Origin: Rozella allomycis CSF55
Lineage: Eukaryota; Rozellomycota
Length of the DNA stretch: 64,000 nucleotides
Reading direction: 5' to 3'
Assembly (NCBI GenBank): GCA_000442015.1
Contig: KE561054.1
Span: 85,535-149,534 of the forward strand
Part shown: positions 1 through 64,000 of the stretch, piece by piece
Numbering within the stretch: the stretch's first letter is position 1
Layout: every line of letters starts with the position of its first letter
Notes under the pieces: generated by a model
The model's input: only the letters and a program-made list of their open reading frames with translations
The model's database searches: none
Told to the model about the DNA's origin: nothing
Made by a program: the position numbers and the translations under genes

Positions 1-983
1 CAAAATTTTATTGCGTAGCTTAATGTTTTCATAGTCGTCGCTGGTTAAATAATAAATTCATTGCTTACGATGTCCCCTTATAAAGCAACCACCAAAATAG
101 ATTCTCTTGACGCCGTGCTGCGTTGCATTTAGATACGCTATTTGGGCAATATTGTTGGAAACCATGTAGAGCAAACTTGCAGCGATATCTTCCTGCTTAA
201 ATGATTTTGATTCTTTTCCTTTTTGAAAAGCTTTCCCAAACGATGATGCAATTGTGGTGGCTTTTAGTCCAATTTTTTCATATCCAGCTCCATAAATGTC
301 GCCCACCAGCATGTCTACATTTCTATGATCTCCTTTTTTCGAAATCTCAATCATCTCATCATAAGTTTTAGCGTCAGTCAAAAGAGATAAAAGACCCCAG
401 AGCGTCCCCCCTCCTAATGCTGTGCCACTAACCCTTTCAAATTTGTTTTCGTCTTCCACCTTAAGAATGCTGACACCTGAACCAATATTAACTAAAAGGT
501 ATGGAAACACGTCTGAATCAGATCCTAATTCCTTAAATTCCATACGATTTTCTTCATCATATGTAAAGACTTCAAAGGGAACCTTGAGAAGCAGAAAGTT
601 CAGTCCACCAATTAGACATTCCATCTCATCTTCTTTTTTTAGATTTATTCCCAGTTGTTCTATGAATAATTGGTTAAACTTGTATGCCCCACCACCTGTT
701 GCAATTATCTCAAAATTTTCTTTCTTCAGCAAACATCGTATATATTCAATACAAGAACTTATATTTTCAGTTTCAAATTTTCTAAAATGCAAACGTCCGC
801 CTAACAAAGATCACAAAAATGCCAACCTTTTTCTTCGTCTGTCGAAAAATACACCAATTTAGCCAGAGATCCTCCAATATCTATAGCTAGATGATTTATA
901 TTCCTTGAATAAAACGGTAGCAATATATCTCTGGTATCTTCTTCATGCTCATCTGTTGAGATAGACGCACCTTTTAGATTCAT
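1..983 (-). CDS. Pantothenate kinase, eukaryotic type II (3' end outside window)
   Basis: Catalyses ATP-dependent phosphorylation of pantothenate, the first step of coenzyme A synthesis. The N-terminal IDIGGSLAKLVYF motif, the central ATGGGAYKF segment, GSGVSILKV and the GTALGGGTLWGL nucleotide-binding stretch are typical of the PanK/Cab1 family. Start is the ATG at 983. Two tiny introns restore the family sequence: 801-826 (26 nt, starts GTTGGC) joins EEK to GGRLHF, and 41-68 (28 nt) joins RGH to a segment like the human RGHQYTMQLLAYAIDFW region. The last few dozen residues lie beyond position 1, so the gene is cut only by the window edge. Family assignment is secure. Confidence 0.93.
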
Positions 984-1274
984 GAAATTTACTTGTAAAC
1001 TTTAAAACGATTGGACATAATAAGTTTAAACGATAAAAAAATAGTGATGTTTTATTTACTACTATGACAGCTGGATGGGTGTTTTTTCAAGTAGTCCATA
1101 CAAATTGGCTGCGATTAGTAAACTATGTTTTTTAAATCCAAATCCAATATATAGTTAGTATAGTTATATAAAAAATATAGTAGATAATATAGTTTGAAAT
1201 ATCAACTTTGGCATGTTACTAAGACAACCTCATAGGTCTAGCCATAAATTCGAGTCTGAATCCTGTTGCTAAGT
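984..1274. other. Intergenic region between divergent genes, no gene seen
   Basis: About 290 bp of AT-rich sequence between the start of pantothenate kinase (minus) and the start of the membrane protein gene (plus). It presumably holds both promoters. I see no ORF with coding character, RNA gene or repeat in it apart from TATA-like runs around 1145-1195. Confidence 0.5.
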
Positions 1275-2099
1275 ATGTTGGTGTTCACGAACTTTGTGTA
1301 TGTTGTTAGCGGGTTTGTCCTAGGCATTGCTTTTGCATGTTCTACTATCTGCGTCGCTGTATCTGTGTATAATCGATCCAGAATCGCTATATTCCATGCA
1401 GCTAGCAGCTTAACCTTCACTTGCAGTTCTATACTTGTCAATTACTATTTAACCAATACTGGCGTTGATTGTTCTGTAAGAGCCCCGATAATAGGGTTCT
1501 TCCATGTTGCCCAAATAATGTTTTTTCAGATTGCGCTATGGTTCAGGGTGAAAGCCTCATTTGTGGTTCCCAATTTTAAAGATGCTCTTTTCAAAAGACA
1601 ACCAGCCGGATTATTTCTGTTATTTCTCCAATTAGTAATTATTACACAGGCTTTACTCCTTACCGTTTTATATGCAACTTCAGGATACATTACAGGAGTG
1701 CTTTGCGGAAATTCCTATAACCTTGCAATATTATATTCTTGCAACTTCGTTTTCATTTTCTACTTGTTTGCTACCAACTTGGCCTTTGCTAAAAGAATCC
1801 ATTCTGCGTATAAGATTTCTCAAAAGAACTCACTTTTCCATCTCATGCTTAACAGCCTTGCACTTCCATTTACAATTTTGTGCTCTGCCATTGTATATAA
1901 CGTCGTGGGCCTCTTGAGCACAGACCAAGTTGTTGTTCGCACATTAACTTGGATAGACGGTTCGATCTATATGTTTAGCCAGGCAATATTCTGCCTTTCT
2001 GATAACTTAACTTCCATGGCTCAAAAAATTGTCAAGAATTCCGGTACAACAAAGAAGGGTAAAGATATTCTAAATAATGAAAGTAGGCACAGAATATAA
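1275..2099 (+). CDS. Polytopic membrane protein of unknown function, about 7 TM
   Basis: An intronless 274-residue frame. Hydropathy by eye shows about seven hydrophobic stretches (near residues 5-28, 38-58, 72-92, 108-132, 147-168, 185-210 and 220-240) and a short basic C-terminal tail (KIVKNSGTTKKGKDIL). I recognise no family motif. The topology resembles seven-helix receptors or fungal integral membrane proteins, but nothing in the sequence decides. The start used is the first ATG in frame, at 1275. It lies between the divergent pantothenate kinase and HUT1, with about 290 bp of AT-rich DNA upstream. Confidence 0.7.
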   Translation: MLVFTNFVYVVSGFVLGIAFACSTICVAVSVYNRSRIAIFHAASSLTFTCSSILVNYYLTNTGVDCSVRAPIIGFFHVAQIMFFQIALWFRVKASFVVPNFKDALFKRQPAGLFLLFLQLVIITQALLLTVLYATSGYITGVLCGNSYNLAILYSCNFVFIFYLFATNLAFAKRIHSAYKISQKNSLFHLMLNSLALPFTILCSAIVYNVVGLLSTDQVVVRTLTWIDGSIYMFSQAIFCLSDNLTSMAQKIVKNSGTTKKGKDILNNESRHRI

Positions 2100-2351
2100 A
2101 GGTCAATCGGCTTCTCAGAGAGGTGGAGGTAATTTATTCTATTTTAATTAGAAAGGAGAACCAGTCACTTTGAGTCGTAAAATTGAGATTGAAAACTGAA
2201 TGGAAAACCTTCAAAGTTCAAATAAACAAACTTCATATAGATTGGTGTCATTGGCATTTGTTTTATAGAATTATAGAATTTTTACCAAAGATTGAAAAAA
2301 TGCCATCATTTTTTGATTTTTCCAAGTGGCGAAAATCTAAAAATAGGTCAT

Positions 2352-3374
2352 ATGGCTGTCGTGAAACTATTATCCTGCATCTTGGGTGTTTACGCTTGTT
2401 TTTTGACTTGGGCTATTCTTCAAGAAAAATTAACATCAGTAGCTTACATCCACAAACTTCCTAACGGGTTACTTGAAAGCAAAAAATTTAAATATTTCAT
2501 TTTTATGAACGCAGTACAGGCCTTCGCCGCTGTGATAGTAGCGGGAATATATATAGGTGTAAAAAAAGATGGATTTGGGAAGATATCAAAGAGAACTATT
2601 TTCGAGTATGCTAGGGTTAGTTTATCGGCTACTATGGCGTCGCCTTTTGGGTATGCTTCTTTAAAACACATTTCATATCCTACGATGATTCTTGGTAAGT
2701 CCTGTAAGCTTGTCCCAGTAATGCTTATGAGCTTGTTTGTCAACAAGCGTCGTTTTGAATGGTTTAAATATGTTACAGTTTTATTAATTACGATTGGTGT
2801 TTCTGGATTCATGTTGAATGATAATGCTGTCAATAACAGCACGGGCAAGAGTGGAAAGTCTACTAGTCTTTTTGGGTTATTTTTATTGTTTATTAACTTG
2901 TTTGTCGATGGTCTGACCAATTCGTGGCAAGATAGATTATTTTTTACATTCAATGTAAAAGCATCACAGCTTATGTTTTTTATGAACGCATTTGCATTTA
3001 CATTTATGACAATATATTTAGGGATGCCTTTTGTATCCAATAATGAACTTTACGAGGCCCTTAATTTCATTTCTCAGTTTCCTAACGTTCTATCAGATTT
3101 AGTCCTTTTTTCATTTTGCGGTGCTATTGGGCAAACTTTTATATTCTACACTCTGGAGCAATATGGTTCAGTCATTCTTACAACTATTACTGTAACCAGA
3201 AAACTAGTCACAATTCTTTTGTCTTTATTATGGTTTGATCATTCGGTTAATGGAAAACAATGGTTTTTTGTTTCTATTGTGTTTGGAGCCATTTTGATAG
3301 AGACATACTTTAGCAAAGTGAAGGCAGGAAAATCAAAGAATCAAAAAAGCATAACGAAAAAGAAAGCGGAATAA
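2352..3374 (+). CDS. HUT1: UDP-galactose/nucleotide-sugar transporter of the HUT1/SLC35B1 family
   Basis: An intronless 340-residue nucleotide-sugar transporter, predicted in the ER membrane. It starts [20 protein letters not shown] and continues [13 protein letters not shown], then has about ten hydrophobic segments, the [17 protein letters not shown] motif and [12 protein letters not shown], all typical of HUT1/SLC35B1. The lysine-rich C-terminus (SITKKKAE) resembles a KKxx-type ER retrieval signal. The ATG at 2352 is chosen because family similarity begins there; upstream codons in the same frame lack an ATG. Confidence 0.9.
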
Positions 3375-3451
3375 AATTAGTTTTTCTTAATAATTTACAA
3401 TTCACCTATATGATTTTTGTTTGTTCCCTTCAGCCACCTCGAGTTGACGAT

Positions 3452-4434
3452 ATGACTGTCCCAGATTCAGTAATAGTCCATCCCCTTGTTTTGCTATCCG
3501 CTGTTGATCATTATAATAGAGTAGCACAAAATACAAAGAAACGAGTTGTTGGTGCTCTTCTAGGACAATGGCAAGGAGGTGCTGTTCACATTACAAACTC
3601 ATACGCATGTAATATTATGTATTTATTTATTATAGTGCCATTTGAAGAGGACGAAAAGGATCCTTCTGTTTGGTTTATTGATCACAACTTTCATGAAAAC
3701 ATGTACTCTTTATGTAAAAAGGTGAATGGTAAACTATTTGAATTGTCAAAATGATAGCAAAAGAGAAACCTGTAGGATGGTACCACAGCGGTCCTAAACT
3801 AAGATCAGCAGACCTTAAAATTAATGAGTTATTCAAAAAATACACTCAGGATCCAATTTTGGTTGTCATTGATGTTAAAATGCAAAGCGAAGGACTTCCT
3901 ATAGACTCTTACGTGGCCGTAGATGAAATATCAGATGTAAGTATCGAATTATAACATTGATACTAGGATGGTACATCTACAATAAAAACATTTGCGCATA
4001 TTTCATCTTTTGTAGATGCGGAAGAAGCTGAAGAAATTGGAGTAGAGCATCTTTTAAGAGACATTAAAGATTTGGCGGTGGGCTCCCTTTCTTCCAGGGT
4101 CACTGAGCAAGTTAATTCACTAAAGGGTCTTGTGACTCAAATGCAAGACATTGAAAGATATTTGGAAAAGGTTTTAAATGGACAATTGTCTGTTAATCAC
4201 CCCATTTTGTATAACCTACAAAAGGTATTTAACTTGATGCCAAACACACAATCCCATGATTTAGCCAAGGCCATCACCACCACAGTTAATGACCAATATG
4301 CTGTAACTTACATAGCATCCATGGTTCGTTCAATTACTGCACTCCACGATTTAATTAACAACAAAATTACGAACAAGGAAGATGAAACTAAGAGAGATGA
4401 AGTTGTGGAAAAGAAGACTGAAATGGTGGCTTAA
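3452..4434 (+). CDS. RPN8: 26S proteasome lid subunit RPN8/PSMD7
   Basis: Non-catalytic MPN-domain subunit that pairs with the RPN11 deubiquitinase in the proteasome lid. The N-terminus ([17 protein letters not shown]), [33 protein letters not shown] and the C-terminal VYLASLIRS-like helices match PSMD7. As expected for RPN8 the JAMM zinc ligands are incomplete. Three introns, 3609-3635 (27 nt), 3729-3757 (29 nt) and 3937-3966 (30 nt), restore one 298-residue frame. An ATG at 3410 is also in frame, but conserved sequence begins just after the ATG at 3452. The lysine/glutamate-rich tail is normal for the family. Confidence 0.95.
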
Positions 4435-4466
4435 TAAAAGGTTGTTCTTTTTAAATATGATTTATT

Positions 4467-5867
4467 TTAATCCGAATCATAAAACTCTTCGTCTTTCTGA
4501 ATTAATGAGTCTTTCAAACTATATGATTTCCTGTCGTCTGGATGAATTTCTATTTCTGTTTCATGTGAAAAATCACTGGGAACTATGTGCATTTGAACAG
4601 ACGGAGACCCTTGCAAGTATCTGAGATACCCAATGATTTCAGATTTTAGAGAATCGAGGTATTGTCTAGTATTTAAATTGTCAATTCTTGTGGAAGTGTT
4701 AGGATGTAGTTTAAAATCAGGACCGAAAAATTCGTAATAGTCATTGTACGGAAGATCGTTGGAAATCGGTGTGTCAACAAGAATGGAAGTCTCATAAGCC
4801 CAACAACGACTGACATTTTTTATGGTATATCCACCACCTCCTAGTACAAGACTGTTAAATATATGATTAAATGTTACGTAGGAATTTTAAATGACTTTAC
4901 AAACTGTACACATTCGCCATGCCCTTTCAAGCTAAGATTGAAACACCCCAGTCGATCGCATCCTAGAGAATCTGCGCCACATTGAAGGACGATTGCCGTT
5001 GGCTGAAAGTTTTCGATTACTGCTTGGACAATCGGCTTAAAAATGTAAGCATATCCAGCATCATCAATACCGTTCTTTAATGGGACATTCAATGAATACA
5101 TCTTTCCCTTCTCAACACCTACTTCAGATATGTCTCCAGTTCCTTTCAAAGTAGAATAAACATAGTACCTGGGAAAAATCCATCTCCATGCTTGTGAAAA
5201 GACAATGTCATTACTCGATCGGTAGTGTAGAACGCCTCCTGTACCCCATCTCCATGATGTACATCAATATCAATATAAAGAACCCTGGAGTGATATCTTC
5301 GCTATGACATTTCAAAGAGGTTTACTTTAAAAGTTCCAAAATCGCGAGCACTATGTCATTGACATAACAAAACCCTGAAGCTTCAAATTTTTTGGCGTGA
5401 TGCAAACTATTGTCAAAACTCATTCACTTTTTACCCTCCTGACCAATTAACTGCCACATCGCATTGTCCGTGAATTAACTTGTGAACTCCCTCGAGTGAT
5501 CCACCGGAATATATACTGCAAAATTCATGCATACCAGGAAATACTGGACAATCTTCACCCATATTAAACCGCTTGAGTACGCTTGAAAAAGTATTCACGT
5601 TCTCTGGCGTGACTCTTCGGTTAAACTGATATTGCAAATGTACCTTTTTAAAAAATCTATGTAATCTGCATCATGAAATTCAAGTAGTTCTATATCTGTA
5701 GCTTTTCGCGGCCTATATACATGCATCTTTTTATGTAGACCATAATGTAGCACTAAATTGTGTGTCAACGCCAGCCTATGTGGTTTCATGGGATGACCAA
5801 CGCCATAGTGAAAATTCCCAACTTCCTCGTTGTAAAAATATGCTATTTTGTCTTTAGAATGCTGCAT
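4467..5867 (-). CDS. Class I histone deacetylase (HDAC3/Hos2 type)
   Basis: Zinc-dependent lysine deacetylase of chromatin complexes. The protein starts [15 protein letters not shown] and contains [15 protein letters not shown], the active-site histidine pair in GLHHAKK, zinc ligands in DIDVHHGDG and in the QCGADSLG segment, the catalytic-rim GGGGYT, and a phenylalanine-rich DCPVFPG region, all in family order over 420 residues. HDAC3-like similarity is strongest. Five introns (29, 28, 29, 26, 26 nt; the last is 4852-4877) are needed, and the total is an exact multiple of three. The acidic C-terminus ending FYDSD is typical. It is divergent from the WD40 gene with about 42 bp between starts. 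Confidence 0.95.
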
Positions 5868-5909
5868 GACAGTTTTTGAATTTTTACAAAATAAACAGAC
5901 AAATTTTTT

Positions 5910-7356
5910 ATGTCAATATCCTCTTCTACAGCTAGTGTTGTTGATGTATATGATGACCTTCCTGCAAGCGAGCAAAATACTCAGGTAGTTTTTGTCTATA
6001 TGTGGCAAAGAATTATGAAATAACTATAAAGGAATGCATCGATCAATGTCTAGATATACAAGGTATTTGTTGGGACAACGAACAGATATCACGTGAAGAA
6101 TTCCGGAGACACAGGTATAATGGCTTGATAATGACCCTGCAGGAGCAAAAGTTATAGAAATATGAGGTGTACAGAGAATGTCATATTCGATTACTTTGAA
6201 TATACCAAGAGTTTAAATAATAATTATTTTTCATTTCACAGAACCTGCTTGAACCAAAAAACAACTTTCCTCCACTATCAATTACGTAATCTAATTGCAA
6301 CCACGTCTAAAAATCGCTTAATTTATTCTGGTAATCATTTTGTGTTGTTATGTATCGAAATGACTAACGTCATCGAATGGAATCCTGTGACTAGAGAATC
6401 CAGAATCCTTTTTGACACACAACAAAGTCAAATGTCATCAATGATGAGAATATGCTCCCTGACAAGCAAAGGAAAATATATAGTTATTGGAGGTAGTTAA
6501 TCTAATCAATGTGTAAAGGCTATCAAGGAGAAATACTGGTCTGGGATAACTCGGATCTAAAAGTATATTCTCTATCATCAGAACCTGCCGCAATATTTAC
6601 ACATTTTCAATTTTCAAATTTGAGAGGTATAAAAGTGTATACCCACCAATAGATAACATTGTAGTCGCAAGTAACAATGATTCCTTTGTGAGATGGTTCG
6701 ACATTTTTATGGGAACTACATCTCTAGCTATAAAGATGCCTTGGAGTGTTAATGTATTCCTGATATTTTATATTTAAAATAAAGGCTTCAGCGTTGTCTG
6801 ATTCAGAGACATCAATTGCCTGTGTCGGCGACAGCTGCGACTGTGTAATATATGACAGCCGAAATGGAAAAAGTATAAATATTTGATTTTATCGATAAGT
6901 TTCTAATACTTTATACGGTCATAGTGATTTTTGTTTTGCTATTGACTGGTCACCTTGCGGCAAATTTGTTGCTACAGGATCTCAAGATTGCACCGCTCGG
7001 TAAAGCTGATTTGTTTCAATTAAGAGAATTTATGATCTAAGAATGGCTAATAAATGCATTAATGTTATGAAAGGAAATATAAGTGGTTTCCGAAACATAA
7101 AATTTAGTCCGGATGGGAAATATATTGCAATGTGTGAAACGGCAGATTATGTTCATCTTTATGATACTAACGATAAATTCTCCAATGGCCAAATTATAGA
7201 CTTTTTCGGTAACATTTTCATTTTGTAGAACCAGGTGAAATAACCGGATTTGATTGGAGCCGAAATTCAGATTCATTCTTCATTGGATGCTACGATAGCG
7301 ATTACGGCGGAATTATTGAATTTCAAAAAAGTAGAAATGGCATACCAATAATTTGA
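5910..7356 (+). CDS. WD40 protein of the fungal C2A9.03 / plant transducin-like family
   Basis: A 409-residue protein split by eight introns (26-31 nt). Spliced similarity is to uncharacterised WD-repeat proteins such as S. pombe C2A9.03: the [14 protein letters not shown] box, [53 protein letters not shown] and [12 protein letters not shown] follow the family order. At least four WD repeats are visible in the C-terminal two thirds. The N-terminal SRxxFRRHR segment matches the family's conserved basic motif. Molecular role is unknown in the family. The frame closes exactly when all eight introns are removed. Confidence 0.85.
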
Positions 7357-7378
7357 AATAAAAGATGCAAAAAGTTTA

Positions 7379-8433
7379 TTACATAAATCGTTTTCCCACT
7401 TCATAGGAACTTATCATGATCGCGCAAGCAGGTGCAACTTTCCCCACTCTCGCAGTGACACCCTTGAAAAGTCCGCGATATCCTTCCTCTTTAAAAATGT
7501 GACATAGCGCCTTTGTTACAGAATACCTAGCATTCTCTATGCTATCTAACAATAATGGGCAAAAATCGTACTTTTAGTTTCGATTTGCCGCCTGGTCTTG
7601 GCTACGTCGAATGGTGTGGTTAAAACCGCCGCGATCATTCCAGACGTAGCACCCGCAATAAAAGAAATTATCATTTCTTCCGTAACTTTCGTGTCAAGCT
7701 TTCGAATATAAAGCTTTTTTATTTTCGCTTTAGTATTCTCGTATGAAAGCCAGTAGATTGCTATATATCCAACAACATTTAGTTACCTGAAAAGGGAACA
7801 TCTCGCCAAAGGGTTGGTGACAGTCCTTTCCATAGTGTACCCAACCCGTTTAAAGAAACAGATTGCTTTATATCTATGATTATACTTTTAATGGTTGTAT
7901 TTTTCGTTGAGGCCTGGGCCCTGGTTCGAATCAATTCTATTGGGGATATAAATGAAGCAGCTATTGCTGGATAGTATAGATTATATATATTACTTCTTGC
8001 CAGAGCTCCCGAATAAAGAGGAGCCATTGGTGAATCCATTGTTACTTGAGAAAACCAGCCCTTTAAATGCTCATATCCGACGTAATAAACAACAGTTGCA
8101 GGAACTGACATGACCAAAGTAGGGGAGAGTCCTCTCCATAAACTAGTAAATCCTTCTTGTTTCACTATTTTCTTTATGCCGTCAAGAGTCCCTTTATAGC
8201 CATTGGTGGCCATAAGAGGTCTAACAGTATCATGGAAGTCATTAGCGAAAATAAAAGTAGATTTCTGTACAGAAATATTATTTGACACTTGAGCTTGAAG
8301 TCTGACTTTCACCACATCCATGGGAGTAACTATTTATGAGTCAAAACACAAATTTACCCAGCAAAGAAGTTAGAAATGCACCTATACCTGCTGAAATCGC
8401 CTTTTGTTTGTCTGATAATGTTTCTGAAGTCAT
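7379..8433 (-). CDS. MTM1: Mitochondrial carrier, MTM1/SLC25A39-40 type
   Basis: Inner-membrane carrier; animal members import glutathione and yeast Mtm1 affects manganese and iron handling. Three carrier repeats show the signature motifs VTPMDVVKVRLQ, SPIELIRTRAQ and TPFDVAKTRRQ. The SLWRGLSPTLVMSVPATVVYY segment is characteristic of this subgroup. Four introns: 28 nt near the start (before PMDVVK), a 27-nt one that is stop-free and in frame (ends inside the ALARTIAA region), and two of 26 nt. The 315-residue frame closes exactly. The start at 8433 gives MTSETLSDKQKAISAGIGAF, the expected first helix. Confidence 0.9.
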
Positions 8434-8497
8434 GCCTTTAACTTTTTTGAGCAAGGACAAAGCCTCATTCTTAATTTCTGATCATAAGCCCTTTGAA

Positions 8498-9957
8498 ATG
8501 TTTTCTTGCCATATTTGCTCACGTTTAATTAGCGATAGATCCTCTTATTATACGTTTACGAAAACGCTTCTTTTAGGAGACAGATTCTTTAGATATTTTT
8601 GTGGAGACTGTCATTCAGGAGAAGAGATTTTATATAGATTAAAGCTATCATGGTAGCCATAAATAATCTTTAAGTTAGGCTAGAAGCTGTTTTGTTGGCT
8701 CTGTGGAATTTGAATCGGCTCCAAGAATGTAACCTCTTTATCGCTGACCAAAAGCAAGCTATTCATTTTATTTATATGCTAGGTACTATCATTCTGATCA
8801 AATATGTGAATTTATCGATAAAAATGAGCATAAATTTTGGGTTAATGGTTGTATATAATGCTTTTTGTCATCAAGGCAGCCAAGAATTCGTCAGTGATAA
8901 AGGACACTGTGGTGAAGACATTAGAAGAATTTGAGTTTAAATATTTTTTATCTAGTCGCACTACATCATTAAAGCGTAATTATAGTAAGTTGTGCACAAT
9001 AGACGGGTTATGGACTTTAGCAAATATGAATTGTCTGGACGAGATCCTCGCTGCCGAAAAAGATACCGCTTTTGTTGTTTTACCAACTGGAGTTCTAGTT
9101 GATCCAATTAATTATAACGGGCAGGTATACGTGTATAACATGAATCATCGCAGAGCACAGTCGCTAAAAAGCTTAGCAGACGCGAAATTCTTAGCAAAAC
9201 ATACTCAAATTATGATTTCGATCGGCCTAATCCGTCAGGCAATGAGGTTCTGATGTGTCCACTAGCATCTCATTCAGCTCCTCAAATTTTGTTTGAACCA
9301 AATGGAAAAACGATTTCGAATAAAAAGGTAGATATCTCAGCACGCAACAAAAGGGCTATTGTGTAGCCAAATCGACTCATGGGTTTGATTATGGCGATTT
9401 AGTTTATGAAGTCCATTTGCCTGTTGATTTTCAAGGGCACGTTAGAATAGGATGGTCGCATATTCTAGGGGATCCCCAAGCCGGGGTAGGATATGATGAA
9501 TATGGATATTCAATCCGAGATAAAGATGGTCGTGCATTCCATGTTTCTAGATCCAAAGATTATGGCACACCATTCGGTAACTACCTTATCGATGAAATAT
9601 AGGTGCAGGGGACATTTTGGGTTGTGCAATAAAGATGCCGGAATTCGCCCCATCTGAGAAACAAAATTATCTTAAAAGCTCCATAAAATCTGAATGGCCC
9701 CCTTTAAAGGAAGGAATATTCAACGTTGAAATGGATATTTTAGAAAACAGTCATATCGAATTCTTTCTAAATGGAAAAAGCCTTGGCTTAGCATTCGCAC
9801 CAATATACAGAGGTATATGATAAAATTTTCTTGTTTTACAGGAAAGTATTATGCTGCTGCTTCTTTATTTGGTGGAGCCAAAGTAGAAGTAAGGTTCAAT
9901 AACCTGCAATATTCGTACCCTAATTACAAGACATTAGGCAGTGCTTTGCTTGAATAG
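8498..9957 (+). CDS. ASH2: ASH2-like COMPASS histone H3K4 methyltransferase subunit (SPRY)
   Basis: Core subunit of the Set1/COMPASS complex. The N-terminus has an ASH2L-like atypical zinc finger (CHIC ... CGDCHSG) and winged-helix segment (WLEAVLLALWNL, ICEFIDKNE), followed by the SPRY domain (GYCVAKSTHG, RIGWSHILGDPQAGVGYDEYGYS, GAGDILGC). Seven introns (26-29 nt) are required; one, 8754-8782, begins with GC instead of GT. Removing them gives 421 residues. The start is uncertain: ATGs at 8336 and 8432 are in the same frame, but 8336 lies antisense to the first exon of the MTM1 carrier, and 8432 shares its CATG with that gene's start. I prefer 8498, just before the zinc finger. Confidence 0.87.
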
Positions 9958-10193
9958 TAATCAAGACTTATTGAATGCTAAAATAAATATTAAAAATTTT
10001 GGATCTTTTTACATTTTTTTTTTGAAAGTGATAGCTGTATTTTTTGAAGTAATACAGTTATCGTACAAGATGGATTTTGGCTTGGAAGAAGCTAAAATCA
10101 TTTTCCCGAATATTTTTAAGAAGTACTATGTAAATTTTTAAATAAATTATTTTAAATATAAAAAAAAACATTTGGAAATATTCAAATATCAGA
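9958..10193. other. Intergenic region, AT-rich, no confident gene
   Basis: A frame open from about 9982 to 10141 could extend the ASH2-like protein if a GTG-starting intron is assumed, but the resulting residues (Lys, Phe, Ile-rich) do not look like an ASH2 tail. I treat it as non-coding. Confidence 0.4.
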
Positions 10194-11413
10194 ATGGAAG
10201 TAGACGATCACAAAAATGAGTGGACTACACTGGAAAAATATTTACTAGCGCAGTCTGTTTGGAAATGTGGCGATTCAAATTGGGTGGCAATATCTAGGCA
10301 GCTTAAACAACACGGCTGTTTAGCTGCGCGAAGTAGCGACTTTTTTTCACAAAGGGTATATAAAATAACATTTTTTATAACAAGAATTGCGCATCAAAAT
10401 ATCAGGAGTTAGTTGAAGGATTTGAAGGCAACANGTTGAAGGGTTTGAAGGCAACAGGAAAACTAGACACGATTTTGCAACAAGCGGAGCAAATGAGCAG
10501 AGTAAGTTTCTTTGTTTTATGGAATTAATAGTAGAAGATTTTGGTCCTGTTGTTGTTCGGTTGGCTAGAATTTTATATGCCGAACGAATGAAAGAGATTA
10601 AGCAGTTGGTCGTGTGTATGGCCCAACTTTTCAAGGAAGAAGCTGATAGCTTAAACGCTTTGAAATGTACAGATAAATATTCGGTTATTGAGTCGAATAT
10701 AAAATCTTCCTTAGTTTTACAAAAACAGCTGACTGAATCGCCTGACCCAATGCTTACCCCTGACTTGGTCTTATTAAGCCTAAAAAACTTTTTAAGCATT
10801 GAAATTACCGATGAGTTTAAAGTCGATGAACCATCCAGAAAAAGAACGAAATCAATTGAAGTTTCATTAGACTTGAAAAAAGCTAGGATTGATGTTCAAC
10901 ATCAAAATACCACCACTTCAGTTACTAATGAGCACGAAGTGCAAAACGCTGTTACCGTCAATGTCAACGAAGAGGCCGAACTCCCCATTTCACATCTTTT
11001 TAAGAAAAAGGTTGGAAAAGGTTGGTCTAAATCTGCCATTGTAATGATAAATGAAATTTACGCACATCGTTCAGCGACTCCATTCCATACTCCTGTAGTA
11101 GAAAAAGATGCCCCGAGATATTTCGAAATTGTCAAAAATCCTATTTGTCTGAACGAAATCAAACAAAATATCAGAGAAGGGGTAATCAATCACTAAATTT
11201 TCTTATTAGTCCATTTCCTCCATTAAAGACCTTCGATTTTCCTTGTCTTTGATGATCACTAATGCGCTGGTCTATAATGATCCAGAAACGGATGTTTATT
11301 ATAAAGCTATTCAACTTAATGATTTTATATTGAATAAACTAAAAAATTTTGAATCTTTAGAAGATGCCTCGAAACGGTTGGCAGCGGAACGTAGAAAGAA
11401 AAAACGACAATAA
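10194..11413 (+). CDS. BRD8: BRD8-like bromodomain subunit of NuA4 acetyltransferase
   Basis: Spliced protein begins with a BRD8-type SANT-like segment (WTTLEKYLLAQSVWKCGDSNW), then SDFFSQR-NCASKYQELVEGFEGN, a coiled segment (ARILYAERMKEIKQLV), a disordered linker and a C-terminal bromodomain with FEIVKNPICLNEIK and NALVYN, whose Asn is the acetyl-lysine anchor. Three introns of 29, 30 and 28 nt. The frame only closes if one copy of a 23-bp duplication flanking the N at 10434 is dropped (1220 bp minus 87 intronic and 23 duplicated equals 370 codons), so the duplication is probably an assembly artefact. EAF6, another NuA4 subunit, lies elsewhere in the window. Confidence 0.85.
10412..10457. 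repeat. 23-bp tandem duplication around an N, probable contig-join artefact
   Basis: Positions 10412-10434 and 10435-10457 are near-identical 23-mers (one substitution and the N). The duplicate shifts the frame of the BRD8-like gene; with a single copy the reading frame through LVEGFEGNRKTRHDF continues cleanly into the next exon. Confidence 0.8.
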
Positions 11414-11430
11414 ATGTATTTTTCTTTTTA

Positions 11431-12356
11431 TTATAGTCTTCCCATAATATTCATTGCGAACTCAAATGCCATAAATGTCATAGCATTCACCGGGAAAGCC
11501 CTTAAAATACAAGGAACGAATCCACGGTAAAGGGCAGAGTACCCGCCTTGTTTAACGATTGTACTAAAACAATTTAAAGAACTTGAGTATTTGGCGTTTT
11601 TACCAAAACCATCTGTTTGAATGCATGATTTAATCAAGTCTACGGGATACAAAAACGTCCAAAGAATAACACCGGAGGTACCACCAGCCAAAATGACTTG
11701 CCAAGAGGAAAGATCGGTTCTACTATTGACGTTATAAAATTTTATGAAGCGATTAATGATTTTTTCATATGCTGCAAAATATATTCCATATCCAAAGAAT
11801 TCCCTGGGTACCAAATGCAAAAGAACTTACCTGATCATAGTTATACAGTGTCCCTTATATAGCCCATTAAAACCATGGGATTTGTAGATTTTTTGAATGG
11901 CATCTATTGAACCCCTATATAATTCACTATTCTTGGCTTGGACTTGAAGCCTAATTCTAATATGCTCCACAGGGGTCGATGCAATAGAATTGGATAATCC
12001 AGAAATACCACCAGCGACATACAACTGAGAAAGAGTTAAATCTTTCCCACCAAAAACCCTTTTCATTGCTTCAAGGGCGCCAAACTGTATAGAGACACAT
12101 GCGCCAATCCCTATCAATGGCGTTGATGACCCCTTTATTCATCCTATATATAGTTTACTTTATAAAATGCCAATGCACCTTCATTCTTAAATGTATTTTT
12201 GATGCAAGACATGGTAGAAGGGTATAAATCTGGATTAGATTGCATACGAACCTTAACAGTATCAAAAGGCTGTCCAACCAAAACTTGAACAATACCACCA
12301 AACCATCCGGCTGAAAAATCTTTCAGGTATCTTGTTGCACTGTTTTCTTCATTCAT
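11431..12356 (-). CDS. Mitochondrial carrier (SLC25), YMC1/carnitine-carrier-like
   Basis: A 290-residue inner-membrane carrier. Three repeats carry VGQPFDTVKVRMQ, STPVEHIRIRLQVQ and LYPVDLIKSCIQTD, and the RGFVPCILRAFPVNAMTF C-terminal segment is typical of the carnitine/acylcarnitine and Ymc1/Ymc2 branch. Two introns (26 and 27 nt) are removed. The substrate cannot be fixed from sequence. It runs convergent to the BRD8-like gene with only 17 bp between stop codons. Confidence 0.88.
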
Positions 12357-12440
12357 CGTGGCTTGAGCGTTGTCAAGATCACATCAAGTAAAAAGTGCAA
12401 TAAATGTAATAATACTCTCTTTATTTTTAAGATTATTACT

Positions 12441-13091
12441 TCATATCTGCTTCAAAGGTTGTACTTTTGAATATGGGATAAGCCCAGCCTTACCAGTTCT
12501 TTCATTTAATCCATGCAGCCAGCCTTCTGAAACAATAATGCAGTTAGTTAAAGTGTCTCCAAGATCCATTAAAACCTCGCTAGGATCCTCGGGGCTATTA
12601 ATTGAGACCGCTTTGCAATGAAATGATTTCTGGAGATCGTAATTGGATTCGGTGGTTTGCAATTGCACAAAGCTTGAGTGACTGATAGCTCCGTTATTGC
12701 TCTGGTTTTTGTCTATATTATTTATTTGGTATAAATTACTAGGCGATCCCTGTGAATTGTAGGAATTCGCTGCCAACGGACTAGTCCCTATCACCTTCAT
12801 ATGATCTGCGGTGTACGCGATATGACTCTGCAGTTTAGAGTTAATTTTTAAACGCTCTAATTCCAATGTGTCTGTAACCACTGTTGGCTTTTGTTCAGGA
12901 TAATGTGCTCTGCAATATGGGATTTTGTCCAGCCCCAGGCAAGTTTTCATTGTCAATTTAATTCCACATACGTTGCAACTAAAACACGATTTATGCCATG
13001 GTTTTTCAAATACTATTAACAGGTCTACAGGGTATACCGTTTTTTGGCATTTTGAACACTCTTGGCCATTGTTACTGATATTTTCTTCCAT
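12441..13091 (-). CDS. LIM-nebulin repeat-SH3 protein (LASP-like)
   Basis: Intronless, 216 residues. Residues about 12-66 form a LIM domain with all zinc ligands (CSKC, HKSC, CNVC and CRAHY) ending PYCRAHYPEQ as in LASP. A nebulin-type actin-binding segment follows (RLKINSKLQSHIAYT, ADHMKVIGT). A Ser/Asn-rich linker leads to a C-terminal SH3-like domain (KAVSINSPEDPSEVLMDLGD ... EGWLHGLNERTGKAGLIPYSKV, a divergent ALYDY core). Role inferred: actin-linked scaffold. LASP is best known from animals, so its presence supports an opisthokont host. Confidence 0.87.
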   Translation of the reverse strand: MEENISNNGQECSKCQKTVYPVDLLIVFEKPWHKSCFSCNVCGIKLTMKTCLGLDKIPYCRAHYPEQKPTVVTDTLELERLKINSKLQSHIAYTADHMKVIGTSPLAANSYNSQGSPSNLYQINNIDKNQSNNGAISHSSFVQLQTTESNYDLQKSFHCKAVSINSPEDPSEVLMDLGDTLTNCIIVSEGWLHGLNERTGKAGLIPYSKVQPLKQI

Positions 13092-13195
13092 CGGAGATTT
13101 GTAGCTAATAGAGAATTCTACATCTTGCCAAATACATTGCCTTTTTGCTTATTCCACAGATGAAATATTATGACACATTAAATATACGAATGAAT

Positions 13196-13673
13196 TTATT
13201 TATTGATCAAATGCTCAGTAATAGTGGATCGGGAAAAGTCGTTCAGATAGATTAATGTATCATAACCCTCTTCCCATTGAACTCTGCATGATCTTTCTGG
13301 ATAGCACTAGATAATTAACCAGTATATGTTGAAATTACTCCTAAAACGAAAATATTCACCCTACTGCCATACACTTTTGCCAACCTTATCCATTTGGCCC
13401 GTTCGCTTGTCATGGTTAAAGTGTGAGTTAAGACAATTATTTTGAAATCCTCTGTTGAATTTGATTATAATATTACTCTTTGAAAATATTCATTTGCCAA
13501 ATTTAATTCTGCTTTAGTAGAACCTGCAATCACCTTCCAGCTCTGTATATTTTTAATAAATCTAGTTACAGGATCATTGTCTATTATAGACTTTACGAGA
13601 TCTGTATCGGTATTTCTATTCCCGTCACCAAAAAGAATTACTTCTCATTCCCGATTAATAGTATAAGAACCAT
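13196..13673 (-). CDS. Small P-loop-kinase-fold protein with degenerate Walker A
   Basis: A short multi-exon gene with no long ORF. Starting at the ATG at 13673 and removing introns 13616-13641 (26 nt), 13450-13476 (27 nt) and 13307-13338 (32 nt) gives exactly 130 codons plus stop. The protein runs MVLILLIGNEKNTDTDL ... IIVLTHTLTMTSERAKWIRLAKVYG ... EEGYDTLIYLN. The SERAKWIRLAKVYG and EEGYD parts resemble the distal half of polynucleotide-kinase/AAA_33-type small kinases. The expected GxxGSGKST loop is replaced by GNEKNTDTD, so activity is doubtful. Similarity is weak, but the three tiny introns and closed frame make a real gene likely. Confidence 0.6.
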
Positions 13674-13732
13674 GTGCCAGAATCTCTGTTGCCAAGGATT
13701 ACACTCATATCAAATAGAATTAAATTTTTTTT

Positions 13733-15771
13733 ATGGTTCAGACAACTGGTCAGTCTATCCGTGAGTCTGTGAATTCCAGTTTTGATATTTTGATATAAAT
13801 GAAGTTTTGGTCAGTTTTAAGGTACAATTTGATCATGAATGCGTGAGGGCGTTTATTGAGTTTTGTATTTCCTTTACTCCAAATTTCTCAATTGAACAAA
13901 TGAATTATGGAACGACTGAACAGATCTTGAAAACAATTTTTTCATCGGATAACAAAAATATACCTCAAATTTGCCTAGATTTGACTACATTTTTGCAAAA
14001 AGCAGATTCTTTCCAGCTTTATAAACTTCTTCCAGTCCTATTAAGAGAATTTTTTGGCTCTCTGGACAAGCCGTATCATATTTTCTATGTGTAACATAAG
14101 GGGATACATCAGTAGGATAAAAAATGAAGAAGAACGGATATCTTTGAAAGAATTTCTACGAGTAGAAGGCCCTTTATTTATCGCTTGCCTTAAGAATTTT
14201 TCAAACAGAAACTACCTATACCAAATTGATGGAGAAACATTTCCGGTAGCAATGCAAATATTCTAATAATAGTTTCCATTAAAACATTATCTTATGAATC
14301 AAGAATTTGAGCTCGTTCCTCAATCCTTTTTGGCAAGGATGTCCAACACATTTATCATAGGAAAGTGCAACAATCTAGAGTTGGACATTATGGAGTTTTT
14401 TCTTTTTAATTTCCTAATATCTGTGAAACATATTCCTTATCTGGAAGTGGAATCTCTTAATTATTCCACAACGACTTCGGGGTTACGAAAATTGTCTCCT
14501 ATGTCGTATTTTAAATCATCAAAGGTCTCAGTTCACAATTCAGATCTTATGGTGGAATTATTGGAAGAATATTTTGCCTATTTTATCGTTTGCGGAAATG
14601 AATGCCGTCTTAGCGTTTTGAATTCTCCCTTAGTTGTTGATATTTTTAGTGTGCATGTCCATCAAATGATGGCTTCTGATATGATTCTTTTTTTGCTTGC
14701 CGCTGTTTCAGAATTTTGGCTTCATATTGAGGATGCCGCTCTTAGACCACCAGTATGATACGAAATTAAACCTAATATAGAATAGGATAATTTTAAATAA
14801 GCGACTGATGCATTCTGTTAAACTGTTTATCCAGCATTTAATACAACTCGACTTTAATGACATGATTCCGGGTTCGGCAACCTTAAAAGCGTAATTGTAC
14901 CCATTTCGTGTTTATAGCTCTATTTTTACGCTTGTTCAAAGGTGCTTGTACCAATATTTTGTAGTAGCTTTTGAACATGCCGATGACGTTGAGTTTCCAT
15001 TATTGACATGGGCCACTTATGCTTTTCCCGCCAACTTATCACAGGAGTATATCCATATGAACTTTGTATTTTACTCGGTTATTACACAAAGAATATTTGT
15101 TCATTTTATAAAACAATGCGAAAAACTGACATCGAGCAAAAAGAATCCTAATGATTTATTGTCTTTAATGGCCAAATTATTACATATTTTATCATCCAAT
15201 GAAGCTGTTGTCGATTCGATTAGGATAAGTAAATTTCTTTTGTAAAGTGTAGCTTAGTGGAGGACTTTGCATGTCAACCTGGTAATGAAATTTCCAACCA
15301 AATATCCCAATTTGAAGGAAGTGCCTTTTACTACAAAAGATTTTTCGCGAATGAAGAATGCGAATTAGTAAAATTACTTTTGACGCATGTTTGGCACTTT
15401 AAGGTGCTTTTCAATGACGCGCAGACACAAATGAAGATTCAGGACATATTCAATCAAACTCAAATAATTTTTCAAGTAATCACCCTATTTTCCAAATAAT
15501 GTTATCTATTGAGGATATGGAAACAATAGAATTAAGCTCCTCGTTGATAAAAAAGTCAATTCCACTCTTTGCTGAATCCGAAAAGGGTTTTCTTACCCAG
15601 CAAGGAAAGAATCAATTGAAGCTCGGGGCTAGGAAATGTTCAAACAAAGACCTTGTTCCCCGTTATAATGCCGAAAAACTTATAATTCAAACCCATGAAA
15701 TTGCAATACTGGCTCAATTCCTCTATTCACTTTCCGAAGAAATCAATGGACGCGTAAAATCGAAAATGTAA
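13733..15771 (+). CDS. SMPD4: SMPD4-like protein (neutral sphingomyelinase 3 family)
   Basis: A 616-residue protein from eight exons (introns 26, 25, 27, 28, 27, 29 and 26 nt). Features matching SMPD4: a central FWLHIEDAALRPP / VKLFIQHLIQLDF / LYQYFVVAFEHADDVEFPLL region and a C-terminal block TQQGKNQLKLGARK ... IQTHEIAILAQFLYSLSEEIN followed by a basic tail. Animal SMPD4 is an ER/nuclear-envelope protein linked to sphingomyelin turnover. The start at 13733 (MVQTTGQSIRESVNS) uses a 26-nt intron at 13779-13804. The last intron (15476-15501) ends in TG rather than AG. I see no C-terminal transmembrane helix. Confidence 0.68.
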
Positions 15772-15945
15772 CATAAATAGATTGAAAAATTATTAAAGTC
15801 GGTTGAATTTGTGGACTCTCGAGTCTTCAAAGTAAATTTACGACCCCTGGCTTCAATTAACTTTCAACTACGAGCAGCCACAATAATTTTTGTTTCATGG
15901 ATAGTTTTCAAAATAATAAATTTATTTTAATTGGTTTATTTCTAA

Positions 15946-16875
15946 TCACCTATAAAACTGCGTGTATTTTTTGGATTCTTCATGAACATCCATGTCTGCT
16001 TTCATTTCGTTCAACTCGGCCTTTATCATAGCCGCCAATGCTGGAGTTAATTGCTTGGCAACGAAATCACCTTGCCTTTCATAATCATCCGGGTGATGAG
16101 TTTCTCCAATAAATATTTCTTTGCTAAAATTTAGTCTTTGTCTTTTGTTTTTTAAGGATTTCACTCTAGTTTCTTCAAACAGGTTATATGCTGATTGCGT
16201 CTTTTTTTCGTCGATTTCTGTCAATGAAACATCAGGTTTGTCTAACTCTGATGCACTCATTTTCGTATTAATTGAAGCAAGCGATGTGCATACTGACATG
16301 GCGGGAGTATTGGGTTCTGTCGGACCCCTTGCAGGCAAGTACACCAAAGAGCCTGTTAAAGGAAGTTGATCTGATTTTATTTGTTCGTTTGTTTCATCTT
16401 TCAAGGAAAGACTCGCTAATTCTCCGTTTATTTGAGATAATGATGACCATTTTGGGTTTGGCGGTTTCAGTATGCCTTTTATATTCCCGGTTGTTAATAT
16501 TTTAGCCTTGTCATCTTTTTCTTTACTTTGCTTCAATGCTAGAAATGAGGGCAATTTAGCTCGCAAATTATTCTTTAATTTAGAGAAACCTCGAGATTTT
16601 TTCTTTTTGAATTTTTCTTCATCGACTTGATCGCTGGCTTCATCTTGCTCTTCAACACTAGAATTAAGGCTACTTTCACTTGTTAGAGGTGAACTGTTTT
16701 GGGATATATTTGGAATTTGCTCGCTTGAAATTGTAGTAAATGCCGGGATGCCCTCTTTGTCCTCAATTCGTTCTATCGAGCCTGTTTTCAAAGGTATAAA
16801 TATTCTTTCAGCCTCTCGAATGTTATTGAAGTCATTTTCTTCTCTAAATTCAGTGCTCCCACTTAATGTGGTCAT
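15946..16875 (-). CDS. Disordered fungal-type protein with RVxF-like motif and conserved C-terminus
   Basis: Intronless, 309 residues, mostly low-complexity Ser/Glu/Lys sequence. Conserved-looking elements are KGILKPPNPKWSSL near the middle, an RQRLNFSKEIFI box (RVxF-like, possible PP1 docking) and a C-terminal block HHPDDYERQGDFVAKQLTPA / LAAMIKAELNEMKADMDVHE ending YTQFYR. This YDR / LTPxLAxxIKxELNxxKxxMxVH pattern is one I associate with poorly characterised fungal proteins. Function unknown. Confidence 0.65.
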   Translation of the reverse strand: MTTLSGSTEFREENDFNNIREAERIFIPLKTGSIERIEDKEGIPAFTTISSEQIPNISQNSSPLTSESSLNSSVEEQDEASDQVDEEKFKKKKSRGFSKLKNNLRAKLPSFLALKQSKEKDDKAKILTTGNIKGILKPPNPKWSSLSQINGELASLSLKDETNEQIKSDQLPLTGSLVYLPARGPTEPNTPAMSVCTSLASINTKMSASELDKPDVSLTEIDEKKTQSAYNLFEETRVKSLKNKRQRLNFSKEIFIGETHHPDDYERQGDFVAKQLTPALAAMIKAELNEMKADMDVHEESKKYTQFYR

Positions 16876-16970
16876 CGGAGAATGAAGTAAAGTTATTTTT
16901 ATACTTTAACCTTTCAATGTATAATATAAAGTGATAAGAAAAACAGATTGTTTATGAACCAAAACGATGT

Positions 16971-19111
16971 TTATTTACCATTTCTTACACTGCATAATTC
17001 GAATGACCCTGGGTATTTATTCAATATTTCTATCCAGTGACATTGGGTATTGGAAAGTTTATCGTTTTGACTTTTAACTTCCACAAACATGCATTTGGAC
17101 TCTAATTTGGGTTTCTTCCTAGAAAAGGACTCTTCTTCCGAGCTATAAGACAAATCTATAATTTGCGATTCTGAGCTATTCTTCGATTTCCAAAATACTT
17201 CATAAATGTCATCATCTGTATCCCTCCAGAGTGTTAAGTCCGGAAAACCACCAATAGACCCCTTATAGTCCTTGGCCAATTCATCGCAAATACTAGTGAG
17301 AAGGTTTAGATTAATGGCCTTATTTATAACCGAATTACAGAATTACTTTCAAAAAGCATTCTATATCATTTCTTGTCAAATGCTTCCAATTAATTCCCAC
17401 AATTTCTTTGTTCTGGTAAGTATCATAATTTTTATTAAATATTGATATCGACTGATGCTTATCTTTTAATTCAACAAGTCTGTTTTCGATTAAATTTATT
17501 CTGTTATAGTAAAAACTGTCTGTCCCAAAATCAATTGGTGCATCTAACAAATATAAGACGCGTCATATTTACTTTGATATGGGTGAATGAAAACATCTAA
17601 AACAGGACAAAATATAATATCGGCAAAGATAATTCCAAAAATAAGACTTAAAATTCTACCCTCACTGTGAAAAGCCTTCCAACCATCCAGTTGATAATGC
17701 TGAGATATGGCGCCAAGATATTCTTTACTTGAATTGCCAATTCTTCAACATTACATGGATTTCCATCTAATCCACAAAATATCAACCTTGTAGAGGCGGT
17801 ATTTTTCGCGAGAATCTTGCCTGTAATTGTTTTAATGGTATATTCTAGAATGGGCCTTTGATTCTTTTTATACGCCTTATTATAATATTTATTTTTAATG
17901 GCATATCTATCCCCGTTACGAACAAAGTGATCTTTAGAGGCTAATAATGAAACTTTAATTATCGATGAGTCCATTTTTATGTACTCTATCCACCATTTCC
18001 CGCGTCGACCGAGGCAATATTTCACTTGATTTAACAGTTCTTTGAGAATAAATTTGCTATCTTGGTTTTTAATATTAAGCGCCATAATTTCGAGTATCCT
18101 ACAAATCTGCCAACCTTGGATAATTTCAATATTAAGATCTTACCAGGACAAAATCGTCTTTTGAAATAATCATTTTTGGCTAAAACTAAGGCATTTGAAT
18201 ATGAATCCTGATTTGAAGTTTTGTCAAACGAATTAATTCTATCATAAAAGCATATGATTTTTACCGAAATTTGGGCTCTACAAAGGTTTCTTTAAAGTAT
18301 GAAAGAAATTTGGCAATATCCGATTTAATTTCTTTAGCCTTTTCCTTTATGTTATCGTCAAAATCAATTTGACTATCTTTTGTAATTAATTCATTGTATA
18401 GATATTCCTTTACATTGTAGTAAAGGTGAAAATTCTCTAGAGCATTCTTGCTCTTGAAAAATGAATTTCCGCTTATTTCATAGTTAACATAATTTTGTCT
18501 TCCAATGTTTGAAAGAATAATAGTGCTAAATGTTTCACGAGAATTACCAAAAAACGCAAAGCACATGTAATCAATCCATTCTCGAACTTTAACGCAAAGT
18601 GAAAATGCTTTTCCTGTTATTTTACCTTGAATCTCTATTAATATTTCTTTGGTTATATTTTGTTTAACTAAATCTCTTAGGTCATTCTTTTTCTAATATC
18701 CTCATCAAAAGTCATTTACTTTTTCCTTTGGTTTGGTTTCCAATATTTCATTGCATATTTGTGATAAATCATCATTAGTTAATTTGTCGATGAAGGAATC
18801 AACATCCTCGTAAGCTAGTTGTTAGTGACTTTAAAGTGATTACTTTGACAGAGGTTGTGAGAAACGAGAGCATCTACACCAGAGCTTATGTCATGTATCT
18901 CATCGTATTTTAATTTATTTGTGAATAGAATAGACTGTTGCCGCTGATATGCTCGTAGTAGTAATCGTTGTTCGTCTGTCTCAAGTCTTTTATATAAGCC
19001 CATTAAATCTTGATGCGATTGTTTGAAAATGTGAATATTTTTGATAGCAAACTCAAGAACAACAAGAAATGATCTTTCGTAATAGGTTAACTGACGTTGT
19101 AATTCCTCCAT
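16971..19111 (-). CDS. FAN1: FAN1-type structure-specific nuclease (Fanconi-associated nuclease 1)
   Basis: Interstrand-crosslink repair nuclease. The spliced 647-residue protein starts MEELQRQLTYYERSFLVVLE and ends in a VRR-NUC domain: the GGFPDLTLW motif and CMFVEVKSQNDKLSNTQ (Asp, Glu-x-Lys metal-binding core) followed by WIEIL. Upstream are the YLSYFxx, RRGKWW, EELAIQHYQLDGWKAFHSEG and PIDFGTDSFYYNR blocks of FAN1. Seven introns of 26-29 nt are needed. There is no obvious UBZ zinc finger at the N-terminus, as in fungal and bacterial homologues. Its 5' end faces the Dicer gene. Confidence 0.9.
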
Positions 19112-19417
19112 GCCCAAGAAAAAAACTGAAAAAATACGAAAAAATCCATATTTCTGTCATTAAAAACTGCCAATCCACGCAAATAAGATAGGGATGCATT
19201 GTAAATGGTAAGTAGAATGATGAATATTTATTTATTGCGAACCTGCACTCGCACTAGCCACTAATAAATGTCTTTTAAAGTCCAGCATGTACACATTTAA
19301 AAATAACAATAATTATAAGAATCAACTTATTTTTTTTATAAGTTAAAGAATAAGATTGCTCCTGATAACAAAAATTCTAAAAAGTATGGCGCAGTCGTCA
19401 ACTAGTCATAAACTTAA
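19112..19417. promoter_or_regulatory. Divergent promoter region of FAN1 and Dicer
   Basis: About 306 bp between the two start codons, one of the longer gene-free stretches here. It holds AT-rich runs (19320-19345) and, at its end, a short upstream ORF (19386-19421) whose TGA overlaps the Dicer ATG. No other gene seen. Confidence 0.5.
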
Positions 19418-19421
19418 ATGA
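19386..19421 (+). promoter_or_regulatory. uORF overlapping the Dicer start as ATGA
   Basis: ATG at 19386 opens an 11-codon frame (MAQSSTSHKLK) whose stop TGA at 19419-19421 overlaps the Dicer ATG at 19418-19420. If the transcript starts upstream, translation of Dicer would need leaky scanning or reinitiation. Confidence 0.5.
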
Positions 19422-22400
19422 GTGGACCGGAGACCGAGTTGAACATATCTTCTCCCAGAGACTATCAGAGAAAATTATTCACGTATAGTTTAAATAATAA
19501 TAGCATTGTTTGGCTTCCTACAGGATCTGGAAAGACTTTGATTGCATTAATGCTTCTAAAACATTATATAGTAAAGGATATGAAAAAGAAGTGTTTCTTT
19601 TTGGTACCTACAGTTGCTTTAGGAATTCAACAATTTGAATACTTGAATGGAAATCTTCCCTGCAAGGTTTCCTTTGTTTATGGCGGTAGAAATGTAGATC
19701 AGTGGTCGAGAGAAACGTGGTATACGGAGATTGAAGAACATCAGTGTTTTGTGATGACACCGCAGTTATTTCTTGATGGCCATAGACACGCTCTCATAGA
19801 CAAGTCTTTGATATCAGTTGTAGTATTCGATGAATGTCATCATGCTGTGAAAGGGCATCCATATAAATTAATCATGAATGAATTACAAGAAAATTTAGCT
19901 AATATTCGAATTCTAGGACTATCAGCTTCACCATCGTCTGCATCGACGATTGGGACCATCGAATCAATATATCAATCAAAGATAATAATGCCTGATGATG
20001 AAAAAGAAATGGAACAATTTTCTCCCAACCCTGATGTTACAATTTGTAGTTATTCCAACCCACTTTTGATTGTGGAAACTCGTGGCTTGGTCGATGAACT
20101 TCAGTTGGTGTTGGAAGAGTTTGGATCTGGGGGTTTAAATATAGTGATTGATCAAATGATTAAAAGAAATATAATAAAAAAGAATGAGGTATCTAACTTT
20201 GTCTACCCAATGGAACCAATATGGTCTGATAAAATAATGAAGCTAGTTGACATACTAAAGGGACAAATGGACAATGATCCAGCCTTTAGATGCGCTATTT
20301 TTGTTAAGAAAAGGTTGTATGCTGCTGTTTTGACTGTTATTTTGGAGAAATTGTTACCTAATGTCGTTCAAGCAAGAACAGCGATGGGCTTTAGTCTTTA
20401 TAAACGAAAGTCGTCGTTTGGAACACTTTTCGAGGTGGATTCAGTGAAATCGATTGATGATTTTCGATCTGGAGTAGCGAACATTCTAGTAGCCACTAGT
20501 GTGGCTGAGGAAGGTACAAAATTGTCAAAATAGTTATAGGGATTGATATTCCACAATGCAATGTTGTTATACGATATGATTTACCAACCAATATGATATC
20601 TTTAGTCCAATCCAGGGGTAGAGCGAGACAGAAGAATAGCAAGTACATTCTTATGTTAAACACTTGTATTACCCAACATAAGAAAATGCTAGAGAAAATA
20701 CACGAGGAAGAAGAGGCAATGGCAAAAGCAGCCAAAGCGAATTTGAATGAGCCCATTAAAGAGTTTGAGGTTAATAATTTGTTGGATACCACTCATTTTA
20801 TATCTGAGACCACTGGCGCAAAGCTAACTCCAAGATCAGCCCTACATGTGCTTAATCGTTATTGCCAAACATTGAGTAGCGACGGGTACACCTCAAACAG
20901 ACCAATCATCACTTACAAGCCAGATAATGGACGTTATCTTTGCTCAATAATACTTCCTGCCACTTCTTTAGCTAATCTTGATGACTTGCCGCCGCCTCAA
21001 TCATACTCTACCAAAAAGTTGGCAAAGTCCTTTGCTGCATTTGAAATTTGTAAGATTTTATACAAACAAGAATATTTAAATCAAAATTTGCTTCCAGATA
21101 TTGATGATTTATTGAAAAAGAGGAGAGAAAGAAAGATTCTTTCATCCTCTGTCCAGTTCAACATCCAAGCCTCATTTCTGAAACATCCCGCCAATATTAA
21201 TAATGATAGATTTGTTGGAATACCAATATTTAAAAAGGATAAGAATACAGGAATATCAGAATGTTTATTTTCATTTCTTTTGTCTTGCGATAATACAAAT
21301 TTAGCGTCATCTATTTTATCCCAGCTGTCCTTTGAGGCTGATTCTTGCTATATCTACGGTGGATCACAATTTGTATTGAATGATCTCTGTGCTGAAGAAA
21401 TTCGAATAATTAGACATTACACCATTACTGCCGTTTCAGTTCTGGATCCTTCCATGAGAAATGGTGATTATTTTGATCATTCATTGCCTTACGCTATTCT
21501 ACCCATGCGTGGTTGTGAAATTGATTGGCAGAGCGTTTATTCAACCATCGCGAATTCCTATTGTATGCCAATGCCTAAAGCAGCAGACACAAATGTTATA
21601 ATCTTCATGCTCGTTAGAGGTGGTGGGAAACGATTCGCTATACTGAATAAAGTCTTGCCGGAAAGGGTAGACTCACCATTACCTGAAAACATGAAAATTG
21701 TTTTGGGGAGAGAAACATTTTATGAACAACTTTCTAAAAAATATGAAAATGTTAATCCAAATGATCTTCTTGTTAATATTTCACCGATTAACCCGGCAAA
21801 TTTACTATCTGAAATGGAAATCGATTGTGAAAATTCAGAAACAAAAATGACGAAAACTAAAGCATCTAGTATTCTTTCTAAACAATTTACTTGTCTTTCC
21901 ATTTGTTCATTATATCCCATTACACTAAATTTCTATCATCATTTACGTTTCTTGCCTTTGGTTATACATGGATTATCATTCAATGCCGCCATGATTCAAT
22001 TTCCTTTTAAAAATTGCATTTCCAATTATTTCATTTTACGAGAGGCCTTGACTGATTGCCACATTGATCCAAAATTTAATTACGAGAGACTCGAGACTCT
22101 TGGCGATTCAGTCTTGAAATTCTTAACTTCTATTCATGTCTTTACCGAAAATCCTACAAAATCGGAAGGGTTTTTGACTGTCTGGAAAGATAATATTGTT
22201 TGCAATCATAATTTATGCATTTTATCTAAAAATAATCAATTTAATAAATATTTAATTAGCTCCAATTTTACTACAGGAAAAAAGTGGAAAAGCCCTGGCT
22301 TTGCTACTGATAAACATGTTGGATCCTTTCGAATAAATGATAAAAGGCTTTCTGATTTGGTAGAGTCACTTCTAGGCGCTTCTTACATTGACGGTGGCTT

Positions 22401-23393
22401 TACGAACTGCTTAAACTTTCTTGGCATTATTAATATCTATAAAACATCAATACCTAAATCAATGGACATTTATTATCAAAATGCTTATAAATCAATTTTA
22501 TTTGGCAGTCAGGTAGATATATCAGATTACCAGGGGCTGCTCTTAGCCCTAAGCAAAGCTTTGGGTGTGGCAGAGTTTCCTACTGAATTTTATAGATTAT
22601 TTCTTCAATCAATCAGTCATCCGTCTAATATTAATGGTACTGGATCTTTGCAGCGTTTAGAATTCTTAGGAGATCCTGTCTTGGACTTTACAATTACAGA
22701 ACATCTATTTTTGCATTCATATACTCTATCTACCCTTCAAATGACAATTTTGCGTTCAAATTTTGTTAATCAAGTGATTCTTGGTCATCTCTCATTTGAA
22801 CTCGGACTGCCTCAACTCTTAATACATGCAAACGAATCAATCAGCAGTATCAACGCCACTTTCAAAAAGGCTCGTAATTCTAAAAGTGTATTTGAAAAGC
22901 CTCCCATTATAAACGCAAAATCAATCAAAGAAGCATGGCTAAACATGTTCAAGCCCCCTTTGCCGCCAAAACTTTACTGCGATATTTACGAATCTGTTCT
23001 TGGTGCATACTTTTTGTCTTATGGCTGGGAAGCAGCAAAAGCTTTAATCCATAAACATTTCAAAAAGTTATTTGACTTATTTCTTCATCCAGATATTTAC
23101 ATACCGAGTAAACTATTTATCAATTGATTATAGGATTCCCTGCTATTGGTTATTTGGAACACAAATTTGGCAAAGAATTGTTGCTCCATTTTTTTGAAGT
23201 TCCTTTGGATGCCGATGAAAATTGGGTTGTCACTAATATTGAATCTCTAAAAGCCTCTGAATCAAGGGGAGATAAATTCTGTAGCATTGGGTATTTCAAA
23301 GGAGAATTAATCGGGGTTTTCTTTTCTTTTGGTTGCAAGCGTGACGTGGAAATAGCTATATCTGTGTGCATAATGGAAAAATACATGAAATAA
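19418..23393 (+). CDS. Dicer-like ribonuclease
   Basis: RNAi endonuclease of 1307 residues with two 26-nt introns. Order: DExD/H helicase (WLPTGSGKTLIALMLL; VFDECHHAVKG), helicase C-domain (QSRGRARQKN), a dicer-dimerisation segment (about codons 430-520, ALHVLNRYCQTL), a region in the PAZ position (CEIDWQSVYS), then two RNase III domains. RIIIa has YERLETLGDSVLKFL and SDLVESLLGASYIDGG; RIIIb has LQRLEFLGDPVLDF and CDIYESVLGAY. The acidic Glu/Asp residues are present in both, so both look catalytic. The last exon (GYLEHKFGKELLLHFF...) lies where a C-terminal dsRBD is expected but fits one poorly. Implies a working small-RNA pathway. Confidence 0.93.
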
Positions 23394-23464
23394 ACTTTTA
23401 ATTTTTTATGAGTTAACAATTAATGTGACAATGTAATTAAATATTGACACGCTTTTTTGAATGA

Positions 23465-26051
23465 ATGTTTGAAAGTTATCTCGTAGTCAAAGAGGACCAA
23501 AATTGCGTATTTCAGTATTTTGAGAAATCGATGGATTCTACCGAGTTCAAGTCGAGGACACTTAGAAGAAACACAAACACAAGTAAATTTATATTTTGGC
23601 TAAAATATGTGTTTTCATTTAGTCACCCAGCATATGAATACCTTTTTAAGCTTATTGACAATAACAGAACTGGTAACAAATAAATAGCAACATTTTAAAA
23701 TAGGTATTTATATTTGAAGCGTTTATACTTTAGGAATTATAAAGGGCGAACAAATTTTGAGTCTGTGGCAAAAAACAAGTGTGCCTCAGAATATGTTATC
23801 ACAGATTTGGGCCTTATGTGATTTTGATAATAAAGGCAGCCTTGATAAACCTGGATTTGACTTGTCGTGCAAATTAATTGGATTAGCGCAGCATCAAAAG
23901 AACTTGGATATACACAGTTTGGGTAAACTTCACTTCAATCAAAAATAGAGCTATTTATACCAATTTTTGAAGGAGTACAAATCCCTGACAATGTGATTCC
24001 TGTCGATGTTCCAATCTCTGTCGAAGAGATTTCAAATTATTCCAAAATGTTTAATTCTTCAAATCCAGTCAATGCAAGGCTTGATAGTAATAGTATTAAT
24101 TTATTTTAAAAGGTTCTATTTGTAAATCCATTTTTGTACGGTCTGGATTGAAGTTTGATGTATTGGGTAGAATTTGGTAATTTTGTAAAGGTTATACGAA
24201 AGGGCCCTGGTGGATGTCGACAAAAAGAATAGCCTAAATGAAAAAGAATTTGTGTGTGCAATGATAATTATTTCACGTTTATTGGATGGATCTTTAAAAC
24301 AAGTTCCTACTGTTTTACCCATTTCATTAAAAAACCTACCATCAGCTCAAACGCAAGTTAAGGGCATCATTCCCATTGTACCACCTCCTGATCGCATGAA
24401 ATATGAAAGCTTTTTTAATAAACTAGACAAGGATAATGTCGGAGTTATCAAAGGTGATGAGGTTGTTGAATTTATGAAACAATCCAAATTGCCTTCATCC
24501 ACACTGGCTTCTATTTGGTAATTTCTTTGATTAATGCTTGACAGGAATCTAGCAGATGTCACGAAAGATAACGCTTTAGATAAAGAAGAATTTATTACTG
24601 CAATGTTTTATATACAGCAAATACTTTTAGGAAAGGATGTTCCCGGCATTTCTCTTCAAGTGCCAGCGGTGCCATCCAAGCCTTTAGCCATCCCTACAGC
24701 GCAGACCCCAACACTCAACACCACACCTTCAGCATTATCTGATTCAAGCATTGACACTTTGAAAAATCAAATAAAAGACATAAATTATAAAGCCGGTTTA
24801 AAGGAGGCTGAATTATATGATTTACAAAATTTAACTGAATCAAATGACAAGGAATTTATAAAATTGATGAAGCTAAAAGAAGACGCAGAAAATTCACTCA
24901 TAAAAGCTACACAAGAATTGGAAATTCAACAGGCAAAACAAAAGGAATATGCAGCCAAAAGGGAATTGGTCCTTCAACAAATTCACTCTTTGCAACATCA
25001 ATTAAATGAAGCAACGGCAACGATTGAGGCTATAAAAGCTGAGAAAAATGAATTATTTGATAAATCCCTGATAGAAGAAGCTTTGATTGCAGAATTGAAG
25101 GCAAAGAATGAGACCCTGGTTAAAGAAATTGAGGACTTAAAGAACGAAAAAGAAAACTGGATGAAAAAGTCCAAAGAAAATGAAATTCAGGCAAATAAAT
25201 TAAAAGATGAGAACAATTTGCTTGGCAAACAGAAAGAAGAATTGCTTGACCAAATAAAGTTAAGCCACTCAATTTCCCCCACTGATCAGACGGGGGCGCT
25301 TACTTCAGATCCGTTTGATTCGTTCTCTGAGACTTTCAAAATAAATAAATCGGCGCCCAAAAAAGACGAATTTTTCGATTTCGGGGTCACGTTTGATAGC
25401 CCTACTATTAAAGGGGAAGGCCCTGTTGAGATTACAGACAACAAAATAGACACTGATGTTTCCAAGTCCCCAAAAATTGATGATTTTGACGACGCTTTCA
25501 AAGATTTTAAAGGAGATGCGACCGTTATTGTGGACTCTCCTCCAGTCCATAATGAAGTTTCCTTAGATAAGGCATTTGATGCCTTTAATCCATTTAGCGA
25601 GCAAAAAATTAGTAATGAAAATACAGTAGCAGAGTTTGATTCAACTTTATTCTTTTCTCAAGGCCAACATTCAAATTTCGAAAATCCATTCTCTGATAAT
25701 CCCTTTGGTACTGACTTTGACCCTTTTCATTTCAATGAGACAAATAGTTCAAATCCAAAAGTCACTAATGCTGATCCATTCATTAATACAAACGGCGTTT
25801 TAACAGCATTTCCAATCGAATCATCAGTGGCGAACAAGCTGGAATCTCCAAATACCCTGGAAAATTCAGTTTTGGATAAAAATACAACGGAATTAGTAAA
25901 TATGGGATTTAGTAAAGATCAAGCTATTGATGCTCTGAAACGCTATGACAACAGTCTTCTGAGGGCTACCACTTTTCTTCTAGACAACGCTAGTCCCGAT
26001 TCTACAAAAACTTCTCAATGGGCTGACTTTTCTAATCCTTTCGATAATTAA
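23465..26051 (+). CDS. EDE1: EDE1/Eps15-like endocytic scaffold (3 EH domains, coiled coil, UBA)
   Basis: Early clathrin-endocytosis scaffold, 806 residues. EH1 (HPAYEYLFKLIDNNRTG ... LSQIWALCDFDNKGSLD), EH2 (FDVLGRIWALVDVDKKNSLNE) and EH3 (FFNKLDKDNVGVIKG ... SIWNLADVTKDNALD) each show EF-hand-like loops. A Lys/Glu-rich coiled coil spans about residues 360-560, then a linker with repeated DPF/NPF-like motifs (SDPFDSF, ENPFSDNPFG, FDPFHF) for AP2 binding, and a C-terminal UBA (ELVNMGFSKDQAIDALK). Five introns; the first is the unusual 61-nt one at 23673-23733. Those in EH2 and EH3 interrupt the same IW codon. The N-terminal 50 residues before EH1 are uncertain. Confidence 0.87.
23673..23733 (+). 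other. 61-nt composite intron made of two minimal introns back to back
   Basis: In EH1 of the EDE1-like gene, 23673-23703 (31 nt, GTAACA...TAG) and 23704-23733 (30 nt, GTATTT...TAG) abut at an AG/GT junction with no exon between. Removing all 61 nt joins NRTG to IIKGEQ in frame. Removing only one leaves a stop or frameshift. Confidence 0.75.
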
Positions 26052-26153
26052 ATAAACTTTTAAAATGACATAAAACATCTGTTAAATTTACCCTTTGTTA
26101 TTTGTAAATGCCGGTCTATTTATAGAAGATTCTCTGCTCAATATCCCCGTGGC

Positions 26154-27422
26154 ATGTCTTCATTCACCATAGAAAATATTGGCGGCATCACTTTTAAGGT
26201 GCCCGCCAGATATAGATTGATTTCAAGAATCGGACAAGGTGCATATGGCTATGTCGTGTAATTTATTCCAATCTTTTTAAATAGTAACGGTTATGATCAA
26301 ACAGCACATTCTTATGTTGCTATCAAAAAGTTGTCAAATATTACAACTAGCATAAACGACCTTAAAAGAATATACCGAGAATTGGAAATTATTAAACAGC
26401 TAAATCATGAAAATGTAACAATATATCACAACTTTTACGTGTCAGATACTTAAAGTAGACGCAGCATTTGTATCGGAAAGTTACGCCAGTTTTGAAGATA
26501 TATATCTAGTTTCTGAATTGATGGATATGGATCTACATCAATTAATTTCCTCCAAGCAAAATTTATCTTATGATCATTGTATTTTTATATCTTATCAGAT
26601 TGCCCGGGCATTGAAATACTTGCACTCAGCAAATATCATTCACAGAGATTTAAAACCTTCGAATATATTAATCAACATGAATTGTGACGTAAAGGTATGG
26701 TTCCTACTAGTAGTTTAATAGCTGGGTGATTTTGGTCTTGCTAGGGACTTAAATGTACATTTAAATCAAGATGATAAACAACAAATGTCTGGATACATAG
26801 CCACAAGGTGGTATAGAGCACCTGAAATAATATTTCAGGTGAAAAAGTATACAACCGCGAGTATGTTCATGATTTGACTTTTGTATAGTTGATATATTTT
26901 CTTTTGGGTGTATTATGTTTGAAATATTTACTGGCACTCCGCTAATGCCAGGTCGAACTAGTACGATTTTTCATTTAAACGGACAGCTATGCATCAAATA
27001 AAATTAATGATTCAAACATTGGGATCTCAAGATTTAGAAATATTCCGCACAGCTGAAAATCAAGATGTACGGATGTATATTACAAATTGATCACAGATAT
27101 TTAAAGTTGCTGCAAGCTTTTGTAATAATAAAGAAGAGCCTGGAATGAATAAACTTTTATTGTCTCTTCCTTTACATGCCAGAAACGTTATCAAAGGATG
27201 CCTAGAATTGAATCCGGACAAGCGATTTGATTCCAATGCGCTCATCAAGAACCCTTTCTTTCAAGTATTTCATGATCCAAATGATGAGGTAAATGTATAT
27301 TGATCAAGTTTTAGCCTTCCTGCGCCAATTATAAAATTTCTTCGGATATTCCAAATGATGTTACTAGATATGACATGAAGAGTAAGGTTATAGACTATTT
27401 TGACAAAAGGCCGCGTTTATAA
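26154..27422 (+). CDS. MAP kinase, p38/Hog1-like, with SGY activation motif
   Basis: Serine/threonine MAP kinase of 357 residues from eight exons (introns 27, 31, 27, 28, 26, 30, 26 nt). Visible: glycine loop [23 protein letters not shown], catalytic [30 protein letters not shown] and a CD-like tail after HDPNDEP. The activation segment reads [14 protein letters not shown], so the TxY dual-phosphorylation motif is S-G-Y (26788-26796). The single Gly between the two sites suggests the TGY (p38/Hog1) branch. The usual DIWSxGC is DIFSFGC. Confidence 0.9.
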
Positions 27423-27460
27423 TCTTATTCAAAAATTCAATAAAAATTTGTAATTTTCTA

Positions 27461-28228
27461 ATGATCAGACCAGCTTCTTCTATCGTTACCGTTTTTGTTG
27501 ACTGTGAGAACTCATCTTCTGAAAGGAGATTCGATAGATCAATCACTATATTTGAATTAAAGGTTGAATACTCGTTGTTTCTCATATAGGGTAAGCTAGA
27601 ACCGATTACTGGCATACCTCTGTCATCTATGCATGTAACGTTGGTTACTTCAACAAATAAAAATGGTCTTCCGTTGTTAAATGAAGAAGCTTACCTAGGG
27701 GCATATCCAGTAGAAGATTATTCAAAGCTTCAAGTCATTGATCTTAACCCGGACAGGATTAAGGGCTCTTTTACTGATACGTCTCAAGTTAAAAAATTTG
27801 AAATAACAGATGAAGAGTATTCGAAGAGAACTGATTCTGTAAGAGCCTTTAAAGAAAGAAACAAATTGGGGCGTTTTGCTGAACCTACAGAAGAGACTGT
27901 AAAAATTCAAGCAGAATATAAGAAACTTGCAATGGAAATTCAAATTGGAAATAGATGCGAGGTGGACTCTGAAGGAATATTAAAACGAGGCACAATTAAG
28001 TTTGTGGGCGAAACAGAGTTTAAACCAGGTGTTTGGGTTGGGATTGAGTTTGATGAGCCCGTTGGGAAACATGATGGATCGTAATTATTTATTTTTTTAC
28101 AGAAAAGTGTTCAAGGCATCGCATATTTTGCGGCGAAGAAAAACCACGGCGCGTTTGTGAGACCAACAAATGTCAAAGTAGGGGATTTTCCAGAAAAAGA
28201 TATTTTTGAAGAATTAGAAGAATTGTAA
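27461..28228 (+). CDS. TBCB: Tubulin-folding cofactor B (Alp11/TBCB), UBL plus CAP-Gly
   Basis: Alpha-tubulin folding factor, 237 residues. A ubiquitin-like N-terminus (VTVFVDCENSSSERRFDRSI ... AYLGAYPVEDYSKLQVID) leads through FEITDEEYSKRTDSVRAFKE to a CAP-Gly domain (RGTIKFVGETEFKPGVWVGI, GKHDGS) and an acidic EEL terminus. Two 27-nt introns; the first starts GTTGAA and joins FELK to GKLEP. An ATG at 27629 is in frame, but using it would cut away half of the UBL, so the ATG at 27461 is taken. It starts 38 bp after the MAPK stop. Confidence 0.92.
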
Positions 28229-28244
28229 TAAAATAGTTTTTATT

Positions 28245-29807
28245 TTAATATTTTTGGGAATACAATTTAACAGTCCCGTCACTTCCCGCGGATGCAAAGC
28301 AAGACAACGATGGATGAAATGAAACATTGTTAACGCACTCACCGTCATTTTTAATTTTCTGTAAACATTCTTTGTTATTGAAATCCCACAAATTTATTGC
28401 CTCTTTGTCTTTCATCATAATCTATGGCTTCTTTTACCTGATGTTGATATTAAAAGTCCAGATGACGCAAATGATACAGAATAAATTGCCCCAGTTAGTG
28501 AATTTATTGTGTGGCTACATTTTCCTGTCCTCATGTCATATATATTTAAGCTTCCATCCTCGTTACCCGAGGCAATCATATTGAGGTTTGGATGAAAAGC
28601 CAATGAATTTATTTTTGACGACGCATTGGATTCAATGGTTAAAATCGGCTTTTCATTTTCAATATCCCACAATTTGGCAGAGCCACTAACATAGCCCACA
28701 GCAATGTGATTTTGATCAATAAATGAAAAATCAATATCCGTTGGAATTTCATTGTCTGTTTTTAAAATCAATTTGAGTGGGGACTCAGAATATAGATCCC
28801 ACAGCCTAACAGTTTTGTCTGCTGACGAGGACGCCATGATATTTCTATGTGGACTAGAATTAACTTTCCAAACAATGTCGGAATGGCCTACAAATGTTTG
28901 CAAACAAAAATCAGCCTCTCTTATATATTTAATTGTACATTACCAGCAGTATCGTAACATTGTCTTTCATTAGGGACCAATTGCCATGCATAAATCATGC
29001 AATCTAATCCGGAAGAGAAGAATATGTCTTTATCGGTGCGATTGAAACAAATAGATGTTATTCCACTTGTATGACGTCGGTATGTCATCTTGGGTTCAAT
29101 AACTTGCTTTTCCATTATGAGCTCGTCAGTTTTCCAAGCTTTTATAGTACAATCTTCAGAGCAAGTAAGCAGAAAAGGTCGTTCGGAATGAAACTGGCAA
29201 TCTGTCACACTGTCTAAATGACTGGTGAAAGAAGACTTTAATTGCCATTCCTCGTTATGAATCTATTTCAATATAACAATTTCATTACCCCAGTGGACTC
29301 ATCTGTGTCATTGCTATGCTTCAAAGATGCAAATAATTTGTCTTCATAGTCATCGTTTACTTTTTTAGGGGGATTTTTGTGGTCCTGTTTGGGCAAGGAC
29401 TCATTTAATATCTCTTTAACGTGACAGTATTTCTCCAAAATCGTTGAAAGGGTTGTATGAATCTGATTTACAACTAGATTAGATTTTTTTAGATCTTTTT
29501 CATGTGATTCTGTGGCATCTGCCTTTACAATCCATTGGTTTTCTTCAGAATTGTTGCTTTGAATACCACGATCTTTCATGGCAACTTCAAGCATTTTAAT
29601 TCTTCTCAATAAAGTCTTATTCATATTTTTGCTGTGATACAAGTCATTCTGGAGTTTGGATATCTTATTCTATTTTTGGTCGAAAGATTTCGCTACTTGA
29701 AGGGTGGTCCTCTCTGCTTCCCAAGACAGCCTTTCAGATTCAAATTTCAAAATCTCACTTTGAAGAAAATGAAGAGCACTAGGAAAAGTAAAATGAGTGT
29801 TGGACAT
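28245..29807 (-). CDS. STRN: Striatin family STRIPAK scaffold (PRO11/Far8 type)
   Basis: Regulatory B-subunit-like scaffold of the PP2A STRIPAK complex, 484 residues. The N-terminus has the diagnostic ALHFLQSEILKFESERLSWE coiled coil continuing TTLQNKISKL and RRIKMLEVAMK. The C-terminal half carries WD40 repeats (SHLDSVTDCQFHSERPFLLT, GHSDIVWKVNSSPHRNIMAS, VRLWDL, FASAGSDGTVKLY). Four introns (27, 26, 26, 29 nt). It is shorter than animal striatins (about 750 residues), mainly in the linker. Its stop codon is 16 bp from the TBCB stop on the opposite strand. Confidence 0.9.
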
Positions 29808-29860
29808 TGAAATTTCGTTACAAGAAAAAACAATAAAACAAGGAAATCTTTATTATGGAA

Positions 29861-30637
29861 TTAGCAGCAGCCTCCGCCCTGTGTTTGGACTTTGGCTCCT
29901 TGCCCTGACAAATTGACTTTGTTGGAAGCGCCAGTAGCCACTGAAGAAGTAGCCATTCTATGTTACATTGGCTTTATCCTTTACCGATCCTTAATTTGTT
30001 TTGCCATAGTTAAAAATGCTTGCTCCACATTGGTAGCATTTTTTGCCGAAGTTTCAAGGAATGGAATAGAGAGTTGGTCAGCGAATTCCTATTTTAATAA
30101 TCTCAATATTCAACCTTTGCAACGTTAAAATCAACAACTTTTTTAGATGTCAAGTCAGACTTATTTCCTACTAATAATTTGTTAACTCCTTCAGAGGCAT
30201 AACGATCAATTTCTTGAAGCCAATTCTTGACATTGTTAAATGTGTCCTGATCCGTGACGTCGTACACAACGATTATTCCATGTGCGCCACGATAATAACT
30301 AGAAGTTATTGTACGAAACCTTTCTTGGCCTGCAGTGTCCCACTTTGTTTTCAAATTATGAATAAAGTACTATTTGTAGTTTCACAGTCTTTCCTTCGAG
30401 CTCTATCGTGCGGATTTTCTATATTATAAGAGAATAAATATTACAAAATCAACACCGATAGTACTTATAAAACTTTCGGTGTAAGTGTCATCCTAACATA
30501 AAACTACGTATTCATTAAATACCGCAAATCGAAGAAGCAAACACGATTTACCAACACCAGAGTCTCCGATTAAAAGAAGTTTAAAAAGGTAATCGCTAGA
30601 TATTTAATATTTCTTCTATTTACTATTCAGGATTCAT
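29861..30637 (-). CDS. YPT1: Rab1/Ypt1 small GTPase
   Basis: ER-to-Golgi trafficking GTPase, 203 residues, nearly textbook: [22 protein letters not shown], effector loop [48 protein letters not shown], and a C-terminal GGGCC geranylgeranylation site. Six introns (28, 30, 26, 28, 26 and 27 nt) lie in only 777 bp, so no ORF covers more than a third of it. This conserved protein calibrates intron size in the window. One intron begins GTTGAA. Confidence 0.97.
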
Positions 30638-30777
30638 TTAGAATAAAATAACCAGGGTAACAACTCTGCCTCATTGCATACATCACAGATTAAATTGAGT
30701 TTATTTTAATATTTTTTCACGGAATAAAATCGAAAGGGCATGCTTGATTCTAAATCTGGAATTTCTGAAACTAGTCA

Positions 30778-31557
30778 ATGGAAACCCCGACTTTGTTAAA
30801 CCCTAGAATTCCATTCACTAGACAAGTATGGGTATCTCAGATTTGCTCAATTCCACAGGAGAGGGTGCAAAAGATTGTAAATATTGCTCTTCCTTTTATC
30901 CAAAGAATTTCCAAAGAAAACTCGCCCAGAGGAATCCTAACAGTTGCCATAAATTGCCAAAATATGGAAGAAATAGAGAGAGCAATGAAACGAGGAACAA
31001 TGATAATTCATTTACGTAAGGAATGTAAGGCATTACAATTTCAAGCTCAATTCTTACAAAAGTATTTCAAATATGTGGAAGCCATTGGATTGACGTCATG
31101 CTCTTTTTCATTGATACTATTTTTCGCTATAAGGAAACATATTAATGTGAATCCAAACTGGTCAATTGTTTCATCAATTTCTGATATTTTGAAAAAGATA
31201 TTATACCGAACTCCCTCGAAACAAAAAGACGGATTTTATTTATTAACGTTTCTAATATTTGTATTCGGTGTATTTACGTCTACAAGCGCCTCTTTGATTC
31301 ATTACGGTGTGTCAAGGGCAACAAAGTGGGATCAAATAGTTGATTACAAGTATGTCAAGGTTGAGAGTTGCGGTCATTCATTTTTGATAAAGCAAGATAT
31401 GCTGAAAGACAATCAAGTGAAGTTAATCCCATTTTCATCGTTTAAACCAAGTTTTGTACATTTACCGCTTTACTCGTTTAGTGGCGTTATGCTTTACGCG
31501 TTGGCGGCAACTTTTGCACTATCAAAACGACAAATTTCAGACATTACAATCGAATAA
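30778..31557 (+). CDS. Unknown membrane protein
   Basis: Intronless 259-residue frame beginning with the ATG at 30778 (METPTLLNPRIPFTRQVW). A soluble N-terminal 100 residues precede about three hydrophobic segments (near residues 103-122, 153-175 and 232-250), with a KRQISDITIE tail. I recognise no family. It stands between the divergent Rab1 gene and the convergent SIN1 gene. Confidence 0.65.
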   Translation: METPTLLNPRIPFTRQVWVSQICSIPQERVQKIVNIALPFIQRISKENSPRGILTVAINCQNMEEIERAMKRGTMIIHLRKECKALQFQAQFLQKYFKYVEAIGLTSCSFSLILFFAIRKHINVNPNWSIVSSISDILKKILYRTPSKQKDGFYLLTFLIFVFGVFTSTSASLIHYGVSRATKWDQIVDYKYVKVESCGHSFLIKQDMLKDNQVKLIPFSSFKPSFVHLPLYSFSGVMLYALAATFALSKRQISDITIE

Positions 31558-31584
31558 ATATAATCATGATTTATTTTTATTTAA

Positions 31585-33169
31585 TTATGACTTATTTGTT
31601 TGTATCAAAAATGCAAGGCGACTGCAAATTTCATCTATTATAAAATTGACAAAGAGATTACTGCAATCATTTTCCGAAGAAGCTTCAAAATCCAAAGGCA
31701 ATATTTGGCCTTCATTATNGGTTTATTAAGTAGCATACACGATTGAATTTGACCTACGTGATAAGAAACCTATTTCATATTTGTTCATAATAGTACCGTT
31801 CGATTAGTTTCAAAAAAGTATTTGGATTCCGAATTTATTAAATGCAAATAATCTCCATCGATAGCTAAAATTTTCTCATGCTTGGTGCCAAAGGTCATTG
31901 GGACACGTTTAAAGACAACAAATTGCTAATAATGAATTTATGTATGTCAATACTTTATAATTTGATGCATATTCGCCAGTACGTAAGGTTTGGTTCGACT
32001 TTAACGATAAATCAATGATTTCGTCTGGGGGCCTTAAAAATATATCCCCGGCTACTCTGAATTTTCGTAAATTTTTACCGCTTATTCCACGGTCTTTTCT
32101 CAATAAATACAATTCCGTTACATTCAACTGTCCAGCAGTTTTATGCAATGGTACATCTGTTTTTGTGTCACTCATTTTCAAAGTGTAATCATCAGGGCTA
32201 ACTTTACGTTTTTTGCATACAACATTCAACACTTGTTGAAACGTCATTTCATCGGTGACAGTTATCGTTGTGGTTTGGCGAACTTCTAATGTACTGTAAA
32301 CATGAACTTTAATGTATTGCTTCCTCTTTTCTTGCCCCTGTTCTATGTCTATATTGTTTTGTAAAGAGCTTTACCATTCATTCTATCAACGCATAGAGCA
32401 AATGCATCAAATGAAAATTTTTGAATATTTCGATTTTTATCCAAGGCTCGTTAATTCGTTTTAATGACCTTACCTGGAAAATCTTCGTCAGCCGTCCCAT
32501 CATCTTCAGTTATACGCAACGAATAAGAACCAACACTTTTCGAGGGCAATGATACTTTTCCTTCTTCAACACACCGATAAAGTATGTAGCCAATAACATT
32601 TTCAACTGTGGCACTCTTGTTGACACATATAGATATTGAACGATATCGAGACTCTTCTGGATTGGCAAAAGCGAGCCAAATCTTTAAAGTTATGCCTTCA
32701 TTTTTACTAACACCCTTTCATCGTCGATTTATTAGTTTACAAATATTCGGTATTGTTTCTCAAAAGGGTTGATATGTTGTCCTTTTTGTTGAAACAGCTT
32801 TGAAAGATTTGAATGAGTAGCCAATGTAATGCACTCACTCTTCTGTAGTGACAAATGCAAGTTTAAATCTGTATCATTAGAAACACTCTTAGCTGATTCT
32901 TCATCTTCCTCTTGAGCCGCATTAATAAAATCTTCTTCAATGGGTGTTTTATTCTCGATTATTTCTTGCCTGTTCAATATCTTAAATTCTTCTGTGTAAT
33001 TTATCACTGGTGACAAGCGTTCTTCAGTATAAAAATGTTTATCATAATATAAAGTGTTTTTTTCTACTGATCTTGAGAAATTAAGGCCATTTGATTTTAT
33101 ATTTTCTAATTTCACGCCACAATGTCTTATTTTCCCAATCAAGTAGTCAAAATCATTCAAAAGAGACAT
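31585..33169 (-). CDS. SIN1: TORC2 subunit SIN1/AVO1 (CRIM, RBD, PH); frame broken at an N
   Basis: Adaptor that recruits AGC kinases to TOR complex 2. After an N-terminal MSLLNDFDYLIGKIR segment come a CRIM domain (ITLKIWLAFANPEESRYRSI ... LRITEDDGTADEDFPALDKN), a Ras-binding-like domain (MTFQQVLNVVCKKRKVSPDD, YTLKMSDT, VTELYLLRK) and a PH domain (QFVVFKRVPMTFGTKHEKIL, AIDGDYLHLI ... LPLDFEASSENDC). Six introns of 26-28 nt. The PH domain continues in another frame across the N at 31719, so a few bases are probably missing or wrong there; I count this as a sequence fault, not a pseudogene. The start is 116 bp from that of the S6K-like kinase. Confidence 0.85.
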
Positions 33170-33285
33170 TCAGAAAATTCAAAAAACTAAAGGCATATTT
33201 TAAAGTAAATAAATCTAAATATATGGCATAACTTTAAGAAATTCGTTGATAAACCCTTGACTGTTTTTTCTTTGTAAACAAGCTG

Positions 33286-34791
<1,506 letters not shown>

Positions 34792-34799
34792 AGAATTAG

Positions 34800-35661
34800 T
34801 TAAATATTTATTTTAAAATCATTTAGTCTTTCATCATCCCAACTCAGAAATTGGCCTGAAAGTTCACGGGGAGCCTCAATTGCTAATTTGGCTAGAACAT
34901 GACTTGATATATCTACACTTATCCTATTGTCTTTAATATATTCATAATCAGACTGACTCATGCAGTCTTTACCTAATCCAATGAATTTGATTCCATTACC
35001 ATTTTCCAATGCGAAATCAGTCATGCTTGTTTTAACCACCCCCGGTCTAACTGCGACGCTTACTATGTCTTTTTCTTCAATTGAAAGCTGTTTATTAAGC
35101 ATATTCATAGAAGCTTTCGTGCTGAATGATTAATTGATGATTGCATTACCAACAATATCCCAACCATCCCATATACGCATTTTCGGCTGCTCCAGAACTT
35201 ACATGAACAATTCTACCCTTAGATTGCCGAAGTAAAGGTAAAAACTTTTGTAGTAATGATATCAAGGAAAAGAAATTGACATCGAATTGCCTAGTTGAAA
35301 ATATTTTTAATGGCACTATACCTTTGTAATAAATTCATGTCTAACAATTGTATTCTTTCAATTGGTTCAATAACCCTTTCGTAAAGCTCATGACTACGTG
35401 TTACCCAGCATTTAAAACAATTCCGTCGAGCTTTCCGTATTCCTGCTGAACTAAATTTAAGATGCTCTCCAAAGTAGCTGGATCGGTCACGTCGCCAACA
35501 ACGTAAGAAAAATCGCCCTTATATTTTTCATTTGCAAAGTCCTGCATTGGTGATTCCGACCTTGATACACCAACCACATGAACTCCAAATGTTCTTAAAT
35601 GTTTGCATATAGCGAATCCAATTCCTCTCGAGGCCCCAGTAACAAGAATCACTTTTGTCAT
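34800..35661 (-). CDS. Short-chain dehydrogenase/reductase (YIR035C-like)
   Basis: NAD(P)-dependent SDR of 257 residues. Start MTKVILVTGASRGIGFAIC (GxxxGxG cofactor motif), LDGIVLNAG (NAG), IVHVSSGAAE (Ser), YCCTK (YxxxK catalytic pair) and VRPGVVKTSM. Three introns (29, 31, 28 nt) put the catalytic Ser, Tyr and Lys into one frame. Substrate unknown. Its stop is 8 bp from the stop of the S6K-like gene, tail to tail. Confidence 0.88.
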
Positions 35662-35787
35662 TAATAATTTTCAAACTTTTTCCAAAAAAATATTATATAG
35701 TTTCCGCCGTTGACTTTTATTCCCAAGCCTATAAAATTCGTTTGTTTACAACTAAAACGAAAACAAGCCCTACGCGATTTAACTTTA

Positions 35788-37604
35788 ATGTTTAATTTTA
35801 AGCATTTTCAAAGAGCTGGATTCTTTTCACAAAAGTCAAAGCTTTATAGCTCTTTCAAAAGCAAAACGTTCAATTTTAATAGCTACATTTTCATTTTCAT
35901 TGGAGCCACCACGACTGCACTGGCTTATAAATACTATGTTTCGAATTCAATCGTGGCGGCAGAGAGCGGGGAGAAAAAACCAAAGTTGGTTGTACTTGGT
36001 ACAGGATGGGGCTCGGTTGCAGTAAGGCGTGCGTTTAGGTCAATTCTAGCTTCTTAAAAAATTGGATCCCCATCAATATGATGTTACTGTTGTATCTCCC
36101 CAGAATTATTTTTTATTTACGCCATTGCTCCCATCTGCAATTGTGGGGACAGTCGAAAGCCGGAGCTTGGTTGAGCCCATACGGAAAATCTTAAGGCCTC
36201 TTGACGGCGATTACTTGGAGGGTGTGGCGGAAAGTGTAAATCTATCTATTAGACATGATGCAGGTCAACTTGGAAAACAAAACTGTGACAGTATCGGGTT
36301 CTAACAAGACAAAGTTTGAAGTGCCTTATGACAAATTAGTTATTGCTGTTGGTGCAAATGTTAACACCTTTGGCATACCTGGTGTAAAACGTATGTTATT
36401 TATGTATGGCAAAGTAGAACACTGCTTCTTTATGAAAAACGTTTCTGATGCCATTGGTATTAGAAATAAACTGATTGATTTGTTTGAAAAGGCCAATCTG
36501 CCAACTACAAGTCAAAAAGAAAAGAATAGGCTGTTGTCATTTGTTGTTGTTGGCGCGGGACCTACAGGGGTGGAAACTGCGGCAGAAATATCAGACTTTA
36601 TCAACGAAGATGTTCCAAAATATTATAAAAACATAAAAGCAGAAGATATCAATATAACTGTTCTTGAGGGTCTTGATCGGATCTTAAATACCTACGATAA
36701 CAAGATTGCCGAGTACACTGAAAATCTTTTTAAAAGACAAAACATTAAAATAATTAAAAAAGCTATGGTATCTGAAGTTAATGATGGTGATATTGTCTAC
36801 AAAGACACGGCAAACGATAAGATGGTTAAGATACCTTATGGTTTATGTGGTAATAATGTTTAGCTATAAATATGAGTTTGGAGCGGCGGAATTGGGGTCA
36901 ACCCATTTGTCAGAAGATTTATGGACAATATTCCAGAACAAGAGAATAGTCGAGCTCTTTTGATTGATAGTAGACTTCGCGTGAAAGGAACATCTGATAT
37001 TTACGCTTTAGGTGATTGCTCCTCAATTGATCTTCCCCGCATCAAGAAAGCCGCCTTGGACCTTTTCAAACAAGCAGACAAAGATGGAAGCAACTCAATT
37101 TCTTTTGAAGAATTAAGTGAATTGGTTGATGTGGTCGACAAACATCATCCTCAAGTCGGCCTTCATTTTCGATACATCAAGGAAATCTTTCAAACGTACG
37201 ACAAGGATAAAGATGGAATGCTTTCTATGCCTGAATTCACTTCGATGCTGGAAGAGGTTGATAAAAAGCTTAAGACAATTCCCGCGACAGCCCAAGTTGC
37301 AACACAGCAAGGCGTGTACTTGGCAAGAAAACTGAATGAGCTTTCAGAGACAAAGTTTACCCAAGCTGAAGTGGAAATGACACCGTTTAGATATCATCAT
37401 TTAGGTTCATTGGTCTATATCGGCGAAGATCAAGCATCCATTGACTTTGGAGGGGATTTATCAATGAGTGGCTATTCAACTTACTGGTTGTGGCGATCAA
37501 TATATTTGAGCGAATTGGTGTCGATGAGAACAAGAATGCTTGTAGGATTTGATTGGTTCAAAAAATTTGTATTTGGAAGAGATATAAGCCATGTAACTCA
37601 ATAA
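35788..37604 (+). CDS. NDE1: Type II NADH dehydrogenase with EF hands (external, NDE-like)
   Basis: Rotenone-insensitive NADH:ubiquinone oxidoreductase of 569 residues, placed on the mitochondrial inner membrane. Basic presequence-like start (MFNFKHFQRAGFFSQKSK) and one hydrophobic segment (YIFIFIGATTTALAYKYYV) precede two Rossmann sites, LVVLGTGWGSVALLK (FAD) and FVVVGAGPTGVETAAEI (NADH). YALGDCSSI follows, then an EF-hand insertion (DKDGSNSISFEE; DKDKDGMLSMPE), as in calcium-regulated NDE of fungi and plants. C-terminal WLWRSIYLSELVSMR is typical. Introns 28, 28, 24 and 27 nt; one restores VWSGGIGVNPF. The ATG at 35788 is the first in frame. Confidence 0.93.
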
Positions 37605-37659
37605 AGTTGTGTATTACATTTATGTTTTCTTCTTTTGTAAATAAATACCCCGGCTAAAC

Positions 37660-38194
37660 ATGAACTCTATTCGCAATTCGTTATTACAAGCACCTTTGAA
37701 ACCATCTTTGATCCATTTTAGAAATTATAGTCTTGTTAAAGATATTAAGACAGTTCCATTCAACAAGAAATACCTCCAAATGACTGAGCAGGAAAGACAT
37801 GATTTAATGCAAGAATGGAAGGAAAAAATGAGAACAGACGATTGGAGAAATTTTACGATTGAAGAAAAACAAGAAGGTAATTTATATAATTCATGTCCAC
37901 AGTTTACCTCTTAGCATTTCCATTGCCACCACCTGCAAGAACAGTCAACAAATTTACATTGTTGCTTGGCTGCGTTGGCGGAATAGCATTTTCTTACATA
38001 TTAATGAATACAATTCAGTCTTTTGGTAAGCAGTTTGTGCCGATGAAACCTTAGGCAATGGAAGGCACCGATTAGACACGCCAGAATATCGTAAACTCAG
38101 ACACGAATGGCGTGACAAAAATGGTATTAATCCGATCTTTGGACAAGAAGATCATTTTATCCCCCCAAGATTTGACCCAAATTTGGATGAATAA
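37660..38194 (+). CDS. Cytochrome c oxidase subunit IV (fungal COX5 type)
   Basis: Single-helix inner-membrane subunit of complex IV, 159 residues. Presequence-like N-terminus MNSIRNSLLQAPLKPSLIHF, then matrix segment QEWKEKMRTDDWRNFTIEEK, a hydrophobic helix (KFTLLLGCVGGIAFSYILM) and an intermembrane tail (EYRKLRHEWRDKNGINPIFG) as in fungal Cox5. Introns of 26 and 29 nt. It follows NDE on the same strand; both are respiratory, but I see no sign of co-transcription. Confidence 0.85.
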
Positions 38195-38270
38195 ACCTTG
38201 AATCAATGTTTTAATTTGCTTCAATTTTAGAGTATAGAAAATGGAACAGTTTATTCAATTAAAAAACGTA

Positions 38271-39308
38271 TCAACCAGATTTATTTAGAATGACAATTTT
38301 ACCACGAGTTCTCCCAGATTTACTTTCTTTATAAGCCTCTTCTACCTCTTCAAGTGAACATTGCTTGCCTACATATGGAATAATGCCATTTCGCTCCACG
38401 AAATCAGCCATTTCTTGAAAATATGAATCGTTTAGGTATCCTAACAAAATTTTATAGCGAATAGAACCGAATAACTTTTTCCCTAGGATTCCAAATCCCA
38501 ATTTTACAAAACTTGAAAGTGAAGGGGATTCGTCAGGAGGGCCGGTAATGGTGATGAATAGGCCATTTTTTCTTAACATACCTTTAGACGCTAAATTGTA
38601 ATATTCACCTCCACCTACACAGTCTACACAGAGGTGGAAAAAGTCCTTTTTAGTTTCCAGTTGTTTTATCAAGTCACCTTTTGTATAATCAACAACAACG
38701 TCAATGCCTATATAGTTTTTCATAAATTCTGCATTTCTGGTACTACAAATTCCCCAAATTTGGCCCACGCCCATCTTTTTCAGGATTTGACATGTAAAGA
38801 TGCCTACTCCTCCAGAACAACCGATCACGATCACATTCTTTGAAGAATTATTTTTAACTTCAAAGGGATCAAGCCTACCATTGACAACTAGACAGTACCA
38901 GGCTGTCGTTCCACAAACACCAATTGTCGCAGCTTGGCTCCATTCAAATTCCTTTGGTTTTTTTCTTACAGAATCTTTATCGACGTTTAATTTAACAAAC
39001 TCTGCTTGTGTGCCATCACTTTCCGGTGAATGAAGTTTTCCATACACTTCATCTCCAACTTCAAATTCAGTGACACCTTCTCCCTTGGCTACAATAACAC
39101 CAGCATAATCTAAGCCAAGAGTATGAGGGAGAGATATTTTCAAGTATGTTTTCATGTAACCTCCTGCCACCTTCCAATCTACTGGGTTAATTGATGAAGC
39201 AATAACCCTCACTATTATCTCTTTGCCATGTGTTATCTTAGGTTCTTCTCTATCCAAAACTTTGATATTGCCATCCATTGCATAATGGCTTGCCACGACT
39301 GCCTTCAT
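38271..39308 (-). CDS. MDR-family quinone oxidoreductase / zinc-less alcohol dehydrogenase
   Basis: Intronless, 345 residues. GroES-like N-terminal domain (ASSINPVDWKVAGG, LGLDYAGVI, GDEVYGKL) and Rossmann domain (VIVIGCSGGVGIFTCQILKK). Zinc-ligand Cys/His positions of classical ADH are absent, so a quinone-oxidoreductase or RTN4IP1-like activity is more likely. The lack of introns contrasts with most neighbours; recent acquisition or retroposition is possible but unproven. Confidence 0.88.
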   Translation of the reverse strand: MKAVVASHYAMDGNIKVLDREEPKITHGKEIIVRVIASSINPVDWKVAGGYMKTYLKISLPHTLGLDYAGVIVAKGEGVTEFEVGDEVYGKLHSPESDGTQAEFVKLNVDKDSVRKKPKEFEWSQAATIGVCGTTAWYCLVVNGRLDPFEVKNNSSKNVIVIGCSGGVGIFTCQILKKMGVGQIWGICSTRNAEFMKNYIGIDVVVDYTKGDLIKQLETKKDFFHLCVDCVGGGEYYNLASKGMLRKNGLFITITGPPDESPSLSSFVKLGFGILGKKLFGSIRYKILLGYLNDSYFQEMADFVERNGIIPYVGKQCSLEEVEEAYKESKSGRTRGKIVILNKSG

Positions 39309-39520
39309 TGCTTTTATTGTGCAAAATTAACTTAATTAAGAAATCTTGAATATCAATAATACAATATCGAAACTTTGCTATTCAAATTTTTAGTTTTGGT
39401 ATTAAGTATAGTTACTTGAAGGATAATAGATAATATTTGATAATATTTGGCGGCTCCTATAATGTTAATATTCGCAATGTAAACTATTCTCATTAAAAAT
39501 GTTTTAACCAATTTTATTCT

Positions 39521-40437
39521 TTAAACTGTGTTTATCTGAGAATTTGTTTCAAAAATATAACCGTTGCCTTTGTAGCTCGCCACAGGTAAAAGCCACAGTA
39601 GGGGACGATTACCGAAAACCTTTCAAAGGTATAATAAGAGTTTTACTTGAAGAAAATTTTCTCTATTTCCTAGATCAAAAACGTTTGCACCGGATGATGT
39701 AAATCCAAATCTACTCTTCTCCATACTCTCTATCGTCGTTTTGTTTTTAAGTATTAGTTGCAAATGGTAAATAAGCAGAATAAATACCGTAAGACCGAAA
39801 AGTCCGCTCCCTAAAATACAGAACATCCATTGGAGATTATCGGTATCCCAGTTTTTAGATAGGTCCCTTGAAACATCTGCTATAGCAGGTGCGAGGACAA
39901 TTAAAATGCTCAAACAGTACAATGACAAATACCAGAGAAACAAAATAAAAAATTTGTAATTCTTGAATCCAACACAATTATTTACCCATGGGCAGTGGTG
40001 GTCCATTTTCAAAACACACTTTTTACAAACAGAGCAATGGTGGCACCTGTCTGGTTTAGGAGCATCGCACTTTCTGCAATATCTTTCTTTTCCATTTTCT
40101 TTTCTAGTAATACTTGGTGGGTTTCCAGTCGGAGCAAAATCCATACTTGATGATGATGGACACCCGGGATTCACGAAACAAGTTTTTAAATAGGAAACAA
40201 TTAAAAGAACAAATAAAATATGGTAAAATATGACGAAAATGTAAGCATTTGTCTTTTGGACTGCTTCTGGAAGCCAGTGTTTCGCTGTTGTTAAATATTA
40301 TGTTAAATCATACCACAGTAGGAAAAAATAATAACATAGTAGCTCCAAAGTATTAGAGAAATCGCTATTAAAAAAGGAATCGCATTTGCAATGATTGAAA
40401 AGACTTTTGCGCCTCGTTCAAAACTGTGGCTGGCCAT
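39521..40437 (-). CDS. DHHC-type palmitoyltransferase
   Basis: Protein S-acyltransferase of 286 residues: two N-terminal TM helices (IIANAIPFLIAISLIL; YIFVIFYHILFVLLIVSYL), the cysteine-rich domain YCRKCDAPKPDRCHHCSVCK with catalytic MDHHCPWVNNCVG, two further TM helices and the conserved TTxE-like TTIESMEKSRFG, with NFLQVFGN ... WLLPV at the C-terminus. Similar to Pfa3/ZDHHC2-15-20. Two introns, 29 and 27 nt. About 250 bp of AT-rich DNA with an N at 40645 separates it from OLA1. Confidence 0.93.
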
Positions 40438-40689
40438 GACAGTCGGGGTGGAGAACAAAAAATAGAAGATAAGACTCACCCGCTATACAGATATATGTTT
40501 TTCCTAATTATTAAATTTAACTAGTTAACGATACTTTTCTTCCTATTCTATGATTAATCGTATTTACTTAATATATGATGCCATAAATCACTTTTCGTCT
40601 GATTTTTTTTAAAACATATTAAAATTTATATTAATAATTTTATANATATATGTCTGATAGAATTCTTAAAACATATAATAATTTTTTAT

Positions 40690-42212
40690 TTATTTCTTTT
40701 TGGGTGCGGTCACGTTAAATTTAAAGTAAATGATGTCTCCATCTTCTATCACATGATCCTTGCCTTTTTGGAGATACTTTCCAGCAGCTTTGACTTGAGC
40801 TTCTGATCCTAAATCCTTCAAGTCTTGATATTTCATGATTTCAGCCATAATAAATCCCCTTTCGAAATCAGTATGAATAACCCCTGCTGCCTGAGGCGCC
40901 TTGGTTCCTTTTCTTATTGTCCATGCGCGAACTTCATCTGCTCCTGCAGTGAAAAAATAGATTAGTTGCAAAGAAGAATACCCGGTTACAATAATCCTAT
41001 ATTACAATCGAAATTCTAAAATATACTTTGGAAGGGCGCTTGTAGTGTTTAATTCTTTCAAATATTGCTCTTTTTCGTCTGGAGTGGACTGTGAGAGTAA
41101 AAGCTCCAAGGAACAAGAAAAGGGAATCAAAGTATCGCCAGGGGTGTTTTCGTCAATCCATTGTTTAATTTTAGGCAACCAAATATGTGACTATAATTAA
41201 AAATCTTACCATTTGTTCTTTTTACGAGCATAGTCAGTTTCAGAGATATTGGCCAAATAAGTTACAGTCTTTGCAGTGAGAAGCAAAAGGGAATTGATAA
41301 TGTCAATTTCCTTGCCATTCCAGTCACCGTGACGAACGTCTTTTTTCTCTTCGCTGACCCATTTATAAACCAATAATTTATTAATTGAAATTAAAATTAC
41401 TTTTTCCACGGTTTCTAGCTCAAAGACCTTTTCTTTGTTTTTTTCCTGACCACGAATGCCCTTTTTGAGCGATTCATATTTATTTTTTAAAAATTCTTCA
41501 TCTTTCAGTCGAAGTTCTTCATGAATGATGCTGAGGTCACGAACAGGGTCAACTTCTCCTTCGACATGAACGACATTTGGCTCTGAGAAAGCCCTCACTA
41601 CATGGAATATACCGTCCACAGCACGAATCTAGTAATTAATAAAAAAAACTTGATCCTACATTGGACAAAAAGGCATTTCCAAGACCCGCTCCACTGGCAG
41701 CACCCTTAACCAGTCCAGCGATGTCGATGACCGTCAAGTAAGCAGGAACCTAAAATTATGAATATGTGCAATTACTTTTGACGCTGGCTTATACGTGTCA
41801 CAAAGCCAATCAAATCTTGCATCAGGAACTGCAACTCTACTCTCCTCCGGATCTATCAATAATATATTGTAAATATAATACCTATTGTACAAAATGGGTA
41901 ATTCTCAGCGGCAACAGCAGAGTTTGTAAGAGCATTAAAAAACGATGATTTACAATTACCAGCAACAAATGATACTTACCCAACATTTGGCAATCCTACT
42001 ATGCCTATTTTCAAGTTATTTGATGGTCGCCCTAATAAAGGCTTTTCAGGCGTGGTTGATGTCTTCTTTACCATTTTTTTACTTGCGAAGCCACGCTCTC
42101 CTTGGATGAAAACCAGTTTGCGAATACGAGATCGAAAAGGTTTGGGCAGAATTGACGTTGAGAAACTGGAGTTTGACCCTTTCGAAGCTAATGAAACTAT
42201 TGGTGAAAACAT
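40690..42212 (-). CDS. OLA1: Obg-like ATPase OLA1/YchF, with N-terminal extension
   Basis: Ribosome-associated P-loop ATPase, 449 residues as annotated. [20 protein letters not shown] (P-loop), [44 protein letters not shown], and a TGS domain ([29 protein letters not shown]) match OLA1. Six introns; two, 41953-41979 inside the P-loop and 41180-41209 at the KKNKW tryptophan, must end in TG, not AG, to keep this highly conserved protein. The ATG at 42212 adds 46 residues of Ser/Arg-rich, presequence-like sequence before the usual start, [16 protein letters not shown]. Either start could be used. Confidence 0.93.
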
Positions 42213-42342
42213 TAGCCCTTCTGTGTATGAGGCGCTGCCATCATCCGTAAAAGGAATTTAAATGTTTGAATAGTAGTATCTTTTGCATTGCATACATGAA
42301 GCAACATCATTACACATCGAGGAACCCGAAAGTTATTTTTCA

Positions 42343-42456
42343 ATGGATCCAACTGCTTTGATGGCTGCCGGTAATATTCTCAATACCAAAACAAGAAGGA
42401 ATTCTGGTTCAAGAGTTGTTAAGGAGCGAAATATCATCCATGAAGGAAAATTGTAA
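42343..42456 (+). CDS. Small hypothetical protein, 3' structure unresolved
   Basis: ATG at 42343 opens a 37-residue frame (MDPTALMAAGNILNTKTRRN ... EGKL) directly opposite OLA1. A second stretch with coding character, 42484-42561 (SVLNESEDAFFQDHIRTPNE...), probably belongs to the same gene. No GT-AG or GT-TG intron I can find joins the two in frame: the 37-nt GT-AG candidate (42454-42490) gives a stop after a few codons. No family recognised. Confidence 0.4.
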   Translation: MDPTALMAAGNILNTKTRRNSGSRVVKERNIIHEGKL

Positions 42457-42680
42457 AATAGGTAGTTAAATTAAATTTACCGACATCAGTTTTAAACGAG
42501 AGTGAAGACGCATTCTTTCAAGACCACATTCGAACACCAAATGAGCAAAGTTCAGAAGAATGATATTATATTAGTTCTTAAGGTTGGTGTTTAATTGAAT
42601 GTCGGCATCCATTAAAAAAATAAACTTTTTTGCTCTGTTTGCCTGGGCAAGCCACTATAACCCTTGTCGGATTTTTTTCA

Positions 42681-43198
42681 ATGGTATGAATTTGAACTTT
42701 TCGTGTTTTATTATTCTTATATGTTTCGAATAGATATAATAATTACAGAATTTAATTTCTAGGTTTATAATCGCTTTATTGAAGTTGGCCGTGTAGTCCT
42801 TGTTAACTATGGTCCAGATGCTGGAAAACTTGCTGTTATCAGCGAAATTATTGATCATAACAGAGTAAGCGCAATTATTAAGTAAAATACAGGCTATTGT
42901 CGATGGTCCAACTACCGGTGTTGCACGTCAACAATTATCTTTTCGCCGACTTGCTGTTACACCATTTAAAGTTTCAGTTCCACGTGGAAGTCGTTCAAAG
43001 ACAATCAAAAAAGTTTTTGAAGCTGAAAAAATCGCTGAAAAATGGGAAACCACTTCCTGGGCAAAGAAATTAGCCGTTAGAGAAAAGAGAGCAGCCATGT
43101 CTGACTTTGATCGTTTCAAGGCTATGTTACTCAAGAAGCAACGCCGCGCTGTTGTTGGAAAGGAATATGGAAAATTGAAAAAAGCTGCCAAATTATAA
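42681..43198 (+). CDS. RPL14: Ribosomal protein eL14
   Basis: Large-subunit protein of 136 residues: [60 protein letters not shown]. The ATG is separated from the rest by a 79-nt intron (42684-42762, GTATGA...CTAG), the longest in the window; a second intron is 42865-42892 (28 nt). An intron directly after the start codon of a ribosomal protein gene is a common pattern in intron-poor fungi and microsporidia. Confidence 0.94.
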
Positions 43199-43280
43199 TA
43201 AAATTCATTTCCATTGACACTTGTACTGTTTCTATTTCTAGTTTATTTTACGGCGATTCTTGTTGCTGGTGGCGCATTTC

Positions 43281-43686
43281 ATGAAAGTAAAGAAAAAGGA
43301 TTTGAAACGGCAAGAACGCAAAGAAAATTTATTAAAAAGTAAAAGTTATGAAGTTTTTTGAAAAAAGATCTATACTCTAGGCCTAAAAATGAAAAAAGAT
43401 GCAAGGCATTTGAATTAGATGATATAAAAAAGGAAGTTTTACTTAATGAAAAGGTTTTAGCATTGTCGAATGATTTTCACAAAGAAAAGGTTTCAAATAA
43501 CCAGAAGAGACCAAAGACATCAAAAGGAAGGATTTCTACGTTGTATGGAGATTTTTTTCTTTTAAATCTAGACACAAAGAGAAGAAACAGATAAATAATG
43601 TACTGAATTTTCCATTATTCCAGAAAGACCCAACTTCTGCTCTAAAGGAACATCTCAAAAACTTAGTTGAAACTAAACGAATTTAG
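43281..43686 (+). CDS. SLX9: SLX9-like ribosome biogenesis protein
   Basis: A 115-residue lysine-rich protein from three exons (two 29-nt introns). N-terminus MKVKKKDLKRQERKENLL, then a basic central segment (SNNQKRPKTSKGRIS) and a C-terminal INNVLNFPLFQKDPTSALKE followed by HLKNL, which matches the Slx9/FAM207 pattern FxxNPxxTIxxHL. Expected nucleolar, in small-subunit maturation. It follows eL14 on the same strand; both are ribosome-related. Similarity is short, so moderately sure. Confidence 0.65.
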
Positions 43687-43877
43687 TCAATTACGAAATG
43701 GTTTATTTGGATATTAACATGACTCAATAAAGGTGCTTCAGATTTTTTCAGTTACTCTGAAATAATTCGGGATAACGTTATATAATATTATTGATAAAGC
43801 AATGAAATTATAAAAAATTTTGTGAACTATTTTATTGTTATCACAGTTAAGCCTGATTTAGCAAAATTCCAGAATTC

Positions 43878-46489
43878 ATGGATTTTGTTTCTGCCTTACA
43901 AAACACGTTAGAAATATTTAGCAATGATCCCAGACCTTACCAAGAGGTTATCTATGATATCCTAAACAGGGCAGATTGCTTGAACATAATCTTTTTGTGT
44001 TTTCAAGTAATATTGTGCAACCAAGATATATAGAATCGAGACCTTCATTTTACAGGATGCAAACTATTAGAAATGCAACTCGTTAAATTAAATTATCAGG
44101 ATAATATTGAAGATTTTGTCGAGACAATTTGGGCTACAATGGTGGAACAAATGTTCACTGCTAGAGACGTTAGAAAAATATCAAAATGGGTAAACGAAAT
44201 GATTTAGTCGCAAAGAGTGTTTGTATCGCACTTAAAAATGAATGGACTTTTCTTGATAGAATGTTTATGTTCGCGGAAAGACAATCGCATTTTCAGTTCA
44301 TATCTTTGTTTGTCATTGAATGTCTTCGAAATTGTACAGATCAATTTTTAATTTCTTCCTTTGTCATTCAAAATTCAAAGTTTGGTGGTGATTGGAAAAA
44401 TCATTTGGTGGAGAATCTTCCTAAATGCATGGATTTCTTAAAGCAATGTATAATTAATCTACAATTCTGCGAAGAATGTATGGAAGTCTATGGAGAATGG
44501 ATAACATATAGTAGGTCTTTAGAGTAATTTGAATTCGATGCTCTAATAAGTGAACTAGTTGAGTACATTAAATTTGTACTTCCTCTATTAAGTAACACAC
44601 TGTACTTTAAGATGGCATGTGAATGTATCAACCAGGGAGTTCTTGCCAGCCACCATTATAAGAGTCAAGAAAGCTTTATTTTTCTTGCTTCGAATTTAAT
44701 TGAATTGTCTAATATGCTAAATGACGAAAATGATTTTTATTCATTCTCAAAGCTACTGGTCAATTATGGCAGTACGTTTCCAAACACGTTTTTAACACAT
44801 GAGCGCCTTATTCATTTACTTTTATCATTGACAACTCGAAATAGTATTTCTTATGATTTAAATATGTTGTATTTTCCGTGCTGGATTGATCTTGCGTACC
44901 ATTGTAGCGAGAACGATCGGTTTAAAACAACACTTGAAAAGTGTGTGGAGGCAATGCTACCAAATTTGATCCATAAAATTTTATACGCTGAATATTCAAC
45001 AAAGGACGATAAGGATGCCTTTGAATCATTTAGAAATGAAGTATCAGACCTCCTAATTGAATTTTACAATTTTGGTTTTCTTAATTTAAGTTTTCTAGAT
45101 TTAGTAATTACAGACAGTTGCTCCTGGAGGACACAGGAATTATTTTTTTATTTATCTTCGCAATTTATTGCTAATGTTAAAGAAATTGATAGTCGTAATA
45201 TCGTTTTCAGAGGCTTACATAACCTGCCATGTATTAATGATAACCAAATTTTATCAAAGAGTGTATTTCGATTTATTGATGAAATTTGCCGCTCGGGTAC
45301 TTTGGATCTTTTCCCAGATTTTCCTATGCTACCTTTATTGGAATACACTTTAAGCCAATTGAACACAATTTCGAAGTTACGCAAAACAATAATTGGCATG
45401 TGCTGCAAAATAAATGCTTTGGAGATAAAAGTTTCTCCCGAATTTTTTTCCAATGTTTTGAAACAATTTAAACCGAATGAAAATGTAGAGAATAAGTGCG
45501 TACTTTGCTCGATTATTGTAATATTGGGTCAGCATGATCAGAAATTTATTGAAAAGTTACTAAATCTTATCGATGAAGAAGGATGCGTATCTTTTCAATA
45601 CAAATACTTCATGTCTGTTATAACGCATGTTACAGAGCCTGTAATTATTGAAGCCTTAAGACCACGTGCTAACAAAGTAATTTCAGCACTGATTGAATAC
45701 CAATTACTAGAAGAGGCATTCAATTTCATCCCTATTGCTTTAGAAAAAAGTTGCGTTAATTTAAGTCCTGTCATGAACTTTCTTCATGAAGTTTTATCTA
45801 GTGACAAAGACTCTGCCACGATTGAATGTTGCATTAATTGCATGGAAAAGCTTCTTGTTATTGATAATGCGCAATCTAGGTCAATTCTAGATCTTTGTCT
45901 ATTTCGTCTGAAACATTTTGGTGCGACAATGTCAAATCAACCTGAGAATGTTGATTTAATATATGCGCTAATGAAAAAAGTAATATATTTTCTTTAGTGA
46001 CAACTGTGCATTTCAGGTATGGCCGAGCTACCGACATCAATTGAAGACGTTGCCACCTTCACCCTAAATTTTTTATCCATTAAGAATAGAATATGCCTTG
46101 AAAAAGTTTGCTCCTTTTTGGTAGAAGATTATGCATGATAATTTTTAGGAATACATTTTAAAGCGGAAAAGTTTTTCCTTTTGTTCTATTGGATATCCAG
46201 TAACAGAGTTGTACACCAATCTATTTATCACCCCACTTCCGAAATCTTATTTGGAGGTTTTATTCCACTTGGCGTTCCATATTAAGCGCCATTACCCACA
46301 GGAATTTATATTTTCCTTTAATAGTCTATTTAAAAATATGATTGAGAATAAATCCTTGAAAGCGAATATTAAATTGCTACTTGAAAATGTTAACCGGTAA
46401 ATATATCCCATTTATGCTTTACTGGAAGTGCTAGGAATATTAAGGAATTCAAAGACGCTTCATTTAATATGTTAAATGCTTTAAAATAA
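43878..46489 (+). CDS. Importin-beta family karyopherin, TNPO3/Mtr10-like
   Basis: An 814-residue all-helical HEAT-type protein from seven exons (introns 27, 26, 27, 27, 28, 32 nt). Best overall resemblance is to transportin-3/Mtr10: a pattern like FxSFRNEVSDLLIEFY ... CSWRTQELFFYLSSQ in the middle, TSIEDVATFTLNFL and TELYTNLFITPLPKSYLEVL near the end, and a short C-terminal helix. Cargo would be SR or mRNA-binding proteins by family. The intron 45980-46006 ends in TG. The N-terminal importin-beta domain is short. Importin-13 is an alternative. Confidence 0.72.
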
Positions 46490-46674
46490 ATCATTTATTG
46501 ACAAGTACACTAGGTTTATCTTTTAAATTTTATGAACGCTAGCAGTTTTTTAGATACATAAATGTTTTATTGATCAATTTAATCATTAGCAGAATATCAG
46601 TAAAGATTGATTATTTGTATCACTGAAAAACTTTAATCTTGCTGCTCCAACTTTTGGAAATTCCAGATCCAAAC

Positions 46675-49181
46675 ATGAATAGCGAATTGACGCCATTGAA
46701 TATAACTGAAATAGTCTCCGATGTCTTAATCAGTCTTTCTTATTTCGCAATACCATTGGAGATTTTCTATTTCCAAAAACTACTACCAAATCCATTCAAG
46801 TACAGAATTGTCATTTGGCTCTTTGAAATGTTTATTTTTGCTTGCGGAACAACACATTTTGTTGGAAGTTTTAAATTTTCTTATAACGTCGCTTCTATAA
46901 TGGTTTTGACTAAGGTCTTGACAGCAATAGTTTCGTTCATAACGGCTATTCTACTTATCCGAGTTTTTCCGTTAGCGTTTTCACTGCAAAACAGAAATAT
47001 GAAGTTGGAGGAAGAAATAGGGCTCAGGGAAGAAAATGAAAGAGAATTGATAAAAGCAAACGCTTCATTGTTGAGATTTCGTAGGATAGTTAATAGAATT
47101 AGAAGTTCCCTGGATGAAAACATATTGATTGACACCGCAGTGAGAGAAATCCGAAGGGAATTTGCGGCTGATGTGTGTTTGATCGCACAAAAGGATTCCT
47201 TGGCAGTGGCTGAGGGGACTTTCAAAGTCAGGGGTATTTCATTCAAAACCCTTAAAGGGTCTATCGATACATTATCATTAAACAGTTTAAACGAAAATAA
47301 AGATGCCAGTTTTATGAACAAGGATGAAATAAGAGGAATTTTCGGACTGGACACTTCTGTGAAGAGTGGCTTATTCATTAGATTGAAAGATTCTCAGAAT
47401 TGTGAATTGGGGATTATGTTCTTATTAAATTATTGTTATGTTAATAAATTTGATGAGATTGAGATGGAATTATTGCATGAAGTGGCCATACAAATTAGCA
47501 TTGCTCTTGACCAAGCTATTTCAATTGAAAAGGAGCGGCAAAGTGTAGAAAATTTAAAGAAAGAATTTCAAAGAAATGAATTGCTAAATAAAGAAAAGAA
47601 CGCGGCTGAAATGACAAGCAAAATGACCGCCGACTTTCTAGCCACAATGTCCCATGAAATACGGTAAATAAAAGTAAAATAAAACAATTTAGGACGCCTT
47701 TAAATGCCATAATAGGATTTGGAAATATTCTGCAGCAACAATCCTTAACAGAAGAGCAGCAGGAAATTTTGGAAATGATAACTTCGAGTAGCAACCTTTT
47801 ATTAAATCTGATCAATGATATTTTGGATTACTCAAAAATTGAAAGTGGCTTTTTGTCTTTGGAAGATAAAGAATTTTCACTAGTGTCCTCCGTTGAGAGA
47901 GTTATTATGCTCAATTCCCAACATTCCTTTTCAAAGAACATTCAATTGAACATGTTTATTGACCCTTCCGTTCCAATTATGATAAATGGAGATGAAACAA
48001 GGTTGAAGCAAGTTTTAAATAATTTTATTAACAATGCCATCAAATTTACAGACACTGGAGAGGTTATCGTGACTATCGCCACCACTGAAGATTACTTTAA
48101 ATTTTACGATTTTTCGGAATGGAAAGAGTTTCATGTTTTGGCGGCAAACAACCATAACGTTCCAAGATTGTACTTTAGAATTATTGACACAGGTATTGGA
48201 ATCGCAGAAGAATCACTCCCAAATTTATTTCAGAAATTTAAACAAGTAGATTCCTCAATCACTAGGAGGTTTGGGGGTACTGGACTAGGCTTAGCAATTT
48301 CATTTAAATTAGTAGAGATTTTCCATGGGTCTCTCTCTGTTTCTAGTCTAGTCGGCAAAGGCTCTGCTTTCTCTTTTTCAATATCATTAGGATCAAACCC
48401 TGGTAAAAAATGGACTGAAAACCCCGCCTTTTCTAAAAAATTTTCAGTTGCAATTGTATCGCCCATATTAAGAACTCGCCAATCAATTGAACATATTTTA
48501 ACTTGCCTTGAATACCCATTTAAATCGTTTTCTAGTATATCTGAATATTCAAAGTCTACCGATACATATCGCATTGTGCTTGTGGATGAAACAGTATCTG
48601 AATCACACCTAGATAATATTACCATTCCTGAGAATTGCATGCTCCTTGTCAACAGTTCGTCTACCATCCCTGTAACATTCAAACAAAGATTTGTCGCATG
48701 TTTAACAAAACCTTTGCGGTACACAAATATTATAAAGATATTTTCTTCAATTAATAATGGAAATTCAATATCCCTGGACAAGGCAGCTCATTTATCTAGA
48801 TCTTCTCTCTTTGAAAAGAAGCTGCATATATTGGTGGTTGATGACAATGCAATTAACAGAAAAGTAATAGCAAAACTCTTGGAATCTATTCTTTGCCCTC
48901 AAATTGATTTTGCTGAAGATGGCGCAGTCGCTGTAAAATTGGCGCTTTCGAAATCTTACGATATCGTCTTCATGGATGTTTCAATGCCCGTTATGGATGG
49001 ATTGACAGCTACGCGACTAATCAAAAAAGAAAAGAAGGTGTTTATCGTCGCAATGACAGCCAATGCCCTCTATCAGGAACGCCTCTTATGCATGGAATCT
49101 GGAATGGATGACTACCTTGCAAAGCCCGTTTCACGAGATGACGTTATATCTCTTCTTGAAAGATTTTTGAAAAGACTCTAA
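46675..49181 (+). CDS. Hybrid histidine kinase with ethylene-receptor-like sensor domain
   Basis: An 825-residue hybrid two-component sensor. Residues 13-110 hold three hydrophobic helices with SDVLISLSYFAIPLEIFYF and FACGTTHFVG; Asp16, Cys57 and His61 correspond to the copper/ethylene-site residues of plant ETR1. Then a GAF-like region (about 150-300), a coiled segment, the H-box MSHEIRTPLNAIIGF, N-box FINNAIKFTDTGEV, G-boxes DTGIGIAEE and GGTGLGLAIS, and a C-terminal receiver (ILVVDDNAINRKV, phospho-Asp in DIVFMDVSMPVMDG, Lys in YLAKPVS). One 29-nt intron splits the H-box Arg codon. Likely on the ER or plasma membrane. Confidence 0.93.
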
Positions 49182-49231
49182 TATTGATGGTAATAAATTA
49201 TGATCCATAAACAATTTATTCTAATTAATGA

Positions 49232-50173
49232 CTACCTAGCGTTAAGCAAAGACAATATATCTAAATGCAGCTCTTTCTTCGCTAATTGTTTACACTTCTC
49301 TTTACACTTTCTTAGATCAATCCGCCAATCGTCAAGAAGCAGCTTGACAACTTCACAATGTCCTGCCTTACAAGAATTTATCAGGCACGATGAAAATGAC
49401 GCATTTGGATTTACTCGAACATCGCTTAAAAGAATTTCGACAACCTTGGCATGTCCAGCTTGACATGCCCATCGTATCGCCGCATTGTTTTCTGCTGTAG
49501 GATCAACCCTCTTGTCAGAAATTAAATATTTAACAATTTCATCATGACCAAAACTTGAAGCCCACTTTATTGCATGATTATCAAAAACGGCCGGATCTAC
49601 TTTGTCAGTAGAAACTAAATATTCTACAAGGTCAAAATTGCCATTTTCGCAGGCAATCACAAATGAATCTTTACAAAAAGATTCGTCGACAGCAAACAAG
49701 AGCATTAAATTTGGGATATAATCCGCATGTTTAGATATACTCATAACTGCTTCATGGACTTGCTCGCGATTGTAAAATGATGGGTATTTCAAAATTGCAT
49801 TTAAAGCTACATAATTACACTTGAACATTTCAATCAAATTAATTTCAGTACAACTAAAGCAAAACGATTTGTGTTTGACCAAGACTTCTATACAATCAGT
49901 CCAATGGCATTTAAGAGCCATAATAAGGGCTTTATTGTTTAATATTGACACATTCATATGTTTTAAAAGTAAAATAAAATGCAGCATTTTAATGTTTTTG
50001 TTGTTGATACAATGAAACAGCGCAAAACACTGATCCAATAGTGGGTCGTGCGCGAAATTAAAATTTGCTAGAATATTTCTGTGAATAATTGCAAAATTCA
50101 GAGAACTTTTAAAGTCTAGTTGTGAAAATATTTTAAAATATATGTCTGGGTGTAAATCGCACACCTTTGTCAT
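49232..50173 (-). CDS. Ankyrin-repeat protein with F-box-like N-terminus
   Basis: Intronless, 313 residues. The N-terminus (LHPDIYFKIFSQLDFKSSLN) resembles an F-box. At least four ankyrin repeats follow, best seen in the C-terminal half (NGNFDLVEYLVSTDKVDP, FGHDEIVKYLISDKRVDPTA, AGHAKVVEILLSDVRVNPNA, AGHCEVVKLLLDDWRIDL). The regular repeat ends (xVDPxx) look like a recently amplified family. Function unknown; a substrate adaptor for ubiquitination is possible. Confidence 0.8.
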   Translation of the reverse strand: MTKVCDLHPDIYFKIFSQLDFKSSLNFAIIHRNILANFNFAHDPLLDQCFALFHCINNKNIKMLHFILLLKHMNVSILNNKALIMALKCHWTDCIEVLVKHKSFCFSCTEINLIEMFKCNYVALNAILKYPSFYNREQVHEAVMSISKHADYIPNLMLLFAVDESFCKDSFVIACENGNFDLVEYLVSTDKVDPAVFDNHAIKWASSFGHDEIVKYLISDKRVDPTAENNAAIRWACQAGHAKVVEILLSDVRVNPNASFSSCLINSCKAGHCEVVKLLLDDWRIDLRKCKEKCKQLAKKELHLDILSLLNAR

Positions 50174-50289
50174 GAAAACTTAAAAGTGAAAATCGGGAAC
50201 GGAAATTTAAAGTTTAGATTAGAGATTGAGCATTAGCTTTCATGCCTATTAAAGGGAAAGACGCTTTTGGAATGATTTGAGTTTTTGGG

Positions 50290-50987
50290 ATGAATGCTGG
50301 AAGAGCGTCGAGAAGAAGATACTCCACGGGTTCATTTTTAGGACCACACGAAGATGTTAAACGAGAAGAGAATAAAGACAAATCAAACGATGATTCTGAT
50401 GTAAATGCATTTCAAGTCCCTAAGAATATATGTTTTCTGTGCGGGGGGAAAGGGCATTGGGCAAGAGAAGTATTTATTTATGCTATATGTGACATAGTGT
50501 ACTTCATTGCCTAAACCATTTCAAAATGAAAATTCTCCTACATGTTACAAATGCGGGGGTAAAGGTAAACTTTCATTTTATGAAGTAGAGGTCATTTTGC
50601 TCGCACCTGCGCGAGTGGATCTTTAAAGAAGGCAAGATCTATGTGGGCAAGATATCAAGGATTGCATATCGGAGAGTCCACGGAAAGCAATTATCCCAAT
50701 ATATCATTTGATTATGCTTACGATCAATACCAACCCCACATTTGTGTTGGGGGAACCACGTACTTTTACGATCCATTCATTCCTAAATTCAAGGAGGAGG
50801 AGGGTTAGTTAANTGTGATACAATTGAAGAGATTCGCACAGACAATGAAGGCGATAACACATCGGAATTATCTTCTGGTAACGGAGAAAATAATATTACT
50901 GGGGACAACAACGTACTGAATGAGTCAAATTGTAACTTTAGAAATGAAAATGATATTTTTCTTGCATATTTAATAAATTATTTTTAA
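50290..50987 (+). CDS. CCHC zinc-knuckle protein
   Basis: A 205-residue protein from four exons (introns 28, 26 and 26 nt; the last contains the N at 50813). Two zinc knuckles, CFLCGGKGHWAREC and CYKCGGKGHFARTC, each with the CX2CX4HX4C spacing; introns cut both. The rest is aromatic-rich (YDQYQPHICVGGTTYFYDPF) and then an acidic/Asn-rich tail. Likely nucleic-acid binding. No more specific family recognised. Confidence 0.75.
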
Positions 50988-51043
50988 TTAAATCTGTTTG
51001 GTGAAATGGCCACTGTTTTGGATTTGAGAATTTTCTGTTAATA

Positions 51044-53440
51044 ATGGACTTTCCTTTTCTTTACAGAGTAGCACAAAAACTAGAGAAAAGTGGAGTTTGG
51101 AAGCAATATTTACCTCAAAATTTTGAAGAACTGCTCAGCTCGAGTGTGGAGAGTTTGGATCGATTCAAGGAATTTCTCCTAGAGCCAATAACGAATGATT
51201 TTCTGGTCAAAGATTATGCTAGATTCAAAATATCGTCTATGATTCACGAACAACTTATATATGAATTATTTCCTGAATGTCCTGATAAATGGAAAAGAAT
51301 GAGTGATGCAAAAAGTGTTGAAGAAGATTTTGCGATAATCGTTGATGATATGTACTATACATTAGAAGATGACATAAATGACATTGAAAATGATTTTAAA
51401 AAAGACCACGTAAACGTTTTAATTAAATTCGATCATAGATGGAGAAAGATAGTAATGAGGAGGCTAGGAAATTGAACTTTAGATTGGGGGCTGAGACTCC
51501 AGTCAATGATAATGAAAACATGATTGGATTAAAATATTTGTTAGCTGAAATTGATAGAAATCATACTGGCAAATCCAGCAGAGAATTAAAAACACTACTT
51601 TTAGAAGTTCGCCCTAATAGATCAAAATGGGCGAATGAAGGGAAGGTTGGACAAGAAGAGCTATACGATACCTGCGAAAAAGTTTTAGCTCAATTAAAAC
51701 TCTACACACCCCACGTCACCCCCTTTCTAAACAAAGTGAGTAAAAAAGATGCTCCGGACTATTATGACGTTATAAAAAACCCTATGGATTTAGGAACCAT
51801 GGCACGAAAGTTAAAATCATTCGAATATCAAAGCAAAAGTGAGTTTGCTTCAGACTTGAACTTGATTTACACAAATTGCATCCAATACAATTCATCCCCT
51901 GTAATAAAATAGTATAGTGAAAACAAAAGGATAGCATTTATCGTATCCATGCTACGAAATTAAAAGAAAAATATGAGGAGCTGCTCAAATTTGTTCCAGA
52001 TATAGAAATCAAAGACAGAGATGACTTGGAGGAAGATGAAAGCGAAAGTAAGATTTTATTGACGAGTGAAACAGTTGTGTCAGTTGTAGACGACGGTCAA
52101 TTTTCAAAATTTCCGGATTTACCTGATCAGCCATCGATTGGTGATGAAGACTTGGCTTTTGAGGATATGGACAATGAACCTTTAAATATCAATGAAATTC
52201 TTGATCCTTCCATGCCACTTTTGCAGGATATACAAGAAATTAAATTCAAATCGGTTTCATTCGAAATACGCACGAATTACTTATTGAATAGAAAGACCCT
52301 GGTTTCCAACAGAAAGTCCGAATTTTCAAGAAATATGATAAGCCCGCCCTTAAATTCAGAGTTTAACTTTTTTCCTGAATTTCAATTTATTTCTGGATGC
52401 ATTCCGGACTCATTATGTTTTCCTTATCATAGCATTCGAATGAGTCGTGAAAATTTGGATTCCTTTGAAGAAAGACCTAGATATTCCAACTTTCGATCTG
52501 CTCTGCCTAATTCAAAAGCTTTGGAACAAATATGTTCCACTATTAAATCATTACAAAACATTCGAAATCTATGCGATCAAATGGAACTTTTGCCAGATAA
52601 TACACTTGTTCCAAGGCAATACTCAATGCCATCATATACACCTCAATTCGAAGAGCTTTATCAAAGTGATATAACAAACCACCTATGCAAATCACTGCTA
52701 GAGTTAAATTTGAATTGCCTCTTGACATTTCATGGCTTTGAAGGCGTCCAAACCAATGCTCTCTTTCTACTTTCAGACATTTTTGTTTCACTATTTTCAG
52801 ATCTTGCAAGAACATTAAAAACCTATTTTGAAGTTTATTCAAAGTCGAAAACTCTCCAAGTAATAAAAATGGCTAGACGAGAAAGGAAATTTTGCAATTG
52901 AGTCTTAACGCGACATTTAACCTGAAATTAAAAGACATTGCAGAATACATCTGCGATTTTTACGTTTCATATCCAGCCACGTTAGATGATCTGGAGAATA
53001 AACTTTCGTCGACGTTTGACAAAATATTTCACCCAGAGACATTTGATTTTACTTTAAATGAAGAAGATTTTATTTCTGGGAACTTTGCTGAATTGGCTGG
53101 GATTGACATTTTTGGTTTGAGGGATTTGGGTATTGATGCAACTTCAATACCAGAGTCCTTGTTTAACCCCTCTAGAAAAAAGTCATCAAAACGATTAATA
53201 GATTCGTAAAAAGATTTTTAATATCTAATAGCAATACCCCCAATAAGACCTTCAAACCACATCATCAATTGCCGTCATTATCAGAAACAACTTTCATCGG
53301 TCTTTTAGCGCCTATTGTTAATGAAAAAACTAAGAATAATGCTTTAGTTGATGTAAGGTTAAATCAATTAATTACTATAGGAACATTTGTCACATACTAA
53401 AGCAATTAAACCAAGGCCAGTAAAAAAGTCTAAAAAATAA
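51044..53440 (+). CDS. SPT7: SPT7-like SAGA subunit with bromodomain
   Basis: Scaffold subunit of the SAGA coactivator, 752 residues, five introns (29, 29, 26, 26, 28 nt). The diagnostic region is LLLEVRPNRSKWANEGKVGQ-EELYDTCEKV followed by a bromodomain (TPFLNKVSKKDAPDYYDVIK, NPMDLGTMARKL, NCIQYNSSP), close to yeast Spt7. Downstream is a histone-fold (LLELNLNCLLTFHGFEGVQT) and an acidic-basic tail ending KPRPVKKSKK. The stretch 51421-51448 that looks coding in one frame is an intron by similarity. Confidence 0.9.
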
Positions 53441-53553
53441 ATTAAAAATTTTGTACGTAATGATCACTGTATACTCATAAATGTATAATTGTACCCACAA
53501 TAGTTCTGGATAAGACAAGTTCGATTAAAGTTAACCTTGAGATTGGATATCAA

Positions 53554-53626
53554 GGGCTCATAGCTCAGTTGGTAGAGCGCACGCTTTGCATGTGTGAGGC
53601 CCCGAGTTCAAACCTCGGTGAGTCCA
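53554..53626 (+). tRNA. tRNA-Ala (anticodon TGC)
   Basis: Cloverleaf folds fully: acceptor GGGCTCA pairs with TGAGTCC including the G3-U70 wobble that marks alanine tRNAs, D-arm GCTCAGTTGGTAGAGC, anticodon loop TTTGCAT (anticodon TGC), T-arm CCGAGTTCAAACCTCGG, discriminator A. No intron. The internal A box (TAGCTCAGTTGGTAGAG) and B box (GAGTTCAAACCTC) are present. Confidence 0.98.
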
Positions 53627-53627
53627 A

Positions 53628-53635
53628 TTTTTTTT
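53628..53635 (+). terminator. Pol III oligo-T terminator of the tRNA
   Basis: A run of eight T two bases after the tRNA 3' end. Confidence 0.85.
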
Positions 53636-53807
53636 GGTTCTCAATTTTCTAATTTGATGCGAACCAATGATCTCGATATCCCTAATCTGTTTTATTTTCA
53701 ATAAAATTTAATACAGAGCTTTTAAAACACTTATTTTTAAGCGAATTCGACGGTTGACCGATTTATTGTGAAATATATTGGAAATTGTGTTAACTGTTAT
53801 TGTCCAC

Positions 53808-54473
53808 ATGGAAGCGAAAAGACCAACAATTGAATTTTTCTTTGACATTCTTAGCGCATATTCCTACATTGGCTTTGAAACACTACTTTCTTTAGATTGG
53901 GAAGTCAACATTGCACTTAAACCATTCCTACTGTTTAAAGTAAGCAAGGAATCTGGTAACATACCACCGGCGATGATTAAATCAAAAAGATCATTTGTTT
54001 TAAGAGACCTGCAAAGACAAGCAGGCCACTGTGGAATCAAATTCTGTGTGCCCAAGAGATTTCCTATTAACACCATTCCAATTATGCGATTCTTGGTACT
54101 GTTAAATGAAACAAATCGCATAGCAGCCTTCAAGGCCACAAAGGTACTTTTCAACTTATATTGGGGATGTGGATTTGATGTATCAATATTTGCCAATGTC
54201 GTTGAAAAGCTTGCTTACGAAACTGGGTTTTCGAAAGATGAGTTGGCTGGTATGTACAAAAAATCTAACGAAGATGAAAATTACTTACAAATCCTAGATA
54301 AGAATTGCGCAGAAGCACTTGATGCAGGTGCATTCGGTGCTCCAACAATGCTGGTTAAGCTTACTTCCGCCAGTCATAAAGAATTTTTCTTTGGAAGCGA
54401 TAGATTCCATCACATACAAGAATATTTGGAATCGGAACAGCCCGCTTTGATTCCCTCAAAGTCAAAACTTTAA
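53808..54473 (+). CDS. GST-kappa / DsbA-fold isomerase
   Basis: Intronless, 221 residues. N-terminal RPTIEFFFDILSAYSYIGFE is the thioredoxin-fold opening of GST-kappa/2-hydroxychromene-2-carboxylate isomerases, with the catalytic-type Ser. Later NTIPIMRFLVLLNE and the cis-Pro motif AFGAPTMLV agree with the family. Upstream TTG/ATT codons are in frame but the ATG at 53808 is the first real start. Expected glutathione-dependent, mitochondrial or peroxisomal in other organisms. Confidence 0.85.
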   Translation: MEAKRPTIEFFFDILSAYSYIGFETLLSLDWEVNIALKPFLLFKVSKESGNIPPAMIKSKRSFVLRDLQRQAGHCGIKFCVPKRFPINTIPIMRFLVLLNETNRIAAFKATKVLFNLYWGCGFDVSIFANVVEKLAYETGFSKDELAGMYKKSNEDENYLQILDKNCAEALDAGAFGAPTMLVKLTSASHKEFFFGSDRFHHIQEYLESEQPALIPSKSKL

Positions 54474-54763
54474 TAAATCCATGTGAATCTTCTAAATGTA
54501 TTCCTCAAGTCTCAACCATATAATACTTTTATATTTAACTTTGAGGCGGGATGTGATTAACAAACCCCGCCTTTAATGGGGTTTGAAAAATGAAGCTGAG
54601 CCCAAAACCAATTGAGCAAAAGGCCTTAGCTTTAGTGGACTGATATTGCACATAACGTATCCTAATCCTTGATAATATTCTACAAAAATTTTTTTTGAAA
54701 AAGTCAAAGATTTATTCATGTCAGTAAAAATCGATATTACCCTTTTTCATATTTTCCGGTTTT
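54474..54763. other. Intergenic region with a GC-rich hairpin island, candidate ncRNA
   Basis: Within this 290-bp gap, 54541-54640 is more GC-rich than usual. GGCGGG (54545-54550) can pair with CCCGCC (54566-54571); alternatively AAACCCC (54562-54568) pairs with GGGGTTT (54578-54584), closing a 9-nt loop GCCTTTAAT. A U-rich AATTTTTTTTG lies at 54687-54697. No ORF. It could be a small structured RNA, but I cannot assign a family. Confidence 0.3.
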
Positions 54764-55180
54764 ATGTTTGACTTTGATGACTATTTTTCAAGGCAAAATA
54801 AAAGACATGACTGGTACAACTATGCGACAATTCCAGAACCTGCTGACACATTAGTTAACGATCTGGGTAGAAGTATATTTGTATTTTCAAAGGGCACGGA
54901 TCACTAATGCGTGAGCATTTTAGTGATACACGTAGATCAGAATCTTTAGTATATAGATTGTTGAAAAGAAATAAAAAGCAGCCACTGGAGCTTTTGGGTG
55001 AAGCGAAAACTAGTTTAGATCAAAAGTATGGTACGTTTGTTCCACTATAATATTAATACAGAAGTAAAGAAAGCTGAGTTTGATGGAAATTTGAAAAGAG
55101 AAATAGAAGAAGAATTGAATTTGTTTGATGACCATTTTTTTCAACAGTTGGAAAATAATTTCATGAAACTTTGCCAGTGA
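54764..55180 (+). CDS. Small hypothetical protein with helical C-terminus
   Basis: 119 residues from three exons (introns 26 and 31 nt) that close the frame exactly. MFDFDDYFSRQNKRHDWYNY opens it; a charged, likely coiled, C-terminal half (LKREIEEELNLFDDHFFQQL) ends it. No family recognised. The two well-formed tiny introns support a real gene. Confidence 0.6.
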
Positions 55181-55344
55181 AACAAGTTCCAAGTGTTTTT
55201 TGAGATTAATAAATTTAAAAAGATATTTTTAGATGAATAAAGTAAAAAAAATTTGAGATGAAGTTATAAACCATCAAAAATCTTAGACCTTAATGTGAAT
55301 AGTATTATATTGAATTAATATATCAGTATTGAACTAATTACTCA

Positions 55345-56723
55345 TTAGATATTTATTGTGTTGGCTAAACTTAAGATTTCACTACGGGAATATTTAGCTC
55401 CATTTTCTATTTCTTTTCGATGTATTCGTATTGCAGATTCCCAATTAACATAGTTATTTATTGGCAACATGTCGTGCTTAGATTCATGATCTAATTGTTT
55501 ATCCATGTCCTCCAATATTGCGTCTGCAGTAATATTGGCATCCATCTATGATTACCAGAACTAATTATTTTACCATAGTAGATGCCAAAACTCCGCTTGG
55601 TCCTCTTTTGGCCCAACCAGCAGAGTAAAGCATGCAATGGCTGTCATTTGTCAATAATTTTCCAGTTGGATGAGTGATTTTGGAATTTTCTATAAGAGTG
55701 TCGATATTTTCTTGTGCGTAACCGATGCTACTAATGATTAAATCAGTCTCAATGTGTTCATGCTCACCAGATGGGACTAATATATCATTTTGATTCCTAT
55801 ATTTGCCTACACTCATAGTTAAATGTTCATTCATTTTATGAACACATTTTGGGACCCTCATGAATTTAAATTCTAATGTTTTCTTTTTGATATTGCTAGC
55901 ATCACTGGCCGAACTTAGAAGAAGATCTACGACTCTCTTTTTTGATTTTGACAATACGCTTGGTTCTGGATATATTTCTCTCTTATTTAATTTTATCTGA
56001 ACATCATTGATGTTTGTAATTTCACGAATTTCTTTTGCTGTAAACTGAACCTACGAAATACTCAAATGGTTTTTGTTACGTCATAAATAGACTTTCGTCC
56101 AATGATTAAAACTGTATTTATGGAATTGGAAAGATTTTCCAAGAATCCTTTATTAATATCCGTATTCTCTAATTCAGATTTAGGTTTCAGGAGCATTCTG
56201 GCAATGTCTAATGCTACATTACCATTTCCAATTATTGTGACGTGTTTAATTTTCGAAATTTTTTGGATTAATTCAACATTATTTTTATCATTCGGCTCCG
56301 TGTTGTACAAAGCGACAAAGTCGACGGAAGTTACGATGTGTTCACTCCCATGGATGTGCAATTTGTTAGCCCCAGTCGCACCACTTGCCAAAAGAATAGA
56401 ATTATATCGTTCGCATAATCTTTTTAACGGGATGTGTGTTTGATGAGAGAGAGGCTTCCTTAAATCACCAATCAACACGTTTCCATAAAAATTCTTTAGG
56501 CTTTTACCGATTTCAATAAACTTTGACATGCAAGCCTTTCTATTCATTTTAATTAAGATACCTTCACTTCTGGATGGTCTGGGGCGACACCATATTTTAC
56601 CAGGCCAAATGGCAAAGGATGGCGTTCGAACATATCAATATGTATAGGAAATTTGGCCTTTTTAATTAGTCTTTGAATACAGTAAAATGCTGCTGGTCCG
56701 CTTCCAACAACGGCGAGTCGCAT
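55345..56723 (-). CDS. ARH1: Adrenodoxin/ferredoxin-NADP reductase (Arh1 type)
   Basis: FAD flavoprotein that passes electrons from NADPH to mitochondrial ferredoxin for iron-sulfur and heme A synthesis. 431 residues. Start MRLAVVGSGPAAFYCIQRLI (FAD motif), FERHPLPFGLVKYGVAPDHP, LLASGATG, VTIIGNGNVALDIARML (NADPH site), YSAGWAKRGPSGVLASTM. Introns 26, 29 and 28 nt. The protein begins directly at the Rossmann fold, so no mitochondrial presequence is visible; an upstream exon could have been missed, though the EAF6 gene starts only 58 bp away on the other strand. Confidence 0.92.
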
Positions 56724-56781
56724 TGATCAGTAAATTTCAAAAATCCAAACAACCTTCAGTATTGCCGCAACAAACACCAAT

Positions 56782-57317
56782 ATGGCGCAAACCAAAACTC
56801 CAGAAATTACTTCGACTCAAAAGTTTTTGCAAGCGGAACAAGAACTATATGAACTGGTATGCAGGAAGAAACAGGTCGACTTAAACTTGGCTCAACTTGA
56901 AACTCAATTATATCATTTTGAAAACACATATCTTGAAGATACAGCGCTAACAGGAAATGTTATAAAAGGCTTTGATGGCTATCTAGGCTTAAGGTCAGAG
57001 AAAAGACGAGGCATCAGAGATAGCGATAGATTATTCTCTAATTCTTCTGTAACATACCCAAAAGTAAGCCACTAAGATTATTTTTAAAGGCTTTAGCAAT
57101 GCACTCAGAGACAGCGGTTACAGTGGAAAGGCCTTATTCTCCTGCAAATGATGTCCCGACTAGTTCAGGCGATGAAGCAGTAAGAAAAAGAAGAAGAAGA
57201 AAATCAAATTTCAAGGCAAGCATCGAAGACAATGAAGACTCTGATGATGAAGAATTTAAGGTTGGTCGAAAGAACATGACTACATCCGCTGTGTCCGACG
57301 AAGAAACAATCAATTAA
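56782..57317 (+). CDS. EAF6: EAF6/MEAF6, NuA4 histone acetyltransferase subunit
   Basis: 169 residues. N-terminal coiled coil (KFLQAEQELYELVCRKKQVD ... LETQLYHFENTYLED) followed by NVIKGFDGYLGLRSEKRRGI-RDSDRLFSNSSVTYP, the EAF6 core. A Ser/Glu/Arg-rich tail has a basic patch (RKRRRRKSNFK). One 26-nt intron after VTYPK. Second NuA4-type gene in the window, after the BRD8-like gene. Confidence 0.9.
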
Positions 57318-57381
57318 TCGTTTCCCCTATTAATAAATTAATAAGAAATCGTTTATTTATTGAAATGTAAGTTTTAATTAC

Positions 57382-58025
57382 TCAACCAATCATGCTTCGC
57401 TTCCTTCCCCGCAATCTTACTTCTTCCAACTTTATTACTATGCTCTCTGGGTTTGAAACCTTTTTAAAATAACTGGAGATAATTGTTTCAAAAAAGTCTT
57501 TGTCGTTAGGATGAGAGCTATCGAATGCGCGTTCAAGAACGTAAAGGTCTACAGCCTTGTCTTCGGCCAAGGAAGATATATATCCCAATCCAAAATCGAT
57601 GAAGACCTATTTGAATATTATTGTGATTTTACAATTTCATTGGAAGAATTTTCTACCAATATATTTGAAGTGGTTAAGTCACCGTGAATTATGTCACAAG
57701 AATGTAACTTTGCAATAGATTCTCCAATGCTTTCAGCTAAATATGCATGACTGCTTATACACGATTTAAGTGGCCTCCCAGAAATATGTTCCATTGCTAA
57801 TATACTTTCCTGTGTATCAACCCAGTACAAAACAGGTGTTCTTACGTCACATGACGCAGCCTTGACTAATAGCTTTGCCTCCTGTGATAATCTTGACTTT
57901 GTAATGTTTTGATCTAAAATATGATGTCTATAATTTTTAGATTCTCTCTTCTTTAATATTATCTTATCGAAATTCTTGAAACTTTGAGTAAAAGTCGACG
58001 CTTCAGCACCTTGGGAAATCAGCAT
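57382..58025 (-). CDS. BUD32: BUD32/TP53RK kinase of the KEOPS complex
   Basis: Small atypical kinase/ATPase required for tRNA t6A37 synthesis. 205 residues: ISQGAEASTF (Gly-loop substitute), LSQEAKLLVKA, LAMEHISG, HGDLTTSNILV (catalytic loop), VFIDFGLGYIS (DFG) and C-terminal VRLRGRKRSMIG, the Bud32 signature. One 26-nt intron just before the DFG strand. The start lies only 16 bp from the divergent RPC9 start. Confidence 0.94.
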
Positions 58026-58041
58026 CCTGGAAAAATCTTAA

Positions 58042-58440
58042 ATGAAAATTCTACATGATCGGGTAGTGTTTCTTTCAGATGCCGAGGTTTATGATCATTT
58101 GAAATACGTTAGTAAAACTAAATGTTCTGTTGTATATGAAGTAATTTCTTATGACTGGGATTTTAGACACAAATGTTTTTTGAAAAATGTAATATTGAAG
58201 TCACAAGGCTCTCTAAAGAGAAAATTTTAAGAATAAATGAAACCTTGAAAGCTTTCAACTTAACGCCTGCAGAAAAACTTCAAATATTTAACATGTTGCC
58301 AACATCTATGGTTGAATTGATATGCGTAATAATATTCCAGTAATTTCAATAAGATTATAGAAGAATGCGAAGAACGCTTCCAGCCCAATGATTTACAGGA
58401 AATAATCGACGCTATTACTGAGGTCAAAAATGTTGAATAA
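58042..58440 (+). CDS. RPC9: RNA polymerase III subunit RPC9/CRCP (Rpc17)
   Basis: 114 residues from three exons (introns 26 and 28 nt). MKILHDRVVFLSDAEVYDHL followed by VVYE, then LKAFNLTPAEKLQIFNMLPT and SMVELI-CIIEECEERF match the RPC9/RPC17 HRDC-like fold. Partner of RPC25 in the Pol III stalk. Divergent from BUD32 with 16 bp between start codons. Confidence 0.88.
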
Positions 58441-58623
58441 ATTTTGAAATTTGATTTGAGTTTCCAACTTTTATAATTTATACTATTCTTTTCCACTATA
58501 TTTTAAAATTTAACTTCAACTTTTCTGCCCTTGGCCCATAGAAGTCAGAACGAACAGATTGATCTGATTAACCCGTCAAGATGGCATAAATTAGTCGAAT
58601 TACCAGTTTAAAATCTCGTCATC

Positions 58624-59011
58624 ATGAAAGTTAAGGTAACAGACTTTAATAGAGCTTAGATAGTTAAGTGAAAAGGAAGCGACAGATTTAAGAAATCAAC
58701 TTGAAAATGTGCTTGAAGGTATTAGAAATGAAATTGTAAAGGCGAAAATGGAATTTTTGTCGACAACAGATGCTCAAGGGAAAAGAGTATTGATCGAGAA
58801 CGAATTTAATCAACTTCTCGATGAAAGAAAGGAGGCATGGGACCTTTTGCTCAAATACTATCAGGATATTTTAAAAGGGAAATTAATTATTGGTAAAATC
58901 TTAATATATTCGCGTTGAAAAGTTAAGAAAAGGAAGTTCAAATCGATATCTAGCGACAATGAAGAAGATGAGACTGACAACGAAAATGAAGGCGACATGA
59001 ATGAAGAATAG
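58624..59011 (+). CDS. Small coiled-coil protein with acidic tail, unknown
   Basis: 109 residues; the first exon codes only four residues (MKVK) before a 28-nt intron, and a 30-nt intron precedes the last exon. The body is a long amphipathic helix (LSEKEATDLRNQLENVLEGI ... FNQLLDERKEAWDLLLKYYQ); the end is KKRKFKSISSDNEEDETDNE, a basic patch then an acidic tail, suggesting a nuclear protein. No family recognised. Confidence 0.6.
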
Positions 59012-59126
59012 TTTATAGCATTAATAAATGTTAAAAAATCGTATTAATATAGACTAAAATATATTTTCTCATGATTTCGTTTTTCCCATGTAGTAGCGAG
59101 GTCGGAGATATTCTGCTAACCAAGAA

Positions 59127-60288
59127 ATGTCATACTTGAAAGAACTAGAGGAAGTTTTGTACCGAAAGAAACGAGATCCGCAAAAGACACACACAATTAT
59201 ATTTGAAGATTTTACTGTACAGGATTTGAATACTCCTATGAAAGATATTGATGAGATATTGGATGATCTTAATTTACTGATAGCAAAAACAAAAACAAGC
59301 AATTTATCAAAAGAAAAGGAAATAAATCAAAATCAAGTAAAGGAAGAACCTATTATACCACCTCAATTAACGCCCATGAAACCTTTGAGAACTGCACCAG
59401 AACCTCCTAAAAAGGTTTCACAGTTAGCGTCGAGATCGGAAAGTCTCAAAGACTTTACTAGTTCTACAGGCAATCAATTTGAGAAAATCAAAGGTAGTTT
59501 AATGAAGAAGGCTACTGTAAAAATATATATTGAGAATTTTGATACCTATAAAACGCTTGTTGTGACTACTGTTATGACATGCGGGTTTATAGTACAAAAA
59601 TTAAGGGATATGCTTAAAATATCTCAAGAAGACTATTACATTTATGAACTTTGCTTTGATTTCTTTGCCGGTACATCAATATCCTTCATGTGAATAAGCA
59701 AGACCTTTAAGATACGAAGAATCTTTAATGGATGTGCTTGCCAGTTGGGAAGAAGAAACAGAAAACACACTTTTGTTTAAGAAATGCAATTTTCCTCTGG
59801 GTTTAACAATTTCTGATGCAGTAACGTGATAAAGTTGTTTTAATTAGCAAAAAATACCCATGGCGTATGGATATGCACAAATTGAAGGGAAACGAAACAA
59901 GTGGAACAAAAGATTTATCCAAGTTACTCCCAGGATTATATTTCACTACAAGGACGCCAATGTAACTTGCATTATCTATGAATAGTTTAAGAAGACCGAC
60001 GGTGAACTACTGTGTGATTTAATCAACTTTGAACCATACAAATTGACAGAAATCAATAGAAATTATCCAACCAAAAATGTTCTGATCTTAAAATCTACTA
60101 GTCCCCTAAGGTCTTTTGAATTGATAGAAGATTACATTAAGTTTATTTGTTTTGACTCAGAAGAAAAGCTTAATGATTGGCTGGCGTCGATTCGTTTCAC
60201 GAAACTACAACTAATCAAAGGAAGCGATAAAAAATTAGAGAAAAAAGAAATGTTAAAATCATTTTCAAGGTCTCAATCATATTTATAA
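59127..60288 (+). CDS. RA-PH domain adaptor, MRL (RIAM/lamellipodin)-like
   Basis: 358 residues, introns of 28, 27 and 24 or 30 nt (the last has two in-frame AG sites). N-terminal coiled segment MSYLKELEEVLYRKKRDPQK and IDEILDDLNLLIAKT; a proline-rich linker (PLRTAPEPPKKV); a Ras-association domain (TVKIYIENFDTYKTLVVTTV ... YIYELCFDFFAARPLRYEES); and a PH domain (GYAQIEGKRNKWNKRFIQVT ... YIKFICFDSEEKLNDWLASI). The RA-PH tandem after a short coiled coil is the MRL/Grb7 layout; a link to Ras/Rap and actin is inferred. Confidence 0.75.
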
Positions 60289-60307
60289 ATATTAAATAAG
60301 TAATAAA

Positions 60308-61415
60308 CTATTCTTCATCGCTTTCTATGCATACTTTACTACTCATCATATGACTTAATTCGGAATGAACTTTTTCTTTTTCTTTGATCTCTTTCAGCTT
60401 ATTCGCAGGTTTAATGTCAATATCAATAACTTTACATTGGTAACGTAATTGGTCTTTAGAGCTGATCTGGATTCGTCCATGATTGGTTTCTGCTTGCTTG
60501 GATAATAGAGTAACCTCTTCTCGGCAAATATTTTCAAAGATATCTGGACTGGGGAATTCTAAAGTGCAGAAAAGGGACAAATCATTTAGTGTTGACGCTA
60601 CCAAATTGTCTTCCAGTGATTCTGAGTTTGCCAAATTCTTCTGTGATAGTTTTAATTTTTGAAGGACTCCCTCACCTGCTAAAATCATAGCCATACACCA
60701 AATGACATTATCAATTTCTCTTTGACATGCATTCAAATTAGGAACTTTTTGGCCACCCACAAAGATTTTAACGTGGTTATGATTGCTATCTACCATTTGT
60801 TTCAATGTAAAGAAAATTCTTTCCTTCTTTCTTGAAAATAATCCCAGAGAGCAGCATTGCCAAGATTTTCGTTTCTTTCGAAAATTGGAAGTACAATTAC
60901 GACAAATATTTGGATATATGGATGCTATTTTAATGCCCCATTTCGGCTATACTCATCAAGTACATTTTATACCTTTATCTCAATAGAAACGGTCCGTAAG
61001 GTCTCCAATTCATGGTGATTCAACAATGATATATTGTTAATTAGAAGACCATGAATCTTTGAGTCTTTTGATATAGTGTTGCACATGCTCTTGACTGAAT
61101 GATCGCGAAAATGAACTTCATCGTGGGCGCTCAATAGATCAAGAAACTCCTTACCACTGAAAACAAACGGGCTCTAGTTTAAACGAAATTTATCGATCTA
61201 CCTGAGGACTGTAGTACTCTGTTCCAATATATTTACAAACTATTTCCTTAGATTTTTCAATATCTGATCGCCGTAAAGTCTTTGAAACACGAAGTAGAGT
61301 GTTTTTCTATGAAAATAAAGATTATCGGTATTACGTATTTAATATTCTTTCCGGTGTACTTAAAAATGATATTGGCTCCACCCTCAGCATAAAGTTTCCA
61401 TTCCGCGTGTAACAT
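60308..61415 (-). CDS. IPK1: Inositol-pentakisphosphate 2-kinase (IPK1)
   Basis: Makes InsP6 from InsP5. 341 residues, introns 26, 28 and 28 nt. Start MLHAEWKLYAEGGANIIFKY resembles the WxYxxEGxANxV opening of the family, then LLRVSKTLRR and the diagnostic SIEIKPKWGIK box followed by a zinc-type CRNCTSNF. Downstream VKIFVGGQK and a Lys/Glu-rich C-terminus. A frame upstream of 61415 has no ATG. An acidic SDEE end is seen. Confidence 0.82.
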
Positions 61416-61638
61416 TTTGCGGTTTGCCGTTTTGCACTTTTCATTTTTTGGTATAGTCAAATAAATTAGAACTCTGGTGACCGAATCCAATTTGTAGTTT
61501 TAACAATTTACTAATTTCAGCGTTATTTCGTTATAACTTCAACTCCCAAGTATGCACTTCGTATACTCTCGTTAAACTTCTATACATTAATAATAAAAAT
61601 AATTATCAGTAAATTTGGATTTAATATTAAATTTGTTT

Positions 61639-62444
61639 ATGCTTCCAACTTATCAGGAAACTGCCACCACTAATTCTACATCTAGGCCTCATGCTATTTC
61701 CAGATATTTATTGAGACCATCATTACATGAAACAGATTCAATTAAGCTGAGAAAAAAAGCAATTTGTTGTGACTCATGTGTTCAACATTCCTGTTTCTGT
61801 TGCTGCCGTTCAGGCGAGCATTGTCTGTTCAGTTCAATGTTTGGATTCCTAGTATTAATATTAATAAGCACTTTGCTAATAATATATTTCCCCAAGCCAT
61901 TGTCAATATCTATTGAATCAGTAAAATCAGTTGGACAGTCATCTATCCTAATTGATCCATTAACTCTATATAGCGATTGGAGTGTCAATTGCATGGCAGA
62001 AAATACTAATTCTTACTCGATGTACATTAAGAGTGCATTGTTCGAGGTATTCTACTAGTTTAGTTAACTTTAGGTATATCATTCACTTGATCCGTCCACA
62101 AGCAAGTTGGGTGAAGGTGTTATCTCTGATTTCAAAGTGGATTCTGAATCAAGTAGCCAAGCTAACATATTCTTTAAGCTTCGTTACGTTTCATTATCCA
62201 AGGATGGAAATGATCCTGTGTTTCTGGATCTATTGGACAAATGCTACAATCAAAAGGGTATTCTAAATGTAATTATTAAAACAACGTAAGCATTTGCAAG
62301 CTTTATTTTAGATCTGAATTTATTCTGTGGAATACATTTAACCTTAAATATCAATTTTCGTTCCCCGCCAATTTTGAATGTCCAACCATGATTGGGATCA
62401 ACGTGCCACAGCCAGTACAGAAAACAATATCTCAGAAAAGGTGA
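61639..62444 (+). CDS. Membrane-anchored LEA2-like protein A
   Basis: 250 residues, introns 27 and 26 nt. N-terminal cytosolic part, a cysteine cluster (CCDSCVQHSCFCCCRSGEHC), one TM helix (MFGFLVLILISTLLIIYF) and a beta-rich lumenal/outer domain. It resembles type II single-pass proteins with a LEA2/WHy-like domain, as does the convergent gene downstream (62497-63159). The Cys cluster next to the membrane may be palmitoylated. Function unknown. Confidence 0.6.
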
Positions 62445-62496
62445 ATTTTATCAAAATAAATTTTTTTCCATTTATTAACAAAATGTGATTCGTCAG

Positions 62497-63159
62497 TTAC
62501 AAATTTACCTTAAAACTATTTAAGGGTTTAGCCAATTTAGGATCGGTTTTAATATTCTCTGGAATTCTACAAACAAACTCTTTATCTAATGTAAAGGAAT
62601 ATGAATCCTTTATCCATTTTAGTGGTGAGAGGAATGAAAGCGTGGTGTTAATGTTAAAATGTACAGTTTTGGATTTTGAGCATGCTATCAGCAATTCGTC
62701 TACCAATTGTTTGTGCTCAAATTCTTGTGAGTAAAACAATTGCATTCGGCAATCCATATTTATCTTTTCACTACTTCTTCGTTTAAAACGTGGCGATTTT
62801 GTCATGCAATAGCCTAAAGGGAGTATTTTATAATTAACCTAATCGATAAAATGAATATTTTTTACGTCAAGTTGCATTTCTTTTAATTCTACATCTACTT
62901 CATAAGGACTTTCAGCAATTAAATTCAATGAAGCCTCTGCCGTGATGTTAAAACGAAAATTTGGTTTTTTTGTTACAAGTTCATGAATAATATAATTTTG
63001 AAATTTAACATGGCCGATTTTTACTTTTGGGATTTGAAAGTTGAATAACGACAAGAAAGCCAACGAAAATCCTATGATCAGCAAGCCAAAAACACCGAAA
63101 ATGAAAAACAAAATGGTAGACACTCCACAAAGAGGTCGCTTTTTCCCCACTTTGGACAT
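62497..63159 (-). CDS. Membrane-anchored LEA2-like protein B
   Basis: 211 residues, one 27-nt intron. MSKVGKKRPLCGVSTILFFI begins it, with a TM helix (ILFFIFGVFGLLIIGFSLAF) and a beta-rich domain (NFRFNITAEASLNLIAESPY, EVDVELKEM), consistent with LEA2/WHy-type repeats. Its frame is open up to 63207 but lacks an ATG there, so more N-terminal sequence on a further exon is possible. Stop lies 52 bp from the stop of protein A. Confidence 0.58.
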
Positions 63160-63217
63160 GCCAGCCACAATTTTGAAGGCATTTATTTTATGGACAGAAG
63201 CCAGCAAGTTCTCCTAA

Positions 63218-64000
63218 ATGTATAACATTTTATTAATGTAAATATAGCAAGTAGATAAATGGCTTCATGAAAATAACATTTTGCTGAATGTCAGCTGCCT
63301 TGAAGAAGCCAATGAACTGTACCGGTTTTCAAAGATTAACCACTTTGCAGAGGAAAAATCAAAAATGGCTATTGAATTCTACGATATTCTATCCCGATCT
63401 TTAGAACACCAAAGTACATGTGTTAAATGATTGTGTGACCAGAACATTTGGATTCTCAAATTCTCGATAGTCTACCATTAGAAAGATTTTTAACGGCCAA
63501 GGCGGATAAAATTTTGCATATTCTTATTGATATTTCTGTGTCATTGCAGTTGGAAGAACTGGAACTTAATGACATGATTATTGGCATAACAAAACTAATC
63601 AACGAGGAGTCACGATTGCGAAAAATTTGTGATGAACAAAAAATTATGCGGATGGATGTCAAAGAAATTGCTGAAAAAAGAATGCAATCCTCAAAAAATA
63701 AACAGTACAGTAAAACATTGATTAATAATGATATACTGCCCAAATGAGCGAAAATACATCCAAAGAGATTCAGAAGTCTTTAGAATGGACTCACTGGAAT
63801 TCCATAATGAATGCAAAGAGAGAAGAATACAAAAACAGACTACAAGAACTCTCTACTATATACAATGGCTCAGATGTTGAGGAACAAGAGCTACGATATC
63901 CCTTGATGCAAAGATTAGTTCATAATTTTGAAAATTTCGAGAAAATGCACCGAGAAAAACAGTCAGAGCTTATGGCGGTTAAAGACCTTCCCCCGGTAAA
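63218..64000 (+). CDS. HAUS1: HAUS1-like augmin subunit (3' end outside window)
   Basis: Coiled-coil subunit of the augmin complex, which branches spindle microtubules. Spliced sequence resembles HAUS1: an N-terminal ENN ... LEEANELYRF segment, EEKSKMAIEFYDILSRSLEH, ILHILIDISVSLQLEELELN, and the C-terminal LEWTHWNSIMNAKREEYKNR ... LMAVKDLPP. A 29-nt GT-AG intron (63414-63442 region) and a 29-nt GT-TG intron (63710-63738) are needed. A 24-nt GT-TG intron (63238-63261) would give the ATG at 63218, but this 5' end is unsure. The apparent ATGA stop/start overlap at 63744 is not two genes. Confidence 0.62.

What the first reader, a model, noticed from the sequence alone, without database searches (positions are those of the whole stretch)
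1..64000. Genome-wide minimal introns of 24-32 nt, about 145 in one window
By hand-splicing conserved genes I needed about 145 introns; all but two are 23-32 nt with a mode at 26-29. In every fully modelled gene without an N in its exons the spliced length is divisible by three. Such a tight, tiny distribution is near the physical limit for spliceosomal introns and is known mainly from ciliates, nucleomorphs, Blastocystis and some microsporidia. In a fungal-type genome with several introns per kb it would be notable: intron size is minimised but number is not.
Basis: partly seen in the sequence, partly recalled or inferred. Interest (0 to 1): 0.85.

Follow-up and report, generated by a model that had tools for sequence, protein, structure and literature searches.

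The report
Tiny fixed-spacing introns in Rozella
The genes of Rozella allomycis, an early-branching fungal parasite related to microsporidia, are cut by very many introns only 26 to 32 bases long, and a likely branch-point A tends to sit 22 bases from the intron's start, which suggests how so small an intron is measured and spliced.

Summary
Confirmed. The window is Rozella allomycis CSF55. A gene model given a flat intron-length prior (12-150 nt) and only GT..AG puts 102 of 391 introns at 26-29 nt, against 9-29 for eight decoy signal pairs. The final model has 129 introns in the window: 119 are 26-32 nt, ten are other sizes. Of 43 introns inside Pfam matches, in the 19 of 42 intron-bearing gene models scanned, 42 are 26-31 nt. 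U1, U2, U5 and U6 RNAs, SF1 and a U2AF65-like gene were found.

Beyond the finding: an adenosine at position 23, counted from the 5' end, is enriched (311 of 447 introns in a model blind to that position). AG is rare between it and the 3' splice site (4/408, against 243/7152 upstream). I infer a branch point 22 nt from the 5' splice site and use of the first usable AG 2-8 nt further on, which would explain the sharp lower limit of 26. The 5' anchoring is firm for 26-29 nt, not for longer introns. Human splicing needs about 50 nt (PMC6692369). Two public Rozella proteins checked contain some of these introns and miss others. No RNA data were available. Verdict: real, a new variant of a known kind.

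The parts
1..64000. Whole window: 129 predicted introns, 119 of them 26-32 nt, in 48 gene models; full coordinate list. The entries below are those inside a Pfam match or shared with a public gene model.
3609..3635 (+). 27-nt intron, Rpn8/PSMD7
   Evidence: unbroken alignment to solved Rpn8
3729..3757 (+). 29-nt intron, Rpn8/PSMD7
3937..3966 (+). 30-nt intron, Rpn8/PSMD7, outside the Pfam matches but inside the structure alignment
4852..4877 (-). 26-nt intron, histone deacetylase
5143..5168 (-). 26-nt intron, histone deacetylase
7000..7026 (+). 27-nt intron, WD40 protein
7546..7571 (-). 26-nt intron, mitochondrial carrier
9577..9602 (+). 26-nt intron, SPRY protein
17319..17346 (-). 28-nt intron inside VRR_NUC of FAN1-like gene
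18693..18719 (-). 27-nt intron of FAN1-like gene; public model P0121 uses the same 5' site but a 3' site 6 nt later (33 nt)
18815..18843 (-). 29-nt intron of FAN1-like gene, shared with public model P0121
24087..24112 (+). 26-nt intron, EH-domain protein
24177..24202 (+). 26-nt intron, EH-domain protein
24518..24544 (+). 27-nt intron, EH-domain protein
26258..26284 (+). 27-nt intron, protein kinase
26415..26445 (+). 31-nt intron, protein kinase
26695..26721 (+). 27-nt intron, protein kinase
26861..26888 (+). 28-nt intron, protein kinase
26961..26986 (+). 26-nt intron, protein kinase
27067..27096 (+). 30-nt intron, protein kinase
27563..27589 (+). 27-nt intron, ubiquitin-like/CAP-Gly protein (in the model; the model starts this gene downstream)
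28081..28107 (+). 27-nt intron, CAP-Gly protein
28409..28437 (-). 29-nt intron, WD40 (striatin-like) protein
29670..29696 (-). 27-nt intron, striatin-like protein
30089..30114 (-). 26-nt intron, Ras-family GTPase
30343..30370 (-). 28-nt intron, Ras-family GTPase
30419..30444 (-). 26-nt intron, Ras-family GTPase
32349..32374 (-). 26-nt intron, Sin1-like CRIM protein
32447..32473 (-). 27-nt intron, CRIM protein
32715..32740 (-). 26-nt intron, CRIM protein
34017..34043 (+). 27-nt intron, protein kinase with C-terminal extension
34168..34198 (+). 31-nt intron, same kinase
34289..34317 (+). 29-nt intron, same kinase
34426..34452 (+). 27-nt intron, same kinase
35122..35149 (-). 28-nt intron, short-chain dehydrogenase
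35291..35321 (-). 31-nt intron, short-chain dehydrogenase
35376..35404 (-). 29-nt intron, short-chain dehydrogenase
36391..36417 (+). 27-nt intron of the EF-hand NADH dehydrogenase, also in public model P0001
36850..36876 (+). 27-nt intron of the EF-hand NADH dehydrogenase, also in public model P0001
37877..37902 (+). 26-nt intron, COX4
41629..41659 (-). 31-nt intron, Ola1/YchF GTPase
41750..41775 (-). 26-nt intron, Ola1/YchF GTPase
42865..42892 (+). 28-nt intron, ribosomal protein L14
56536..56561 (-). 26-nt intron, pyridine-nucleotide oxidoreductase
57607..57632 (-). 26-nt intron, RIO-like kinase
58141..58166 (+). 26-nt intron, Rpb4-like
58326..58353 (+). 28-nt intron, Rpb4-like

Best explanation
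These are U2-type spliceosomal introns of Rozella allomycis that have shrunk to near their minimum size while staying numerous. The 5' splice site is GTA(A). The branch point is most likely the adenosine at intron position 23, 22 nt from the first G, in a weak T-N-A context. The 3' splice site is the first AG that starts at position 25 or later. Because the 5' splice site to branch point spacing is nearly fixed and AG follows within 2-8 nt, lengths pile up at 26-29 with a hard lower edge at 26. Shown here: the introns, their lengths, the position-23 A, the AG avoidance, and the presence of U1, U2, U5 and U6 RNAs, SF1, a U2AF65-like gene, Cwc25 and Isy1. Inferred: that A23 is the branch point, that AG choice follows it by scanning, and that the spacing is set by spliceosome geometry.
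For: Length peak under a flat prior, with decoys. 43 introns inside Pfam matches, 42 of them 26-31 nt, GTA in 40 of 42, A23 in 32 of 42. Rpn8 aligns to solved Rpn8 without a break across the spliced junctions. A23 in the model, which did not score that 5' position: 117/135, 62/100, 60/93, 52/75 and 11/22 for 26-30 nt, against 0.32-0.33 at positions 8-19; in the motif-free first pass: 32/36, 17/27, 9/16, 14/21 and 4/8. In the model's 28-29-nt introns (n=168) the 5'-anchored window 21-23 gives 59.9 nats, the best 3'-anchored window 35.3 and the best of 500 shuffles 15.9; 0 of 500 bootstraps favour 3' anchoring, and 8 of 500 for 28-33 nt (n=212). AG at positions 25-31 before the real one: 4/408, against 243/7152 at 6-21 (p=0.004), with no depletion at 23-24 (37/759). 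Genome-wide pattern counts 698 against 116 when 2 nt shorter. U2, U6, U5 and U1 found at 139.2, 88.5, 83.1 and 69 bits; U1 5' end AACUUACCUGG, U2 GUGUAGUAUCUGUUC, U6 ACAGAGA.
Against: No RNA or lariat data. In the model 136 of 447 mini-introns lack A at 23. The signal is weaker at 30 nt (11/22, p=0.07) and absent as such at 31-33 nt (9/22). For 29-32 nt alone, 221 of 500 bootstraps favour 3' anchoring, and the motif-free first pass has too few introns to decide (n=37 at 28-29 nt; 88 of 500 favour 3' anchoring, 287 of 500 for 28-33). In that first pass A23 alone is not significant at 28 (p=0.07) or 30 nt (p=0.24). A free-position motif search finds only a weak TT(A/G)A motif, about twofold enriched at the expected place (24 of 212). 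In 26- and 27-nt introns A23 falls at -4/-5, which the acceptor matrix also scored. The model scores positions 21 and 23, so (355 of 497) is partly circular. AG avoidance rests on few cases and on model-chosen acceptors; at 18687-18719 the public model uses a later AG than mine. U1 is 0.5 bit under the Rfam cut-off. U2AF65 was matched exon by exon and stays under the TIGR01642 cut-off.
Confidence: 0.8

Rival explanations
1. The introns are real and minimal, but A23 is not the branch point; it reflects another constraint such as the 3' splice-site context or AT-rich composition, and the branch point is unspecified, as reported for Paramecium and the Bigelowiella nucleomorph.
For: The motif is weak and 136 of 447 introns lack A23; 5' anchoring is not established above 29 nt. 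Three lineages with the shortest introns are reported to show no branch-point signature (PMC2483917 passages).
Against: The signal is anchored to the 5' end in 28-29-nt introns and peaks at 23 at each of 26, 27, 28 and 29 nt. AG avoidance begins just after it.
Confidence: 0.28
2. The apparent introns are sequencing or assembly indels that break reading frames.
For: The assembly has scattered single Ns (4 in the window), and at least one long predicted intron hides a missed exon.
Against: Strong excess only for GT..AG among nine signal pairs (GT-AG plus eight decoys) and only at 26-29 nt; GTA in 92%; two public Rozella proteins splice three of the same segments.
Confidence: 0.01
3. Length is constrained by translation-coupled surveillance (stop codons in retained introns), as proposed for Paramecium (recalled), rather than by splicing geometry.
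For: Stops lie in 82% of called 27-nt introns (n=102) and 27 of 27 called 30-nt introns, against 59-68% at 26, 28 and 29 nt.
Against: The model misses stop-free 27-nt introns (simulated recall 12/44, against 91/91 with a stop). Corrected by that recall, about 56% of 27-nt introns have a stop (my arithmetic), so no deficit is shown there. The length of 27 is not depleted (116 at 27 nt against 150 at 26 and 97 at 28). The 30-nt class was not corrected.
Confidence: 0.08

Closest known systems
Stentor coeruleus 15-16 nt introns (PMC9505925, passages)
   Same: Narrow tiny length class; weak branch-point sequence but a strongly positioned A; conserved U2 and U6 pairing motifs.
   Different: In Stentor the A moves from position 10 to 11 when the intron grows from 15 to 16 nt, so it keeps its distance to the 3' end; in Rozella it stays at 23 from 26 to 29 nt. 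Stentor Cwc25 lacks the glycine plug; Rozella's predicted one starts MGGGD.
Paramecium introns (median 24-25 nt; PMC12862383, passages)
   Same: High density, about 25 nt, GT..AG.
   Different: No branch-point signature reported for P. tetraurelia (PMC2483917, passages); the stop-free 3n deficit known for Paramecium (recalled, not read) is not shown in Rozella.
Mikrocytid 16-17 nt introns (PMC10245619, passages)
   Same: Parasite with very uniform tiny introns.
   Different: 224 introns in M. mackini; Rozella extrapolates to about 18,000 (452 of 24-32 nt in 244 kb; my arithmetic).
Microsporidian introns (Encephalitozoon cuniculi; PMC2483917, passages)
   Same: Rozella's relatives; short introns, mean 35.8 nt.
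   Different: 13 accepted introns with strong CTAAY branch sites; Rozella has many introns and only a weak T-N-A.
Trichomonas type B introns (23-28 nt; PMC12316389, passages)
   Same: Same size.
   Different: 24 and 52 introns in two species, with a branch site fused to the 3' splice site.
Human short introns and Smu1/RED (PMC6692369, passages)
   Same: The 5' splice site to branch site distance is the limiting parameter.
   Different: In human extract splicing was abolished at 46 nt and the B complex is estimated to need 52; Rozella is inferred at 22.

Membership tests
U2-type spliceosomal introns | GT..AG ends | tested here: met
   Of nine signal pairs tried only GT-AG gives a strong 26-29 nt peak: 102, decoys 9-29
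U2-type spliceosomal introns | Major-spliceosome snRNAs in the genome | tested here: met
   U1, U2, U5, U6 found (U1 0.5 bit under cut-off); U4 not searched
U2-type spliceosomal introns | Branch-point recognition factors | tested here: met
   SF1-HH 76.3 bits, over cut-off; U2AF65-like 126.7 bits, under cut-off, exon by exon; predicted proteins
U2-type spliceosomal introns | Branch adenosine near the 3' end | tested here: inconclusive
   A23 in 311 of 447; chemistry not shown
U2-type spliceosomal introns | Excision seen in RNA | not testable with these tools
   No RNA data held
Minimal-intron lineages (Paramecium, Bigelowiella nucleomorph, dicyemids, as grouped in PMC2483917) | Narrow, very short length class with high intron density | tested here: met
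   24-33 nt in 501 of 551 introns once a duplicated locus is dropped; 2.44 mini-introns per kb of coding sequence
Minimal-intron lineages (Paramecium, Bigelowiella nucleomorph, dicyemids, as grouped in PMC2483917) | No branch-point signature | tested here: not met
   5'-anchored T21-N-A23 in 26-29-nt introns
Microsporidian introns | Strong CTAAY branch motif | tested here: not met
   Best free motif is a weak TT(A/G)A
Paramecium-type stop-codon surveillance | Deficit of stop-free 3n introns | tested here: inconclusive
   No deficit at 27 nt after recall correction; 30 nt uncorrected

The most novel reading that the evidence does not exclude
Rozella's spliceosome uses a fixed 22-nt span from 5' splice site to branch point, less than half the human minimum, with human-like U1, U2 and U6 pairing motifs and an intact Cwc25 N-terminus. 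Intron size is set by that span plus the first AG after it. Since Rozella is placed beside Microsporidia, introns may have been shrunk to this limit before microsporidia lost most of them.
Probability: 0.42. Interest if true: 0.78.

Novelty: new variant of a known kind. Interest (0 to 1): 0.66.

Why it matters
It gives a fungus with a conventional-looking set of spliceosome parts (as far as searched) and very many introns near the size limit, with a measurable rule (a fixed 5' splice site to branch distance) rather than just small size. That makes two questions testable: how a spliceosome fits 22 nt where human extract fails at 46, and whether intron shrinkage preceded intron loss on the way to Microsporidia. 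It also shows that public Rozella proteins can be damaged where mini-introns were missed: the FAN1-like model lacks its nuclease domain.

Tried and rejected
Raw GT..AG pair counts show only a modest bump at 26-29; the first gene model with a poor background gave no clear peak and was replaced. Indel artefact rejected by decoys. Sanchytrids (similar size and GC) were considered and dropped on N50, 12-13 kb; Rozella was then identified by its own protein on a contig of the same length, 149,534. A free-position branch motif search gave only a weak motif; fixed anchoring was more informative. Stop-surveillance was tested and not supported at 27 nt. A microsporidian-style CTAAY was not found. Literature: five answered searches with Rozella among the terms (listings only) and passages of PMC8476143, PMC5701793 and PMC10716661 showed no statement of Rozella nuclear intron length; supplements could not be opened and the 2013 genome paper is not held, so I cannot say it is unpublished. 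Searches were on sanchytrids and tiny introns in general. The 18S search did not complete.

Loci L028 and L031 overlap, so searches count about 2.7 kb twice; dropping L031 removes one intron.
Full report
What it is. The window is G000:C134:85535-149534, the end of a 149,534-base contig in a 9.97-Mb, 213-contig assembly. The top match to the window's EF-hand NADH dehydrogenase is a Rozella allomycis CSF55 protein on a contig of the same length (lineage, phylum Rozellomycota). Window GC of 0.33-0.37 per 4 kb fits the published 34.5% (PMC5701793, passages).

Noticed in passing
window 42684-42762: Predicted 79-nt GT..AG intron directly after the ATG of a ribosomal protein L14 gene, with an in-frame stop just upstream of exon 2; possibly a genuine long intron among the mini-introns.
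   Followed up: partly
window 41953-41979, minus strand: In the Ola1/YchF gene the sequence between the G and K codons of the P-loop reads, by eye, as a 27-nt segment that starts GTAAG, has A at position 23 but ends TTG instead of AG: either a sequence error or a non-AG intron.
   Followed up: partly
window 16971-19111, minus strand: The public FAN1-like model (P0121, 397 aa) lacks the VRR_NUC nuclease domain that the mini-intron model (647 aa) recovers; other Rozella public proteins may be truncated in the same way.
   Followed up: yes
window 35788-37604: The public EF-hand NADH dehydrogenase model P0001 (431 aa) starts later than my model of the gene but uses two 27-nt introns, one of which can be read through without a stop.
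   Followed up: yes
window 19418-23416: A long gene with helicase-like and RNase III-like sequence that reads like a Dicer (by eye, no family search run), suggesting RNA interference in Rozella.
   Followed up: no
window 46675-49181: A hybrid histidine kinase with a response-regulator end and a multi-helix N-terminus that resembles ethylene-receptor-type sensors (recalled resemblance only, no search run).
   Followed up: no
window 53554-53626: tRNA-Ala(TGC), the only tRNA gene ARAGORN found in the window.
   Followed up: no
L011 and L015: Ten-kb stretches that read wholly or mostly N (10000 and 6805 N): withheld stretches or gaps; dropped from all counts from then on.
   Followed up: no
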